DNA of 64,000 nucleotides from Lewinella sp. LCG006 (GTDB taxonomy: Bacteria; Bacteroidota; Bacteroidia; Chitinophagales; Saprospiraceae): the NCBI RefSeq assembly GCF_040784935.1, contig NZ_CP160680.1:921501-985500 (forward strand). The letters run 5' to 3'. The notes below the pieces were generated by a model. It was not told where the DNA came from and searched no databases. It saw nothing but the letters and a program-made list of their open reading frames with translations. Position numbers and translations under genes: made by a program. Shown here one piece after another: positions 1 to 64,000 of the stretch (position 1 is its first letter; each line of letters begins with the position of its first letter).

Positions 1-233
1 ATACAGGCATCGGGCTGTACGGCCTCTTTTTGTGCAAAATAAGCTGCGACAGAAGCGACTACGGGGATATTGCGGACTTTACCATCAAGTACCACTCCTG
101 CATCCTGCCCGGCATAGGTCTCGTCAATGACCGCTAGAATTTTGAAACGTTCGCTGCCGCGAAGCAGCCCGTGACAGGTTTTTGCGTTGGAAGTGGCCAA
201 CATTCCGTTGGTGAGTACAATAGCTTGTTGCAT
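1..233 (-). CDS. DUF1611-family protein, N-terminal part (cut by window edge)
   Basis: The reading frame starts with ATG at 233 and runs off the left edge, leaving about 77 residues beginning MQQAIVLTNGMLATSNAKTC. The pattern GLLRGSERF, then a hydrophobic strand ending VIDETYAGQDAG, then a later IPVVASV, matches my memory of the N-terminal Rossmann-like domain of DUF1611 proteins. A characterised member of that family (DgcN) is a D-glutamate N-acetyltransferase, so a role in D-amino-acid metabolism is possible but is inference. The start lies 2 bases after the rodA stop, so the two are probably translated from one transcript. The ATP-binding C-terminal domain of the family would lie outside the window and cannot be checked. 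Confidence 0.7.
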   Translation of the reverse strand, partial: MQQAIVLTNGMLATSNAKTCHGLLRGSERFKILAVIDETYAGQDAGVVLDGKVRNIPVVASVAAYFAQKEAVQPDAC

Positions 234-235
234 GA

Positions 236-1687
236 TCAGAAATTTACGATTGCGTTTTTCTTCATCCGTCCTCGGTGTTTATCGAGCTTTAGCAAAACAG
301 CAATCATGATGGTAAATCCGAGCAGACTGGAACCGCCTCTGCTCAGGAAAGGCAGTGGAATTCCAATGATAGGTACCAAGCCGATCGTCATTCCTATGTT
401 GACGACAAAGTGAACAAAGAGTATTCCCGCCACACCGTAGGCATAAATACGATTGAAGGCAATACGCTGGCGTTCGGCAATCATCACAATTCGGAGAATG
501 AGGAGCAGGTAAAGCGCTACCACTGCAGCGGCTCCCAGGAAGCCCTGTTCTTCACCGATGGTACAAAAAATAAAGTCGGTATCTTGTTCGGGTACCCAAC
601 GTCCTTGGGTCATTCGCCCAGAGAAAACGCCGCGGCCCGTAATTCCCCCTGCACCAATCGCTAGCATCGAATTTTCCAGGTTCATCACGGAATCCTTGTT
701 CCGTTTCTTGGCTTCTGCAGGGCGTAGCCAGACATCAATTCTTTGTTGCTGGTGGGGCTTCAAAACGTAATTGAAGACATAATTACTACCAACAGCCAGG
801 CCTCCGGTAAGCAAAAATCCAGCCATCATGACCGGAATAATCTTTGTCCTAAAATTGAGGTATTGGCGATAGGTCATTGCCAACAAAGCAATGACTCCGG
901 CCCCCAAACTGTAGATTCCGTAACCGGCCAAATAACCTTGTGTAAGCATCACCCCAAACAAAATCAACCCGCCAAACCAGAGTAGTGCTTTGTCTTTTTC
1001 GTAAAAAACGTAAATAAGGAGTACGATCCAACTCAGTAATATAATCATTACGACCGGTGGCACCAGGATGCTGAGTACAAAAGTGACCGCTCCGACGATA
1101 CCAATAATGTACAACAAAGGGTTAAGCCCTTCACGAAACATCACAATAAAAAAGGACATAAAAACCAGCGCCGAGCCTGCATCGGGTTGCAAAAGCACCA
1201 ATCCCGCAGGCAGCAGAAATAAGCTCATTACCTGAAAAACTTGCCGGGTATTGCGCAAATCCGTACTCCAATGCCCCAAGTAAGCTGCCATTCCTAGACA
1301 GGTGCCGAATTTAGCAAGCTCGGAAGGCTGAAAAGAAAACCCACCAAAAGCAAACCACGAGGTGGCTCCTTTGATCGTTGTCCCAATCAAAACGACTAAC
1401 ACCAAGGCTGTTATTCCTCCTCCATAGATTAGGTAGGCGAATGTTTGCCAAAACTTGTGATCGAGAAAGAAAAAGATGAATGAAAAGATCAAAAGGCAGA
1501 TGATGATCCACAAGACCTGCCTTCCTGACTGCATATGGAATAGAAAATCGGCCAGGTTTTCTGGTGGTCCTGATTGTTGGACATCTACTGAAAAAATAAA
1601 TATCCCTCCTATTCCTACCAGTGCCAGATAGAAACAAAAGGTGATGTAATCAATGTTTAGTAAATACGTTTGCCGATTATCGGACAT
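236..1687 (-). CDS. rodA: Rod shape-determining protein RodA (SEDS glycosyltransferase)
   Basis: This 483-residue polytopic inner-membrane protein belongs to the SEDS family, which polymerises lipid II into glycan strands together with a class B PBP during cell elongation. Visible family signatures are FSFQPSELAK near residue 115, LLQPDAGSALVF near 165 followed by an acidic/aromatic stretch, and the C-terminal IPLPFLSRGGSSLLG near 455. It has about ten hydrophobic segments. It is longer than E. coli RodA (about 370 residues) because of extra hydrophobic segments in the middle (residues about 205-290), as is common in Bacteroidota. FtsW is the alternative, but the SRGGSS ending and the lack of a nearby division cluster favour RodA. 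It lies downstream of the SPOR gene (25-base gap) and upstream of the DUF1611 gene (2-base gap). The usual mreBCD/mrdA neighbours are absent here. Confidence 0.9.
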   Translation of the reverse strand: MSDNRQTYLLNIDYITFCFYLALVGIGGIFIFSVDVQQSGPPENLADFLFHMQSGRQVLWIIICLLIFSFIFFFLDHKFWQTFAYLIYGGGITALVLVVLIGTTIKGATSWFAFGGFSFQPSELAKFGTCLGMAAYLGHWSTDLRNTRQVFQVMSLFLLPAGLVLLQPDAGSALVFMSFFIVMFREGLNPLLYIIGIVGAVTFVLSILVPPVVMIILLSWIVLLIYVFYEKDKALLWFGGLILFGVMLTQGYLAGYGIYSLGAGVIALLAMTYRQYLNFRTKIIPVMMAGFLLTGGLAVGSNYVFNYVLKPHQQQRIDVWLRPAEAKKRNKDSVMNLENSMLAIGAGGITGRGVFSGRMTQGRWVPEQDTDFIFCTIGEEQGFLGAAAVVALYLLLILRIVMIAERQRIAFNRIYAYGVAGILFVHFVVNIGMTIGLVPIIGIPLPFLSRGGSSLLGFTIMIAVLLKLDKHRGRMKKNAIVNF

Positions 1688-1712
1688 GGTCTTTGCTTAG
1701 CTCCTTAGCCGT

Positions 1713-2111
1713 CTAATAGTAATTCAATAATTCTCCTTTCCCGATAGCATCATCCCGTACGAGGTAGAGGCCTTCGTATTCGCGACTGAGGATGTATTTT
1801 AAGCGAAGTGCATCACGCTTAGTGCGGAAAGCACCAGCTTGCAATTTGTAGTAAGGACGATCATGCTCCCAATCTACTGGAATATTTGGGTAGTGGTAGC
1901 GAAAAGATTGCTGCACGCTTTCCAGGCGTTCTCGACTCGTTGTCGCTAAGATTTGTACCCGCCAACCGGATACCGTATTCTGTGTCTTGTTGGTAGTAGT
2001 ATATTGATCCAACATGTCTGCGACAATAGGATCCATTTTTACCTGCACACTTTGCGCCATCAAGCAATAGCTAAAGACCATAAAAGGCAGGAGCAAAAGT
2101 AACTTCTTCAT
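1713..2111 (-). CDS. SPOR-domain secreted protein
   Basis: This is a 132-residue protein if it starts at MKKLLLLLPFMVFSYCLMAQ. That start gives a clean signal peptide cut after the Ala-Gln, whereas an upstream in-frame start would add 11 polar residues ahead of it. Residues about 45-125 match a SPOR domain, with GWRVQILATTSRERLESV opening the fold and YYKLQAGAFRTKRDAL in the second half. SPOR domains bind peptidoglycan stripped of stem peptides, so a periplasmic envelope role is likely. It sits between deoC and rodA in the same direction, and the placement next to rodA fits a cell-wall function. The precise role is unknown. Confidence 0.75.
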   Translation of the reverse strand: MKKLLLLLPFMVFSYCLMAQSVQVKMDPIVADMLDQYTTTNKTQNTVSGWRVQILATTSRERLESVQQSFRYHYPNIPVDWEHDRPYYKLQAGAFRTKRDALRLKYILSREYEGLYLVRDDAIGKGELLNYY

Positions 2112-2171
2112 AAGGAATGTCCGATTAGTTAAGCGACCAGACAAAGATAAGGAAGAAACTTTACTTATTCC

Positions 2172-2816
2172 TTAATCTGCTAGTTCTACCCCACGAGAGG
2201 TCCCCAAACGATCAGCACCAGCTTCCACCAATGCCTTCGCATCTTCCTGAGTACGGATGCCTCCGGAGGCTTTGATCTTGATTTCTTTCTTGAGTTTGGC
2301 ACGCAGTAGGCGAACAATATCGACCGTAGCACCAGCACCATTGAATCCAGTGGAGGTTTTTACGTAATCGGGTTCGAGGTCATTACAAATTTTGCAAATC
2401 TCCAGAATTTCCGCTTCAGTAAGTAAGGCTGTTTCAATGATTACCTTGATCTGTTTGGCACGCAGATGGCAAGCCGTCAACATACGATCAATATCATTGC
2501 GAACAAAACTCCAGTTGGCATTTTTGACCGCTGCAATATTTATCACAATATCAAACTCATCGGCACCTTCGTCAATGGCTCGCTTGATTTCTTCTACCTT
2601 GGCGACCGTCGCCGAATAGCCTAAAGGAAAACCAATAACAGTAGCCAGTTTTACAGGAGTGCCATCGAGAGCCTGCCGAGCCTGGGCTACATAAAAGGGA
2701 GGAACACACACCGCAGCGAACCCATGAGTTACTGCTTCTTTGCATACTTGCTGAATATCTGCAAGGGTAGCATCCGGCTTAAGCACGGTATGGTCGATAA
2801 AAGAGGCGATCTTCAT
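2172..2816 (-). CDS. deoC: Deoxyribose-phosphate aldolase
   Basis: This 214-residue class I aldolase converts 2-deoxyribose 5-phosphate to glyceraldehyde 3-phosphate and acetaldehyde in deoxynucleoside salvage. The TIM-barrel signatures are plain: IDHTVLKPDAT at the N-terminus, DEFDIVINIAAVKN near residue 90, VKTSTGF with the Schiff-base lysine at about residue 153, and IKASGGIRT with the second active-site lysine at about 182. The length agrees with the compact DeoC form. The C-terminal phosphate-binding part is present as ADRLGTSRG. It is the first gene of a short minus-strand run (deoC, SPOR protein, rodA, DUF1611) with no obvious functional link to the cell-wall genes that follow. Confidence 0.95.
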   Translation of the reverse strand: MKIASFIDHTVLKPDATLADIQQVCKEAVTHGFAAVCVPPFYVAQARQALDGTPVKLATVIGFPLGYSATVAKVEEIKRAIDEGADEFDIVINIAAVKNANWSFVRNDIDRMLTACHLRAKQIKVIIETALLTEAEILEICKICNDLEPDYVKTSTGFNGAGATVDIVRLLRAKLKKEIKIKASGGIRTQEDAKALVEAGADRLGTSRGVELAD

Positions 2817-3110
2817 TCAAACTTGGGGTTAATTCATGGGAAGTTTACTGTACAAACACAACAAATCAACGTTATCTCTTTGCACTGAAAAACTTTAAAG
2901 TCATACATTCGGCTGGTAAGATAGCGCAATTAAATAAATATTTAACATTGAAAATAGCTAGCGTCTTCACCATGTTATCCAACCCATTAGGAGTCAGTTC
3001 TTTAAACTTCCACAATAAAATTATTGTTTTTTTCTGATATGGCACTTGGGTAAATCCACAAATTCATGCTGTCAATGCCTTGGTCTTCAAATACCTATTA
3101 GCTCACAATA
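2817..3110. other. Intergenic region between giant gene 1 and deoC
   Basis: This AT-rich stretch holds no credible gene. It must contain the deoC promoter on the minus strand, but I find no clean TAnnTTTG box with a partnered -33 element. The left side of the gap (3111-3241) is occupied by a terminator, a sorting-tail remnant and a palindrome, listed separately. Confidence 0.5.
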
Positions 3111-3142
3111 CAAAACGGCGGAACCCCAAGGGGCACCGCCGT
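3111..3142 (-). terminator. Terminator downstream of giant gene 1
   Basis: On the minus strand a GC-rich hairpin pairs ACGGCGG with CCGCCGT (3115-3121 and 3136-3142). It has an inner CCCC/GGGG stem and is followed by TTTTG. It is one of three related hairpins in the window; the others are at 15820-15850 and 30433-30466. Each lies about 70 bases beyond a T9SS sorting-tail coding end or its remnant. Confidence 0.75.
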
Positions 3143-3166
3143 CTTTTGTCAACATCAGGTGCAGCA

Positions 3167-3229
3167 TCAATCCACCATAATCATCTGCTTTGTCGCGCAA
3201 TGTTCACCGGTTAAATTCGTGAATTTAAC
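3167..3229 (-). pseudogene. Remnant of a T9SS sorting-tail gene end
   Basis: Read on the minus strand, these 21 codons give VKFTNLTGEHCATKQMIMVD and a stop. The last part aligns codon for codon with the ends of both giant genes (GDYRATKQMIVVD or GDYRATKQMIVID). It lies downstream of the intact end of giant gene 1, so it is a leftover second 3' end. A stop codon (TAG) immediately precedes the VKF part, so it is not attached to any longer frame. The first part overlaps the palindrome at 3209-3230. A matching remnant lies downstream of secA. Confidence 0.65.
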
Positions 3230-3230
3230 C
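3209..3230. repeat. Short palindrome, GGTTAAATTC-GT-GAATTTAACC
   Basis: A perfect 10-base inverted repeat with a 2-base loop. The core AAATTC-GT-GAATTT recurs at 30532-30559 (13-base stem) and, as AAATTC-AC-GAATTT, at 60600-60621. All three lie in 3' flanks of genes. It could be a REP-like dispersed palindrome or an RNA hairpin; function is unknown. Confidence 0.7.
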
Positions 3231-3241
3231 TACTGGTAGTG

Positions 3242-6200
3242 CTAATCTATCACTATCATTTGCTTCGTTGCACGATAATCACCGGCCTGTCCGGCTTCGC
3301 CATTGGCCAGACGGGCTTCTACGGTGTAGCTTAGTACACCTGTAGCTCCCTGGATCATCTGCTTGGTCACGTTGATCGTGTTGTAGCCCTCTGCAAAATC
3401 GCCTTTGATGACGGTCAATATCCGTCCCCTGGCATCATTGATCGTTACTGTTACCGTTGCATACTGAGGCAGGCCTGCCTGAGCGGCAGGCAGGTTAAAC
3501 CCGATCAGGGTTGCCGCCGCAAATGGGTTGGGGGTGTTCTGGTATAGCGTAAAGACACTTGGCAAAGCGTCTCTGTCGCTGAACACCAACCCTAAGTCAA
3601 GCAGTTGTTCTCCCCTCTCAGGGCTGGGGTAAGCCTCCGCCACCGTGTAACGGCTGGTGATGCTCAGCGCTTCGCGCAGGGGCTGGTCTTCGGTTGCTTT
3701 CAACACCAGGCTGACCAGCACATCGTCGTGGGAGACTGATGTCAATCCGTCTCTACCGCCGTTGTGGTTCCAGCTCGTCGTGATGGCACCTTCGTTGGCG
3801 TAACGCAGACCAAAATTCTCCTCTGTGGCCTGTCCGTATTCGATGTCCACCAATTCCGCACCGCACAATTGCAATGTACCCTGGTAGCCTTCGATCTGGT
3901 TCAGGTTCTGCGCCCTCACGGCTACCGTGTAGGTATTGCCTGCCTTCATGTCAATGTCCTCTGCTTCGAGGTAGAAAATGCCGTTTAAAGTGCGATCATC
4001 ACCCGCCAGTGCATTCGCCTGCGCATTGCCATTGACATCACCCGTTTTCACACCAATGAAATCAGCATTCAGTTGGGCGGCTGACAGGTTATTGATATTG
4101 ATCAATTCCGGGAAAGTCTCCTGCCATGGATTGAGTTCATTCGGGAACACATAGCTCGCAGGGATAAACCGCCAGCTGGTGTTGTTGGTAAACTCGGTGG
4201 TAATGTTCAAGATCAGCTTACGAACCTGGATCAAATCCAGGGTAGTAATCGTCTCCGAATTGTTGACATCCGCAGCGAGACGTTGGTAAGGACTATCTAA
4301 TGGATCAATGTTCAGAATATGCTTACTGATCAAAACGATATCGAAGGTCGTCACCCCGTTTAATGGGTTGTCATTGTGATAAGGTGTTACCGTGTAATCT
4401 CCTCCAAGTTGCAGTACCTCGAAGTTGAAAGCCCCATCCGTACCAGTCGTCATGCTCATCTGTGCAGCACCATTGATGCTCACTTCTACCCCTTCGATGG
4501 TTTCGCTGGCGGTAGTCGTTATTACGCCGGCAATGGTTGCACCATCTGGTCCGTTACAGGAGTTATGTGGCTGTACCAAGACGTAAGTTTCACAATAGTC
4601 ATAGTTTCCTTCTTCGTCAAAAGCATAAACATAAACGACGGTTGTCTGATCATCATCCTCCGTTAATACCAATCCGGTATTTGTAGGGTGAGGTACAAAG
4701 TTGGGGTCAGCCTCCACTTCGGCAGCACGGTAAATAGCGTACTTCGTCACACGGGGCAAACCATCCGCATTGGTCAGTGGCCCCTGGCCGGTACAATCAT
4801 AGATGGGAGACCCTTCAAAGTCACTGGCCCAGATCGTCATAGCGCAGCCCCCTTCCGCCTGCGGCATCAGGGTAGCAGTTAGGCCGTTGATACAGATGGG
4901 CGCGGGACCTTTGCAGTCGATCACGTCGAAGACGAGGGTTTCACTCACCTGGTTTCCACAGCCATCTTCAAACAGTACCCGTACCGCGTGGTAGATGTTA
5001 TCGCCCATGGCACTGGTAATGATCGGGAAGCTACCGTCAAACGAGTAGGTGCCGTCACCATTGTCGGTGATATTGGCCATCACATTACCAGCAGCACCAG
5101 CTTCGACCAAGAACTCATTGGAGGTAATGTCACCATCACCATTAATGTCCACCGCAAAGGCATCCAATTCTGCGGATACGAGGCTGATGACCAGGTTGCC
5201 CGCACCGTCGAAGAGTTCGCACTCATCTGAAATCGTGAAAGGAATGCTTACTTGAGCTTCACAGTTGCCCGTAACATCACCAAACTGGCCGGGCTCCAGT
5301 GTAGGACAAAAATCCGTGGGGCCACCGTATTCCCCTACCGTTATAACCGGTACTGTAGAATCGTATACTTTCACAAACTGGGTGTAAATGTAGCGACCGT
5401 AGTTAGGTAATTGTGGCGAAGCACAATTGTCCAAATCAGAATCGCCGTCGCGGTCCGTGTGGTTGCGATCGATACACAAGCCAGCGGCACTGGTGTAAGT
5501 GATTACCGGGCGTTCGTTGCCTTCTACGGCACGATCCACTGGTAGCGCTTCCCCATCATCTTCCGTCATCCGAGCGAGTACGTAGCCAGTGTATTCACCA
5601 TCCCACAAACACCAGTTGATGACATCGTAGGTGATGCTGAGTTTGTAGCATTCATCGCCCGTAGCGGAATAAACCACAGGTTCTCCGATATTAACCGTCA
5701 GTACATCACAACCTTCTGCGGTCGTAATGATCGTTGGCACATTGGGATCGCCACAATCAGCATCCGCATCTTCGGGGAAGTCGATCACAAAATTGTGTAC
5801 TTCGGTAATCGTAATCACCTGGTTGCAGCTGTTCGTCGAACGGAACACTTCGTTGATATCGATAGCTCCGTTGGCGTTAGCATCACCGGCAGGGCGCAAC
5901 TGCCAAGCTTCGAAACGACGCGTAATCGTTCCCCATCCACAATCATTCACCTGGATATTGGGCGTACGCTCTACGATGGTATCCACAGCACAGTTATCGG
6001 TTCCTGTTGCTCCTCCGAAGATCGAGCTCATCATGGTCGACGTGGCCGCGAAATCTTCGTCATAAGCCGTCTGAATGTCTCCAGGGAAGGCTAGCGGAAG
6101 GTCGTTGCACGTCAAGGATACATCCTCTGGTGCGTAACAGTACGGATTGAGTTTATCCTCTGGCGTGATGACCATCCAACAGGTATTTTCATTACCGAAG

Positions 6201-9200
6201 ATATCCGTCGCTCTTAGCTCAATGGTAATCTCCTGATTGATATCACAGCAATAAAAGTCGATGTAACCAGCCCAGGGACTCCAGCGGTCAGCACTTTCGT
6301 CACAGGTGCCATCTTGCCAGTAATTTCGGCGAACGGCCAGGGTCACTGCGCTACAATTATCATTGGAACCTTCGTTGACATCAGCCGCCAGTATACGTGC
6401 TTCTCCGTACAGATCGTTGGCAATGTCACCACCGCCCAGCGATACGACCAATTGCTCGTTGCAGCTTGCTGTTGGGGCAATCTGGTCTTCCACCGTAAGG
6501 GTATAGCTACAGTTCGACAATTTATTACAGGCGTCTTTAGCTAGGTACCTAATGGTATGGTCTCCTAAATCTAATCCCGTAAGAATATAAAGGTTATCAG
6601 GACGGTACACCAAAGTATCCCCATCTACTTCCACCTGGTAGGTCACTGCGGAACAAGCATCAATAGACACCAGCGGTGGTACCAGGTAAGTCGCTTCACA
6701 GTTGAAGGGAGACACACTGATGGTTTCATCTGCCGGACAGACCAAGTTGGGGCCGTCCAAATCTTCCACCCTTATCGTTTGGGTAAATGTTCTTGCGCTG
6801 GCCAATGGATTAGGCAAACACTGGTTGATTACCCGCCACTGACGGAAAATGATATAGCTGTTTTCACAAATAGTGAAGACATCGTCTTCGTAGTTCATCG
6901 CGGCCGTACAATAACCCGCCGTGTAAAGGCTCTGCCCGTCAATCGTGGGAACGCCAAGGCTATCCACAGAGGTCAGGGAAGGATCATTGAGGACATCTCC
7001 ACAAGCCAAGACGGGATTATCAATACCATCATAGCTTTCCGGGAATATGACCTGATCGAGGTCGAAAGCAGCCATTACGATGTTTTGAACACATTGTGAA
7101 AAGTTGCCTACACCATCCGTTACCGTCCAGGTACGAGAGATGATCAAACGGGGCTCGCCACAGGTGCCATTATCTACCACCTCATCGTCAAATTCAATGG
7201 TCGCACCACCAGGAACACAAGAAGTCACCACAGGGTAACCCAAAGCATCGGGATGGGTAGACTCGATACAAGTCACCATCGCATCGGGCGGACAGATAAA
7301 TTCAGGTGCATCGTAGAAGTCAACGTGGACGTAACCCCAGCAGCACAATCCGGTAGCCGGATCACATATTTCTGCAACAATGGTTTGCCCCACAAATTCT
7401 TCTCCAATTACGGGAGATGTTGCAATTGGATCAACGCCCGTATCCGGCAAATCGGGATAGAGGGTCACAATGTAGTTATCGTAACAACGGTAATCATTGC
7501 CGCTAAGGAGCATATCCGCCGTGATCGTCGCCATACAGTCTGGTCCTAAAGAGACGTTCTGGTCGGCCACACAAGCGATATCACCCGTAGGGATGTGTTC
7601 CAACACCGTCAGGTTATAGGTACACTCCGTCACGTTGCCCGAAGCATCAGTAATGATCAGCGTAATAATCGTGTCACCAATAGGTACGGGCGTTCCCGGA
7701 GGGAAAGAACTCAGTACGTAGGCTGGGCAATTATCGTATTCGAAAATCGGTGTGGTCGGGTAATCATCGGTATCACACTCACCTGGATCAAGCTGAATCA
7801 CCAAATCCGGTGGACAAGTAATTTCAGGAAACTGGGTATCCAGCACCGTCACTTCAAATCCGCAGGTAGAGGTATTGCCCTGAGCATCCGTGAGGACGTA
7901 AGTCACTTGGGTCACCCCTACGGTAAAGAAGTGTGTGAAAGGTGTGTTCTCGGGAAAAATCGGCAAGGTTTCACTCACTTCTACCGTGCCATCTTCAAAA
8001 GTGATCGTGAAGGAAATGCTTCCACCAGCACAGTTATCAAAGAGGATTGACTGCAACCAGGTAAATTCTGCGCCACAAAGGTCGAGGTCATTCTCCAGGG
8101 TTTCATCGCCTTGGGTGTAAGCCTCGCGGGCGCTGATGTCCAGGCTCCAGGCCGTCAGGTTGGTAGAGACAGTACTTACTTGACCGTTGTGTCCGATTTG
8201 CAAAATCCAGGTTCCTTGAACTGCCTCGCCGTTGAAGGCTTCGATATTACCTACGGGTACAAAGGCCTCGCTGCTGCCCAGGTTGGCACAGTTATCGAGG
8301 ATAGGATCGGCCAATTCGGGGTCACCATCGAGGGTGAAATCAAAGACGTTGCTGCCAGGGCAAATCGCATCAAGAAGCTCAATGGCAGTTCCTTCCGGAC
8401 TGATCAGGGTAAAGGTCAGGTTACCAAAATCACCACCGCTACCCGCCAAAAGCAGATTCAAGTCAGCGATAGAGAAGGCATCCGTAACGATTAACGGGAT
8501 CTCTACACACTTACCGTAATCAATCACGGCAGCTGCGCCAGCGTAATTGATATAATTGCCGTAAAGGCCACAAATCGGATCTTCATCATCAGAGACTTCC
8601 ACGGTAAAGCTACATTCCTGACGCGTGGTTGGCTGCGCTTGAATAGCGGTATGCGCTCCATTGGGCACGGGTTGCGGAAGCATCGGATTCAAGGTACCGA
8701 TGGTGGTAGGAATACAAGCTTCACCCGGCACAAAATCCGCTGAGGTATTGGTATCCCAAACCGTCGTACGGACGATGCCACCACCGTAGACCGGGCCAAT
8801 ATTGCCCGACCAGTAGTCGGCCATGGTACGACCTGCAAGGTTATAGGCTGGAGGGCCAAAACTACTGATGTCGTAGTTGTTCATGATGGCAACATCCAAG
8901 ATGGAACGTGATAGGCTTATAATGTAAGCCGCAGGTTCATTTGCTGGTAAATCAACAGCATCAGGTACGTTGAAGAAGTGATCAGCTGGAGCATCCGTTC
9001 CATTACCAAAGTGAATGATCAATACACCACCCGGTTCCAATATCGTAAAGGTGGGAACGGCGTAAATTTCTTTCCCAGTAGCAAACACCCGCTCAATCTG
9101 CAAACAGCTTACATCGAGGGTCGCTGAATTGAAATTGGTAATTTCCAGGTAATCACCCGTAGTGGGGTTACCAGCCGTAGCAATGTAATCGGGCACGGGG

Positions 9201-12200
9201 ATCGTACCATCAACCAAGTCGCTAAGATCGTGGGTAACTTCTGTAATCAGCAACAAAGGCATATCCTGCAAGGAGTAGCTCACGGTGCTGGTACCTAAGT
9301 CGAAGAAGGTGCCGCTGGCATCATCCAGGCCATTGGCAATCTCATTGCCATCGGCATCATCAATGCGGTAAGCGACCGTCAGGTTAGGAATACAGTTGTC
9401 ATCAATATTAAACGGAGCGATGTTATCGACAATAGCTCCGCAATCACCTGGATCGCTATCGGTCACTACATTTTCAGGGCATTCCCAAGTAGGAGGTGTA
9501 TGGTAGTCGTTCACAATGATCTTCACATCACAGCGGGTAGTGTTACCAGACAGGTCAACGGCCTCGAAGGTGTTGATCGTAATCCCTACGGGGTAGATAT
9601 CGCCAGAGGTAAGTCCGGTATCATCCACTTGGGTCACCACGGGGATATCACAATTATCAACGGCCAACGGTAGGGAGTAATTCGCGTAAGCAGAACACCA
9701 GGTCGGTGGTGCGTCGACAATTACGGCTGGTTCCGGGCAGTTGATAAAGCGAGGTGGGATATCGTCGATAACGTTCACCTGGAAACTACACTCGACGTTG
9801 TTACCCGTCGCATCTTCAGCATAATAGGTAACGGTAGAGGTAAAGTTCGTAGGAGAATCATGCTGGAATTCGTACACTCCTCTGAACTGAGGAGACAGCG
9901 GATTCGTATTATCTGGATTTAGTAATCCAGTCAGGTCAAACGGTCCTTCGATACTGCCATCAGGATTAGTAATGGTGTAAGTGTAGAGAATGACATCACA
10001 GTTATCGGTAGGTAGGGTGTGGTCCCAAACGTACTGTCTTTCACAAAGGAATTCTTCGGTGGTCAAATTGACGGGACCGAGATCTTCACAAAGAATTTCG
10101 GGCACTTCCTCCGAATCGGGATTGTCACAAGAGCCGGAGCGGAAAAGTTCACAACCGCGCGCATCGACGACGGTGAAAGACCAGGTAGGCTGGGTGTAAT
10201 CTACGAGTAGGTTACCCAGGTCTTCAGAAAAATCAGTATTGTCGTAATTGGTCGTTATTCCGTTAGACCCCGTGAATGAACCTTGGTAGGTAAACTCTCC
10301 GTCCATATCATCATAAACGGCATCATTGTCTACATCCAGTCTCACTCCTGAGAATTGAATAGTGTAAGGCTCTAAGCCGCCACTTATTACACCGAGGTTA
10401 ACGACCCGATCGTTTTGTGCAATACATTCACACTCTGGCGACGCCATATCCAATGGCTGGCGCAACTCGAAAGTAGAGTGAACAATTTCCACACAACCAG
10501 ATAGGCCAAGCATGCCGTTTTGGACCATAAAGTCTTCCGGAGCATCAGGTAAAGCCAAGAGGTAGGAAACAGTAATAAAACCACTACCAGTGCCGGGGGT
10601 ATAAACACCATCAGGTGTAATAGAACCAACCGTTCCTACTGGAGCGCCGGTATCCGGAGCAAAAGCTGTAATCCCAAAACCACCCAAGGCTTCTCCTAAA
10701 TAAGGATTATTTTCAACTTGATGGTGATTGAGTACCGTACCATCAGGCAGGGTGATCACCAGATAGTTAGAGAAATCTAGCTGCGTATCGTTATTGGCTT
10801 CCAGACAAATTTCTGGCAAATCCAGGTCAAAGGCAATTCCTTCAAAGAAGTCTTCGACGTGAATTTGAGAAAGACAAGTAAAGGTATTATTATCAGTATC
10901 GGTAACGTGTAGGGTGACCAGATTGTAGCCGGTTTCCGTACAGTTAAAATCGACTGAAAGGGTTGGTGTATCTGCTCCTTTCCCAACCAGAATGCTCTGA
11001 ATACCGCAGTTATCGGTACTTCCTCCGTCAATATAAGGAAGGTCTGCATTCATTTGCTCAGCAGCATAAACCGTCACATTTCCCGTATTGTCCAACTGAA
11101 CGTCGATATCAATACAACGGGGGCTAGGAGGCTGTTCGTCCTGTACCGTAAGGGTAAAGCTACAGGTTTGGGTTTCCATGACGCCATCTACCGTACTCGT
11201 TACCGCACCATCATTGTCGAGATCAACCATCATGGTATACTCGATGGTACTCACTCCCACCGGGAAGGTTAATCCACTGGCATCATTATGAATACCACGG
11301 TTGGCTAAAGAATAAGCAGTGGTGGTAGTTGTATTGGGAAGACCACTAGCGGCTGGATAGGTGATATCGTAATTCACAACGGTAGCACAACTTAAGCCTT
11401 GAACAGGAGCTAAGCCTGTAACGTTAGCGGTACAAAGGTCAGCATCCGCTTTTACGGTAATATTTCCTGATTCATTCCCAGGGCAAGCAAGCATTGGGTC
11501 TCCAGCAGAAACCACCACATCGAAGGTGCAAATACCCACCGTACCAGAGCACGAATAAGCGGTATAGATGATGGTATAAGTTCCGGGATCAAGGTCAGAA
11601 CCAGGAAGTGGTCCTGCCGTTTGGTAAAGGCCTGATTCCAAAACTTCCCCATTTATATCCAAATTGACGGGATCAGGTAGATTGATGGGGTCATCAACGT
11701 TGTAGTACGTCAATGCCATACCATCAGAATTGGTAAAGCCTTTATATTCCAGGGTGCCGATACTACAACCGTCAAAAGCAACGGGGATCGACCAGTTGGC
11801 CTCCGTATCACAAACACCATCTTCGGAGAAGACGTAGCCGTTCTCCGGGCAATTCGAAAACACCGGTACAGAATTGTTATAAACGGGAATCTCCACCGTT
11901 TCTTCATCTGAGAAAACCAGGTCCACATTACAGGAAGCCGCTGCCAGGAGGTCTTCAATAATGATACCCACAATAGGAATAGCACCGATCGGCAGTAATT
12001 CTAATAAATTGATAGATTCGCTGGTTACATCTCCGCAGGTACCGGCCGCATCAAAAGGCCAGGAGGTTACATTGCGAAGTGTGATCGTACCTGATGGTCC
12101 TTGAATATTATTAGGAACACAAGCCTGGCCAGGATAAGCAGTAGAACTGCTGGATGCCGGAAAAGTGTATTCTTCAACAATCTGGTCAAAATTTCCATCA

Positions 12201-14893
12201 CCATCCGTATCCGCAACGACGATTCCGGAACCACCATCACCACCAATAATAGCACCGAGGTTGGTAAAAATAATTTGCCCGATAGTCTGATCACAAGCAT
12301 CTTCAAATGACCCCAAAGGAATAGGGTCAATACATAAATCTGTAACGATTAATGGTATGCAAAATTCAAAAGTAATAATATCACAGATCACACTAGCAGC
12401 CGGGTTTAAGTCACCTAAAGTCGGGCCTCCCGTTGCAATGTCTCCCAAATCTCCGGGAAGACTGCCTTGCCAGTCAAAACACACTTCGTCATCCGTACAC
12501 TGAATGATCCCGGGAGCGTTGGTGATCTCGGCTTCAATCAGTTGCGGTCCATTTAATGTAAAGAAGCTACACGATAAATCCAGACTATTTTTCACCTCTA
12601 CACCACAAACATCGTAGGCATCAGGATCAGGGTCACATTCACTGGCAAAACCAGCACCGGGTTGACAATTAACACCATCGTTATAAATAGTAATTGATTG
12701 ACAATAAGTTGTAGAACAATCACTGTAGGTACTTTCATCTTCATCCATTGTAGAAGGATCATCTGCAGGTAATGTATTCAAACAGTCGGTGGGCGCATTA
12801 TTAGATTCTGTAAGACAAATGGTATAAACATAGGAGCCTTGTTCTGCGGGGCCACTAAGGTCTACATTTCCAAATCCGATGGTTACGGGAGTTACCGCGG
12901 GGTTTCCTGCTACCATTCCATTATTACTTCGGACTGTTAGTAACTGATTAGCTCCTGGATTGGCACTATTGGTAACGACGATGGTTTCGGTACCTCCAGC
13001 ATTACAAATAGGGCCCATTGCGCTGGTTGTAAACAATGGCATAGGTTCCAAAAGTATGAGTAATTGAGCAGGAGCACTCGTAATAATAGCTGTTCCACAA
13101 ACAGTTTCGTTATCTACCGCGTATTGAATCTCAAAGCATCCACCACCATCAGGCACCGTTAGAAATCCTTCGGGAGAGATGGTCGCCGGTGGGCCACTCA
13201 CTTGTGAGAAAAGGCCGCCGCCAGCATTGGCTCCGTCAAACATAACGGATAGATCAATCATATTGCCCACTACGTTGCAATTGATAAAGGTCGGTTTCAA
13301 CTGGGCAATCGGGGGAGCAATGACTTCCGCCCGTACACTTCCACCGATGGTACAAGGGCCTTCCGAATTAAAGTAACTAACCGTATAGATGCCGGGAGGA
13401 GCAATGCTTATATCTAGCACCCCCGTGCTTTCATCAAAATAGTCTGGGTCGGTATTCCCATCAGCAGGACTGATACGGTAAGGGGTATCATCATTGGAAA
13501 TTGCGATGATCGCTTCCCAACCGAACGGGGTGACAGAGAGATCGGAATTAAATGCAAAAGTCAAACATCCACCGGGATTAGAAGTGACTATCCCGGGTCC
13601 AGTAGTCCCATCATAACTTCCATCGCTCGCTATGGAGCCGGAGATATTTAAATCATCAAAACCAGCTTCTACGTTGAAGCTGGTAAAATTTAGCGTAATG
13701 GTTTCTCCGGCAGGTGCACAAATCTGGGTAGTGCCTGATTCATTGTCGACATAATCTCCAGCAGTACCTCCAGTATCTGTAAACAGGTCACCACTCACAA
13801 AATCGGTATATGCCGTGTAGGTGTTCGCACCAACAGCGACATGTCTTAATTCATCGGGGGCCAAACCATTAAAATCGTAAAAGCCATCCTCCGGGCAAAG
13901 CACTAGACGAAAGTCACCATCTACATCGGTTAATTCCCCATCCGCGGGATGAACAAAATTAAATTCGTCGGCAGTAAAATCTATGGACACATTCGTAACA
14001 CTAAAGGCAAAATCATCCCCAGCGACCCAGTCTCCTCCAGTAACATAAGGCCGCACGTCTATATCAATATCACCATCGATGAGATCGGTAGCTACCGTAC
14101 CCGCAGGAATGACAAAATCCCGACAGTAAGCATTATATTGTATACTAGGAGTAGCATACCCCAGATTCCCGATATAAAAAAGCTGGTTACTAATCCTGAC
14201 TTCCAGGTATTCGGTATTTAAATCTCCCGCAAAACAGATATTGATAAGCATAGGCCCATCGGGGGTTGGCGTGATACCTTCAGGGAAACCTACCTCGATG
14301 GTCTCCTGGAGATCACGCGCCGGGTTTCCCGCCCCAAAACAACTAAGCACATTTCCTCCACTGGCACTATTGATGCTGTAATTATACCCACCTGCGGCAT
14401 CTGAAGAAGAAAATGTGGTAGTTACCAAAGTATAATTACCTGGCACCAATATCAGCTGAAGCATTAGCTCCGGGCTAAAGCCACCGCCACCATCATCATC
14501 AGTTGCCAGAAGGTTAGTATTTGGCAGACCAGGATTAAACCCTCCCTGATAAAGGGCAAAATAAAAATCCTCGCCAGGAATATCAGGCATGCTGAAGGTG
14601 TAGACATCTATCGCATCGATAAAAAAATCAAAGCGCTCGTAGTAGTAAAATTCACCCGCCGTACCATTAGGCCGGGTAAAGACTGGATCTGCGGCACTCA
14701 GAGACCCACTCTGGGAGGTAATTGCTGGACAATAATCTCCAAATTGATAATGTTCGGAAAGCGTATATTCCTCGGCAAAGGTACACTGGGCACGGAGGCC
14801 ATTAATACTTAAAATAAAAAACACCAATAGTAACCATAGGCTACTCTGGTAATTTTGGGGCCGGACAAAGCCCAGCATTTTCTTTTTGAACAT
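3242..14893 (-). CDS. Giant T9SS-secreted multidomain surface protein 1 (HYR/LTD/P-domain/dockerin)
   Basis: About 3,883 residues. I start at the ATG at 14893 because its upstream ACATCTCATG matches giant gene 2; an in-frame ATG at 14914 would add 7 residues. A signal peptide (LWLLLVFFILSINGLRAQ) is followed by long beta-rich, Cys-containing modules in which D-N-C recurs. Recognisable parts, at approximate residues: HYR-like modules with PPRFINCPEP and PPTWECPENV (1710-1810), a lamin-tail-like domain (about 1880-2030, LLLITEVTHDLSD), a proprotein-convertase P domain (about 2115-2270, FTLISPEGTAIELL), HYR (about 2355-2435, FPEITCPPDLVIQL), a carboxypeptidase-regulatory-like module (about 3455-3515), dockerin-like calcium motifs (DVNNSETITTLDL near 3550, GDVNGNAQAN) and a type A sorting tail (LYQNTPNPF near 3788 to the end). 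It is predicted to be exported by Sec and then T9SS to the cell surface, where adhesion is the likely role by inference. Residues about 2910-3665 are nearly identical to giant 2. Confidence 0.9.
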   Translation of the reverse strand: MFKKKMLGFVRPQNYQSSLWLLLVFFILSINGLRAQCTFAEEYTLSEHYQFGDYCPAITSQSGSLSAADPVFTRPNGTAGEFYYYERFDFFIDAIDVYTFSMPDIPGEDFYFALYQGGFNPGLPNTNLLATDDDGGGGFSPELMLQLILVPGNYTLVTTTFSSSDAAGGYNYSINSASGGNVLSCFGAGNPARDLQETIEVGFPEGITPTPDGPMLINICFAGDLNTEYLEVRISNQLFYIGNLGYATPSIQYNAYCRDFVIPAGTVATDLIDGDIDIDVRPYVTGGDWVAGDDFAFSVTNVSIDFTADEFNFVHPADGELTDVDGDFRLVLCPEDGFYDFNGLAPDELRHVAVGANTYTAYTDFVSGDLFTDTGGTAGDYVDNESGTTQICAPAGETITLNFTSFNVEAGFDDLNISGSIASDGSYDGTTGPGIVTSNPGGCLTFAFNSDLSVTPFGWEAIIAISNDDTPYRISPADGNTDPDYFDESTGVLDISIAPPGIYTVSYFNSEGPCTIGGSVRAEVIAPPIAQLKPTFINCNVVGNMIDLSVMFDGANAGGGLFSQVSGPPATISPEGFLTVPDGGGCFEIQYAVDNETVCGTAIITSAPAQLLILLEPMPLFTTSAMGPICNAGGTETIVVTNSANPGANQLLTVRSNNGMVAGNPAVTPVTIGFGNVDLSGPAEQGSYVYTICLTESNNAPTDCLNTLPADDPSTMDEDESTYSDCSTTYCQSITIYNDGVNCQPGAGFASECDPDPDAYDVCGVEVKNSLDLSCSFFTLNGPQLIEAEITNAPGIIQCTDDEVCFDWQGSLPGDLGDIATGGPTLGDLNPAASVICDIITFEFCIPLIVTDLCIDPIPLGSFEDACDQTIGQIIFTNLGAIIGGDGGSGIVVADTDGDGNFDQIVEEYTFPASSSSTAYPGQACVPNNIQGPSGTITLRNVTSWPFDAAGTCGDVTSESINLLELLPIGAIPIVGIIIEDLLAAASCNVDLVFSDEETVEIPVYNNSVPVFSNCPENGYVFSEDGVCDTEANWSIPVAFDGCSIGTLEYKGFTNSDGMALTYYNVDDPINLPDPVNLDINGEVLESGLYQTAGPLPGSDLDPGTYTIIYTAYSCSGTVGICTFDVVVSAGDPMLACPGNESGNITVKADADLCTANVTGLAPVQGLSCATVVNYDITYPAASGLPNTTTTTAYSLANRGIHNDASGLTFPVGVSTIEYTMMVDLDNDGAVTSTVDGVMETQTCSFTLTVQDEQPPSPRCIDIDVQLDNTGNVTVYAAEQMNADLPYIDGGSTDNCGIQSILVGKGADTPTLSVDFNCTETGYNLVTLHVTDTDNNTFTCLSQIHVEDFFEGIAFDLDLPEICLEANNDTQLDFSNYLVITLPDGTVLNHHQVENNPYLGEALGGFGITAFAPDTGAPVGTVGSITPDGVYTPGTGSGFITVSYLLALPDAPEDFMVQNGMLGLSGCVEIVHSTFELRQPLDMASPECECIAQNDRVVNLGVISGGLEPYTIQFSGVRLDVDNDAVYDDMDGEFTYQGSFTGSNGITTNYDNTDFSEDLGNLLVDYTQPTWSFTVVDARGCELFRSGSCDNPDSEEVPEILCEDLGPVNLTTEEFLCERQYVWDHTLPTDNCDVILYTYTITNPDGSIEGPFDLTGLLNPDNTNPLSPQFRGVYEFQHDSPTNFTSTVTYYAEDATGNNVECSFQVNVIDDIPPRFINCPEPAVIVDAPPTWCSAYANYSLPLAVDNCDIPVVTQVDDTGLTSGDIYPVGITINTFEAVDLSGNTTRCDVKIIVNDYHTPPTWECPENVVTDSDPGDCGAIVDNIAPFNIDDNCIPNLTVAYRIDDADGNEIANGLDDASGTFFDLGTSTVSYSLQDMPLLLITEVTHDLSDLVDGTIPVPDYIATAGNPTTGDYLEITNFNSATLDVSCLQIERVFATGKEIYAVPTFTILEPGGVLIIHFGNGTDAPADHFFNVPDAVDLPANEPAAYIISLSRSILDVAIMNNYDISSFGPPAYNLAGRTMADYWSGNIGPVYGGGIVRTTVWDTNTSADFVPGEACIPTTIGTLNPMLPQPVPNGAHTAIQAQPTTRQECSFTVEVSDDEDPICGLYGNYINYAGAAAVIDYGKCVEIPLIVTDAFSIADLNLLLAGSGGDFGNLTFTLISPEGTAIELLDAICPGSNVFDFTLDGDPELADPILDNCANLGSSEAFVPVGNIEAFNGEAVQGTWILQIGHNGQVSTVSTNLTAWSLDISAREAYTQGDETLENDLDLCGAEFTWLQSILFDNCAGGSISFTITFEDGTVEVSETLPIFPENTPFTHFFTVGVTQVTYVLTDAQGNTSTCGFEVTVLDTQFPEITCPPDLVIQLDPGECDTDDYPTTPIFEYDNCPAYVLSSFPPGTPVPIGDTIITLIITDASGNVTECTYNLTVLEHIPTGDIACVADQNVSLGPDCMATITADMLLSGNDYRCYDNYIVTLYPDLPDTGVDPIATSPVIGEEFVGQTIVAEICDPATGLCCWGYVHVDFYDAPEFICPPDAMVTCIESTHPDALGYPVVTSCVPGGATIEFDDEVVDNGTCGEPRLIISRTWTVTDGVGNFSQCVQNIVMAAFDLDQVIFPESYDGIDNPVLACGDVLNDPSLTSVDSLGVPTIDGQSLYTAGYCTAAMNYEDDVFTICENSYIIFRQWRVINQCLPNPLASARTFTQTIRVEDLDGPNLVCPADETISVSPFNCEATYLVPPLVSIDACSAVTYQVEVDGDTLVYRPDNLYILTGLDLGDHTIRYLAKDACNKLSNCSYTLTVEDQIAPTASCNEQLVVSLGGGDIANDLYGEARILAADVNEGSNDNCSAVTLAVRRNYWQDGTCDESADRWSPWAGYIDFYCCDINQEITIELRATDIFGNENTCWMVITPEDKLNPYCYAPEDVSLTCNDLPLAFPGDIQTAYDEDFAATSTMMSSIFGGATGTDNCAVDTIVERTPNIQVNDCGWGTITRRFEAWQLRPAGDANANGAIDINEVFRSTNSCNQVITITEVHNFVIDFPEDADADCGDPNVPTIITTAEGCDVLTVNIGEPVVYSATGDECYKLSITYDVINWCLWDGEYTGYVLARMTEDDGEALPVDRAVEGNERPVITYTSAAGLCIDRNHTDRDGDSDLDNCASPQLPNYGRYIYTQFVKVYDSTVPVITVGEYGGPTDFCPTLEPGQFGDVTGNCEAQVSIPFTISDECELFDGAGNLVISLVSAELDAFAVDINGDGDITSNEFLVEAGAAGNVMANITDNGDGTYSFDGSFPIITSAMGDNIYHAVRVLFEDGCGNQVSETLVFDVIDCKGPAPICINGLTATLMPQAEGGCAMTIWASDFEGSPIYDCTGQGPLTNADGLPRVTKYAIYRAAEVEADPNFVPHPTNTGLVLTEDDDQTTVVYVYAFDEEGNYDYCETYVLVQPHNSCNGPDGATIAGVITTTASETIEGVEVSINGAAQMSMTTGTDGAFNFEVLQLGGDYTVTPYHNDNPLNGVTTFDIVLISKHILNIDPLDSPYQRLAADVNNSETITTLDLIQVRKLILNITTEFTNNTSWRFIPASYVFPNELNPWQETFPELININNLSAAQLNADFIGVKTGDVNGNAQANALAGDDRTLNGIFYLEAEDIDMKAGNTYTVAVRAQNLNQIEGYQGTLQLCGAELVDIEYGQATEENFGLRYANEGAITTSWNHNGGRDGLTSVSHDDVLVSLVLKATEDQPLREALSITSRYTVAEAYPSPERGEQLLDLGLVFSDRDALPSVFTLYQNTPNPFAAATLIGFNLPAAQAGLPQYATVTVTINDARGRILTVIKGDFAEGYNTINVTKQMIQGATGVLSYTVEARLANGEAGQAGDYRATKQMIVID
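3920..6184 (-). repeat. 2.26-kb near-identical tract, copy 1 (inside giant gene 1)
   Basis: This segment matches 16538-18802 without gaps at a constant offset of 12,618 bases. By eye I count roughly fifty mismatches, so identity is about 98%. Identity drops sharply at both ends: near 3920 (GCTACCGTGTAGG on the plus strand) and near 6184 (just after ATCCAACAGGT). The flanking coding sequence is clearly diverged. One dense mismatch cluster lies near 5310-5360. The pattern suggests gene conversion rather than whole-gene duplication. Confidence 0.9.
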
Positions 14894-14914
14894 GAGATGT
14901 AAAGGTGTGGTCAT

Positions 14915-15297
14915 GAGTTACAGGTTGAGTTGTACTATTACGATTTGTTGTTAGCCTTTCAAACGGTCTAAGGGGAAAACATTACTCGCCAAAAAAGAAG
15001 AGGGCCAGTATCAAAAATCTATTTCCAAAATTGAATAGAGGAAGTAAACATCAGAAATGATGCTGTCAAAAGTGTACGCAATACGGGAAACAGTAAGCTG
15101 TAGGCAGCTAATGCAAAAGGTCGTCGGACTGCCTACCAGAGGTAAAAATACCTATTAAACTTTCACTAATAAGACCTTTGCGCTGAATGGAACCAATAGT
15201 GCGACAAGCGGTAAATTACAAAGGAGGAGCTTGAAATTGAGTTGGACTTAACCCGTAGATAATTCTGTAAAGTGACTTTAAAATAATGCTTATTTGA
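14915..15297. other. Intergenic region upstream of giant gene 1
   Basis: This 383-base gap carries the leader of giant gene 1 (minus strand) and the 3' flank of the LytTR gene. I see no gene and no clean TAnnTTTG box. A weak inverted repeat, GTAGGCAG (15100-15107) with CTGCCTAC (15129-15136), is a possible operator but is too short to be convincing. Because a LytTR factor lies immediately next to it, this is where direct-repeat LytTR sites would be expected; none was obvious by eye. Confidence 0.4.
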
Positions 15298-15636
15298 CTA
15301 CTCTAGCTTAGTAATTAACTCTCCCAACTTTCTTTTACTATTTCTATTAATTGGTATTTGGTGCCTGCTAATGGTAATAAAATCTTCCTGAAAACTGATA
15401 GACTCAATTAAAGACAGCTGAATCAGGAAACTTCGATGAATGCGCATAAAACCAAAGGGGGCAAGTAGCTCCGATAATTTATTAAGACTGATACGGATAA
15501 TAAATAGTTCTTCCGTCTTTAGACAACAACTCACGTAGTCGCCGCTGACCTGCAAAAACATAATATCGCTGATCGCTACTTTTTCGTAAACACCTTTGCG
15601 TTTTAGAAATAAAAATTCATTGAATATGGTGGACAT
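15298..15636 (-). CDS. Stand-alone LytTR DNA-binding regulator
   Basis: This 112-residue protein consists almost entirely of a LytTR DNA-binding domain, with no receiver domain. The family pattern is visible in order: the domain opening with ISDIMFLQVSGDYVSCCL, then IIRISLNKLSELLAPFGFMRIHRSFLI, and the closing ISRHQIPINRNSKRKL. The FMRIHRSFLI element and the following strand are the usual DNA-contacting part. Family members regulate surface, virulence and polysaccharide genes. It lies between the two giant surface-protein genes, transcribed in the same direction, so control of one or both is a natural inference. With no receiver domain, how it would sense a signal is unclear. Confidence 0.85.
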   Translation of the reverse strand: MSTIFNEFLFLKRKGVYEKVAISDIMFLQVSGDYVSCCLKTEELFIIRISLNKLSELLAPFGFMRIHRSFLIQLSLIESISFQEDFITISRHQIPINRNSKRKLGELITKLE

Positions 15637-15880
15637 GTAGGTTTTTTAGTACTGATACTTCAAAATCAGACTTGGACTTACCCTAAGCGTAGGACAAGAT
15701 GATGAAAGGTATGGATAAATACTGCCAATAAATATTTTACCTAACAAAAACCCTCTAATCAACACTTTACTACCCCCAAAGCATGACTACACTTATAGGA
15801 CCATCAAATTAGACCAAATAAAAAACGGCGGCACCCCGAAGGATGTCGCCACCTGTAATCGTATTTATTACGTTGGGATA
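15637..15880. other. Intergenic region between giant gene 2 and the LytTR gene
   Basis: This 244-base gap holds the terminator of giant gene 2 at its left end and must contain the start signals of the LytTR gene on the minus strand. No clear promoter box was found. The terminator implies that the LytTR gene is expressed mostly from its own promoter rather than by readthrough. Confidence 0.5.
15820..15850 (-). terminator. Terminator of giant gene 2
   Basis: On the minus strand a GC-rich hairpin (TGTCGCC stem partner of GGCGGCA, one wobble pair) is followed by GTTTTTTATT, a good intrinsic terminator. It starts about 31 bases after the stop of giant gene 2. It is nearly identical over about 35 bases to the hairpin at 30433-30466 downstream of secA. 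Confidence 0.8.
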
Positions 15881-18800
15881 TTAATCCACCACAATCATCT
15901 GCTTCGTCGCCCGATAATCACCGGCCTGTTCGGCTTCGCCATTGGCCAGACGGGCTTCTATCGTGTAGCTCAGTACGCCAGTAGTGCTATTGATCATCTG
16001 CTTGGTGACGTTCACCGTGTGGTAGCCTGCGCCGTAATCGCCTTCAATTACCCGGATCAGTGCTCCCTTTGCATCACGAATGGTGATAGTAGCGGTAGCT
16101 GCAGCGGGTAAATCAAAGCCAATCATGGTACCTTCCGTGAAAGGATTGGGTACATTCTGATAGAGAACGAATTCGCCTTGTCTGTGCGCGGTCCCAGAAA
16201 ACGAAAGTCCGAAATCCGTCAACGTACCTTCGCGGTAAGCCTCCGCAATCGTGTAACGGCTATTCACTTGCAGTAACTCACTCAACTTGGCATCCTCACT
16301 GGCACGAAGCACCAGGCTGAAGAGGTGATCGGTGGTGGTGGTGGTGGCGACGAGATGCATCGCGTCGCTATCGCCGCCGTTGTCGTTATAACTCATGGTT
16401 ATGGCACCTTCGTTCACATACCGCAAACCAAAGTTTTCACTGGTAGCAGCTCCGTATTCCATGTTGATCAGTTCCATGCCGATAAATTGTAGCGTTCCCT
16501 GAAAACCTTGAACATTGGCGAGGTCTTCCCCCGTAAAGGCTACCGTGTAGGTATTGCCTGCCTTAAGGTCAATATCCTCTGCTTCGAGGTAGAAAATGCC
16601 GTTTAAAGTGCGATCATCACCCGCCAGTGCATTCGCCTGCGCATTGCCATTGACATCACCCGTTTTCACACCAATGAAATCAGCATTCAGTTGGGCGGCT
16701 GACAGGTTATTGATATTGATCAATTCCGGGAAAGTCTCCTGCCACGGATTGAGTTCGTTCGGGAACACATAGCTCGCAGGTATGAACCTCCAACTGGTGT
16801 TGTTGGTAAACTCGGTGGTAATGTTCAAGATCAGCTTACGAACCTGGATCAAATCCAGGGTAGTAATCGTCTCCGAATTGTTGACATCCGCAGCGAGACG
16901 CTGGTAAGGACTATCTAATGGATCAATGTTCAGAATATGCTTACTGATCAAAACGATATCGAAGGTCGTCACCCCGTTTAATGGGTTGTCATTGTGATAA
17001 GGCGTTACCGTGTAATCTCCTCCAAGTTGCAGTAACTCGAAGTTGAAAGCCCCATCCGTACCAGTCGTCATACTCATCTGTGCAGCACCATTGATACTCA
17101 CTTCTACCCCTTCGATGGTTTCGTTGGCGGTAGTCGTTATTACGCCGGCAATGGTTGCACCATCTGGTCCGTTACAGGAGTTATGTGGCTGTACCAAGAC
17201 ATAGGTTTCACAATAGTCGTAGTTATCTTCTTCGTCAAAGGCGTAAACATAAACGACGGTTGTCTGATCATCGTCCTCCGTTAATACCAATCCGGTATTT
17301 GTAGGGTGAGGTACAAAGTTGGGGTCAGCCTCCACTTCGGCAGCACGGTAAATTGCGTACTTCGTCACACGGGGCAAACCATCCGCATTGGTCAGTGGCC
17401 CCTGGCCGGTACAATCGTAGATGGGAGACCCCTCAAAGTCACTGGCCCAGATCGTCATAGCGCAGCCCCCTTCCGCCTGCGGCATCAGGGTAGCAGTTAG
17501 GCCGTTGATACAGATGGGCGCGGGACCTTTGCAGTCGATCACGTCGAAGACGAGGGTTTCACTGACCTGGTTTCCACAGCCATCTTCAAACAGTACCCGC
17601 ACCGCGTGGTAGATGTTATCGCCCATGGCACTGGTAATGATCGGGAAGCTACCGTCAAACGAGTAGGTGCCGTCACCATTGTCGGTGATATTGGCCATCA
17701 CATTACCAGCAGCACCAGCTTCGACCAAGAACTCATTGGAGGTAATGTCACCATCACCATTAATGTCCACCGCAAAGGCATCCAGTTCTGCGGATACGAG
17801 GCTGATGACCAGGTTGCCCGCACCGTCGAAGAGTTCACACTCATCTGAAATCGTGAAAGGAATGCTTACTTGAGCTTCACAGTTGCCCGTAACATCACCA
17901 AACTGGCCGGGCTCCAGTGTCGGACAAAGATCCGTGGGGCCTCCATATTCAGGGACGGTTATTACTGGTACCGTTGAATCGTATACTTTCACAAACTGGG
18001 TGTAAATGTAGCGACCGTAGTTAGGTAATTGTGGCGAAGCACAATTGTCCAAATCAGAATCGCCGTCGCGGTCCGTGTGGTTGCGATCGATACACAAGCC
18101 AGCGGCACTGGTGTAGGTGATTACCGGGCGTTCGTTGCCTTCTACGGCACGATCCACTGGTAGCGCTTCCCCATCATCTTCCGTCATCCGAGCGAGTACG
18201 TAGCCAGTGTATTCACCATCCCACAAACACCAGTTGATGACATCGTAGGTGATGCTGAGTTTATAGCATTCATCGCCCGTAGCGGAATAAACCACAGGTT
18301 CGCCGATATTAACCGTCAGTACATCACAACCTTCTGCGGTCGTAATGATCGTTGGCACATTGGGATCGCCACAATCAGCATCCGCATCTTCGGGGAAGTC
18401 GATCACAAAATTGTGTACTTCGGTAATCGTAATCACCTGGTTGCAGCTGTTCGTCGAACGGAACACTTCGTTGATATCGATAGCTCCGTTGGCGTTAGCA
18501 TCACCGGCAGGGCGCAACTGCCAAGCTTCGAAACGACGCGTAATCGTTCCCCAACCACAATCATTCACCTGGATGTTGGGCGTACGCTCTACGATGGTAT
18601 CCACGGCACAGTTATCGGTTCCTGTTGCTCCTCCGAAGATCGAGCTCATCATGGTCGACGTGGCCGCGAAATCTTCGTCATAAGCCGTCTGAATGTCTCC
18701 AGGGAAGGCTAGCGGAAGGTCGTTGCACGTCAAGGATACATCCTCTGGTGCGTAACAGTACGGATTGAGTTTATCTTCTGGCGTGATGACCATCCAACAG

Positions 18801-21800
18801 GTGTTCTGGTTGCCAGAAGCATCCGTTACCCGCAGTTCAATGGTGATCTCATTGTTGATATCACAGCAGTAGAAGTCAATAAAGTCGCCCCAAGGGCTCC
18901 AATCCTCAAAATTATCAGTACAAGTACCATTTGCCCAGTAATTACGGCGAACCTCCAGATCGACAGTGCTACAGTTATCACTGGAACCTTCGTCAACATC
19001 AGTAGCATGGATGCGGGCCTGACCAAAAACTCCGTTCGCTACATCACCACCACCAATCGACACATTTAGCTCATCATCACAAATCGCGAAGGGTGCAATC
19101 TGGTCTTCTACCGTCACGATATAGCTACACTGGGAGCGAATCCCACAAGCATCCTGGGCGAGGTAAGTAATGGTATGATCTCCCCTTTCCAGACCAGTAA
19201 CCAGGTATTGGTTATTGAACTGAAAATCAAGGGTATCATTATCCACTTGAACAATATAGGTAACCTCCGAACACGCATCGATAATATCCAACAAGGGTAT
19301 TTGGTAAGTAGCCCTACAGTTAAATGGCGAAACACTGATCGTTTCATTTTCCGGGCAGTTCAAATCAGGACCGTCCGAATCTTCTACCCGGATAAGCTGG
19401 GTAAACTCCCGAACATCTGATAAAGGATTAGGCAGGCACTGATTGACGACACGCCAGGTTCTGAACAAGAGGTAGCTGTTGTCACAAATGTAAAAGATCT
19501 CGTCGTTATAGTTGATCGCCGCCGAACAGTAGATCGCTGCATACAGGTTGGTCCCATTGATGGTGGGATAACCCAAACTGTCGGGCGAGGTGAGGCTAGG
19601 GTCAACAAGTACTTCCGAACAATCCAGAACGGGGTTCGTTATTCCGTCGTAGTTTTCTGGAAAAATGATCTGATCCAGATCAAAAGTCGCCACCTCAATG
19701 GTCTGGACGCACTGGGCAGAATTTCCTACCGCGTCGGATACCGTCCAAGTGCGATCAATTACAAAACGAGGTTCGCCACAAGCTCCGTTATCGGTGAGCG
19801 CATCAACATGGGAGATGATGGCACCGCCAGGAACACAGGAAGTAACCTCGGGAAAGCCCAGCAAGTCTGGCCCCGTAAGATCAGTACAATTAACCACCGT
19901 ATCCGAAGGACAGATGAATTCAGGAATTAACTTGTATTCTATGTTCACAAAACCCCAGCAGCATTCACCGGTATCGGGGTCACATATCTCCGCCACGATG
20001 GTCTGTCCTACGTAATCTACCGTTACAGTGGGAGAAGTAGGTATAGGGTCGAAACCACTGTCGGGAGGGCCAGGATAGAGCGTCACAATGTAATTATCAT
20101 AACAGCGGTAGAGGTCCCCGGTGAGGATCATTTCCGCGGTGATCGTCGCTTCACAATCTGCTCCTAGGGAGACGTTCTGTTCGCCGATACAAGCTAAATC
20201 TTGGGCCGTTTCAAATTCCAGCACCGTCAAGTTATAGGTACAAGTCGTTTCATTACCCGAAGCATCTGTGATGATTAGCGTGATGGTCGTATCTCCGATG
20301 GGCACCGGGGTTCCCGGCGGGAAAGAACTGAGTACGTAATCCGGACAGTTATCGAATTCAAAAACGGGGGTAGTTGGGTACTCATTGGTTTCACATTCTC
20401 CCGGCCCTAATTGAATGACCTGGTCATCTGGACAAGTGATTTCCGGAAACTGGGTATCTAGTACAGTGACCACAAATCCGCAGGTGGATACGTTACCCGC
20501 CGCGTCGGTTAGGGTGTAAAGAACCGTGGTCTCTCCTACCTGGAAGAAGTAGGTAAACTCGGTATTTTCAGGAAAGATAGGTAGAGTCTGATCCAATTCG
20601 AGGGTACCATCCTCAAAGGTGATCGTCAATTGTACCGTACCGCCGGGGCAATTATCAAAGAGGATCGGATGCAGATAGGTATATTCTGCCCCGCATAAGT
20701 TCAGGTCATTCTCTAAGGTTACATCCATTTCGTCATAAGCCTCGCGAGCGCTGATGAGCAAGCTCCACGCATCAAGGATAGCGAGCTCGGTGGTGACCGT
20801 TCCGTTGTGGCCAACCTGTAAGATCCAGTCGCCCTGGGCTTGTTCTCCATTAAAGGCTTCGATATCCCCCGTAGGTATCAGTGCCAGTCCATCCCCCAAA
20901 GTAGCACAGTTGTCCAAGAAAGGAGCTGCCAGCTCGGGATCACCGTCAAGAATAAAGTCGAAGGCCGTACTTCCAGGGCAAGCTGCTACTAGCAACTCAA
21001 TGGCTGTTCCTTCCGGACTGATGAGCGTAAAGGTAAGGTCCGAGAAGTCGCCCGCGTTCCCTGCAAGGAAAAGGTTGAGATCGGCAATGGTATAGAATTC
21101 GTCAACTGTTACAATAGACTCCACACATTCGCCGTAAGCAATGGTTTCGGAAGCTCCGGGGTATTCCTGGTAGTCACCATAAAGCCCGCAGACCGCTTCC
21201 TCCGCATCAACGATGGTAACCGTGAAACTACACTCTATGCGGGTCGTATGCTGGGCCTGGATCGCCGTTTGCGCACCATTGGGAGTAGGCTGGGGCAAAC
21301 TGGGGTTGAGCATGCCAATAGTAGTAGGTAAACAAGCCTCCCCCGGCTCGAAATCACTGGCGGTATTGGTATCCCAAACGGTTGTCCGCACGATACCACT
21401 ACCGAAGACAGGGCTGATGGTTCCCGACCAATAGTCAGCTACTGTTCGTCCGGCAAGATTGTACTGCGGAGGAGCCAATCCGCTGATGTCGTAACCGTTT
21501 AGCACAGCGATATCCAATATCGAGCGCGACAAGCTTACGATATAAGCAGCCGGATCAGTGGCTTGCAAGTCTGCCGCACCGGGTACATTGTAAAAGTGAT
21601 CGGCAGGACTATCGGTGCCATCCCCGAAATGGATAGTCAGAACACCACCCGGCGCAAGAATAACGCCAGTAGGAACGGCAAATAGTTCGCTCCCGGCCGC
21701 CGAAAGGCGTTCGATCATCAGGCAGCTTACATCCAGGTTCGCAGCATTGAAGTTGGTAATTTCCAGGTAGTCTCCCGTCGGTGGATTGCCTGCGGTAAAC

Positions 21801-24800
21801 GGAGGTACTGGAAGGGTACCATCTACCGGGTCACTCAGGTCATGGGTGATCTCCGTAATCAGCAGCAGTGGCATATCCTGCAAGGAATAACGTACCGTAC
21901 TGGTGCCCTGCGCGAAGAAATTTCCGCTGGCATCATCAAGGCCGCTAGCCACTTCGTTACCCATTTCGTCTTCAATACGGTAGGCAACCGTCAGGTTATC
22001 GGGACAATTGTCTTCAATATTAAAGGGTGCAATACCATCAACGATGGCTCCGCAATCACCAAAGTCATTGTCATCAACCACATCGCCCGGACATTCAAAG
22101 CTTGGAGGGGTATGATAATCATTGACGATGATCTTCACATCACAAGTAGTAGTATTACCCGTAGCATCTACCGCTTCAAAGGTGTTAATAGTGATACCCA
22201 CCGGGTAGATATCGCCAGAGGTGAGCCCGGTATCATCGATTTGTGTTACGACCGGGATATCACAGTTATCTTCGGCTAATGGCAAGGAGTAGTTAGCGTA
22301 AGCACTGCACCAGGTTGGTGGGGCATCTACAATAACTGCCGGCTCCGGGCAATTGATAAAATAAGGCGGATCGTCATCGGTAACCGTTACTTCAAAACTG
22401 CACTGACTGAAATTGCCTACGGCATCTTCCGCGTAGTAGGTAACAGTAGAGATGTTCTCCGTAGGACTAAAATGTTCAAAATCGTAAGTAGCAAAAAATT
22501 GGTCGGGAAGCGGATTTGTAATATCCGGATTCAACAAGGCAGTGATATCAAAAGGCCCGGCAATTGAACCATCAGGGTTGGTAATCGTATAAGTATAAAG
22601 GATGACATCACAATTATCCGTCGGTAAGGTGTGTTCCCAAGTGTACTGGGCTTCACAGACAAATTCATCCGTTGTAAGGGCTACGGGGCCCAGGTCTTCG
22701 CACAAAATTTCGGGAGTGCCATTTTCGTCATCGTTATCACAGGAACCAGAACGGAAGAGTTCACAGCCACGCGCATCGACAATGGTAAACGACCAAGTAG
22801 GTTGAGTATAGTCCACCAAAAGGTTGCCTAAATCTTCGGTGAAATCGATGACATCAAAGCCAGCCTCCTCATCATAAGTAAACTCACCGTCTGCATCATC
22901 AGCAACACCATCACTGTCCACATCCAATTGAACGCCACCGTACTGAATAGTATAAGGTTCAAGGCCACCAGTAATTTCACCCAGGTCAACTACTCTATCA
23001 TTCTGTACGATACACTCACACTCTGGAGACTCCATATCAAGCGGCTGGCGCAGTTCAAATACATCTTGTACCAGAATGTAACAACCCTCGAGGTTGAAAA
23101 TTCCGGGTTCTACCTGCCCAGCGATACCCAGTACATAAGTTATGGTGACAAAGCCGGTACCCGTCCCAGGGGTATATTCTCCAGTCAATGGATTAATGTA
23201 GCCTGCATCGCCTGGATTGTCGGGGCTGGTGCCAACGGTGGTGCCGGAGCTAGGAGGGCCACCAGGAGAACGCACGAAAGTTGAAATACCAAACACACCA
23301 ACGACATCGTCCATATCGAGCACCTCATCCATGTGAGTGGTAGTCGTACCATTAGGCATAGCGATAGTGAGGTAGTTGGCAAAATTGAGCTGCTCTTCAT
23401 TATTGGCTTCAAGGCATAATTCAGGAACATCAAGGCCAACCTCGAATCCTTCAAAGTAGTCTACAACGGTTACCAGGGATAAACAGCGACGTTCGTTGCG
23501 CTCGTCCGTTAAAGGATCACCATCGTGCTCAGCGGCATCAAGCACTCTGACAATCACCGTGTTTTGGCCCTCTTCAAAACAGTCGAAAGTTACAGCATCA
23601 CCGAAATTCTCTACAACATCGGCTTTGGATACTTCAATCGTTAACTCACCAGGGCAATTATCGACACTACCTCCATCAAGGTCAGTTGCGAAAACGGTAG
23701 CACTTCCCGTTTTGTCAAGCTGCACTGTAAAATCACTACAGTAAGCAGTAGGCTTCTGGTGGTCTTCTATCGTAATGGTGAAGGTACACATCTGCGTTTC
23801 TTGCGACTCCCCGCAAGGAATAGCAGGATCATTCGCATCGATGACACCATCGCCATTCAAATCAGCAGTCATTGTGTAAGTAACGGTGGTCGTGCCTAGT
23901 TGAAAATCAGTGCCACTAGCATCATCTGTTCCACTGGAAGGAACCGCACCATTATCAGCCGTCCAGGTGATCGTCGTATTACACTCCAAACCTGCCAGCG
24001 GTGCAATGCCGGTTACAATACGAGAACAAGCATCTACGTCGTTTCTCAGGGTCAAATCTCTTGGGGTAACCAAGATCGGGTCACCAGGTACCACATTGAT
24101 ATACAACGCGTGGATCGTCTGGATTCCGTTACAGGCTGTTGCCTGGTATTCAACACGGTAGCCAGCAACCATTAATGGTGTGTAGTCATTGATGTCAACA
24201 ACGGTTGCGTTTCTTTCGTCCTCACAGTCCTGCGGATAATCCATGATCACAAAATCACCATCTGAATTTTGGCAAATTGGATATTCATTACCGTCAGCAT
24301 CTACATACACTTGGTTGCCGTAAGCATCCACGTAATTGACCTCCCCTGGCGAAGGCTCAAGAATCGAGCCGGAGGTAGGCCCTGATAATTGCACAATATT
24401 TTCAATAAATTCACCGGTGCAGCCATCAACAGCTAATGGAATATCCCAGTTCACAGCTTCACCACAGGCGTCGCCAGTAGCAAAAGTGTATTCTCTTCTG
24501 GGGTTAGGAAATCGTGGTGCTTCATCATTTTCTACCCTGATTGGTAAATCGTACATAGCGGATGGAGCTATATTAACATTAATCCCTGCAGAGGTAAGTG
24601 CTTGTCGAATGATTGGGCCAGCAACAGGAATAAAATCAATAGGCAGTATCTCCAGCAAATCAACCCCATCAGGTGTCACACAGGGTGAGTAAGGCGCAAT
24701 TACGGACGCAGTTACGTTACGAACAGTGATGATACCTTCTCCATCTACATTGTTATAAACAAATCCACTACCATCTCCAGAACCGTCCCCAAGGATACCT

Positions 24801-26896
24801 GCGCCACTTAGCACCTGATCAAAAGCTCCATCGCCATCCGTATCTGCCCAAACGACGGATACGGCAGTTTCCTCTACGATTTCCTGCACAGGATCAACAA
24901 TGAGATCTCTAACCGTTGCTGAACATACGGTAGTTGATTCACCAGTAATCGGAATATCAAAACTAAAGTCGAGAAATTCCAAAGGCTTCCATGTGCTTGT
25001 TGTAATACAAGGTCTAACGCCTAGTATATTGATACAAAATCCTTGCCCAGGACCACAATTCCCACAGAAACCCGTAGGATAAGGAATCGCTACATCATCC
25101 ACGAGATCACAGACGTCTCCAACGCCGGAGATATTATCCGCTATGGGTGTATCCAACGCATCGCCTTCCGGAAAAAAGTCATTATTTAAACCAAAATCCC
25201 AACTTACAGCAATGCCTTCATCATCACAGGTAATGATTGGATCCTCGGTACCACCCGCATCAAAATTGTTCTCTTCAACGTAATCGCCCGTTACTACGGA
25301 TGCCTCGAAAAAAGGTATTAGTTCGCTACCCAGATCGAACGTAACGTTAAAAATGGTGAGGGAGATGAACGAATTAGTAAGAATGGGGCAAACATCGGCC
25401 GCTGGATTAAACTCCAGGCAATCTTCATTACAGCCGCTGCTGGCGATCGTAATGGTTGTGCAGCTTTGAACAGCACAGTCCGTACCTTCTGTACAAGTAC
25501 CGGCGGGGGTATTGATGGATTCTTCGTAGCAAATCTGTAAGCTCCCCAATAAGCTGGTTGGGTTGGACACCGTGATTACGGGGCTATCCGTAGTTTCATC
25601 GGTGACACTAACGCTTAGGTTGGTTCCGGTAGCTGTCCAGAGCCTGCTTAATGTTCCTGTGTAAGTAAATTCGGAAGGACTCACCTCAACAATCAGGTCA
25701 GAATCACCGTCCCAACAAGTTGTAGAAGAGGTGATGGAAAAACTAGGTGTAGGTGTTTCGGGAAAAAAGACCATGGCATCAGCCGTTAAAACTTCCCCGA
25801 CCCCACTACAGTTGCCAGGGTTTTCCAGTGTATAGGTAATATCGACACAACCAAAACCAGAGAAAGAAAGATAGTTGCCACCTAATATTTCTGCATCAGG
25901 AGTGCTTGTGGTAAAGGTCCCACCGGAGGTGGTTCCGGCAACAAACAATTCGTTCAAATTATAATTCCCGGTCACCCCACAGCTTACGACTCCATCCATC
26001 AAAGTGGCAACGGGAACTTCATATACCTGAAAGAGAAATTGATCGACCAGGTCAGAATTATCGTCACAAATGAAGTTGTAATTTATAGCATTGATGGCGT
26101 CCCGGTCAAGGGTACTGATCTCAATTTCGGACGCAGATAAATCCAGTGTTCTTCCGTCTACCAATACGCCATTACCGGAAAAGTTATCAAACGCACTGGT
26201 AGCAGTTTGGCCACTTACATAAGTCCCCAGATCTACATTGGGTTGGGCCTGACAAAAAACAGGTATTGGGTCATCCTCGATAGCATAACTGTAGTTGGCA
26301 GATATCGCAGCTACTTGTGCATTAAAGTTATTCGAACCGGTATTAAGGTTGATCCCTGGCGACAATATCTGGGGATACCAATCGGTGCCCAGGTTATCGT
26401 AGGTTACCGTAATCTGTCCATCCGCTAAGGCGGTGCTTGCTTCCGCAATGGTTAGGGTGAAAGTCTGGCAATAAGGATCTGCAGCACTAGTGGCCATTTC
26501 GACATTTACGGTAACGGCACTGCTTCCTTCGATCGTCACATCAAAATTTTCATCAGCGCCATTCATGTCCCCCCAAAAGCAAATCTCGATGTCTAAATCA
26601 GCATCCAGCACAACACCAGCCAAACCACCATCGCCAACGGAAAAAGTATTTCCCGGTATGGTATAGCTGAACGAGGTACTTGCCGAGGCGGGATTATCGG
26701 GGGTGATATCGGTTCCATCGTTCTCAAAGTTCTGGTTAGTCACAGTTCCCTGAGGTTCTTCCCAAGTGCAGGTATTTTGTGCCTGAAGTAAATTAATGGA
26801 ACAGGTAAACAGGAATAGAAATAGAGTGGTAAACAGGTGTTTATGTCCTGCGAATAAATCACAAGAAACACCACGCGATGGTAGTATTACGTTCAT
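15881..26896 (-). CDS. Giant T9SS-secreted multidomain surface protein 2
   Basis: This 3,671-residue paralogue of giant 1 starts at ATG 26896 with a signal peptide (LFTTLFLFLFTCSINLLQAQ). The N-terminal 1,100 or so residues are diverged from giant 1 but have the same Cys/Asp-rich beta style. From there the order is the same, at approximate residues: HYR-like modules, a lamin-tail-like domain (about 1670-1810, LLLITEITHDLSD), a P domain (about 1900-2055), HYR with FPEITCPDDQVIQL, the shared near-identical tract (about 2700-3453), dockerin-like DVNNSETITTLDL (near 3335) and a type A sorting tail (LYQNVPNPF near 3575 to the end, finishing YRATKQMIVVD). T9SS cargo anchored at or released from the surface is the likely fate. 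It lies 192 bases downstream of the response-regulator gene, which suggests direct control. There is no catalytic domain I can recognise; the P domain lacks an attached protease. Confidence 0.9.
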   Translation of the reverse strand: MNVILPSRGVSCDLFAGHKHLFTTLFLFLFTCSINLLQAQNTCTWEEPQGTVTNQNFENDGTDITPDNPASASTSFSYTIPGNTFSVGDGGLAGVVLDADLDIEICFWGDMNGADENFDVTIEGSSAVTVNVEMATSAADPYCQTFTLTIAEASTALADGQITVTYDNLGTDWYPQILSPGINLNTGSNNFNAQVAAISANYSYAIEDDPIPVFCQAQPNVDLGTYVSGQTATSAFDNFSGNGVLVDGRTLDLSASEIEISTLDRDAINAINYNFICDDNSDLVDQFLFQVYEVPVATLMDGVVSCGVTGNYNLNELFVAGTTSGGTFTTSTPDAEILGGNYLSFSGFGCVDITYTLENPGNCSGVGEVLTADAMVFFPETPTPSFSITSSTTCWDGDSDLIVEVSPSEFTYTGTLSRLWTATGTNLSVSVTDETTDSPVITVSNPTSLLGSLQICYEESINTPAGTCTEGTDCAVQSCTTITIASSGCNEDCLEFNPAADVCPILTNSFISLTIFNVTFDLGSELIPFFEASVVTGDYVEENNFDAGGTEDPIITCDDEGIAVSWDFGLNNDFFPEGDALDTPIADNISGVGDVCDLVDDVAIPYPTGFCGNCGPGQGFCINILGVRPCITTSTWKPLEFLDFSFDIPITGESTTVCSATVRDLIVDPVQEIVEETAVSVVWADTDGDGAFDQVLSGAGILGDGSGDGSGFVYNNVDGEGIITVRNVTASVIAPYSPCVTPDGVDLLEILPIDFIPVAGPIIRQALTSAGINVNIAPSAMYDLPIRVENDEAPRFPNPRREYTFATGDACGEAVNWDIPLAVDGCTGEFIENIVQLSGPTSGSILEPSPGEVNYVDAYGNQVYVDADGNEYPICQNSDGDFVIMDYPQDCEDERNATVVDINDYTPLMVAGYRVEYQATACNGIQTIHALYINVVPGDPILVTPRDLTLRNDVDACSRIVTGIAPLAGLECNTTITWTADNGAVPSSGTDDASGTDFQLGTTTVTYTMTADLNGDGVIDANDPAIPCGESQETQMCTFTITIEDHQKPTAYCSDFTVQLDKTGSATVFATDLDGGSVDNCPGELTIEVSKADVVENFGDAVTFDCFEEGQNTVIVRVLDAAEHDGDPLTDERNERRCLSLVTVVDYFEGFEVGLDVPELCLEANNEEQLNFANYLTIAMPNGTTTTHMDEVLDMDDVVGVFGISTFVRSPGGPPSSGTTVGTSPDNPGDAGYINPLTGEYTPGTGTGFVTITYVLGIAGQVEPGIFNLEGCYILVQDVFELRQPLDMESPECECIVQNDRVVDLGEITGGLEPYTIQYGGVQLDVDSDGVADDADGEFTYDEEAGFDVIDFTEDLGNLLVDYTQPTWSFTIVDARGCELFRSGSCDNDDENGTPEILCEDLGPVALTTDEFVCEAQYTWEHTLPTDNCDVILYTYTITNPDGSIAGPFDITALLNPDITNPLPDQFFATYDFEHFSPTENISTVTYYAEDAVGNFSQCSFEVTVTDDDPPYFINCPEPAVIVDAPPTWCSAYANYSLPLAEDNCDIPVVTQIDDTGLTSGDIYPVGITINTFEAVDATGNTTTCDVKIIVNDYHTPPSFECPGDVVDDNDFGDCGAIVDGIAPFNIEDNCPDNLTVAYRIEDEMGNEVASGLDDASGNFFAQGTSTVRYSLQDMPLLLITEITHDLSDPVDGTLPVPPFTAGNPPTGDYLEITNFNAANLDVSCLMIERLSAAGSELFAVPTGVILAPGGVLTIHFGDGTDSPADHFYNVPGAADLQATDPAAYIVSLSRSILDIAVLNGYDISGLAPPQYNLAGRTVADYWSGTISPVFGSGIVRTTVWDTNTASDFEPGEACLPTTIGMLNPSLPQPTPNGAQTAIQAQHTTRIECSFTVTIVDAEEAVCGLYGDYQEYPGASETIAYGECVESIVTVDEFYTIADLNLFLAGNAGDFSDLTFTLISPEGTAIELLVAACPGSTAFDFILDGDPELAAPFLDNCATLGDGLALIPTGDIEAFNGEQAQGDWILQVGHNGTVTTELAILDAWSLLISAREAYDEMDVTLENDLNLCGAEYTYLHPILFDNCPGGTVQLTITFEDGTLELDQTLPIFPENTEFTYFFQVGETTVLYTLTDAAGNVSTCGFVVTVLDTQFPEITCPDDQVIQLGPGECETNEYPTTPVFEFDNCPDYVLSSFPPGTPVPIGDTTITLIITDASGNETTCTYNLTVLEFETAQDLACIGEQNVSLGADCEATITAEMILTGDLYRCYDNYIVTLYPGPPDSGFDPIPTSPTVTVDYVGQTIVAEICDPDTGECCWGFVNIEYKLIPEFICPSDTVVNCTDLTGPDLLGFPEVTSCVPGGAIISHVDALTDNGACGEPRFVIDRTWTVSDAVGNSAQCVQTIEVATFDLDQIIFPENYDGITNPVLDCSEVLVDPSLTSPDSLGYPTINGTNLYAAIYCSAAINYNDEIFYICDNSYLLFRTWRVVNQCLPNPLSDVREFTQLIRVEDSDGPDLNCPENETISVSPFNCRATYQIPLLDIIDACSEVTYIVQVDNDTLDFQFNNQYLVTGLERGDHTITYLAQDACGIRSQCSYIVTVEDQIAPFAICDDELNVSIGGGDVANGVFGQARIHATDVDEGSSDNCSTVDLEVRRNYWANGTCTDNFEDWSPWGDFIDFYCCDINNEITIELRVTDASGNQNTCWMVITPEDKLNPYCYAPEDVSLTCNDLPLAFPGDIQTAYDEDFAATSTMMSSIFGGATGTDNCAVDTIVERTPNIQVNDCGWGTITRRFEAWQLRPAGDANANGAIDINEVFRSTNSCNQVITITEVHNFVIDFPEDADADCGDPNVPTIITTAEGCDVLTVNIGEPVVYSATGDECYKLSITYDVINWCLWDGEYTGYVLARMTEDDGEALPVDRAVEGNERPVITYTSAAGLCIDRNHTDRDGDSDLDNCASPQLPNYGRYIYTQFVKVYDSTVPVITVPEYGGPTDLCPTLEPGQFGDVTGNCEAQVSIPFTISDECELFDGAGNLVISLVSAELDAFAVDINGDGDITSNEFLVEAGAAGNVMANITDNGDGTYSFDGSFPIITSAMGDNIYHAVRVLFEDGCGNQVSETLVFDVIDCKGPAPICINGLTATLMPQAEGGCAMTIWASDFEGSPIYDCTGQGPLTNADGLPRVTKYAIYRAAEVEADPNFVPHPTNTGLVLTEDDDQTTVVYVYAFDEEDNYDYCETYVLVQPHNSCNGPDGATIAGVITTTANETIEGVEVSINGAAQMSMTTGTDGAFNFELLQLGGDYTVTPYHNDNPLNGVTTFDIVLISKHILNIDPLDSPYQRLAADVNNSETITTLDLIQVRKLILNITTEFTNNTSWRFIPASYVFPNELNPWQETFPELININNLSAAQLNADFIGVKTGDVNGNAQANALAGDDRTLNGIFYLEAEDIDLKAGNTYTVAFTGEDLANVQGFQGTLQFIGMELINMEYGAATSENFGLRYVNEGAITMSYNDNGGDSDAMHLVATTTTTDHLFSLVLRASEDAKLSELLQVNSRYTIAEAYREGTLTDFGLSFSGTAHRQGEFVLYQNVPNPFTEGTMIGFDLPAAATATITIRDAKGALIRVIEGDYGAGYHTVNVTKQMINSTTGVLSYTIEARLANGEAEQAGDYRATKQMIVVD
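16538..18802 (-). repeat. 2.26-kb near-identical tract, copy 2 (inside giant gene 2)
   Basis: This is the partner of 3920-6184 in direct orientation, with no gaps and about 98% identity by eye. The encoded protein of about 755 residues covers late HYR-like modules, the carboxypeptidase-regulatory-like module and the dockerin-like repeats, but not the sorting tail, which is diverged. Recombination between the copies would delete the LytTR gene and fuse the giants. Confidence 0.9.
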
Positions 26897-27088
26897 GAGA
26901 TGTATAATTTGTCGTAAAAAAGCATATCACTTTTCAATCGGTCAATTGAAAAATGACAGGTATTACATTAGGAAGTAAAGGTAGAAAGGGTTCGACCTGA
27001 ATAAGTGGACTATTATTCTGACTCAGGGGCCAATTTAATGACCGCTGACGCTAAATCGAGGGCTTAGCTGGCCATTGTAAACATCTAT
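26897..27088. other. Intergenic region upstream of giant gene 2
   Basis: This 192-base gap separates the response regulator from giant gene 2. On the minus strand there is TACCTTTA at 26976-26983, one base from the TAnnTTTG consensus, but no TTTG-type -33 box at the right distance. No gene and no terminator were seen, so cotranscription with the regulator is possible. Confidence 0.4.
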
Positions 27089-27844
27089 TTAACGTAGATA
27101 ACTCATGGGTTTTCGACCAAAGTGTTGCTCAAAGATTTTAGAGAAGTAGTGGGTATCTTCATAGCCAACCAGTGCACAAAGTTCGGCAATGGTTTCAACT
27201 TGTCCGCCCAACAGTAAGTTACGGGCTTCATGCAAACGAATTTCCCGCAAATACATACTATAACTTAGACCTGAATATTGCTTGATACGACGCCGTACTT
27301 GACGGGCACTAAGATTGAGCACCTTAGAAAGGTCTTCCAATCCGAAGTGAGAATTTTGTAGTTGCTGTTGCAAAATGAATTCTACTTCTCGCAGCCAGTT
27401 TTGCTGGGTCGCTGGTTGTATTTCTTCTTGTAATGTTGTTATTTCAATTTTCTTTTCTAATAGTTTACGCCAGTGTTCGTAGCGCCGGATGAGATTGTCT
27501 ACCCTTACTTTTAATTCTTCTTCATAAAAAGGCTTAGGAAGAAAATCATCAATACCAATCCGCAGTACTTTGAGGCGATCTTCTTTGCCACTCAGTGAGG
27601 ACAATACAATGACGGGTATGTTTTGCCATTGAGGATGTTTTTTAAGCCTTTCCAACAACTCAAAACCACTCATGATGGGCATCAACAAGTCACTCAAAAT
27701 TAATCTACACGAATTTTCCTGCAAAAAATCTAGTGCTGCCTGACCATTGGGAACTACGGCCAACTTATAGTCAGCATCCAATTCTTCTACAATAAAATTG
27801 CAGAGCAAGGTATCATCTTCAACCAAAAGGATATCAAAATTCAC
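27089..27844 (-). CDS. Response regulator, receiver plus AraC-type DNA-binding domain
   Basis: A 251-residue two-component response regulator. The receiver domain (residues 1-120) has the acidic pair D10/D11 in LLVEDD, the phosphoacceptor D52 in LILSDLLMPIMSG, a serine at 82-83 and the conserved lysine K104 in FLPKPF. A short coiled linker leads to an AraC/XylS-type double helix-turn-helix (about 150-251) with LSARQVRRRIKQYSG and the second helix-turn-helix ending DTHYFSKIFEQHFGRKPMSY. Its start overlaps the histidine kinase gene by 11 bases, the usual sign of a cognate pair. The next gene downstream, giant gene 2, is the most likely target. Confidence 0.92.
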   Translation of the reverse strand: MNFDILLVEDDTLLCNFIVEELDADYKLAVVPNGQAALDFLQENSCRLILSDLLMPIMSGFELLERLKKHPQWQNIPVIVLSSLSGKEDRLKVLRIGIDDFLPKPFYEEELKVRVDNLIRRYEHWRKLLEKKIEITTLQEEIQPATQQNWLREVEFILQQQLQNSHFGLEDLSKVLNLSARQVRRRIKQYSGLSYSMYLREIRLHEARNLLLGGQVETIAELCALVGYEDTHYFSKIFEQHFGRKPMSYLR

Positions 27845-30083
27845 CTTTTACCATATTTTGCTGGATACAAGCGATAAAATCTGCTCGATTCCCAGAGAAA
27901 GATAAGTTGAGTAAAACTTCCTTCAAAGGTAAAAAACCGCCATCGTCAGGTAAGCTACTCAGGTGTAATTTTATTGTTGAAGTATCATAAATCGTAGTTT
28001 CAAGTAGTGCACCCACTACGTTGGAAAACACCTTGCGTTCCTCCTGGCTTAAGGAAGGAAAAGACTTTGAAGTAACTTCCGATGGACCTTTTTTAGGAAA
28101 ACTTAAGGTAAAACAACTTCCTGAAGCACCCGTATTATTCTTAAAACTAACACTCCCTCCCATCTCTTCGATCGCTAGCTTAACGAAACTCAAGCCTAAT
28201 CCATGGGCACCCTCTGCGTTTTTTTCTCCCTGATAAGCATCAAATATCAATGCACTTTCCTCCTCCTTAATGCCCGGGCCTTGATCTACAATATTTACAT
28301 TGATGTATTCCTCCGTCAGCGCTACTGAAATAGAAACAACGCCTTGAACCGGGGAATACTTGATGCCATTATGAATTACATTGTCGAAGATCCTCTCGGT
28401 AAGAAAACGATCAGCGTAAACAAATGTCAACTTATCCATCTTTATGTCGATACTGACTTGATGATGTTGAGCAAAAGGCATGAGTCTTTCTACACTTTCC
28501 CCCAGTATGTCTACCAGTCTTAATGGTTCAAACCTCAGCGTCAGTCCCTCGGTTTTTGCTCGATTGACATCTAGGAGATTCTGTACGAAAAGTAGCATTC
28601 TCTGGCTAGCCTGTAAGGTGGCTCGATCGCCCGTATCGCGTTGGTTCCTGCCAATAATGATCTGTAAAGGCGTTTTTAAATCATGAATTAAAGTTGAGGT
28701 CATCCGGTGCTTGTAAGCTTGGAGTGCTCGTAATTGCTGGTTTTGCTTGTCAAGTTCTTCGGTGCGCTCTCGTACTTTTTCTTCCAGTAAACTAGCTGCT
28801 GCTATTAATTTTTGGTTACTCGCTTGCAGGTCTTTCGCTAGCACATTATTCGCTTTATAAATTTTAGCAAATTTCAGAATAACTAGAACGCCTTGCATCA
28901 GTGCCAACACCAAGAACCCGTAAGCGGAATAGTATTGTCCATAAATTAAATTATTTGCCAGAAGAAAATCATGAATACCACAGATGAGGTAGATCAACCC
29001 ACCAATCAAAAATGGGGAACCATTTATATTTCCGTCTTGCCAGTACCTAGTGCTTCGGTGCAGCAAATAAGTAACAATGACAAAAGCGTAAGCCGGCAAC
29101 AATCTATTAAGCTGGGAGGCACCATAACCAGAGATAGTTAAAAAGACCAGCGTTATCAGTATGCCCGCCAGCACCATCCATTTCGCAACTTTTCGGTGAA
29201 TATACCGCGGCATTATCTCTCGAAAAGACAGTAGTATAAAAAGATAACCAATACTTACTGTCGCGTACCGCATCCGTTGTACAACAATCCAGGGGGCTTC
29301 TGGCCAAATCAAATGCATAACGCTTTGATTAGATGCTATGATACGCACTAAAGCCACCACACAAAAAAAGCCCAAAAAGAGGAAGATTTTCTCCCGCGCA
29401 AAAATGAAATACAAACTGATATTAAATAGGCCAAAAAACAACAACAAACAAGAAATAACTAACTCTACTCCTACCCGCCGATTGAAAGCTACCCGTACCG
29501 GATGAGCCAGGCCAAATTCTAAAAGTTTACCCATCCCTCCTTTTCGATGATGATGGTTCGCGATTACCATCCTTAGATGAAGGGTGTCTTTTTCAGAAAT
29601 CTCCCGCGGTAGGTTTACCCAACGCGGCCCGTATGCTGCAATACTGGTACTACTATCGCCGGATATCTTACCTACTTTTAGTAAAGGCTGCTCACCATCG
29701 CCACCATATAATTCATAGGTGCTAGGTAAATAGTCGTTAATCATTATGGCCAATGGCTCCTTGATCTGAGGCTTCACGATGGTAAGCTGATACTCCCCAA
29801 TGCCTATGCCGCTGGCAAAGCTGTTATCCCCCCTATCAAGATCATTCCACAAGCCAGGCACCGGAGCTTTAATCAGCGTATCCCACTTACCGTCCAGGCG
29901 TCTGCCTCGAAAATTCCATTCGCCATAGAGGTTTACAATAGGATTCTCTTTCCAGTCGTGGCTGCGCAAATCAAGCACGCCAGCCTTTGCATCATAGTTA
30001 GGTGCCTGAAAATACTGATAAATTTGTCGGTACCCCAAGCTAATCATTACTATGACCATTACGATTGTTAGATATAACCTCAT
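27834..30083 (-). CDS. Membrane sensor histidine kinase (7TMR-DISM type)
   Basis: This 749-residue kinase has an N-terminal membrane anchor (residues about 3-18) and a periplasmic beta-rich sensor region (about 30-200, GEWNFRGRRLDGKWDTL and following, resembling a 7TMR-DISM extracellular domain). Seven membrane segments follow (about 205-410), then a coiled coil (EEKVRERTEELDKQNQQL), a HisKA domain with phosphoacceptor H467 in LIHDLKTPLQ, and a HATPase domain with NVIHNGIKYSP, DQGPGI and GLGLSFVK. After the ATPase fold there is an extra C-terminal region of about 80 residues that I do not recognise. Carbohydrate or small-carboxylate ligands are known for such sensors; the ligand here is unknown. 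The gene overlaps the response regulator by 11 bases. Confidence 0.92.
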   Translation of the reverse strand: MRLYLTIVMVIVMISLGYRQIYQYFQAPNYDAKAGVLDLRSHDWKENPIVNLYGEWNFRGRRLDGKWDTLIKAPVPGLWNDLDRGDNSFASGIGIGEYQLTIVKPQIKEPLAIMINDYLPSTYELYGGDGEQPLLKVGKISGDSSTSIAAYGPRWVNLPREISEKDTLHLRMVIANHHHRKGGMGKLLEFGLAHPVRVAFNRRVGVELVISCLLLFFGLFNISLYFIFAREKIFLFLGFFCVVALVRIIASNQSVMHLIWPEAPWIVVQRMRYATVSIGYLFILLSFREIMPRYIHRKVAKWMVLAGILITLVFLTISGYGASQLNRLLPAYAFVIVTYLLHRSTRYWQDGNINGSPFLIGGLIYLICGIHDFLLANNLIYGQYYSAYGFLVLALMQGVLVILKFAKIYKANNVLAKDLQASNQKLIAAASLLEEKVRERTEELDKQNQQLRALQAYKHRMTSTLIHDLKTPLQIIIGRNQRDTGDRATLQASQRMLLFVQNLLDVNRAKTEGLTLRFEPLRLVDILGESVERLMPFAQHHQVSIDIKMDKLTFVYADRFLTERIFDNVIHNGIKYSPVQGVVSISVALTEEYINVNIVDQGPGIKEEESALIFDAYQGEKNAEGAHGLGLSFVKLAIEEMGGSVSFKNNTGASGSCFTLSFPKKGPSEVTSKSFPSLSQEERKVFSNVVGALLETTIYDTSTIKLHLSSLPDDGGFLPLKEVLLNLSFSGNRADFIACIQQNMVKGEF

Positions 30084-30432
30084 GTAAATGGAACTTTTAA
30101 ATTAGTCCTTAGTTATTTACCTGGCTCTTTTGCCCAAAACATATCAAACAGGCTTTGTCGGTAGTTGTTGACTGTGGTCATTATGCTTCGCAGCTCTTCC
30201 TATTCAGTTGACCGGCTTGTCGCTGTCCCCCACTTCGTTCGGCTCCTGCACAGTACTCCCTATTCGCTAAAATATAGCCTTCCGAAGAAACCGGTAGAAG
30301 ATATGCTATTTTTAAGCTTATTCGCTTAAAACTTAGCAGCTATAAAACGCAAAATTCGTTTTTGCCCAACGCTGGTTATATTCGTAATATATGCCCTATT
30401 TTAAGCACTGGCTTTGCCTGCCTTGATTCAAA
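30084..30432. other. Intergenic region between secA and the kinase gene
   Basis: No gene is visible in this 349-base stretch. It contains the upstream region of the kinase (minus strand) and a few short AT-rich palindromes such as TTAAGC-TTATTC-GCTTAA near 30313. I could not identify a clear promoter. Confidence 0.4.
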
Positions 30433-30466
30433 TAAAAAACGGCGGCACCCCGAAGGATGCCGCCGT
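30433..30466 (-). terminator. Intrinsic terminator downstream of secA
   Basis: On the minus strand the stem ACGGCGGCA / TGCCGCCGT (9 pairs, loop TCCTTCGGGG) is followed by TTTTTTATTTG, a strong intrinsic terminator. It is a near copy of the hairpin after giant gene 2. It lies 112 bases past the secA stop, with a sorting-tail remnant and a palindrome in between. Confidence 0.85.
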
Positions 30467-30498
30467 CTGTTGTCTATTTATCTCTTGTGGCAATTATA

Positions 30499-30555
30499 CT
30501 AGCCCGTCTTCTGCTTGGTCGCGCGGTGTTTGCCGGTTAAATTCGTGAATTTAAC
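30499..30555 (-). pseudogene. T9SS sorting-tail remnant downstream of secA
   Basis: On the minus strand these 19 codons read VKFTNLTGKHRATKQKTG and a stop. They match the remnant downstream of giant gene 1 (VKFTNLTGEHCATKQMIMVD) and the ends of the giant proteins (RATKQMI). The remnant keeps the same distance (about 65 bases) from its palindrome to its terminator as the copy at 3115-3230, so the two are homologous 3' modules. SecA itself ends before this, so it is not part of secA. Confidence 0.55.
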
Positions 30556-30559
30556 CGGC
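30532..30559. repeat. Palindrome, 13-base stem around AAATTC-GT-GAATTT
   Basis: A perfect inverted repeat: GCCGGTTAAATTC (30532-30544), a GT loop, and GAATTTAACCGGC (30547-30559). It starts 20 bases past the secA stop. It is the best-preserved of three copies in the window. Confidence 0.75.
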
Positions 30560-30578
30560 CAATCGCATCAGCCTTGGG

Positions 30579-33500
30579 CTATCGCCCGTGGCACTGCTTG
30601 TACTTCTTGCCGCTGCCACAAGGACAAGGATCGTTGCGTTTCACTTTCTGCTCTTCGCGTTTAAACGTTTCTGGCTTTTGCCGCGGCCCTTGTCCAGCAC
30701 TCTGTGCGGCAGCACGTTGAAGCCTTTCGCCCTCGTCTGCCGTTTTATTGGTACGGGTGGCTTTCAGGTTGGTCTTCTGCTCCTTTGCTTGCTGAACATT
30801 CTGATTGAGTGCCAAGCCGCCCTTTGCCAGGTAGCTGGTCACTGACTCATTGATCTCCAAAATCAAGCCTTCAAACAGTTTGTAAGCTTCCATTTTGTAA
30901 ACCACCAGTGGGTCTTTCTGCTCGAAGGAAGCCGCTTGAGACGAATCCTTCAATTCGTCCATGCCTCGCAAATGGTTCTTCCATTTTTCGTCGATGATCG
31001 CCAGTGTTACCGCTTGTTCGATATCACGCGTTACGGATTTACCCTCACTTTTTACTGCTTGCTCCAAATCGGCAGTAACGTTCAATGGATGGGTACTTCC
31101 GTCGGTGAAAGGCAGTAAGATACGCTTGTAGCGATCACTCTGTGTTTCGTAAACATGCTTGATCTGCGGCATGATCATTTCCGAAATCTTCTGGTATTTA
31201 CGCTCGTAGAATTCTTTGAACTGCGCTTCCACCAGTTCCACCAGCTCTTCTCCCTTACGCTCTTTAAAGTCAGCAGCATCTATTTTGGGGTCCATCCCCA
31301 AGGTAGAGACACAAGCGCGTTCGAAGGTTTCAAACGAACCACCTTCTTTGTGCGCATACACCAACTCTTCGATCAAGCCGATAAACATATTGTTCAAATC
31401 CACGCTCAAGCGCTCTCCTTCCAGAGCATTGTCCCGCTTTTTGTAGATCGCTTCGCGCTGGATGTTCATCACATCATCATACTCCAACAAGCGCTTACGC
31501 ACCCCGAAGGCATTCTCTTCCACCTTCTTCTGTGCGCGCTCTATCGACTTGGTTACCATTTTGTGCTGAATCACCTCCCCTTCCTGGTGGCCCATGCCAT
31601 CCATCAGTTTGGCTATCCGCTCCGATTGGAACAGTCGCATCAATTTATCTTCCAGCGAGATGTAAAACTGCGAGCTACCAGGATCTCCCTGACGTCCGGC
31701 ACGCCCCCTCAACTGGCGATCCACTCGCCGCGAATCGTGCCGCTCTGTACCGATAATTGCCAAACCACCAGCAGCCTTCACCGCATCGTTGATCTTGATA
31801 TCCGTACCCCGGCCCGCCATGTTGGTCGCAATGGTCACATTACCCGCGCGGCCGGCTTCCGCTACAATCTCTGCTTCTCGTTGGTGCTGCTTGGCGTTCA
31901 GTACATTGTGACTAATGCCGCGCATGTTCAGCAGTCGACTTAGTTTTTCCGATACATCTACCGTAGTGGTACCTACCAGTACAGGTCGGCCTGCTTCACT
32001 CAGTTTTACAATATCTTCGGCAACGGCGTTAAATTTCTCCCGCTCTGTTTTGTACACCATGTCCTCGCGGTCATCACGCTGGATGGGGCGGTTGGTTGGG
32101 ATCACCACTACGTCCAGCTTGTAGATTTCCCACAATTCACTGGCCTCCGTTTCAGCCGTACCGGTCATACCCGCTAATTTGTGGTACATCCGGAAGTAAT
32201 TCTGCAAGGTCACCGTCGCGTAGGTTTGGGTTACATCCCCCACCTTCACATTCTCCTTCGCTTCTAGTGCCTGGTGCAGACCATCGCTATAGCGGCGGCC
32301 TTCCATCATCCGGCCGGTTTGCTCATCTACGATCTTCACCTGCCCGTCCATGACCACGTAGTCCTCTTCGCGATCGAATAACGTGTAGGCTTTGAGCAGT
32401 TGGCTCATCGAGTGTACCCGCTTGGACTTTACCGAATAATCCTGCGCCAACTGGTTTTTGGCTTCGGCCTTCTCTTCATCCGTAAGGCTATTGTCCTTGT
32501 CGATATTCACCATTTCCATGGCAATATCAGGCATCACAAAGAAGCTCGGGTCTTCCTTGCCTTTAGAGAGGTATTCCACCCCACGCTCCGTCAGTTCTAC
32601 CTGGCGGTTCTTTTCGTCAATCGTAAACAACAGGGGCTCATCAGCGATGTGCATGTGCTTCGATTGCTCCTGCATGTAGAAGTTTTCTGCTTTCTGCAAG
32701 ATCACCCGCACCCCTTCCTGACTAAGAAATTTAATCAGCGGACGGTTCTTCGGCAGAGCTCGGTGTGAGCGCAGCAGCGCCAATCCGGCCTGTCCTTCTT
32801 CGTTGCCCAGGTTGCCTTCTTTGAAAGCTTTTTTCGCTTCATTGAGGTAATCTGTAGCCAACTTCCGTTGTTCAGCTAGCAGCCGCTCCACAAATGGCTT
32901 TAGCGACATATACTCCTGATCATCAGCATCCTGCGGTACCGGACCAGAGATAATCAAGGGCGTCCGCGCATCATCAATCAGTACCGAGTCTACCTCATCC
33001 ACCATAGCATAGTGGTGCTTACCCTGTACCCGCTCGTTGGCGTTGCGCACCATATTGTCACGCAGGTAGTCAAAACCAAATTCGTTGTTCGTACCGTAGG
33101 TGATGTCACAGGCATAAGCTGCGATTCGCTCCGGTGAGTGGGGTTTGTACTTATCTATACAGTCGATCGTCAGGAATAGGAATTCCATGATCGGCCCAAT
33201 CCATTCACAGTCACGACGAGCCAGGTAGTCGTTTACGGTTACCACGTGTACCCCTTTGCCCGACAAACCGTTCAAGTAGGCTGGCAGGGTTGCTACCAGG
33301 GTTTTACCTTCCCCGGTCTGCATCTCGGCAATCTTACCGTCGTGCAGTACCATACCACCAATCAACTGCACATCATAGTGCACCATATTCCAGGTGATCT
33401 CTCCACCAGCAGCCAACCAGGTGTTTTTCCAAACAGCCTCGCCTCCATCCAGATTGATGTAACCTTTCTTGCTGTTGGCCGCCAATTTGCGGTCGTGCTC

Positions 33501-33905
33501 GGTAGCTGTTACCCGTAGTGTTTCATTGTTCGAAAAGCGGCTGGCTGTTTCCTTGACTACCGCAAAAGCTTCCGGCAAAATTTCTTTCAGAATCACCTCC
33601 AGTTCTTCGTCACGCTGCTTTATCAGCGCATCCATCTCTTTGAACAATTGCTCCTTGGCCTCGATGTCAGTGCCTTCGGCAGCCTCTTGCTTCAGCTGTG
33701 CAATTTCTGCATCTATCTCACTCAGATAAGCAGCAATGCGCGTTCGAAAATCCAGGGTCTTCGCCCGCAACTCATCGTTGGACAAGCCAACCAGCCGTTC
33801 ATGGGCTTCGTTAATTTCCTCCACTACAGGCTGGTAAATAGCCACGTCGCGGTCGTATTTGGTGCCGAACATATTTTTCAGTCCGGAGGCGATGCTCTTA
33901 AACAT
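30579..33905 (-). CDS. secA: Protein translocase ATPase SecA
   Basis: This 1,108-residue motor drives preproteins through SecYEG at the inner membrane. The Walker A MQTGEGKTLVATLP is near residue 195, the helicase-type motif is VDEVDSVLIDDARTPLIISG, and the second nucleotide-binding fold has IATNMAGRGTDIKI and QLRGRAGRQGDPG. The C-terminus carries a zinc-binding tail with CPCGSGKKYKQCHGR. It is longer than E. coli SecA (901 residues) because of insertions in the first half (about 320-500) and before the zinc tail, typical of Bacteroidota. The start MFKSIASGLKNMFG is the usual family start. It is monocistronic here, with its own -7 box upstream and a terminator downstream. It is functionally relevant to the giant proteins, which need Sec before T9SS. 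Confidence 0.97.
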   Translation of the reverse strand: MFKSIASGLKNMFGTKYDRDVAIYQPVVEEINEAHERLVGLSNDELRAKTLDFRTRIAAYLSEIDAEIAQLKQEAAEGTDIEAKEQLFKEMDALIKQRDEELEVILKEILPEAFAVVKETASRFSNNETLRVTATEHDRKLAANSKKGYINLDGGEAVWKNTWLAAGGEITWNMVHYDVQLIGGMVLHDGKIAEMQTGEGKTLVATLPAYLNGLSGKGVHVVTVNDYLARRDCEWIGPIMEFLFLTIDCIDKYKPHSPERIAAYACDITYGTNNEFGFDYLRDNMVRNANERVQGKHHYAMVDEVDSVLIDDARTPLIISGPVPQDADDQEYMSLKPFVERLLAEQRKLATDYLNEAKKAFKEGNLGNEEGQAGLALLRSHRALPKNRPLIKFLSQEGVRVILQKAENFYMQEQSKHMHIADEPLLFTIDEKNRQVELTERGVEYLSKGKEDPSFFVMPDIAMEMVNIDKDNSLTDEEKAEAKNQLAQDYSVKSKRVHSMSQLLKAYTLFDREEDYVVMDGQVKIVDEQTGRMMEGRRYSDGLHQALEAKENVKVGDVTQTYATVTLQNYFRMYHKLAGMTGTAETEASELWEIYKLDVVVIPTNRPIQRDDREDMVYKTEREKFNAVAEDIVKLSEAGRPVLVGTTTVDVSEKLSRLLNMRGISHNVLNAKQHQREAEIVAEAGRAGNVTIATNMAGRGTDIKINDAVKAAGGLAIIGTERHDSRRVDRQLRGRAGRQGDPGSSQFYISLEDKLMRLFQSERIAKLMDGMGHQEGEVIQHKMVTKSIERAQKKVEENAFGVRKRLLEYDDVMNIQREAIYKKRDNALEGERLSVDLNNMFIGLIEELVYAHKEGGSFETFERACVSTLGMDPKIDAADFKERKGEELVELVEAQFKEFYERKYQKISEMIMPQIKHVYETQSDRYKRILLPFTDGSTHPLNVTADLEQAVKSEGKSVTRDIEQAVTLAIIDEKWKNHLRGMDELKDSSQAASFEQKDPLVVYKMEAYKLFEGLILEINESVTSYLAKGGLALNQNVQQAKEQKTNLKATRTNKTADEGERLQRAAAQSAGQGPRQKPETFKREEQKVKRNDPCPCGSGKKYKQCHGR

Positions 33906-33998
33906 ATATCTTGTGTTGGGTACTCGTCAGTATGGCGCAACATAAACTGCGCGGTTTCCTAAAGTACACGCTATTAATGGCAGATCTAAATAAAAACG

Positions 33999-34006
33999 CA
34001 AAGATA
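33999..34006 (-). promoter_or_regulatory. Probable -7 box of the secA promoter
   Basis: On the minus strand this reads TATCTTTG, an exact match to the Bacteroidota TAnnTTTG -7 consensus, 94 bases before the secA ATG. The -33 position has GGTTTAA rather than TTTG, so the promoter is only partly supported. Confidence 0.45.
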
Positions 34007-34328
34007 GCACTAATCGTTTCTTTAAACCATCAGCTTTGGCTAATCATTTTGTTATTCCTACCAGTACAGATATTGTACCAAAACGGTTACTGCGCCATAT
34101 TGTCAGAAAATGACCAAGATCGCCTGCCGTTGTTGCAGTTGGAAGGCACTTTGTAGTTGGAAGGCACTTGCGAAGTGCTTTCCAACTGTTGGCAATTATT
34201 TGGGCGGCCACCTCCTGACGTCGGTGCCAGGCTATCCGCTCTTACCTTCGGTACCGCTGCTATCCTTGCCGCGGGCCTGTATGGGAGGGTTGATTGTTGT
34301 TCGACACCTTTACTCCCCTGGATTGTTT
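34007..34328. other. Non-coding stretch upstream of secA
   Basis: No credible gene. It contains a repeat-hairpin at 34137-34187 (listed separately) and a stretch at about 34190-34290 that is visibly richer in GC than its surroundings, which may be a decayed fragment of something transferred. No protein similarity could be recognised. Confidence 0.35.
34137..34187. repeat. 15-base tandem repeat followed by its inverted copy
   Basis: AGTTGGAAGGCACTT occurs at 34137-34151 and again at 34155-34169. It is followed after 3 bases (GCG) by AAGTGCTTTCCAACT at 34173-34187, its reverse complement with one mismatch. Either direct copy can pair with the inverted copy, giving a tight hairpin or one with a larger loop. 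Function is unknown. Confidence 0.7.
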
Positions 34329-34516
34329 AGCGACGCCGGATAAATAAGTGTCGGGTTTAATAGGTCAGTGATTTTGACTTTACCACGAAGTAGCCGCGCA
34401 GCGAATCGAGGCGAAGGTTCCCGACCTTAGCCGTAGCTAAGGGAGGCGGTTCTTTAACGAAGAGTAAAGCCAAAATCACTCCTTGGAAATCTGACAGTTA
34501 TTTATCCGGCGTCGCT
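34329..34516. mobile_element. MITE-like palindromic element, copy 1 (188 bases)
   Basis: The ends are perfect 19-base inverted repeats: AGCGACGCCGGATAAATAA at 34329-34347 and its complement at 34498-34516. Nested inside are a 17-base inverted repeat with one mismatch (34367-34383 with 34464-34480) and a central CCTTAG/CTAAGG hairpin. It has no coding capacity. A second element with the same plan and partial sequence similarity lies at 58355-58515. No clear target-site duplication was seen, so mobility is inferred from architecture only. Confidence 0.6.
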
Positions 34517-34524
34517 TAGCTTCT

Positions 34525-34544
34525 AGATTCTTTTTAAAGAATCT
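34525..34544. terminator. Small hairpin 3' of the frameshifted T9SS gene
   Basis: AGATTCTTT-TT-AAAGAATCT is a perfect 9-base inverted repeat, about 185 bases past the stop of the gene at 34731. It lacks a following T-run on the minus strand, so its role as a terminator is doubtful. The remaining bases up to 34730 show nothing else recognisable. Confidence 0.3.
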
Positions 34545-34730
34545 CTAATAACCCTAACTCGCTGCTTTTTCCTAATTCTTCCATCTGCGATCGATGATTA
34601 ATTGAGTGTGCTACAAATTAGTGGTTTTTGTATTGGTTCCCCGTCATTTATGGCGGGTTCGCCCTATTTCCCTAAAGTGCGACAAACCTTCAATTACACC
34701 GATCATAGAAACCATCAACCATCTAACCAC

Positions 34731-36469
34731 CTACCCCTTCACCACCTTCCCCTGCCCCAGCTTCACCCCAGCATCCCAAAACTCGTAAAAATAAATCCCC
34801 GCAGGAAGAGGAGCTAACTGCATCCGTACCTGTGAGTAGAGTACTTGCTGAGAAAGCGCTAATTGTCCAGCAGTATTGTAAAGCCGGAATTGACCGTTGA
34901 GTGGATAGTAATCACCAAGGTCAAAGACCAAAACATCTTGTACTGGATTGGGAAAGGTAGTAAAGGTGAGTGCCTGTGATCATCAACAGCTACCGGGCCA
35001 AGTTCCAGGATACGGCAATCAGTATCGCTGCCCAAATCATTGCTTACGGTAAGACATACTTCATAAATACCAGGGCTGGCATAGGTGTGGTCAGGATGCC
35101 GATCTGTACTCATGCCACCATCACCGAAGGTCCAGGCCCAGGTATCAGGTTCATAAAAACTCAAATCCTGGAAGTGAAAATCCAGGGTGTCTTCGGGGTT
35201 ACGATCTATGCGATAATACGCGCGGGGGAGGTTATCAATCCCAAGGGTATCACAAGGGCTGCCGTCGATGGGGCCGAGGCGATAGTTGGGATGATTAGCG
35301 AGGGTGAAGGCGTTGTTATTAGGAAGATGGATGTCGTGCTGTACAAGATCACAAGCAAGTCCACCTTCATCTGGCTGGTTGATGACGTGTAGTACTTTTA
35401 CCCCGGAGGAGCAATTCAGGTATATCTTCCCGTCAGGAGCTAATTGTGCTTGAAAAAAGCGGCTATGGAAGAAATTCCATTCGAGGTAGCCATCATAAGT
35501 GGCAACAGTGTCTTTGGTACTGAAAATGTCTTCTGCCCAGAGGTCATACTGAAAGACATGGTTGTAATGGGATACATAGAGGTATTGAGAGGAAATAGAA
35601 ACTGCAATACCTCCTGCCCAAGCATCAGTGCCAACGCTAGTCTGCCTATGATTAGTTAATTGGCCAGTACAACGATCAAAGTCAAAAATATCTAAGGGTT
35701 CCGGAGTATCAAACTCTACTAAATTCAGCCGAATATATTTAGTCCCATCAGGGGTAAAAGTAGATTGACCTAATCCATTAGCCATAGGTAATTCCACATA
35801 CATGGTGTCAACTACATGAACAGAATTGGGGGAAACCAGAATAGAATATACAATATTCTGGTCTGCTCTAGGTACTAAAACCCACCAATCCCGTCCATTC
35901 GCATGCTTACAAGCAGTGAGGCCACTCGTTGCTAATGAATCATAAACAATTCGCTGATCCTTTTCATAAACTAGTCCAATATCTCCATTTAAAGAGCCAT
36001 CTATTTTAGAAGATAGGACTTCTTTTCCTAACCTTGGACTGTCGTTTGTATACCTCATTCTAACAAAAGAAAGAAGGGGATTGTTTCCTGTAAAAAGAGG
36101 TAAGAAAATAAAGGATTGTGGACGAAGTGTCTCAATATCCCCAGCCTCTCCACCAAAGTTCCCGTCAACAACTAAGTCATTATCAAAGTTACGGATTTCA
36201 ATGCCGTTAGAGAAGTACAAGAGATCTCCTGAAAAACGGGAAAAAGCACTTCCTGCACCATCAAATTCAAGGTCAATGTCTTGGTTGTTTTCAATGGCTA
36301 ATTCTCCATTGTAAAAGGAAAGAATAGAGATACCAAAGGAATCATTAGGCTCCGATGCACTTCCTCCATTATATCCCATCATCCAGTGATTATCGTGGAA
36401 TTGGGCTTTCCCTTCTTTGGGTACAAAAAACAAAAACGTACAAACCAGAGAAATGTAAATTCTTGACAT
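34731..36469 (-). pseudogene. T9SS-tail protein with a PKD domain, frameshifted near its 3' end
   Basis: The first frame (36469 to about 34975) encodes a signal peptide (MSRIYISLVCTFLFFVPKEGKAQ), a long N-terminal part with NHWMMGYNGG that resembles beta-propeller-like surface proteins, and a PKD domain (WAWTFGDGGMSTDRHPDHTYASPGIYEVCLTV). After LGPVAVDDH the frame goes out of register and runs on as meaningless sequence to a stop at 34859. The shifted frame continues sensibly as SQALTFTTFPNPVQDVLVFDL and on to AGIYFYEFWDAG and KVVKG at 34731, a complete T9SS type A sorting tail. A single-base change near 34974-34985 would restore one protein of about 579 residues. As read, the product lacks its sorting tail and should not be secreted by T9SS. 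A sequencing error cannot be excluded. Confidence 0.8.
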
Positions 36470-36633
36470 AGTATTTCTTTTGGGGGAGGCGCATGTAAGT
36501 AATGCCCCTCCTCTGAATTCACTAATTTACTCTAAGATAATGGAAGGTTAATAAACAACACACCCTTCGTTGGATTCGAAAAAATGGCAAGTTCATTACC
36601 TTCATCAATAGCACCGGTAACCCAATTCTCCCC

Positions 36634-36641
36634 TATCTTTG
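36634..36641 (+). promoter_or_regulatory. -7 box directly before a lipoprotein start
   Basis: TATCTTTG matches the TAnnTTTG consensus and ends 4 bases before the ATG at 36646, which would make the transcript leaderless or nearly so. No TTTG -33 box is seen at 19-21 bases upstream, so support is partial. Confidence 0.35.
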
Positions 36642-36645
36642 CCCT

Positions 36646-37392
36646 ATGAAAACGAACTTCTTCCTCCTCTTTTTTGCTACAATCGTCTTATTCCCCCTCA
36701 CCAGCTGCCAGGATGATGGCTTCCGTGATATTCGCGATTACTACTATCCTTTGCGGGAACTCACCGATGGCCTCGTTTATGAATACCGCGATGTGCAGTA
36801 CGACTCCCTCGCAGCCGACTATTGGTACTACCGCGCCATCCCTACCGATTCGGCTTATTATTTCACCAAAGCCTATTACAAGAGCGACTTTATCCCCAGC
36901 AGTCTCTACCGGGAAGAGATGGTCAACAATGGTATCCTACTGCGCAACCTCTACCTTTTCGAGACCGATAGCATGGGCCAGCAGCAACAAGCGATTGGAA
37001 ACATCCTTAGCGCCAACGTTTTTCCCTTTGAGGTCAAAGAAGACGGTTCTGAATTATTCATCTACCAAGTCCGTTTTCAATTGCCCTCCCAACCCCACGG
37101 TAGCACCACCATCCTGATCAACCGACAGTTCCAGGGCGACACCACTTATATTTACGAGGGGCAGGAATACCCTGCCATCCACTTCGCCATCAATGGCTCC
37201 GTAGACCAGCGCGACTCGATCATCGGTGATATTGAACCTCGCTTTACTGGCCAGGAGATTTATGCCAAAGGCTTGGGCCTCGTTTTTTATGCCCGCGATT
37301 ACGGGGAGGGAGCGCCCAGTTTCCAACATCAATTGGTCGATCGGTACCCGATGACGGAGTTGGAAGAGCAGGCGCGGGTAAAGTGGGAGTAA
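36646..37392 (+). CDS. Putative lipoprotein of unknown function
   Basis: This 248-residue protein has a lipoprotein signal: MKTNFFLLFFATIVLFPLTSC, with the lipobox LTSC and the acylated Cys at residue 21. The mature protein begins with acidic residues (QDDGF) and is rich in Tyr, Asp and Glu, without a domain I recognise. Phrases such as LVYEYRDVQYDSL and GLGLVFYARDYGEG suggest a beta-sheet fold like other small Bacteroidota envelope lipoproteins. It is transcribed divergently from the frameshifted T9SS gene and stands alone. Location is probably the outer or inner membrane, facing the periplasm or the surface. Confidence 0.8.
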   Translation: MKTNFFLLFFATIVLFPLTSCQDDGFRDIRDYYYPLRELTDGLVYEYRDVQYDSLAADYWYYRAIPTDSAYYFTKAYYKSDFIPSSLYREEMVNNGILLRNLYLFETDSMGQQQQAIGNILSANVFPFEVKEDGSELFIYQVRFQLPSQPHGSTTILINRQFQGDTTYIYEGQEYPAIHFAINGSVDQRDSIIGDIEPRFTGQEIYAKGLGLVFYARDYGEGAPSFQHQLVDRYPMTELEEQARVKWE

Positions 37393-37404
37393 TCGCCATT
37401 GGTC

Positions 37405-37527
37405 TCAAAGGAGTTTTCCAACACTGATATTCAATTCCTTAGCTAGTTGCACCAACCGATTATCCAAGGTGAGTAGCGTTGCCTTATGCTGTTGCGCAAG
37501 ATGCAGGTACAAATCATCGGTTACGGT
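37405..37527 (-). pseudogene. 3' stump of a VapC-type PIN toxin
   Basis: On the minus strand a frame reads TVTDDLYLHLAQQHKATLLT and then LDNRLVQLAKELNISV to a stop at 37405. This is the C-terminal third of a PIN domain, with the acidic TDD and TLD motifs that hold catalytic metal ligands. No start codon or N-terminal part exists: going upstream, the frame hits a stop at 37540-37542, inside the antitoxin gene. About the first 90 codons of a normal toxin appear deleted, so it should be inactive. Confidence 0.7.
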
Positions 37528-37762
37528 CTTCTTGTAGGAAGTCTACGGCATCCTCAGCTGTCAGATAACTCCAGCGAGTGACCCGTCCTTCAATTCTAGT
37601 TAATACTTCAACTCTTCGCTCTTTTCCTAAAAAGGGATACTCCAATCCTTTAGCCAAAGCGACTATAGCCTGCTGACTCAGGCTCCGGTGCTCCCGATTA
37701 GCAGCTTCTTTCAGTGCTTCGTATAGTGCTTCAAGAAGTTTCTTGATTTGAAGGGAAGGCAT
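37514..37762 (-). CDS. Orphan antitoxin-like protein of a VapBC-type module
   Basis: This 82-residue protein starts at MPSLQIKKL (ATG at 37762; a longer in-frame start would add 21 odd Cys-containing residues). The pattern LLEALYEALKEAANREHRSLSQQAIVALAKGL resembles a ribbon-helix-helix type antitoxin that binds DNA as a dimer, and the C-terminal part ending DAVDFLQEDRNR resembles a toxin-binding tail. The stop overlaps the PIN stump, as in TA operons where toxin follows antitoxin. With the toxin destroyed, it is an orphan that might still autoregulate or neutralise related toxins. The exact antitoxin family is uncertain. Confidence 0.65.
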   Translation of the reverse strand: MPSLQIKKLLEALYEALKEAANREHRSLSQQAIVALAKGLEYPFLGKERRVEVLTRIEGRVTRWSYLTAEDAVDFLQEDRNR

Positions 37763-37835
37763 GTTTTTCTTTCTAAGATAAGCAAAAAGACAACTGCATG
37801 CAATTTGCCTACAGTTGTCTTTCATCCCAAAACTA

Positions 37836-37872
37836 ACAAAGCCGACCCTCTATGATAGAGAATCGGCTTTGT
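37836..37872 (-). terminator. Terminator at the end of the ribosomal supercluster
   Basis: ACAAAGCCGA (37836-37845) pairs with TCGGCTTTGT (37863-37872), with an inner CTCTAT/ATAGAG stem. On the minus strand it is followed by TAGTTTTGG. It lies about 86 bases past the rplQ stop and is followed by the antitoxin gene in the same direction, so it separates the two. Confidence 0.7.
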
Positions 37873-37892
37873 CTAGGTTTGATTGTAGAAAA

Positions 37893-37953
37893 GTTAGATA
37901 GTTGGAAGATCAATGAGCAAAAATAGTACTCTCGAACCAACAAACTATCTAAC
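37893..37953 (-). terminator. Second hairpin after rplQ
   Basis: GTTAGATAGTT (37893-37903) and AACTATCTAAC (37943-37953) form a perfect 11-base stem with a 39-base loop. On the minus strand the stem is followed by TTTTCT. It comes directly after the rplQ stop and ahead of the stronger hairpin at 37836-37872. Confidence 0.5.
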
Positions 37954-37957
37954 CCAT

Positions 37958-38440
37958 CTACTCTTCTTCCTGTGCAGCAGCGGTAGTTGCAGCAGCGGCA
38001 GTAGCACCACCTTTGCCTTTACCACCACGACGGCGGCGACGGCTACCTCCACTGGTGCTATCGCTACCAGCAGTGTATACTTCGTTGAAGTCTACAAATT
38101 CGATCATGGCCATTTCCGCAGCATCACCTTTCCGAGTACCGGTTTTGATGATACGTAAGTAACCGCCAGGGCGATCACCGACACGCTTAGCGATGTCACC
38201 AAATAATTCTTTTACTGCTTCTTTGTTTTGCAAGTAGCTGAAAGCAACACGACGATTGTGGGTAGAATCATCTTTAGCTTTAGTAATGATAGGCTCTGCA
38301 AAAACACGCAGTGCTTTGGCCTTCGCCAAAGTTGTGTTGATACGCTTGTGCTCGATCAAAGAGATCGCCAAGTTGCGTAATAATGCTTTGCGGTGACCGA
38401 CTTTACGGCCCAAGTGGTTAAATTTCTTACCGTGACGCAT
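37958..38440 (-). CDS. rplQ: 50S ribosomal protein L17
   Basis: A 160-residue protein of the large subunit near the exit tunnel. The family core [24 protein letters not shown] opens the sequence, followed by [13 protein letters not shown] and ending with the [20 protein letters not shown] motif. The core is about 120 residues. The remaining 40 are a low-complexity tail (Gly/Ser, then Arg-rich [12 protein letters not shown], then Ala/Glu), which is extra compared with E. coli L17 (127 residues). Last gene of the alpha part of the cluster, 188 bases after rpoA. Confidence 0.97.
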
Positions 38441-38628
38441 GGTTGAATTTGTTTAACTTCACAACACTTTGATCAGCAGCTTAACAGGTATAGCTTCAAG
38501 CAGATCGCAGTTATTGTAGATGATATTATCCCTTGCAGGGAACCTGTGTTATTTTTGGTTGATAGTTGTAGGTTGATAGTTGATGGCTTTTGTGTTGTAA
38601 ACCATCAACTAACAACTTTCAACAAATC
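38441..38628. other. rpoA-rplQ gap with inverted repeats
   Basis: This 188-base gap inside the ribosomal cluster contains GGTTGATAGTTG repeated twice (about 38559-38583) and an inverted partner CCATCAACTAACAAC downstream (about 38602-38616). A long imperfect hairpin could form in the mRNA. No gene was seen. Confidence 0.5.
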
Positions 38629-39627
38629 TTACTCTTCGTCCAACTTGTACTTAGACAAGTCCATACCGAAGGTGAGCCCTTTCTCCTGAAGAAGTTCTTC
38701 GATTTCTACCAATGACTTCTTACCGAAGTTGCGAAACTTAAGTAGTTCGTGTGTATCGTAACGCACCAACTCCGCCAGGGTATTGATCTTAGCTGCCTTC
38801 AGACAGTTGTAAGCACGTACGGAAAGGTCGAGGTCTTCCAGAGAAGTCTTCAACAATTTACGCATGTGCAGAATATGCTCATCAACGATATTCTCTTCGC
38901 GGGTACCCGCTGAATCGAAGGTGATATTCTCGTCCGTGATCAGCATCAGGTGCTGGATCAGGATTCTTGATGCTTCTTTGATAGCCTCTTCCGGGTGGAT
39001 AGTACCATCCGTTTTGAGGTTGATCGTCAGTTTCTCGTAGTCAGTACGCTGACCAACACGGAAATTGTCGATCGTGTAAGCCACATTTTTGATGGGCGTG
39101 TAGATCGCGTCAATAGGGATAACACCGATGGGAGCGTCCTTGGGCAGATTTTCATCAGCAGGAACATAACCACGACCTTTGGTAACGGTAAGTTCAATTT
39201 CCAAGTTGACAAAAGGTTCCATCGTACAGATAAGCAGATCTGGGTTCATGACTTTGAACACGTTGGTGTGTTCTTCGATATCACCAGCCCGGAATTCTTC
39301 TTTACCGCTAATAGTGAGGTATACTTTTTCTTCCTGTACATCCTCGTCAGCAATCATTTGCTTCAGACGAACCTGCTTCAGGTTAAGGATGATTTCGATC
39401 ACATCCTCTACTACCCCGCGAATCGTACCAAATTCGTGTTCAACGCCTGCAATCCGGATAGCACTAATAGCGAAACCTTCCAATGAAGAAAGGAGTACGC
39501 GGCGCAATGAATTGCCGACAGTTTGACCGAAGCCCGGTTCGAGTGGTTTGAACTCAAAAAGTCCCTCAAAATCATTGGCTTTTTCCATGACGATTTTGTC
39601 GGGCTTCTGAAAATTCAAGATGCTCAT
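38629..39627 (-). CDS. rpoA: DNA-directed RNA polymerase subunit alpha
   Basis: This 332-residue subunit assembles RNA polymerase and contacts upstream promoter DNA and activators. I chose the ATG at 39627 ([19 protein letters not shown]), the usual Bacteroidota start; an upstream in-frame start adds 38 unlikely residues. The N-terminal domain shows [26 protein letters not shown]-type features (here [18 protein letters not shown]). The C-terminal domain has [21 protein letters not shown] and [16 protein letters not shown], the helix-hairpin-helix DNA contact. It follows rpsD and precedes rplQ. Confidence 0.97.
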
Positions 39628-39777
39628 ACGCTTGTGTATAATCTTTGGTGGGGAATGAATAGCTATTCTCTTAACATCAGAATGCGGAACCCGGTTTAAC
39701 CCGCGATTCCGTAAACATATAGTAAAAGGAAAGAACGACAATCGGCCGAGATATCGTTCTTTCCTTTATCAGGAAGC

Positions 39778-40389
39778 TTACTTAGAATACAATTCTACGA
39801 TAAGCTGTTCGTTGATCTTTTCAGGAATGGCGTCACGCTCAGGGTAATCCATGAAGCGGCCTTCCATTTTGTCGTGGTTGAATTCCAACCAACCGAAGCG
39901 GCGAGAATCACCTTTAGTGCCCATGCTTTCGCGAATAACTTGCAAACCTTGAGATTTGCCTTTAACCGCAACTACATCACCAGGACGCAACTGAGCAGAA
40001 GGGATGCTGTTGATTCGACCATTAAGCACGATATGCTTGTGGTTAACGAGCTGACGAGCAGCACGACGAGTAGGTGCTAAACCTAAACGGAATACAACGT
40101 TATCAAGGCGAGCTTCCAGGTATTGTAGCAGTACCGTACCGGTAACACCACTTTTTGAAGCTGCCGTTTCAAACAGGTTACGGAACTGACGCTCTAGCAC
40201 ACCGTAAGTGTACTTAGCCTTTTGCTTTTCCATAAGCTGGAGGGCGTAGTCGGATTGCTGACGACGACGACGGCTATTGCCGTGCTGTCCGGGGCGGTAC
40301 TTCTTACGCTCAAAACTTTTATCGTAGCCGTAGATAGCTTCGCCAAATGCGCGAGCTTTCTTTGTCTTGGGGCCAGTATATCTTGCCAT
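39778..40389 (-). CDS. rpsD: 30S ribosomal protein S4
   Basis: A 203-residue primary 16S rRNA-binding protein that nucleates small-subunit assembly. It starts [21 protein letters not shown] and contains the S4 RNA-binding domain ([30 protein letters not shown]), ending [16 protein letters not shown]. There is no zinc-binding Cys motif at the N-terminus, so this is the zinc-free form. In many bacteria S4 represses its own operon; nothing in the sequence shows this here. Confidence 0.97.
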
Positions 40390-40437
40390 TTCGGAAGGAT
40401 AATTTTCGCTGAAAAATTAATTAAGGTTCGAGGGGAA

Positions 40438-40833
40438 TTATACCCGACGACGCTTAGGTGGACGACAACCGTTGTGTGGAACAGGTGTTACGTCTTTGAT
40501 ACGAGACACTTTGATTCCTACACCATCGATGGCACGGATCGCCGCTTCACGACCAGAACCTGGTCCTTTAACGAAAACCTCTACCGTGCGCAGACCAGCA
40601 TCATAAGCTGTACGAGCAGCTTCACTAGCGGAAACCTGTGCAGCGTATGGTGTATTCTTTTTAGAACCACGGAATCCTGATTTTCCGGCAGAAGACCAGG
40701 AAATCACATCACCTTTCTTATTCGTAATAGAAATGATGATATTGTTGAAAGAAGCCTGGATGAAGACCTTACCTTCCGGTTCGACCCGTACCTTTCTCTT
40801 CTTAGCTGTCTTTTTGGTATTTGCTTTAGCCAT
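40438..40833 (-). CDS. rpsK: 30S ribosomal protein S11
   Basis: A 131-residue platform protein of the small subunit. Family motifs are [48 protein letters not shown], and the conserved end [17 protein letters not shown]. The start [17 protein letters not shown] is typical of the phylum. It follows rpsM with a 12-base gap and precedes rpsD by 48 bases. Confidence 0.97.
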
Positions 40834-40845
40834 GGATCAAAAAAA

Positions 40846-41223
40846 TTACTTGGTTGCTTTCTTTTTATTTGCGACAGTCTTACGCTTACCCTTACGAGTA
40901 CGAGCGTTAGTTTGAGTACGTTGGCCCCGAAGTGGTAATCCTTTACGATGACGAAGACCACGGTAACATCCGATATCCATCAATCGCTTGATGTTGGTCT
41001 GTACCTCTGTACGCAATTCACCCTCCACCTGGTAATCAGTTTGGAGCATGGTTGCAATGTCTTTGATGTTATCATCCGTCCAATCCTGAACCTTAGTGTG
41101 CTCACTAACCTCGATCTTGGCCAGAATCTCTTTGGCCAATGTAGGACCGATGCCGTAGATATAGGTAAGACCTATTACACCGCGTTTGTTTCTTGGTAAA
41201 TCAACTCCAGCAATTCGTGCCAT
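40846..41223 (-). CDS. rpsM: 30S ribosomal protein S13
   Basis: A 125-residue small-subunit head protein that contacts the P-site tRNA and the large subunit. It begins [26 protein letters not shown] and has the helix-two-turn-helix region ending [29 protein letters not shown], followed by a basic tail. It lies between rpmJ and rpsK, the standard order. Confidence 0.97.
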
Positions 41224-41273
41224 TGTCTGTCTGTATTTAGAGAGGGAAGTGCTATACTTCCGTCTAGTTTTTT

Positions 41274-41390
41274 TTATCCCTGACGTTGCTTGAACTTGGG
41301 ATTCTTCTTGTTAATGATGTAAACCTTTCCTTTTCTTCTGACCACTATACAGTCGGTAGAACGCTTCTTAACGGAGGGTCTTACTTTCAT
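41274..41390 (-). CDS. rpmJ: 50S ribosomal protein L36
   Basis: A 38-residue protein, [20 protein letters not shown] and on to [12 protein letters not shown]. It starts with ATG at 41390. Only one Cys (C14) of the usual three-Cys/one-His zinc site is present, so this is the zinc-independent (C-) form. It lies between infA and rpsM, the expected position. Confidence 0.95.
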
Positions 41391-41430
41391 GGTTTGCGTA
41401 TTTTGCGAATCTGTAACGTTTCTGTATCAA

Positions 41431-41649
41431 TTATTTGTACCTGTAGGTAATGCGCCCACGAGTTAAGTCGTAAGGAGACATTTCCACTGCCACACGGTCA
41501 CCAGGAAGAATTCGGATATAGTTCATCCGCATTTTTCCAGAGATCGTTGCGGTAATTTCGTGGCCGTTTTCCAACTTCACACGAAACATCGCATTGGACA
41601 GGGCTTCAAGAATAGTACCGTCCTGTTTTATTAGATTCTTTTTACTCAT
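41431..41649 (-). CDS. infA: Translation initiation factor IF-1
   Basis: A 72-residue OB-fold protein that binds the 30S A site during initiation. The ATG at 41649 ([22 protein letters not shown]) is the family start; an upstream in-frame start would add 17 residues. Family motifs [30 protein letters not shown] and the ending [12 protein letters not shown] are complete. It follows map with a 111-base gap that holds a likely -7 box. Confidence 0.97.
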
Positions 41650-41667
41650 ATTCCGATTTTCGGAGTG

Positions 41668-41675
41668 CAAAGATA
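41668..41675 (-). promoter_or_regulatory. Probable internal -7 box upstream of infA
   Basis: On the minus strand it reads TATCTTTG, an exact match to the TAnnTTTG consensus, 18 bases before the infA ATG. No good TTTG at the -33 position is visible. If active, it would drive infA-rpmJ-rpsM-rpsK-rpsD-rpoA-rplQ separately from the upstream genes. Confidence 0.4.
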
Positions 41676-41760
41676 CAATTAATTGATAAATTCTCCACAC
41701 CCCAGCTCTTTTTTTTACAAAGGAGCTATTGGGTTAACAAAAACAGCTACAACTTCAAGC

Positions 41761-42579
41761 CTAACTCACACTCATCTCACGCACAATTGGAATCACATTA
41801 GGATTCTTTTGTATCGCTTCGATAATGACTTCGTGATTGCTCAAAATATCTGGACCGTCCTTGGTTACCGCGATGGTATGCTCATAATGAGCTGCCGGTT
41901 TTTTATCTTTAGTCACAATTGTCCATTCGTCATGCAATGTTCGCACATCTTTGCGCCCCATATTGACCATTGGCTCAATCGCTATCACTAATCCTTCTTT
42001 TAGCACAGGCCCTTGCCCACGCCGTCCATAGTTAGGCACATCAGGTGCTTCGTGCATCGACTTTCCTAGACCATGGCCTACAAGTTCACGTACAACAGAA
42101 TAGTTATGCTCTTTTTCGGTATAGTGCTGGATAGCATGACTGATATCTCCTACACGTTTACCAACCAGTGCATTTTCGATGCCTATATAAAGTGATTCAT
42201 TGGTCACTCTGCATAATTGCAGCGTTTCTTCATCCACTTCCCCTACACAAAAAGTGTAAGCAGCATCGCCGTAGAACTCATTCATATAGGTGCCACAATC
42301 AATGGAAAGTATATCTCCATCCTGAAACACCTGGTCTTTCGAAGGTAAGCCATGTACGACTGCTTCATTACGGGAAACCAACAAAGTTGAAGGACAACCA
42401 TAGAGTCCTTTAAACCCTGGTACCGCCCCGTGATCACGAATGAAAGCTTCCGCTTTCGTATCGATCTCTTCTCCAGTCATCCCCGGACGTAACATACTGC
42501 CCACATAAGCCAGTGTTTTACAAACCAGCAGACAATTTTCACGAATCAATTCGATCTCTTCTGCCGTTTTATAAATCAT
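41761..42579 (-). CDS. map: Methionine aminopeptidase, type I
   Basis: About 272 residues from the ATG at 42579 (MIYKTAEEIELIRENC), which has a purine-rich AAGGA 7 bases upstream and is the usual family start. An in-frame ATG at 42600 would add MARKGRK. The enzyme removes N-terminal Met from nascent proteins. All five metal ligands are visible: the Asp in LSIDCGTYM, the Asp in FYGDAAYT, the His in GHGLGKS, the Glu in IEPMVNM and the Glu in YEHTIAV. It sits between secY and infA, as in many bacteria. Confidence 0.95.
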   Translation of the reverse strand: MIYKTAEEIELIRENCLLVCKTLAYVGSMLRPGMTGEEIDTKAEAFIRDHGAVPGFKGLYGCPSTLLVSRNEAVVHGLPSKDQVFQDGDILSIDCGTYMNEFYGDAAYTFCVGEVDEETLQLCRVTNESLYIGIENALVGKRVGDISHAIQHYTEKEHNYSVVRELVGHGLGKSMHEAPDVPNYGRRGQGPVLKEGLVIAIEPMVNMGRKDVRTLHDEWTIVTKDKKPAAHYEHTIAVTKDGPDILSNHEVIIEAIQKNPNVIPIVREMSVS

Positions 42580-42647
42580 TTTACGTCCTTTCCTCGCCAT
42601 ACTATTACGCTTATCCTGTTGTTTAACTCTCGCTTAGGAGGGCTTTC

Positions 42648-44018
42648 TTACATATTAGCACCAATACCCTGCATACGGCTACTGCTACGACCTGATACCC
42701 GACCTTCTTTAACGAGACCGTCGTAACGGCGCATCAACAAGTGGCTTTCGATCTGCTGAAGTGTATCCAATACAACCCCTACAAGAATCAATAAAGAAGT
42801 ACCACCAAAGAAGGCAGCAAACAAGTTATTGATACCAAAAGCCGCTGCAAAAGCAGGCATGATCGCGATCAGACCCAAGAATACTGAGCCAGGAAGTGTG
42901 ATACGGGTAGTCACCGAATCAATAAATTCTTCCGTAGGCTTACCTGGCTTTACACCTGGAATAAAAGCATTCTGGCGTTTGAGGTAATCAGCGTAGTTGG
43001 AGGGATTAACGATTAAGGCTGTATATACGTAAGTAAAGGCTACTACCAATACAAAGTAGATGGCATTGTATGGTGCAGAAGTGAAATCATTCAATTTCTG
43101 TACCAACCAGCTTGTTTCCGCATCAGCACCTGCCGTTTGTGCAGCAAGTCCAGGAAGGAACATCAAAGCCTGAGCGAAGATAATTGGCATTACTCCGGCA
43201 GCATTCACTTTCAGAGGAATGTAATCACGCGCACCGGCAACCGGGATATTACCCGTTCCACGGCCCACCATTCGCTTGGCAAATTGTACAGGGATCTTAC
43301 GAACTCCGGTTACAATCATTACTGTTGCCATACAAACGAGGAACAATGCTGCCATTTCCAGTACAAAGACCAGGAAGCCACCAGCTTGTAAACGTCCTTG
43401 TAACTCGAAGACAAAGGCAGTAGGAAGCGTAGCGATGATACCTACAGTAATCAAAAGAGAAACACCGTTGCCAATACCACGGTCGGTAATTTTCTCACCC
43501 AACCACATGGCAAAGACAGTACCCGTTGAGAGGATGATAATTCCAGAGAGCCAGAAAATACTTTCAGGAACAGAATTATCAACAGCACCGAGTGACTTTA
43601 CGTAGGTGAGGTAAGCACCACCCTGTACGAGGGTGATCGCTACCGTCAGCAGACGTGTGATCTGGTTCAACTTTTTACGGCCAGATTCTCCTTCTTTCTG
43701 CTGCAAGCGCTGAAAGTAAGGAACAGCAAAGCCTAAAAGCTGAATGATGATACTCGCTGTGATATATGGCATGATGCCCAAGGCAAAGATAGAAGCATTG
43801 CTAAAGGCTCCACCGGAGAAAACATTGATCAATCCCAGTAGCGAGTTGTCGCCGCTGCCACCACCCATTTGTGCTTGTAGCACAGCAGGATCGGCACCTG
43901 GTAAGACAATGAAAGATCCCAGCCGGAATACCCAAAGTAAACCAAGCGTGAAAAGGATGCGATGGCGCAATTCCTTAATCTTCCAAATATTTTTTAGCGT
44001 ATCGATAAACCTTTTCAT
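42648..44018 (-). CDS. secY: Protein translocase channel subunit SecY
   Basis: This 456-residue protein forms the Sec channel in the inner membrane. About ten transmembrane segments are visible. Family motifs include LGLLWVFRLGSFIVLPG at the N-terminus, ALGIMPYITASIIIQLL in the second segment region, and the cytoplasmic loop PVQFAKRMVGRGTG. It is followed by map and preceded by rplO (11-base gap), the spc-operon order. Together with SecA at 30.6 kb it supplies the first export step for the T9SS cargo in this window. Confidence 0.97.
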   Translation of the reverse strand: MKRFIDTLKNIWKIKELRHRILFTLGLLWVFRLGSFIVLPGADPAVLQAQMGGGSGDNSLLGLINVFSGGAFSNASIFALGIMPYITASIIIQLLGFAVPYFQRLQQKEGESGRKKLNQITRLLTVAITLVQGGAYLTYVKSLGAVDNSVPESIFWLSGIIILSTGTVFAMWLGEKITDRGIGNGVSLLITVGIIATLPTAFVFELQGRLQAGGFLVFVLEMAALFLVCMATVMIVTGVRKIPVQFAKRMVGRGTGNIPVAGARDYIPLKVNAAGVMPIIFAQALMFLPGLAAQTAGADAETSWLVQKLNDFTSAPYNAIYFVLVVAFTYVYTALIVNPSNYADYLKRQNAFIPGVKPGKPTEEFIDSVTTRITLPGSVFLGLIAIMPAFAAAFGINNLFAAFFGGTSLLILVGVVLDTLQQIESHLLMRRYDGLVKEGRVSGRSSSRMQGIGANM

Positions 44019-44029
44019 GGTGGTCTTTT

Positions 44030-44476
44030 TTAGAGGATAGTGAGAGAACCACCCTGCGCTTCGATCGCTGCCTTGGCAGTTTCAGAGCTAGCATGGGCCG
44101 TTACAGTCAGCTTGGCGGTCAATTCACCAGTACCCAAAATCTTAATCAAATCCGTCTTGCGAACAATACCCAGCTTCAACAGCGTCTCCATATCAATGGT
44201 ATCAACACTGTGCTTTTCGCTGATCGCTTGTAAGCGACCCAAATTGAGGGCTACGTATTCGACGCGATTAGGACTCTTAAATCCGCGCTTAGGCAAGCGC
44301 ATCTGAAGAGGCATCTGACCACCTTCGAAACTACGCTTACTTTTGTAACCAGAACGCGACTTGGCGCCTTTATGACCACGAGTAGACGTACCTCCTCGGC
44401 CAGAACCCTGACCACGGGCAATACGCTTACGGCTTTTTACAGCACCGGACGCTGGTTTGAGACTATGGAGTTCCAT
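44030..44476 (-). CDS. rplO: 50S ribosomal protein L15
   Basis: A 148-residue late-assembly protein of the large subunit. It begins MELHSLKPASGAVKSRKRIARGQGSGRGGTSTRGHKG, with the glycine/arginine-rich N-terminal extension that threads into 23S rRNA, and carries MPLQMRLPKRGFKSPNRV. The C-terminal domain ends LTVTAHASSETAKAAIEAQGG. It is placed between rpmD and secY as expected. Confidence 0.96.
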   Translation of the reverse strand: MELHSLKPASGAVKSRKRIARGQGSGRGGTSTRGHKGAKSRSGYKSKRSFEGGQMPLQMRLPKRGFKSPNRVEYVALNLGRLQAISEKHSVDTIDMETLLKLGIVRKTDLIKILGTGELTAKLTVTAHASSETAKAAIEAQGGSLTIL

Positions 44477-44523
44477 TATATTATGCGATTTAATAGCTTC
44501 GTTAATTGCTTAGGGTTTAAACC

Positions 44524-44703
44524 TTAAGCTTCTTCCACTTTTACCAGGTGAGCAACCTTGTTGATCATTCCCTGAATTTGAGGAGTTACCTCGATAGTGA
44601 CCGTGTCGTTCATCTTTTTCAGACCCAACGCTTTCACGGTATCCTTTTGACGCTTTGCACGATCAATCAGGCTCTTAACCTGTGTTATTTTTACCTTAGC
44701 CAT
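44524..44703 (-). CDS. rpmD: 50S ribosomal protein L30
   Basis: A 59-residue protein starting MAKVKITQVKSLIDRAKRQK (ATG at 44703) and ending INKVAHLVKVEEA. The pattern of VKSLI, KRQKDTVKALGLKKMNDTV and a final hydrophobic strand is typical of L30. It fills the gap between rpsE and rplO where L30 is expected. Confidence 0.95.
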   Translation of the reverse strand: MAKVKITQVKSLIDRAKRQKDTVKALGLKKMNDTVTIEVTPQIQGMINKVAHLVKVEEA

Positions 44704-44732
44704 GGCCGACGGTTTTTTACAGGCTTAAAGCC

Positions 44733-45251
44733 CTATCCTTCAAAAAGCTTTTCCATTGAGATGCCACGCTGCTTTGCGATCACCATAGGGCTACGTAGTT
44801 GCTGCAGAGCATCAATTGTGGCTTTCACCACGTTGTGCGGGTTAGAAGACCCCTGAGACTTAGCCAGTACGTTGTGTACACCAGCAATTTCCAGTACAGC
44901 GCGCATAGCACCACCAGCAATTACTCCTGTACCATCAGAAGCAGGCTTGATGAGTACCTTACCAGCACCGTACTTCCCTTTCTGTTCGTGAGGGATAGTA
45001 CCATTGTGGATAGGCACCTTTATTAGGTTCTTCTTAGCATCATCAACCGCTTTGCTGATCGCTTGAGATACGTCACGTGCCTTACCCAGGCCATGACCTA
45101 CCGTACCATTGCCATCACCAACAACTGCTACCGCTGCGAAGCTAAAGGTTCTACCACCTTTAGTCACTTTAGCTACCCGGTTAAGGTTAACGAGCTTTTC
45201 TTTCAGTTCTGTTTCGGCCGGTTTTACCCGGTTAGAATTTTTCTTTGCCAT
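44733..45251 (-). CDS. rpsE: 30S ribosomal protein S5
   Basis: A 172-residue protein involved in decoding fidelity. I use the ATG at 45251 ([19 protein letters not shown]). The S5 N-terminal RNA-binding domain shows [24 protein letters not shown] and the C-terminal domain shows [30 protein letters not shown]. It lies between rplR (21-base gap) and rpmD. Confidence 0.97.
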
Positions 45252-45272
45252 TACCAAAAAGCTTCTTAATGA

Positions 45273-45626
45273 TTAAAATAGTAAGCCTCCCTCGCGGGCG
45301 CCATCCGCCAGCGCTTTCACGCGGCCATGATATAAATATCCAGCCCGGTCAAAAACCACAGATTCGATACCTGCAGCTTTAGCGCGCTCTGCTAACAGCT
45401 TACCGGTAGCAGCAGATTGTTCTGATTTATTTCCTGCATTAGCAACGGCAGGCTCAAAAGAGCTTGCTTGTGCTAAGGTATGCCCCTGAACATCATCGAT
45501 GAGCTGAGCGTAAATATAACGATTAGAACGGAATATATTCAGACGTGGACGCTGAGCAGTACCCCGAACTGTTTTGCGAATGCGCATGTGAATGCGCTTT
45601 CTGCGGTTTGCCTTTGTTAATTGCAT
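45273..45626 (-). CDS. rplR: 50S ribosomal protein L18
   Basis: A 117-residue 5S rRNA-binding protein. It has the basic N-terminus [38 protein letters not shown] and the conserved end [24 protein letters not shown]. Order and direction match the spc operon. The gap to rplF is 114 bases, longer than usual and without a gene. Confidence 0.97.
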
Positions 45627-45740
45627 CGCTGCTTATTTTTATTGGCCTTAGTGAACAAGCAACAACTACTGTTAACTTTTCCCAAGACCCAACTTATCGC
45701 CGTATTAATGAGGTCAATGCCCCGACGGCTAATTAACTGA

Positions 45741-46295
45741 TTACTTGCTAGAAGTCTTACCCGCTTTACGACGGATTTCTTCTCCTTTAAAGCGAATACC
45801 TTTTCCTTTGTAAGGCTCTGGCTTACGGAAGGCACGGATTTTAGCCGCGACTTGTCCTACCAATTGCTTATCAATAGAATCAAGTTTCACGACTGGAGCT
45901 TTACCTTTCTCGTTGACTGCTTCTACCGCTACTTCATCAGGAATCATAAAGTAAATAGGGTGAGAGTAACCGACCGTAAGGATCAACATTTGACCTTTCG
46001 TCTCAGCACGGTAACCAACACCGATCACTTCCATCTCCAGGGTATAACCTTTTGTTACACCGACAATCATATTGTTGATCAGTGAACGGTACAAACCGTG
46101 AGCGGCGCGGTGGCGCTTAGAATCAGTTGGACGACCTACCGTCAGGACACCGTCTTCGATGCCGACGCTTAGATCAGCATCAACTTGCTGACTTAATTCT
46201 CCTTTCGGGCCTTTAACGGTAACCAAGTTACTCTTGCTTACGTCGATGGAAACACCCTGAGGTATATCAATGGGAGCTTTACCTATTCTTGACAT
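45741..46295 (-). CDS. rplF: 50S ribosomal protein L6
   Basis: A 184-residue protein near the factor-binding site. It opens MSRIGKAPIDIPQGVSIDVS and has two repeated alpha/beta halves; the C-terminal signature PEPYKGKGIRFKGEEIRRKAGKT is intact. It follows rpsH by 33 bases. Confidence 0.97.
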   Translation of the reverse strand: MSRIGKAPIDIPQGVSIDVSKSNLVTVKGPKGELSQQVDADLSVGIEDGVLTVGRPTDSKRHRAAHGLYRSLINNMIVGVTKGYTLEMEVIGVGYRAETKGQMLILTVGYSHPIYFMIPDEVAVEAVNEKGKAPVVKLDSIDKQLVGQVAAKIRAFRKPEPYKGKGIRFKGEEIRRKAGKTSSK

Positions 46296-46328
46296 GGCTC
46301 TGCTTTTAGAATTCTTAAATAGAAGTGG

Positions 46329-46739
46329 TTAGGAAACAAAGCACAACACCTCTCCTCCTACACCGTGCTGCCGAGCTTGCTTGTCGGTCATAACGCCTTT
46401 AGAAGTAGAAATGATTGCAATACCTAAACCGTTGATTACACGAGGAAGATTATCACTACCTACATACTTGCGCAAACCAGGCTTGCTGACTCGCTTAAGT
46501 TCACGGATAATCGGCTGGCGAGTAGCTTTATCGTACTTGAGTGCGATTTTAATGCTGCTTTGCGTACCCTTTTTATCTTCTTCGTCGAACTTGTACTTAA
46601 GAATGTAACCCTGATCGTAGAGGATCTCGGTTATGCGCTTCTTGAGGTTAGAAGCTGGAATACTGACTACCCGGTGCCCAGCAATTTGAGCATTACGAAT
46701 CCGGGTCAAATAGTCGGCTACAGGATCTGTAACTGCCAT
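46329..46739 (-). CDS. rpsH: 30S ribosomal protein S8
   Basis: A 136-residue protein central to assembly of the 16S central domain. It starts MAVTDPVADYLTRIRNAQIAGH and ends with the family signature GIAIISTSKGVMTDKQARQHGVGGEVLCFVS. In E. coli S8 represses the spc operon by binding a hairpin near rplE; a comparable site cannot be confirmed here. Confidence 0.97.
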   Translation of the reverse strand: MAVTDPVADYLTRIRNAQIAGHRVVSIPASNLKKRITEILYDQGYILKYKFDEEDKKGTQSSIKIALKYDKATRQPIIRELKRVSKPGLRKYVGSDNLPRVINGLGIAIISTSKGVMTDKQARQHGVGGEVLCFVS

Positions 46740-46920
46740 GACGTGTCCATTTCGTGGTTCGGTTTTCCAAATGCAGGAACCTGAACCCCTGTTGATAGAT
46801 AATGTGTAATAAGTGCCAAAGCATTTGCACCCTTACACTGCCGGATTATTTATCCGGGCTTTAAAAAAGTAGATGGTAGGGTCTATACGCTAACCATCCA
46901 ATGATTCTAGCAAGTAACTT
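46740..46920. other. rpsN-rpsH gap with hairpin
   Basis: This 181-base gap inside the operon holds CCGGAT-TATTT-ATCCGG (46841-46857), a 6-base stem, and a weaker GATGGT/ACCATC pair (about 46873-46898). On the minus strand the first reads CCGGATAAATAATCCGG, which shares CCGGATAAATAA with the ends of the element at 34329. No gene. Confidence 0.45.
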
Positions 46921-47190
46921 TTACCAGCTAGCCTTGGTGATTCCAGGGATTTTACCGTGGAGTGCCAAGTCACGAAACTTTACCCGACAAATACCGAATT
47001 TACGCATGTAGCCTTTAGGGCGACCGGTCAACTGACAACGGTTGTGAAGACGGATAGGGTTAGAGTTACGAGGTAATTTATCCAATTCCTCCCAACGTCC
47101 TTCTTCCTTCAGCTTCGTGCGCAGCTCAGCATAACGATCAACCATGCGTTGACGCTTGTTTTCGCGGGCGATGAGTGATTTTCTAGCCAT
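46921..47190 (-). CDS. rpsN: 30S ribosomal protein S14
   Basis: An 89-residue head protein beginning [20 protein letters not shown] and ending in the S14 signature [26 protein letters not shown]. It is the long form without the two CxxC pairs of zinc-binding S14. It follows rplE by 5 bases. Confidence 0.97.
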
Positions 47191-47195
47191 TATTT

Positions 47196-47753
47196 CTAGT
47201 TGTTCTGATTCTTGAAAGGAAGACCTAGTGCTTTCAATAGCGCTAGTGCTTCAGCATCGGTTTTAGCACTGGTCACGAAAGTGATGTCCATTCCCGTGAT
47301 GTTGCTTACCTTATCCAGGTCGATTTCAGGAAAAACGATCTGCTCTTTGATTCCCATGGTATAGTTACCACGGCCGTCAAAGCTTTTGTCATTAATTCCG
47401 CGGAAGTCACGCACCCGAGGCAAAGCCACAGATACCAGACGGTCGAGGAATTCAAACATTTGCTTCTGACGTAAAGTCACGCGAGCACCGATGTGCATAC
47501 CTTCACGCAACTTAAAGTTAGAGACAGACTTCTTTGCTTTGGTCTTCACGGCTTTTTGGCCGGTGATCAAAGAAAGTTCTCCAACAGCATTGTCGACCAG
47601 CTTCTTGTCCTGAGTACCTTGACCAACACCTTGGTTGATACAAATCTTCAACAGACGAGGAACTTCCATCACGCTGCTATACTGGAATTGCTCTTGCAGA
47701 GCAGGTATTACTTCTTCGTAATACTTTTTTCTTAATCGCGGTGTGTAACTCAT
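47196..47753 (-). CDS. rplE: 50S ribosomal protein L5
   Basis: A 185-residue 5S rRNA and P-tRNA contacting protein. It shows [26 protein letters not shown] and [39 protein letters not shown], both family signatures. Its ATG overlaps the rplX stop (TAATG), so the two are translationally linked. Confidence 0.97.
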
Positions 47754-48100
47754 TAGTCTAAGATTTCCCCGGATTTTTTGGAATAACGTTTCATTTTGCC
47801 ATCGTCACCAGCCTTACGGCCAACGCGGGTAGGCTCTCCTGTGCCATCTACTAACATCAAGTTAGAAAGGTTGATAGGAGCTGCTTTATCGATGATGCCA
47901 CCAGGATTGTCCTGGGTTGGCTTCTGGTGCTTCTTACGAATATTCACCTCTTCAACGATCGCACGGTTTTCGCTAGGAATTACTTCCAGTACTTCCAAAA
48001 CCTTGCTACGATCCTTGTAGGCACCCGCGATAACAACAACTTTATCTCCCTTTTTGATCTTCAGCTTGGGAGCAAAGCGTTTCTGATTTACTTTCTTCAT
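47753..48100 (-). CDS. rplX: 50S ribosomal protein L24
   Basis: A 115-residue assembly initiator of the large subunit. The KOW motif is visible as [25 protein letters not shown], followed by [28 protein letters not shown]. It overlaps rplE by one base and follows rplN by 27 bases. Confidence 0.97.
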
Positions 48101-48127
48101 GGTTCAAGTATTCGGGCCGTGAATGAT

Positions 48128-48493
48128 TTATAATACCTCTGGTGCGAGAGAAACGATACGCATGTAGTCACGCTCACGAAGCTCACGGGCAACAGGGCCG
48201 AAAATACGGGTTCCGCGAGGTTCTTCGCTAGCACTCAGCAGTACAACTGCATTGTCATCAAAGCGAATGTAACTACCATCGCGGCGACGGATCTCTTTCT
48301 TGGTACGAACCACTACGGCCCTAGAGATCGCTCCTTTCTTAATACCACCGGGAGCTGCCTCTTTAACAGATACCACGATCATATCGCCAACAGAAGCGTA
48401 ACGACGCTTAGACCCGCCTAAAACACGGATACAAAGCACCTCTTTGGCGCCACTATTGTCGGCTACACGGAGCCGGGATTCTTGCTGGATCAT
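48128..48493 (-). CDS. rplN: 50S ribosomal protein L14
   Basis: A 121-residue protein starting [37 protein letters not shown], the L14 signature, and ending [19 protein letters not shown] 109-base gap separates it from rpsQ upstream; no gene lies in that gap. Confidence 0.97.
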
Positions 48494-48602
48494 GACGGCA
48501 AAATATTTGCAGAGCTAGCGCAACGTCGATTATCGCGTTGATAACTCTAGTTAATTTCAATGAATAACAGCATAGGCGGCCAAGCCACCAAAACTGCTTT
48601 TA

Positions 48603-48860
48603 TTACTTGGCTTTCTCCAAGATTTCAACTAAGCGCCAACGTTTGCGGGCACTTGTTGGGCGCGTCTCCATGATGCGCACTTTATCCCCAATATTACACT
48701 CGTTCTTTTCGTCATGCGCCATAAACTTGTTTGACTTCTTGACGAACTTTCCATAAATGGGGTGCTGAATACGGCGTTCTACAGAAACCGAGATAGACTT
48801 GTCCATCTTGTCACTGGTAACGATACCGATTAGCTGTTTACGAAGATTACGTTCTTCCAT
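48603..48860 (-). CDS. rpsQ: 30S ribosomal protein S17
   Basis: An 85-residue OB-fold primary rRNA-binding protein. It shows [42 protein letters not shown] and [25 protein letters not shown]. It starts 14 bases after rpmC. Confidence 0.97.
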
Positions 48861-48874
48861 TTTTAGCTGAATTA

Positions 48875-49135
48875 CTAGCTACGTCTGCGACGAGCTCTGA
48901 TTTTACTACGATTAGCGAGTTCTTCTTCTGAAGCAGCAGCCAATTGGCGGCGGCGAGCTTCTGTGTTTAAGCGAGCGATGTCCCTACGAACTTCGCGCAA
49001 CACTAGAGGATTGTCCAGGCCAGTAATAGCATGGTCAAACTTCATCTTCTGATATCTGCTCTCGGTGGCCTCCAGTTCAGCCTGAAGGTCCGTGTCAGAG
49101 AACTCTTGCAGTTCCAAATATTTTTTGGTTGCCAT
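48875..49135 (-). CDS. rpmC: 50S ribosomal protein L29, with C-terminal extension
   Basis: An 86-residue two-helix protein near the tunnel exit. The core [55 protein letters not shown] fits L29 (usually 60-70 residues). It is followed by an extra helix-like tail rich in Ala, Glu and Arg, ending RARRRRS. It lies between rplP and rpsQ in the standard order. Confidence 0.95.
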
Positions 49136-49204
49136 TGTCCTTTATTTAAAATTTTTCGCAAGCTGCGTAATAAATTACACTAGCTTCAGACTGATTATAT
49201 GATA

Positions 49205-49624
49205 TTACCCTTCGTAATCTGGGCGGGTAATGGTCTTTGTTTTCACTGGCAATTTCTGTGCTGCCAAACGGAGTGCTTCTTCAGCAACTTCGCGGGGAAC
49301 ACCATCCAGTTCGAACAATACACGACCGGGCTGTACCTGTGCCACATAGTGATCCAGGTTACCCTTACCCTTACCCATCCGCACCTCTAAAGGCTTGGAA
49401 GTGATAGGCTTATCGGGGAAAATACGAATCCATACTTTACCTTCACGCTTCATGTAACGCGTCATTGCGATACGCGCGGCTTCAATTTGCCGGTTGGTGA
49501 TACGGCCAAGTTCCATGGACTTAAGACCGAATGAGCCAAAGGATACCAGGGTCCCACGCTTTGCGACACCGCGATTACGTCCTTTTTGCTGCTTGCGATA
49601 TTTCGTTCTTTTCGGCTGTAACAT
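49205..49624 (-). CDS. rplP: 50S ribosomal protein L16
   Basis: A 139-residue protein at the A site. It begins [24 protein letters not shown] and has the conserved [36 protein letters not shown]. It follows rpsC after an unusually long 295-base gap. Confidence 0.97.
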
Positions 49625-49919
49625 TGGTCATTATTTTTAGCTGCCCTTGGCTACTCCAGAGGGACAGGCCCGGCTCTTCACACGGGTCTTTTAATTGGCA
49701 AAAATAAGCCGTATCTAACCCGCTTCCGAAAAAGCTTGGCAAAGGTACAGCTATTTTCTGATAATCAAAAATCAATTCGGGCACAAATCTTCACGATTAT
49801 CCCCGTTAGCAAAGACTAGCGCAGGATCTCACCTGATAGCCTAACTAATTAACGCCAGTTGCTGAAATTGAGGCAATTATACCCGGTAAATCCGGGTATT
49901 TGCCAGCAATAATTTTTTT
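49625..49919. other. rpsC-rplP gap with hairpin and possible -7 box
   Basis: This 295-base gap is unusual, since rpsC and rplP are normally adjacent. After the rpsC stop the minus strand carries TACCCGG-ATTTA-CCGGGTA (49880-49898). A TATTTTTG sequence (49699-49706, minus strand) fits the -7 consensus but lacks a -33 partner. A partial terminator plus a new promoter would uncouple the later genes. No coding sequence is seen. Confidence 0.5.
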
Positions 49920-50711
49920 TTAGCGACGTCCGCCACCACCGCGGCGATCTCCGCCACCACCGCGACGATCTCCACCACGGCCACCACGACGATCTCCGCC
50001 ACGGCCACCACGGCGATCTCCGCCACCACTATTACCACTGCCACCTTCACTTCCTGTAAGGCCAGCATTCGGGTGCAAGTCACGTTTGCCAAGGACTTCG
50101 CCTTTACAAATCCAAACTTTCACACCGATAATACCGTAAACGGTAAGTGCTTCGTGAAGTGCGTAGTCGATATCAGCGCGGAACGTATGCAGAGGTGTAC
50201 GACCTTCTTTGTACTCTTCCGTACGGCTCATATCAGAACCATTCAAACGACCAGAAATACGTACTTTGATACCTTCGGCATTGGCACGCATGGTTGATTG
50301 AATCGCCATTTTAATGGCGCGACGGTAGTTGATCCGTGCTTCTAATTGCTTAGCGATAGATTCAGCAACAATATTCGCATCTAACTCCGGCTTACGGATT
50401 TCGATGATATTGATTTGCACATCTTTGCTAGTCAACTTCTTGAGCTCTTCCCGGATACGATCAACTTCCTGGCCTCCTTTACCGATAATAATACCGGGGC
50501 GAGAGGTGTGGATAGTTACCGTGATCCGCTTGAGTGTGCGCTCAATGATGGTACGAGCAATACCACCCTTCTGGATACGAGCGGCGAGATACGTGCGAAT
50601 CTTTTCATCTTCAACAACGTTATCTGCGTAACCTTTATCAGCATACCAGTTGGAATCCCAACCGCGAATATACCCCAAACGATTACCAATAGGATTAGTC
50701 TTCTGACCCAT
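49920..50711 (-). CDS. rpsC: 30S ribosomal protein S3, with RGG-like tail
   Basis: A 263-residue protein at the mRNA entry channel. The KH domain contains [22 protein letters not shown], and the C-terminal domain has [35 protein letters not shown]. The family usually ends near 210-235. Here the last 35 or so residues (from about 228) are tandem [15 protein letters not shown] repeats encoded by near-repeated DNA at 49923-50040. This Arg/Gly tail could add RNA contacts; similar tails occur in other Bacteroidota. It lies between rplV and rplP. Confidence 0.96.
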
Positions 50712-50749
50712 GTGTCTAGGACTCGTTAATTTTTAACAATTAGTTTTCC

Positions 50750-51121
50750 CTACTCTTCTTCTTCCGAAGCGAGAGGTAAACTGTTTTCTACAATAAGCGT
50801 AACGTGATTGCTACGCTTGCGGATGCGATGTGCCCGACCGTGTGGCGCAGGACGGAAACGCTTCAACATGCCTGCCTCGTTAGAGAAGGCGGTTTTAACG
50901 TACAATCCGTAATCGTCAGCACTTTCTTGGCCATCCAATTTATATTCCCAATTGGCTACTGCTGACAAGAGGGCTTTTTCTAGCCATTGCGCAGCTTCCT
51001 GCTTGCTAAAGCGTAGGATATCAAGGGCATCATTTACCTTTTTCCCGCGTATGTTGTCGACTATCAGACGCATCTTTCTGGCCGACATCGGAACGCTCTT
51101 GAGTTTGGCTACTGCTTCCAT
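50750..51121 (-). CDS. rplV: 50S ribosomal protein L22
   Basis: A 123-residue protein lining the exit tunnel. It begins MEAVAKLKSVPMSARKMRLIVDNIRGKKVNDALDIL and ends with the signature FRPAPHGRAHRIRKRSNHVTLIVEN. It precedes rpsC by 38 bases. Confidence 0.97.
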   Translation of the reverse strand: MEAVAKLKSVPMSARKMRLIVDNIRGKKVNDALDILRFSKQEAAQWLEKALLSAVANWEYKLDGQESADDYGLYVKTAFSNEAGMLKRFRPAPHGRAHRIRKRSNHVTLIVENSLPLASEEEE

Positions 51122-51206
51122 GATGTTTATAATTAATGCGTGAATGTTGGAATGCTGGAATGCTAATTATTTCAGCATTTCTTCATTCTCTCATTTTTAT
51201 TTACAA
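51122..51206. other. rpsS-rplV gap with hairpin
   Basis: The gap holds an imperfect inverted repeat, GAATGTTGGAATGCTG (51141-51156) with CAGCATTTCTTCATTC (about 51173-51188), with three mismatches. No gene was seen. Confidence 0.4.
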
Positions 51207-51470
51207 TTACCGGTTACCGGTATGACCTTTAAAGCTCCGCGTAGGAGCGAATTCGCCCAATTTATGGCCTACCATGTTTTCTGTTACATAAACAGGAACG
51301 TGGATTTTACCATTATGGACAGCGATCGTCTCCCCTACCATATCCGGAATGATCATGGATGAGCGGGACCAAGTTTTGATCACTTTCTTTTTGCTGGACG
51401 CTTTAGATATTTCCACTTTCTTCAAAAGCTTGTGGAATACGTAAGGCCCTTTGCGAATTGATCTAGCCAT
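51207..51470 (-). CDS. rpsS: 30S ribosomal protein S19
   Basis: An 87-residue head protein. It opens [20 protein letters not shown] and has the signature [35 protein letters not shown]. It follows rplB by 2 bases, so the two are tightly linked. Confidence 0.97.
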
Positions 51471-51472
51471 CT

Positions 51473-52303
51473 CTATTTCTTAGTTTTACGCTTGCTAATA
51501 ATTAATTTGGTAGAGTGCTTCTTGTTGTTACGTGTCTTCTGACCTTTGGCCATAATACCCGTACGAGAACGTGGGTGTCCTCCAGAAGCGCGTCCTTCAC
51601 CACCACCCATGGGGTGATCGACAGGGTTCATGGCTACACCACGAACACGAGGACGGCGACCCAACCAACGCTTACGACCCGCTTTACCGAGTACTTCTAG
51701 TCCGTGATCCGGGTTAGAAGTGTTACCGATCGTAGCACGGCAAGTCAAGAGAATACGACGAACTTCACCAGAAGGCAGCTTCACCGAAGCGTAACGACCT
51801 TCACGGCCCATCAAGGTACCGTTTGTACCAGCAGAACGTGCCAATGCGGCACCTTTACCTGGCTGAAGTTCAATAGCATGGATCGCAGATCCCAAAGGGA
51901 TTTCACTCAGCAACATGGTATTACCCACAAGAGGGGCAACTCCTGGGCCTGATTCAACGGTAGCACCTACCTTCAACCCTTGAGGGGCGATGATATAGCG
52001 CTTTTCGCCATCAGGATATTCCAGCAAAGCGATGAAAGCAGTACGGTTCGGATCGTATTCGATCGTCTTTACAGTAGCTGCAACACCATCACGATTGCGC
52101 TTGAAATCAATCATACGGTAGCGACGCTTGTGTCCACCACCACGCTGACGTACGGTCATTTTTCCCGTACCATTACGTCCACCTGACTTTTTCAGGGGAG
52201 CAAGCAGCGTCTTTTCCGGCTTGTCATTCGTCAACTCTGTGAATGCATTCCCTACGCGGGTACGCAAACCAGGTGTTAACGGACGATACTTTTTAACTGG
52301 CAT
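51473..52303 (-). CDS. rplB: 50S ribosomal protein L2
   Basis: About 276 residues starting [19 protein letters not shown] (ATG at 52303, the usual position); two further in-frame ATGs at 52315 and 52318 are possible. L2 supports the peptidyl-transferase centre. The conserved segments [16 protein letters not shown], and [24 protein letters not shown] with the essential His, are present. Placed between rplW and rpsS. Confidence 0.96.
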
Positions 52304-52318
52304 AACTTTGCTCATCAT

Positions 52319-52394
52319 CCCGGGATCTCGGACTCAGCAGGATCAACGACCAGACGATCGGCTGAGGATCCCCACCCCGGGGTATTTTAAAAAA
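52319..52394 (-). other. rplW-rplB gap with stem-loop
   Basis: CTCAGC (52333-52338) pairs with GCTGAG (52361-52366), flanked by CCCGGG at 52319-52324 and 52376-52381, which can also pair. This forms a two-part stem in the mRNA between the two genes. Possibly a regulatory or processing hairpin. Confidence 0.45.
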
Positions 52395-52691
52395 TTAAAT
52401 GTCTCCGAAGAAATCGATTTCTTCTCCTTCAACCAAGGTTACTACTGCTTTTTTGTAAGCAGCCACCCGGCCTTTGAGAACACCCGATTTGGTCGTTCTA
52501 TTCTTTGCTTTTCCTGGCATGATTGCAGTATTTACAGACGTAACATTTACGCCGTACATATCCTGCACTGCCTTACGGATTTCCACTTTATTAGCTCCTT
52601 TAGCAACAACGAAGCTGTACTTGTTGAGGCCTTCAGAAAGCGTTTCTGCTTTCTCGGTAATTAGTGGTTTGATTAAAATTGGCTTTGCCAT
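52395..52691 (-). CDS. rplW: 50S ribosomal protein L23
   Basis: A 98-residue protein at the exit tunnel, the docking site for trigger factor and SRP. It starts MAKPILIKPLITEKAETLSEGLNKYSFVV and has the signature KVEIRKAVQDMYGVNVTSVNT. It follows rplD and precedes rplB. Confidence 0.97.
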   Translation of the reverse strand: MAKPILIKPLITEKAETLSEGLNKYSFVVAKGANKVEIRKAVQDMYGVNVTSVNTAIMPGKAKNRTTKSGVLKGRVAAYKKAVVTLVEGEEIDFFGDI

Positions 52692-52721
52692 TGCTTTATC
52701 ATTTACGGGTACAAGCCCGGA

Positions 52722-53348
52722 TTATGCAATTGATTCCTGAAGCTTTGCCACAGCACTTTCTGAAAGCACAATGGTATCGCTATTCAAAATCTGATACACG
52801 TTCAGGTCAATAGCACGTGCTACTGCTGCCTTCTTAAGGTTACGGCTGGAAAGCAACAAGGTGTTTTCCATTTCTGCCGTTACGAGTAGAGCCTTTTTAC
52901 CATCTACTTTCAGATTGCTCAAAATGGCCTTGAACTCTTTGGTCTTTGGCGCATCGAAAGAGAAATCTTCCAGAATCATAATAGAACCGGCACTGGCTTT
53001 AGAAGAAAGTGCAGACACACGAGCCAACGTCTTCAACTTCTTGTTGAGGCGTAATTCGTAATTGCGTGGGCGAGGACCGAATACCCGGCCTCCACCGCGG
53101 AACACAGGGCTGTTGATACTACCCTTACGTGAACCACCTGTACCTTTCTGACGGTGCAACTTGCGTGTAGAACCAGCGATTTCACCACGTTCTTTCGCCT
53201 TGTGCGTACCCTGGCGCTGATGAGCTAAGTATTGCTTAACTGCCAGGTAAACCGCATGCTCGTTGGGCGTTTGTCCGAAGATCTCGTCGGATAGCTCTAC
53301 GGTGCGTCCCGTTTGCTCGCCTTTGATATTTAAAACATCGAGTTTCAT
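52722..53348 (-). CDS. rplD: 50S ribosomal protein L4
   Basis: A 208-residue protein from the ATG at 53348 ([14 protein letters not shown]). The extended loop [31 protein letters not shown] that reaches the tunnel is intact. In enterobacteria L4 represses the S10 operon through an mRNA leader; no such leader can be demonstrated here. It lies between rplC and rplW. Confidence 0.97.
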
Positions 53349-53409
53349 CACTACGGATTTATCTAGTTTTTAGCCCTTCCTGTAGGAACAACTAAAAGCG
53401 TTTTCAAAA

Positions 53410-54030
53410 TTATTTTTCCAGGATAATGTAAGCACCTTTGTGCCCGGGAACTGCACCCTTAAGAAGGATGAGGTTCTGCTCAGGGAAGATCTTCATTACT
53501 TTGAGGTTCTTCACCTTCACCCGTGAACCACCGTCACGGCCGGCCATGCGCATACCTTTGAATACCCGTGCTGGGTAAGACGCTGCACCGATCGAACCCG
53601 GAGCGCGTTGGCGGTTGTGCTGACCGTGCGTAGCATCGTTCACACCGCGGAAGCTGTGACGCTTAACTACCCCCTGGAAACCTTTACCCTTGGAAACACC
53701 GACAGCATTGATGACATCGCCTTCAACGAATACTTCGTCGACGGTGATGGTTTCACCTGCCTTCTTTTCCATTTTAGCGTCGCGGAACTCGACCAAACGA
53801 CGCTTGGGATCCGTACCTGCTTTCTCGAAATGCCCTTGGAGGGGTTGTGATGTGTTTTTCTCTTTGGCATCACCAAAGCCCAGCTGAAGCGCTGAGTAAC
53901 CGTCGGATTCTTCGTTCTTAACTTGTGTAACTACACAAGGGCCCGCTTCTACTACTGTACAAGCGATATTACGACCAGCTTCGTCGAAGATACTGGTCAT
54001 TCCGACCTTCTTTCCGATAATTCCGTTCAT
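53410..54030 (-). CDS. rplC: 50S ribosomal protein L3
   Basis: A 206-residue early-assembly protein. It begins [32 protein letters not shown] and has the conserved [38 protein letters not shown] loop near the peptidyl-transferase centre. It follows rpsJ after an unusually long 185-base gap with no gene. Confidence 0.97.
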
Positions 54031-54215
54031 CGTTATCGAATTTTATAGTGACACGCACTGGTAATTAGCGAAAAACAGCTAGCAGTTTCAAGAAGCTTAC
54101 TTCTGATTTTGCTTTCTATTTGACATCTAATTACACTACGTGTAACAGATTCTTTTAATGAAGACCAACATTTGTTGTTGATCTAAATGTTTGATAGCGA
54201 GGGGATACTCCCTGA

Positions 54216-54524
54216 CTACGTCAACTTTACTTGAATGTCCACACCACTGGGCAGTTCTAGCTTCGATAAAGCATCGACTGTTTTTTGCGTAGGCGTGTAA
54301 ATTTCAATAAGGCGCTTGTGAGTGCGTAACTGAAACTGCTCCCGGGACTTCTTGTTGACGTGCGGTGAACGGAGCACGGTAAAGATTTTTTTCTCGGTGG
54401 GCAGCGGAATCGGGCCAGTTACTATGGCACCACTGTTTTTCACCGTTTTTACAATTTTCTCAGTTGATTTATCAACGAGGTTATGGTCGTAAGAACGGAG
54501 CTTGATACGAATTTTCTGATTCAT
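54216..54524 (-). CDS. rpsJ: 30S ribosomal protein S10
   Basis: A 102-residue head protein, also called NusE for its role in transcription antitermination. It starts [20 protein letters not shown] and has [39 protein letters not shown]. It lies 172 bases after fusA; the tuf gene found between them in many other phyla is absent. Confidence 0.97.
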
Positions 54525-54696
54525 GCCAGCTTCTAATTGTCAAGTTATGAAGTAAAACGGCTTGCAAGCTGCGCACGTTTAATAGCTACGCAGCTTGCTC
54601 ACCAGTCCTATTTTAAATTAGATAAGATTCGCCACTTTTGGCTTTCTTAATGTTTTTATCCTCCGCCGAAGCGGTATACTCATTCAACAGCTTGAA

Positions 54697-56826
54697 TTAG
54701 CTGTTACCGTTGGCTTTTTCCATTACCTCCTTAGCGATACCACTTGGAGCGGCAGCGTAGTGAGAGAATTCCATGGAAGAGTTGGCACGACCAGAAGTGA
54801 TCGTACGTAGATCCGTCACATAACCGAACATTTCTGCCAGTGGCACATCGGCGGTGATAGAAATCGCTCCACCAGAACGAGGCTGTTGGCCTTTCGGTAA
54901 ACCACGGCGACGGTTCAAGTCACCGATAACGTTACCTACGTATTCTTCCGGAGTGATAATCTCTAACTTCATGATCGGCTCCAACAGTATAGGGTTCGTC
55001 TTGGGTGCAGCAGCTCTAAAGCCTTCTTTAGCACACAATTCGAAGGCAATTGGCTTACTATCCACCGAGTGCATGCTACCGTCATAGACGCGTACTTTCA
55101 TGCTATCGATGTTGTAACCTGCCAAGATACCGTTGTTCATCATTGCGGTGAAACCATCGCGGATAGGCTTCTGGTAGTTCTTGTCGATAGCACCACCAAC
55201 GATGCCCCAATCGAACTGCAGTTTAACCTTACCTGCTTTGAAATCCTCGCTTTCCAAGAATTCTTCGTCGGCAGGGCCAAGTTCGAATTCCATATCGGCG
55301 AACAAACCAGAACCACCAGACTGCTTCTTCAAGCGCTCACGGTGAGAAACGGTGGTTTGTAGTGCTTCTTTGTAAGTAACCTGTGGCTCACCAACGTTAC
55401 ATTCAACTTTGAATTCACGCTTAAGACGATCAATGATGATCTCCAAGTGAAGCTCACCCATACCACTAATGATGGTCTGGTTGGTATCTTCGTCGTAACG
55501 AACCTTAAAGGTAGGATCCTCTTCCGCCAATTTGGCTAAAGACATACCCAGCTTATCAAGGTCTTTTTGGGTCTTAGGCTCTACCGCGATACCGATTACG
55601 GGATCAGGGAACACCATAGATTCCAAAACGATCGGGTGGTCGAGGTCACAAAGCGTATCACCCGTACGGATGTCCTTGAAACCTACCGCCGCAGCGATAT
55701 CACCAGCTTCTACACGAGGGATGCTGTTCTGCTTGTTAGCGTGCATCTGGTAGATACGAGAGATACGCTCCTTACTATCGGAACGACTGTTGTATACATA
55801 GCTACCTGCATCCAGTACACCAGAGTATACTCGCATAAAGGCCAAACGACCTACGAAAGGATCGGTAGCAATTTTGAATGCCAAGGCAGCGAAAGGCTCG
55901 TCGTTAGAAGGACGGCGCTTCTCTTCCTTTTCTGTTTCAGGGTTGGTACCTACGATTGCTTCGATATCCAACGGTGAAGGCAAGTAAGCACATACTGCAT
56001 CCAATACAGCCTGTACACCTTTGTTTTTGAAGGCAGTACCACACATCATTGGAACGAAAGCCATGTCCATTACTGCTTCACGAACGGCTTTACGCATTTC
56101 GTCTTCAGTTATAGAATTAGGATCTTCGAAGAATTTCTCCATCAATGACTCATCGTATTCAGCAACTGCTTCCAAAAGCTTTTCACGCCATTCAGCAGCG
56201 GTATCAACCAGATCAGCTGGCATATCGATAACCTCGAAGGTCATACCATAATCATCCTCATTCCAGGTAATTGCCTGATTAGTAATCAAGTCAACTACAC
56301 CCATGAAGGTTTCTTCAGCTCCGATTGGAATTTGCAGTGGAATAGCTTTAGAACCCAATTTCTCTTGTACGTCGTTTACAACGTTAAAGAAATCGGCACC
56401 AGAGCGGTCCATTTTATTAACAAATCCAATACGTGGTACTTTGTAGTTGTCAGCCAGGCGCCAGTTGGTTTCTGACTGTGGCTCAACACCTGAAACTGCA
56501 CAGAACAGGAATACCAGACCATCTAAAACACGAAGTGAACGGTTTACCTCTACGGTAAAGTCAACGTGTCCTGGAGTGTCAATGATATTAACAGCATAGT
56601 CCATATCCTTCCATTTCCAGGAAGTTTTGGTGGCTGCAGAGGTGATGGTGATTCCACGCTCCTGCTCCTGCTCCATCCAGTCCATAGTAGCTGCACCGTC
56701 GTGTACTTCGCCAATCTTGTGGCTTAGTCCGGTGTAGAATAGGACGCGCTCGGTAGTGGTAGTCTTTCCGGCGTCGATGTGAGCGGCAATGCCAATGTTT
56801 CTCGTATAAGTGAGATCCTTAGCCAT
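54697..56826 (-). CDS. fusA: Elongation factor G
   Basis: This 709-residue GTPase drives translocation on the ribosome. The P-loop is [19 protein letters not shown] (residues about 15-33), switch II is [12 protein letters not shown] and the base-specificity motif is NKMD. Domain IV and the C-terminal part include [22 protein letters not shown] and [20 protein letters not shown]. It is a single full-length copy between rpsG (48-base gap) and rpsJ. Other EF-G paralogues may exist elsewhere; position in the str operon marks this as the main one. Confidence 0.97.
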
Positions 56827-56874
56827 GATGGTTCCCTGTTCGGGCGTTATAAATTAAAAATATGTTCAAAAGAA

Positions 56875-57342
56875 TTACACACGGAAGTGAGCAAAGGCAC
56901 GGTTAGATTCCGCCATACGGTGGGTATCTTCCTTACGCTTTACGGCTGCTCCTTCTCCTTTGCTAGCTGCGATCAGCTCAGCGGCCATTTTTTCGGCCAT
57001 TCCTTTACCAGAACGCTGGCGAGCGAACTTGATCACCCACTTCATACCGATAGACAATTTGCGCTTAGCGCGAATTTCGGTAGGAATCTGGAAGGTAGCT
57101 CCACCGATACGGCGAGAACGTACTTCCACTTGTGGCATAGCATTGTTCAATGCTTTTTTCCACACGGCGTGTTCGTCTGATTCTGTACGCTCCTTAATGA
57201 TGTCCATTGCGTCGTAGAACACTTTGAATGCGGCGCTCTTACGGCCTTCCAACATCATCATGTTTACAAACTGAGTTACCATCTCGTCACCGTAGCGGGG
57301 ATCGGGAGCAATAATTCTTACTTTTGGCTTTCTTTTCCTCAT
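56875..57342 (-). CDS. rpsG: 30S ribosomal protein S7
   Basis: A 155-residue primary assembly protein of the 30S head. It opens MRKRKPKVRIIAPDPRYGDEMV and has NNAMPQVEVRSRRIGGATFQIPTEIRAKR and the C-terminal KREDTHRMAESNRAFAHFRV. It lies between rpsL (87-base gap) and fusA. Confidence 0.97.
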   Translation of the reverse strand: MRKRKPKVRIIAPDPRYGDEMVTQFVNMMMLEGRKSAAFKVFYDAMDIIKERTESDEHAVWKKALNNAMPQVEVRSRRIGGATFQIPTEIRAKRKLSIGMKWVIKFARQRSGKGMAEKMAAELIAASKGEGAAVKRKEDTHRMAESNRAFAHFRV

Positions 57343-57429
57343 TGTTCTTTATTAGCGGTTTCTGCCGGTTAAATAAATGGCGGCGGCCCGATCAGTAGCT
57401 ACTGGACGGACAAGGAAACATAAACGTTT

Positions 57430-57804
57430 TTAGCTCTTAGGACGCTTAGTTCCGTACTTAGAGCGACTCTTTTTACGATCGTTTACACCCGCAGTATCCA
57501 AGGCACCACGTACGATAGTGTAACGTACACCAGGTAAATCTTTCACACGACCACCACGGATCAGTACGATTGAGTGTTCCTGTAGGTTATGGCCTTCCCC
57601 TGGGATATAGGCAATTACCTCAATGCCATTGGTCAGGCGCACTTTGGCTACCTTACGTAGGGCAGAGTTTGGTTTCTTAGGAGTGGTTGTGTATACACGA
57701 GTACATACACCACGCTTCTGAGGACATGAGTCCAGGGCGCGTGACTTGCTCTTGGTCACAATCTGCGTGCGGCCTTTCCGCACAAGTTGATTAATAGTAG
57801 GCAT
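57430..57804 (-). CDS. rpsL: 30S ribosomal protein S12
   Basis: A 124-residue decoding-centre protein. It shows [27 protein letters not shown] and [24 protein letters not shown], which contain the lysines that in other bacteria mutate to give streptomycin resistance; both are wild-type here. First gene of the str part and of the whole ribosomal supercluster, with a good promoter 170 bases upstream. Confidence 0.97.
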
Positions 57805-58354
57805 ACGCTGCTTTAATTAAATAAAGGTCACTTTACACAGTTCCTCGGTCTTGCCAGAGGCCTACACCAAACAGTTGAAACTTAATTTATTATAAGCCCG
57901 CTCTGCCCGGTATGTGTTCAAGGAAAATGTATCCGACATTATTGCGGGGAACATCCCTTGCGAAAAAGCGAATGCAAAGGTACGCTTTATTCTTTGAAAA
58001 CCAAAAGGGTAGTAAACTTTTTCAGAAGGAAATTCAGCTGAGCTTTTCAGGATGGGATAGTAGCCACGGCAAGTGATCGGTAGCGCCGCAAAAGTGACGA
58101 ATATTATTTGCACAAATAACCTGTAGTGCCAACAATAATTCTTAGCCATTGAGGATGAAAAACTTATTAATAATTGGTACTGCTGGCTTTTGTCTTGCCT
58201 GATGACGAAAAAGCGTGGGTAAAAAAAGATTTTATTTACCCCTTAGCCTCCTTGTTTAAAGGTGCGTAGCAAATCGGGATCTTCCATTGGGAGAGCAAAG
58301 TGCCCGGAGGGCGCAAGCAGCAGCGATAGAAGTGGTACCGACCGGAGGGAGATA
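57805..58354. other. Leader and upstream region of the ribosomal supercluster
   Basis: Apart from the promoter at 57975-58005, this stretch of about 550 bases shows no gene. Short open frames present here have no family resemblance and are not supported. The leader between the promoter and rpsL has no strong hairpin that I could find. Confidence 0.45.
57975..58005 (-). promoter_or_regulatory. Probable str-operon promoter upstream of rpsL
   Basis: On the minus strand a TTTG at 58002-58005 is followed after 19 bases by TACCTTTG at 57975-57982. This fits the Bacteroidota primary-sigma consensus (-33 TTTG and -7 TAnnTTTG) in both sequence and spacing. It would give an rpsL leader of about 165 bases. 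It is the best promoter match in the window. Confidence 0.65.
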
Positions 58355-58515
58355 AGGGGTCGGCGAAAAATAACTTCCTCCCTTTAATGCTGATCTTTTG
58401 GCACTGAACTTCGTTGCTCATCCCTTGCGTAGCTTTGACTATGCGCGGTCTTCGCGCCTCGTTCAGCACAAAAATCTCTAGCCTGAAATGGGGAACTTAT
58501 TTTTCGCCGACCCCT
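58355..58515. mobile_element. MITE-like palindromic element, copy 2 (161 bases)
   Basis: The ends are perfect 19-base inverted repeats: AGGGGTCGGCGAAAAATAA at 58355-58373 and its complement at 58497-58515. The pairing continues imperfectly inward. A nested imperfect repeat (GATCTTTTGGCACTGAAC near 58393 with GTTCAGCACAAAAATCTC near 58461) and a small central GCGTAG/CTATGC hairpin follow. The layout and several shared blocks (GANAAATAA at the ends, TTTAAT, TTTTG, CAAAAATC) match the element at 34329-34516. No coding capacity. Confidence 0.55.
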
Positions 58516-58610
58516 AAGAACGGATAGCGCGGTGGCGGAGCCAGCTGCCCAAAATATGGACTGGCTTGTTATAAAGACCAGTCTTTTGGTGCGGGTAACT
58601 AAAAACCCAG

Positions 58611-58645
58611 TCGCCTCATCGAAAAGAATCGATAAGGCGATTTTT
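58611..58645 (+). terminator. Hairpin with T-run
   Basis: TCGCCTCATCGA (58611-58622) pairs with TCGATAAGGCGA (58629-58640), one mismatch, followed by TTTTT on the plus strand. On the minus strand it is followed by CTGGGTTTTTAG, so it could end transcription in both directions. It lies downstream of the membrane-protein gene at 58739 (minus). Confidence 0.55.
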
Positions 58646-58652
58646 AAGATTT

Positions 58653-58720
58653 GTAGGGCTCCCCCTCGCCGAAAACACCAAGGGAGAGCCCTACGTTGGC
58701 CGCAGATACTCTCCCTTGGT
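58653..58720 (-). promoter_or_regulatory. Mutually exclusive hairpins 3' of the membrane-protein gene
   Basis: Three segments compete. GTAGGGCTCCCCCT (58653-58666) pairs with AGGGAGAGCCCTAC (58681-58694, one mismatch). ACCAAGGGAGAG (58677-58688) pairs perfectly with CTCTCCCTTGGT (58709-58720). The two pairings share the middle segment, so only one can form at a time, as in attenuators. The region directly follows the stop at 58739 on the minus strand. It may simply be a terminator. Confidence 0.55.
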
Positions 58721-58738
58721 GATGGAAACCTGAGATTC

Positions 58739-59173
58739 TTAGAACCAGCCCGCCCCCAGATCGCGGAACGGCCAGGGAATGCTGACCAGAATAAGTGCCA
58801 GACCGATAACGTAGTACCGAACGATGGTACGGTGCCCCAGTGGTTGGGGGATTTGCTTCTTGGCCTTGATGTAGCCTACGGTGATGAGGGCGATGGCCAG
58901 CAACATGAGGCTCATGTGCTCTACCGTGTAGAAGCGAAGCATACTGTCCTTCATGACCCCACCGGCGAATTGTACTTTGGGGCTGATAAAGTAGAGGATC
59001 AGGCCCAAGAGCAGCTGTACATGGGTGAAGATGAAGCCCAGCAGCGGAAGTTTGCCATCGGGATAAGCGGTTTGTTTAGACCACTTGCCCCAGGCAGTGA
59101 CGATGGCCAAAACCAAAAAGATCAGGACCAACCAACGCAGACCCGAATGGGCGTGAACGAGCATATTGTACAT
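58739..59173 (-). CDS. Small four-helix membrane protein, cytochrome b-like
   Basis: A 144-residue integral membrane protein with four hydrophobic segments (residues about 12-30, 45-63, 84-103 and 118-135). Conserved-looking histidines (HAHSGLRW near residue 7, THVQLLLG near 51, VEHMSLML near 86) sit at or within helices, which would suit haem binding. Similar Bacteroidota proteins are often labelled cytochrome b, but evidence for haem is only this pattern. The end WPFRDLGAGWF is characteristic of that group as I recall it. It is transcribed divergently from era. Function is unknown. Confidence 0.75.
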   Translation of the reverse strand: MYNMLVHAHSGLRWLVLIFLVLAIVTAWGKWSKQTAYPDGKLPLLGFIFTHVQLLLGLILYFISPKVQFAGGVMKDSMLRFYTVEHMSLMLLAIALITVGYIKAKKQIPQPLGHRTIVRYYVIGLALILVSIPWPFRDLGAGWF

Positions 59174-59604
59174 AATAGTGAGATTTTGGTGGTAAATATA
59201 GGAAAGATATCAGGGTATTATGGTGCTTGTCTGGACTTTTGGCTTGCGGCAAAAGCCGTAGAGCCCGCCTGGCCAGTCGGACAGGAGATTTCAGGTAGAG
59301 CGTAGAGGGATATTGAGAAGCAATGAGGTGAAAAAAATCTAATGCAAAAAAGAAGCGAGGTTGGGATCAATGCTTCTTTGTAATCCCATCTCGTTCCCAG
59401 AAAACCTTACCTTTGCTAAAATTTTCAGTAGAGACGGACGGACGAGTATCTCTCTACGCGGGCAAATAATAAAAGATGGTACAGCTCAATTTTACGAGCA
59501 TCAAAGTCTCTATGCCCTATACCTCGTACCTCGTACCTCGTACAAAAAGTTTGAGTACATCATTATCCTATTTTACGAACACAGCAACGAAAACTTTTTC
59601 CTCC
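59174..59604. other. Divergent intergenic region upstream of era
   Basis: No gene. It contains TACCTTTG (59408-59415), an exact TAnnTTTG box on the plus strand, about 190 bases before era but with the nearest TTTG 27 bases upstream, too far for a good -33. A perfect tandem repeat, ACCTCGT three times, lies at 59521-59541. The frame of era is open upstream to 59476, but that part is compositionally odd. Confidence 0.5.
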
Positions 59605-60495
59605 ATGCACAGATCTGGATTTGTAAATATTATTGGCAGGCCCAACGCGGGCAAATCCACCTTGATGAATGCCTTGGTGGGCGAGCGGATGTCGATCATC
59701 ACGGCTAAACCGCAAACAACCCGGCACCGGATCATCGGCTTGCTCAGTGGCGACGATTTCCAGATTGTGTTCAGTGACACGCCTGGGATCATCAGTGATC
59801 CGGCCTACAAAATGCAGGAGGCGATGAACCGCTTTGTGGAAACGACCTTTGATGACGCCGATATCATGCTCTTCGTGACAGGTATCGACGAGGTGTTTAA
59901 GGATGATGACCCCATCATGCAGCAGCTCCGTAATATAAAGGCGCCCATCTTTTTGGTCCTCAACAAAATCGATCTCTCTAACCAGCAGGAGGTGGTGGCC
60001 AAAATCCAGGAATGGCAAAAGCGGATTCCTTTTAAGGAGATTTTCCCACTGTCGGCACTGCACCAGCAGGGTACGGCGGGTTTGCTGAAAGTGATTACGG
60101 AAAGCCTGCCGGAGGGGCCAGCCTACTATCCCAAGGATCAATTGACGGATCGGCCGGAGCGCTTCTTTGTAAGTGAGATTGTAAGGGAGAAGATCCTGGA
60201 GATTTACCACCAGGAAATCCCCTATTCGGTAGAGGTGGTCGTCGACTCCTTTAAGGAAACCCAGACCAACCGCGGGGAAGATCTGGTTCGTATTGCGGCC
60301 ACTATCTTTGTGATGCGGGCTACGCAAAAGAGCATTATTATCGGCAAAGGCGGTGTTTCGATCAAGCAACTGGGTACTGCCGCGCGGATGTCATTGGAGA
60401 CCTTCTTAGAGGCCAAAGTATTCCTGGAGCTGCACGTGAAAGTAAAGGAAAACTGGCGCGATGATGAGCAATCGTTGAAGCGGTTTGGGTATTAA
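59605..60495 (+). CDS. era: GTPase Era
   Basis: A 296-residue GTPase that binds the 3' end of 16S rRNA and promotes 30S maturation. The start MHRSGFVNIIGRPNAGKSTL (ATG at 59605) is chosen because the family begins about six residues before the P-loop GRPNAGKST; the open frame reaches back to 59476 through repeat sequence. G2 is in KPQTTRHRI, G3 is DTPGI and G4 is NKID. The C-terminal KH domain shows KSIIIGKGGVSIKQLGTAAR. It ends VKENWRDDEQSLKRFGY, the typical Era end. Confidence 0.96.
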   Translation: MHRSGFVNIIGRPNAGKSTLMNALVGERMSIITAKPQTTRHRIIGLLSGDDFQIVFSDTPGIISDPAYKMQEAMNRFVETTFDDADIMLFVTGIDEVFKDDDPIMQQLRNIKAPIFLVLNKIDLSNQQEVVAKIQEWQKRIPFKEIFPLSALHQQGTAGLLKVITESLPEGPAYYPKDQLTDRPERFFVSEIVREKILEIYHQEIPYSVEVVVDSFKETQTNRGEDLVRIAATIFVMRATQKSIIIGKGGVSIKQLGTAARMSLETFLEAKVFLELHVKVKENWRDDEQSLKRFGY

Positions 60496-60599
60496 GGGTG
60501 GGTTTTGAACCACATAAGGCATTTAAGGGCACTTAAGGTTTTTTGTTTTTTTTGAACCATATGAGGGATTGTAAGAGATTATTATGCGCGGGTTGGTCA

Positions 60600-60621
60600 G
60601 GGCAAATTCACGAATTTGCCC
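60600..60621. repeat. Short palindrome, GGGCAAATTC-AC-GAATTTGCCC
   Basis: A perfect 10-base inverted repeat with a 2-base loop, in the 145-base gap between the convergent genes era and the beta-barrel gene. It shares the core AAATTC-N2-GAATTT with the palindromes at 3209 and 30532, but with GGGC/GCCC arms. It could act as a bidirectional terminator hairpin, although the T-runs are weak. Confidence 0.65.
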
Positions 60622-60640
60622 GACAAAAGTAAGGCTGATA

Positions 60641-61261
60641 CTACTGCTGCGCGAGCTGATAGCCTACCCAAAGGGTGAGTCCTTGGTGGTAGTATTTGAG
60701 GTCGACAATTGACGTTCCATTGACGTCGGTGAGTGTAATGCTTTGAAAATCGTTCAAGTCGCGATTGGCACGCAAGCCAACTATCCAGTGGTTAAGATGG
60801 TACTGAACGCCGAGATTGGCGGCTACGCCGAGGTTTTTTTCTTGAACGAAGGGACTCTTTCCATTTCCGTTTGTAAAGCGCTGATCCATCAGGAAGGTTA
60901 GTTCAGGCCCTAAATTTAGTCGCCAATTGCCAGCCTGGTATCCGAAAAGTACAGGGAGAGATAAATAATCGAAGCGCAAGCCATCTTTAAATTCCTTATG
61001 CTGCCAATTTTTTCGAGTCCAGAGCAACTCTGGCTGAAGGTTAATGCGTTGAGTAAGAGGAACCGACATCATCAACCCTAGCTGGGGGGCTGCCTTGACT
61101 GCATTCTCTTCTATGAGAAATCCCTCTAAATCCTTATTGCTCAGTAGCTCGTCGACGTGACTGATGTGTAAGCCTGCTTTTACACCAAACTGAACCTGAG
61201 CGTAAGGGCTAGTGGTGGTTACAAAAAGTGCCAATAGCAAAAGAAAAAATAAACGTTTCAT
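60641..61261 (-). CDS. Outer-membrane beta-barrel protein (PorT-like fold)
   Basis: A 206-residue protein with a signal peptide (MKRLFFLLLLALFVTTTSPYAQ) and alternating hydrophobic strands ending in an aromatic/Gln C-terminus (GLTLWVGYQLAQQ). The pattern QFGVKAGLHISHVDEL, LQPELLWTRKNW, YLSLPVLFGYQAGNWRLNLGPELTFL fits the OMP_b-brl_2/PorT-type outer-membrane beta-barrel family that is abundant in Bacteroidota. It is probably an eight-strand barrel. True PorT is part of T9SS, but most family members are not; no specific role can be assigned. It is convergent with era. Confidence 0.8.
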   Translation of the reverse strand: MKRLFFLLLLALFVTTTSPYAQVQFGVKAGLHISHVDELLSNKDLEGFLIEENAVKAAPQLGLMMSVPLTQRINLQPELLWTRKNWQHKEFKDGLRFDYLSLPVLFGYQAGNWRLNLGPELTFLMDQRFTNGNGKSPFVQEKNLGVAANLGVQYHLNHWIVGLRANRDLNDFQSITLTDVNGTSIVDLKYYHQGLTLWVGYQLAQQ

Positions 61262-61509
61262 ATTGGATTATTTTAGGAATAGTTTCCACTAAAACGTCAA
61301 TTTGAATTACGATATATGGTAAAATTGCTTTTAACAGTGTATTTTTTTATCAAAAAAACAAAAGGTAGCTTCGTCGTTTCACCTACAATCCAACTGTTAA
61401 TGTTTTCTTATCCTTTTAAAGCAAATAAACTTTCCGATCTTCGCGCCGTATTTTTGTAAACGCCCTATATTCTATGGTGTAAATACGTTTTTTTCAACGC
61501 TACCTACCT
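61262..61509. other. Divergent promoter region of the barrel and DsbD-like genes
   Basis: TATTTTTG at 61449-61456 (plus strand) fits the -7 consensus, 53 bases before the ATG of the DsbD-like gene; a TTTG-type -33 box at the right distance is not clear. Nothing recognisable for the barrel gene on the minus strand. Confidence 0.4.
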
Positions 61510-64000
61510 ATGAAGTTTTTCTATACCCTGGCATTATCAATGCTTTGTAGTTTTGGCTGGAGCCAAATTCTGGAACCCGTAAAGTGGGAAATGACCAGCG
61601 AATCAATTGGCAACGATGAGTTTAACCTGATCTTTACCGCACGGATGGATGCTGGATGGAGTATTTACTCTCAGTTTACCGATGATTCAGGCCCCGTTCC
61701 TACTTCCTTCAACTTCGACAATGGTGATCATTACCAACGCGTAGGAGCTGTTGCTGAAAAAGGCAAGAAAAAAGAAGGCCCAGACCCTTTGTTTGATAAT
61801 GTCAACGTTATCAAGTTTCCCAAAGGACCTGTCGTTTTCACCCAGAAGGTAAAAGTTACGGACTACAGCAAGCCCATTGCCGGCTGGTTGGAATTTATGA
61901 CCTGCGATGATGAGCGTTGCCTCCCTCCTACCGAGATCGATTTTAGTTTTAAACTGGAGCCAACTGCCGCCGCTGCGCCTACCAGCACACCAAAAAATGA
62001 ACGCGCAGAGGCAGTTCCCAACACCGACAAAGCAGCCCAACAAGTAGAAGAAGCGGTAGCCCAAGCCTCCACTCGTGGCGGGCAGCCCATCACTTCGGCC
62101 AAAGCCATAGAAGCATCAACGGCTACGGCGTCCATCCTACAGCCTGTGCGCTGGGAAGTACAAGTAGACCAATACGGTGACCAGGATTACGATATCACCT
62201 TTATTGCTAAGCTTCAGGAAGGCTGGAACCTCTACAGCCAGGGCACGGAAGACAATGGCCCTATCCCAACGGCATTCTATATCCAGCAAGGCGAAGAGGA
62301 GGTACTCCTCCCTTTTCAGGAAAGTGGTGATTTGAAAGAAGGCATGGACCCAGTGTTTGGCGTGATTGTCAAAAAATACGAGCACGGCCCCGTTAAATTC
62401 AGCAACCGCAGCACCGGCGAAAAGCCTCTGAAAGGTACGATCGAATACATGAGCTGCGACGATACGCGCTGCATCCCCATGAATACCGACTTTGCGATCA
62501 GCTTCAACCCTTTGAGTGTTACCATCGGTGACCCTATACCTGCACCTACAGATGCCACTGAAACAACACCCCCTCCTGTCAGTATAACCAAAAGTTATGG
62601 TAGCGATGCTTTCCAACTGGCCATCGCAAATACCGAGACTTTAGGAGAATGCAACGATGAAGTAACGGTAGAATCCGGCAAAGGCATCTGGCAGATTTTT
62701 GGCCTGGGTTTTCTGGGGGGATTGATTGCGCTGCTGACGCCTTGTGTATTTCCGATGATTCCACTGACCGTCAGCTTCTTTACCAAAAGCGCTACTACAC
62801 GCAAGAAGGGAGTCTCTAATGCCTTGCTCTACGGCTTCTTTATCTTCCTCGTGTACCTGCTACTCAGTATCCCTTTCCATTTAATGGACACCATCGACCC
62901 GGATATACTCAACAAGATTTCGACTTCCGTTCCGCTCAATATTTTCTTCTTTGCGATATTCATTGTCTTTGCCATCAGCTTCTTTGGGTACTTTGAACTC
63001 ACGGTGCCCGAAAGCTGGACCAACAAGGCCAGCTCGGCAGAGGGCTCTGGTGGTATAATTGGTATTTTCTTCATGGCCCTCACATTGGCGCTGGTTTCCT
63101 TCTCGTGTACGGGGCCTATTCTGGGATCCTTGCTGGTGGGTGCGCTTAGTGGCGACGGAGGCGCAATGCAGCTCACCGCAGGCATGGGTGGTTTTGGTTT
63201 GGCGCTGGCCTTGCCTTTTGCCGTGTTTGCAGCGTTCCCGGGCATGATGAAATCACTGCCGCGCTCAGGCGGCTGGCTCAATACCGTGAAAGTGGTACTT
63301 GGTTTTATAGAACTGGCCTTGGCCCTCAAGTTCCTCTCCAACGCCGACTTGGTAGACCACTGGGGTTTCCTCAAAATCGAGCTCTTCCTGGGGCTTTGGA
63401 TTTTGATTGGTATCGGACTGGCGCTTTACCTGTTTGGCAAGATCAAATTTCCGCACGATAGTCCGATAACAAAGTTGTCTCCTATCCGGGTAGGGCTGGC
63501 TGTTTTGGCGGTTGCCTTTGTTGCCTATTTGGTGACGGGTTTCCGGGTAAATGAAACGTCAAATAGCTACCGTCCCCTGACCTTACTCAGTGGTCTGGCA
63601 CCACCAGTATGCTACAGTTTCTGGCGGCCTTGTGATTGCCCACAGCAGCTGGATTGTTTCAAAGACCTGGAAGAAGGTTTGGCTTTCGCCAAAGAAAACA
63701 ACAAGCCTGTGATGCTGGACTTTACGGGTTATGCTTGTGTGAACTGCCGCAGGATGGAAGAAAACGTGTGGCCCGAAGCAGAAGTCTATCCCTATCTGAA
63801 AGACGACTATGTGGTGATCAGTCTCTACGTGGATGACAAGAAGGCCTTGGAAGAGCCCATGACCGTCACCACCACCAGCGGCCGTGAACGCGAACTGGAC
63901 GAAGTAGGCGAAAAATGGGCACATTTCCAGCAGATCTACTTCAACCAAAATTCACAGCCACAGTACGTATTGATCAGCCCCGACGGGCAACGCCTCAATA
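61510..64000 (+). CDS. dsbD: DsbD-like thiol:disulfide reductase with duplicated N-terminal domain (cut by window edge)
   Basis: An open frame of at least 830 residues running off the right edge, starting MKFFYTLALSMLCSFGWSQ, a signal peptide. Two successive periplasmic DsbD-alpha-like domains follow (about 20-155 and 210-345), each with the same Cys pair, FMTCDDERCLPP near 132 and YMSCDDTRCIPM near 316. Next is the membrane core of the DsbD/CcdA type with its two redox Cys in LLTPCVFPMIPLT (about 410) and SFSCTGPILGS (about 532). Then comes a thioredoxin-like domain with GYACVNCRRME (about 742), a CxxC site. Electrons from cytoplasmic thioredoxin would pass through the membrane core to periplasmic targets. 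Single-domain alpha regions are the norm, so the duplication is a notable feature. Confidence 0.9.
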   Translation, partial: MKFFYTLALSMLCSFGWSQILEPVKWEMTSESIGNDEFNLIFTARMDAGWSIYSQFTDDSGPVPTSFNFDNGDHYQRVGAVAEKGKKKEGPDPLFDNVNVIKFPKGPVVFTQKVKVTDYSKPIAGWLEFMTCDDERCLPPTEIDFSFKLEPTAAAAPTSTPKNERAEAVPNTDKAAQQVEEAVAQASTRGGQPITSAKAIEASTATASILQPVRWEVQVDQYGDQDYDITFIAKLQEGWNLYSQGTEDNGPIPTAFYIQQGEEEVLLPFQESGDLKEGMDPVFGVIVKKYEHGPVKFSNRSTGEKPLKGTIEYMSCDDTRCIPMNTDFAISFNPLSVTIGDPIPAPTDATETTPPPVSITKSYGSDAFQLAIANTETLGECNDEVTVESGKGIWQIFGLGFLGGLIALLTPCVFPMIPLTVSFFTKSATTRKKGVSNALLYGFFIFLVYLLLSIPFHLMDTIDPDILNKISTSVPLNIFFFAIFIVFAISFFGYFELTVPESWTNKASSAEGSGGIIGIFFMALTLALVSFSCTGPILGSLLVGALSGDGGAMQLTAGMGGFGLALALPFAVFAAFPGMMKSLPRSGGWLNTVKVVLGFIELALALKFLSNADLVDHWGFLKIELFLGLWILIGIGLALYLFGKIKFPHDSPITKLSPIRVGLAVLAVAFVAYLVTGFRVNETSNSYRPLTLLSGLAPPVCYSFWRPCDCPQQLDCFKDLEEGLAFAKENNKPVMLDFTGYACVNCRRMEENVWPEAEVYPYLKDDYVVISLYVDDKKALEEPMTVTTTSGRERELDEVGEKWAHFQQIYFNQNSQPQYVLISPDGQRLN

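Follow-up and report, generated by a model that had tools for sequence, protein, structure and literature searches.

Two giant genes of Lewinella sp. LCG006 are almost identical over one internal stretch and strongly diverged on both sides of it, which raises the question of whether they arose by a recent duplication or whether an older pair has exchanged that stretch by gene conversion. The window, by which we mean the whole 64,000-nucleotide stretch of DNA analysed, sits in a single 7.51-Mb contig of the host genome (G000), and all of its features described below lie on the reverse strand.

The shared tract of genes A and B

Gene A (3242-14914) is an open frame of 3890 aa with HYR domains, a dockerin-like domain, a cohesin-like domain, and a T9SS-style tail; its paralogue, gene B (15881-26896), is an open frame of 3671 aa. 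Alignment of the two genes places the shared tract at 3920-6184 in A, with its ungapped counterpart at 16538-18802 in B, 12,618 positions away throughout. The 2,265 bp contain 50 mismatches and 0 gaps (97.8% identity), in agreement with an earlier note on this DNA, which had described two paralogues of about 11 kb sharing 2,265 gapless bases at about 98% identity. In A, the tract comprises residues 2911-3665, namely the end of the stalk, a CarboxypepD_reg-like domain, the entire dockerin-like domain, and the first ∼40 residues of the cohesin-like domain. Both edges are abrupt: (i) at the edge nearer the 3′ end of A, there are 28 mismatches in 64 bases (3856-3919) versus 3 in 3920-4019, and (ii) at the other edge, there are 0 mismatches in 6159-6184 versus 18 in 6185-6234, with identities of 58-73% per 100 bp just beyond the tract (6200-7500). 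Moreover, 13 of the 50 mismatches crowd into an island at 5303-5357 that is only 76% identical. Edges and island bear out the sharp edges and the dense mismatch cluster near 5310-5360 that the note had singled out. This island is probably an unconverted remnant or a seam between two events.

The flanks are diverged, as had also been claimed, with A-B amino acid identities of 30-40% at the N-terminus (A residues 1-1400), 67-73% in the middle (1401-2910), and 60% in the tail (3666-3890). A codon comparison inside the tract yielded a dS of 0.086 and a dN of 0.005, as against saturated synonymous sites 5′ of it (pS 0.80, dN 0.40) and a dS of 1.66 with a dN of 0.34 on its 3′ side; synonymous divergence is thus not uniform along the pair.

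A third gene, L047, from the MAG Bacteroidetes bacterium Spr20G08_bin78, provides a reference for these distances. Across the tract, A and B are 99.2% identical in amino acids, whereas each is 72.5% identical to L047. Elsewhere, A is closer to L047 than to B over residues 1-1400 (50-64% versus 30-40%) and 2401-2910 (72% versus 67%), equally close to both over residues 1401-1900 (73%), and closer to B over residues 1901-2400 (62% to L047, 71% to B) and in the tail (53% and 60%). In five of the seven non-tract segments, A-B is no nearer than A-L047, and the middle region of this profile does not cleanly date the A/B duplication. Since a replaced tip in B could also produce the N-terminal contrast, we rested the case on the entire profile: A and B are far closer to each other than to L047 in the tract, but not in most other segments, which argues for conversion rather than recent duplication. 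Outside the tract, the A/B pair appears to be of roughly the same age as A and L047. A recent duplication of the pair was rejected on the dS contrast together with this profile, and a silent-site run test (pair p 0.0001; 0.002 globally corrected) likewise favours the conversion tract that the note had read here. No clear donor emerged for the A/B event, with A siding with more paralogues at 30 of the 50 mismatches, B at 18, and ties at 2.

Anatomy of the C-terminal module

From its N- to its C-terminal end, the module comprises an Ig/HYR-like stalk, a CarboxypepD_reg-like domain (under the Pfam cut-off), a dockerin type I domain, a cohesin-like domain, and the tail. The dockerin type I domains of A (4208-4354; G000:C1:925708-925854) and B (16826-16972; G000:C1:938326-938472) score 27.0 bits each, and whole-protein scans give 18.8 bits for A and 20.7 bits for B, below the Pfam cut-off of 22.9 bits for PF00404. 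This domain is above the cut-off in 15 of the 20 family members described below, with L009-L013 at 21.0 bits, below it.

An AlphaFold2 model of the cohesin-like domain of B (16157-16660) has a mean pLDDT of 78, and all 31 of its Foldseek matches in the PDB at E ≤ 0.001 are cohesin-bearing entries (TM by query 0.40-0.53), which suggests that this domain adopts a cohesin fold. The corresponding domain of A (3539-4042), located by alignment to B, matches the domain profile with 202 bits, A itself being part of that profile; a long C-terminal model of A was discarded as too poor (pLDDT 65, generic Ig-like matches). The Pfam cohesin domain PF00963 (cut-off 24.1 bits) found no match in A, B, L015, and L025, and among six homologues of other genera it is above the cut-off in four (L081, L108, L110, and L112) and below it in L080 and L103. 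Among 12 tails scanned with TIGR04183 (cut-off 23 bits), five pass (L009, L010, L015, L022, and L026), five fall under the cut-off (B at 14.3, L013, L016, L021, and L025), and A and L011 have no match.

Some members also carry small, mostly palindromic, in-frame inserts, which are distributed over the cohesin-like domain and the tail in a mosaic pattern (window 3285-3310, 3468-3483, 3610-3626, and 3734-3751; tails of L009-L021). The core of one tail insert (A 3285-3310, B 15924-15949) is present in 7 of the 21 genes tabulated. As a cause of conversion, the palindromic inserts were rejected because L015, L016, L022, L023, and L024 are converted and lack all four tabulated inserts. Further, a genome-wide count of the AGAGACG..CGTCTC class gave 10 hits in forward and 12 in reverse orientation, some outside the family, versus 0 and 0 for a reversed-pattern control; the inserts may be dispersed short palindromes that got into reading frames and were then spread by conversion.

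Homogenisation among the dispersed paralogues

The description of A and B as twin genes did not hold up. Locus reading and a profile of the C-terminal domain identified 20 uninterrupted paralogues in the genome, A and B included, which span 1686-6563 aa and are dispersed around the chromosome, along with 10 weaker matches to the profile elsewhere. The remote member L027 was excluded from every module count, and L026 additionally from the run test. The predicted layout of the family is a gene-specific tip, an Ig/HYR-like stalk, CarboxypepD_reg-like, dockerin-like, and cohesin-like domains, and a type A T9SS-style tail. According to Pfam, the tips differ between members, with a reprolysin domain in L018, CUB in L015, choice-of-anchor I in L022, TSP3 in L021, an ice-binding-like adhesive domain with GEVED in L011, GEVED repeats in L013, a P-domain in L024, DUF11 with HYR_4C in L012, and a cadherin-like domain in L009. 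For L014, L016, and L023, the N-terminal part has no Pfam match, although NCBIfam assigns L023 a choice-of-anchor R domain.

The modules under these tips, which are 2.3 kb long in A/B and roughly 3-5 kb in other clusters, share long exact matches. In this one genome assembly, in which polishing could exaggerate exact identity, the longest is 2060 bp (L010/L011, 3.3 Mb apart), followed by 1484 bp (L014/L015), 1156 bp (L022/L024), and 1004 bp (L013 with both L010 and L011); these loci lie 0.5-3.5 Mb apart. Genes on opposite strands have exact matches of up to 593 bp within the module (L021/L024). In 300-bp windows, identity changes along the module from 50-60% to 97-100% in L016/L017, from 100% to 57% in L014/L015, and from 93-100% through 71% to 99% in L009/L010. 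A silent-site run test, which assumes that silent codons are exchangeable along the module, detected longer runs of agreement than chance would give (global p < 0.05) in 18 of 171 pairs, A/B among them (517 silent polymorphic codons, 19 genes, 20,000 permutations). It supersedes a run with 2,000 permutations, in which 20 of the 171 pairs sat at the floor of the test and the Bonferroni level was unreachable. A and B thus appear to be one case of a genome-wide process, and the note's suggestion that a shared scaffold is kept while the N-terminus differs finds its counterpart in a homogenised module beneath tips with different domains. The cohesin-like and tail region of A/B is not homogenised (60% aa identity).

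In principle, copies could also be kept alike without recombination, by strong purifying selection that acts on the protein or the codons of the module, and the C-terminal protein is indeed conserved across species (mean column identity 62% over 22 sequences). However, silent sites are homogenised within the genome and less so toward an orthologue, and the non-coding DNA 3′ of the stop codons is likewise homogenised: L020 is 96-99% identical to L015, L017, L018, and L022 over 188-195 bp of it, reaching 99.5% over 188 bp with L015 and 98.5% over 195 bp with L017. On this silent-site and non-coding evidence, constraint at the protein level was rejected, and the probability left to it is close to negligible.

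An assembly or polishing artefact is a natural concern, as near-identical repeats are hard to assemble and, for all seven tip orthologues read in two related genomes (G001 and G003), the contig stops within or close to the shared part, as repeats would cause, which is indirect evidence. Against this stand the single 7.5-Mb contig, the structured distribution of the 50 A/B differences, and the recurrence of the pattern in other assemblies: copies in the L. cohaerens draft are 95.2% alike on separate contigs (L044/L055 over 1632 bp; L061/L045 over 848 bp), and the assemblies of two further genomes, G127 and G021, contain long matches. We regard an artefact as extremely unlikely.

The note had also raised phase variation. 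Under programmed phase or antigenic variation, recombination in the module would switch tips, or would delete the gene that lies between B and A (15298-15636), which encodes a LytTR DNA-binding domain protein of 112 aa (PF04397, 3.1e-15), and so fuse the front of B to the tail of A. Such a deletion is possible in geometry, the 2.3-kb direct repeats that flank the LytTR gene being 12.6 kb apart, and the family has many members. Nevertheless, the 20 copies are uninterrupted frames, the tips lie outside the homogenised part, and five tips are kept at 77-88% in G001. Moreover, with the A tract as query, which leaves aside the upstream half of the module, no short high-identity cassettes were found, matches outside the 20 genes being 64-72% identical (40 of 48 candidates scored); silent partial donor copies were thus not seen in this search. 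Phase variation therefore finds no backing here, and we consider it very unlikely. A LytTR gene as a general companion of the family was rejected on a search of 25 sources, in which, apart from the window, only L017 (25%) and L062 (21%) had matches, both remote.

One pair departs from the rule that the exchanged part is the C-terminal module and not the exposed tip, in that L014 and L019 have copied tips. The two share 4 kb of upstream DNA at 99.7% and match exactly over the first 1092 bp, yet between their modules the difference in a 300-bp window can be as high as 22%. Despite this tip copy, L014 equals L015 over 2.1 kb save one base. The segment duplicated between L014 and L019 takes in an upstream repeat-protein gene, a 306-aa gene, and the tip, and its two copies lie 3.6 Mb apart in opposite orientation.

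Orthologues, relatives, and known systems

The L. cohaerens orthologue of L021, namely L054, allows tip and module to be compared between species, in a profile that covers this one gene. Against L054, the tip of L021 is 80-87% identical and its module 81-90%; against four local paralogues, L021 behaves differently: it is 37-53% identical in the tip, and at least 90% identical in 36 of 40 module windows of 250 bp, the lowest being 82% (L018). Paralogues within the genome are also closer than orthologues in the A/B/L047 comparison and in a tree of 29 modules, with L025/L046 and L026/L048 as exceptions. This tree, built without L052-L054 and L056-L061 (partial or remote), has three clades restricted to G000 (A+B; L009-L013; L014-L024) and a separate L. 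cohaerens clade of L044, L045, and L055; as a tree of recombining sequences it is only a summary, and its deeper forks are partly unresolved. L025 and L026 lie outside the homogenisation, each pairing with its orthologue.

These data bear on the alternative that modules were duplicated recently and that their N-termini were then replaced or diverged fast. In its favour, only 5 of the 15 tips searched have a match of at least 75% in G001, which is of the same genus (L010, L011, L021, L022, and L023), the N-terminus of A has no match there, and that of B has one, at 34%. The recent long duplication in L014/L019, which takes in tip and upstream genes, also fits this alternative. However, tips with orthologues stand behind alignable upstream DNA at all six loci tried (for the pair L046/L025, G000 has an additional 8.3 kb), and the part that changed in the profiled L021 case is the module. 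Further, partners switch within modules, and the middle regions of A and B are about as distant as those of A and L047. We judge replacement or fast divergence of the tips to be improbable as the general explanation, and conversion with concerted evolution of the C-terminal module under divergent tips to be nearly certain on the sequence evidence.

Of the 150 genomes of the family, 116, G000 included, contain homologues of the tract (E ≤ 1e-30). Homogenisation was looked for in six of them, at the loci listed in the homologue search and in drafts that may hide near-identical copies. In G127 and G021, two genomes of one genus with eight loci each, exact matches between copies reach 611 and 3420 bp, respectively, and copies are 79-98% identical over at least 3.4 kb. 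Most pairs begin to match only at some distance into the genes (L086/L087 at 7779/1368), but in L079/L083 the similarity sets in close to the gene start, and L090 and L092 stand apart from the others at 70-75%. In G118, G058, G026, and G034, which belong to four other genera and have 5, 6, 5, and 4 loci, copies are just 70-81% alike where they match, and in G118 no match between copies reaches 150 bp.

Under the conversion reading, the module is copied repeatedly between paralogues, presumably by the machinery of ectopic homologous recombination, so that the modules evolve in concert within a genome, whereas each tip keeps its locus and either diverges or turns over. The tips may be binding or enzymatic heads on a module whose interfaces would have to stay compatible. 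Conversion may be no more than a consequence of long homologous DNA, or a uniform connector may be under selection; the second option is favoured by the pairing of dockerin and cohesin and by the finding, in the accessible part of a study of long-lasting prokaryotic concerted evolution, that 22 of 26 concerted genes act in stable complexes (PMC6053082). That the cohesin-like domains have diverged between A and B counts against a strict requirement for compatible interfaces. That the module is a common dockerin/cohesin platform for assembly and anchoring, kept compatible by conversion, is a proposal that we hold tentatively; conversion-driven concerted evolution combined with such a platform is, taken as a whole, quite probably the best explanation. 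A bolder version is a plug-in surface network of about twenty giants with unrelated heads and the same dockerin-cohesin-sorting end, in which any could dock onto any and conversion would keep the connector universal, with no constraint on the divergence, gain, or loss of heads; we consider this doubtful.

Parts of this pattern have precedents. As far as the consulted portion of the source describes them, rgpA, kgp, and hagA of Porphyromonas gingivalis have identical adhesin-region repeats within and between genes, a conserved C-terminal domain, and a differing N-terminal part (a protease in two, none in HagA), and their automated assembly failed (PMC5266723). The present family resembles them in its common C-terminal part and differing N-termini, but that system, as presented there, consists of three genes with cleaved-adhesin domains, whereas here 20 genes carry a module of Ig/HYR-like, dockerin-like, and cohesin-like domains under varied tips, with an orthologue comparison. 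Recurrent conversion that keeps paralogues closer than orthologues is also what the above study reports in the sections available to us, and the share of its genes in stable complexes fits an assembly reason; unlike the genes named there (tkt, dxs, ftsH, fla, and mtrA), the unit here is one module common to otherwise different giant proteins (PMC6053082). Giant extracellular protein genes shaped by recombination are likewise described for giant1-5 of Apilactobacillus kunkeei in the excerpt at hand (PMC12863079). The literature search returned no report of the present giant-protein family among the matches listed.

The locus thus offers a large natural case of bacterial concerted evolution at the level of domains, with one protein part homogenised over about twenty scattered loci and the other gene-specific, and a testable reason for it in a shared assembly interface. 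Converted modules may explain why draft assemblies of relatives are interrupted at these genes, and a tree built from entire giant surface proteins of such genomes would blend two separate histories.

The dockerin type I domain adjoining a predicted cohesin-like fold recalls the cohesin-dockerin modules of cellulosomes; unlike in cellulosomes, a single chain with a sorting tail contains both domains, and it does so in 20 paralogues whose heads are adhesive or protease-like, as judged from sequence and a model. Two further loci carry both kinds of domain. The remote member L027 (12046-17751) ends at its dockerin-like part, and directly behind it a second frame, 311 aa long, contains the cohesin-like part (G000:C1:5022863-5023396), which suggests a split or interrupted gene. 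Outside the window, an open frame of 13,315 residues has a cohesin-like domain and a dockerin match (G000:C1:1517631-1518122).
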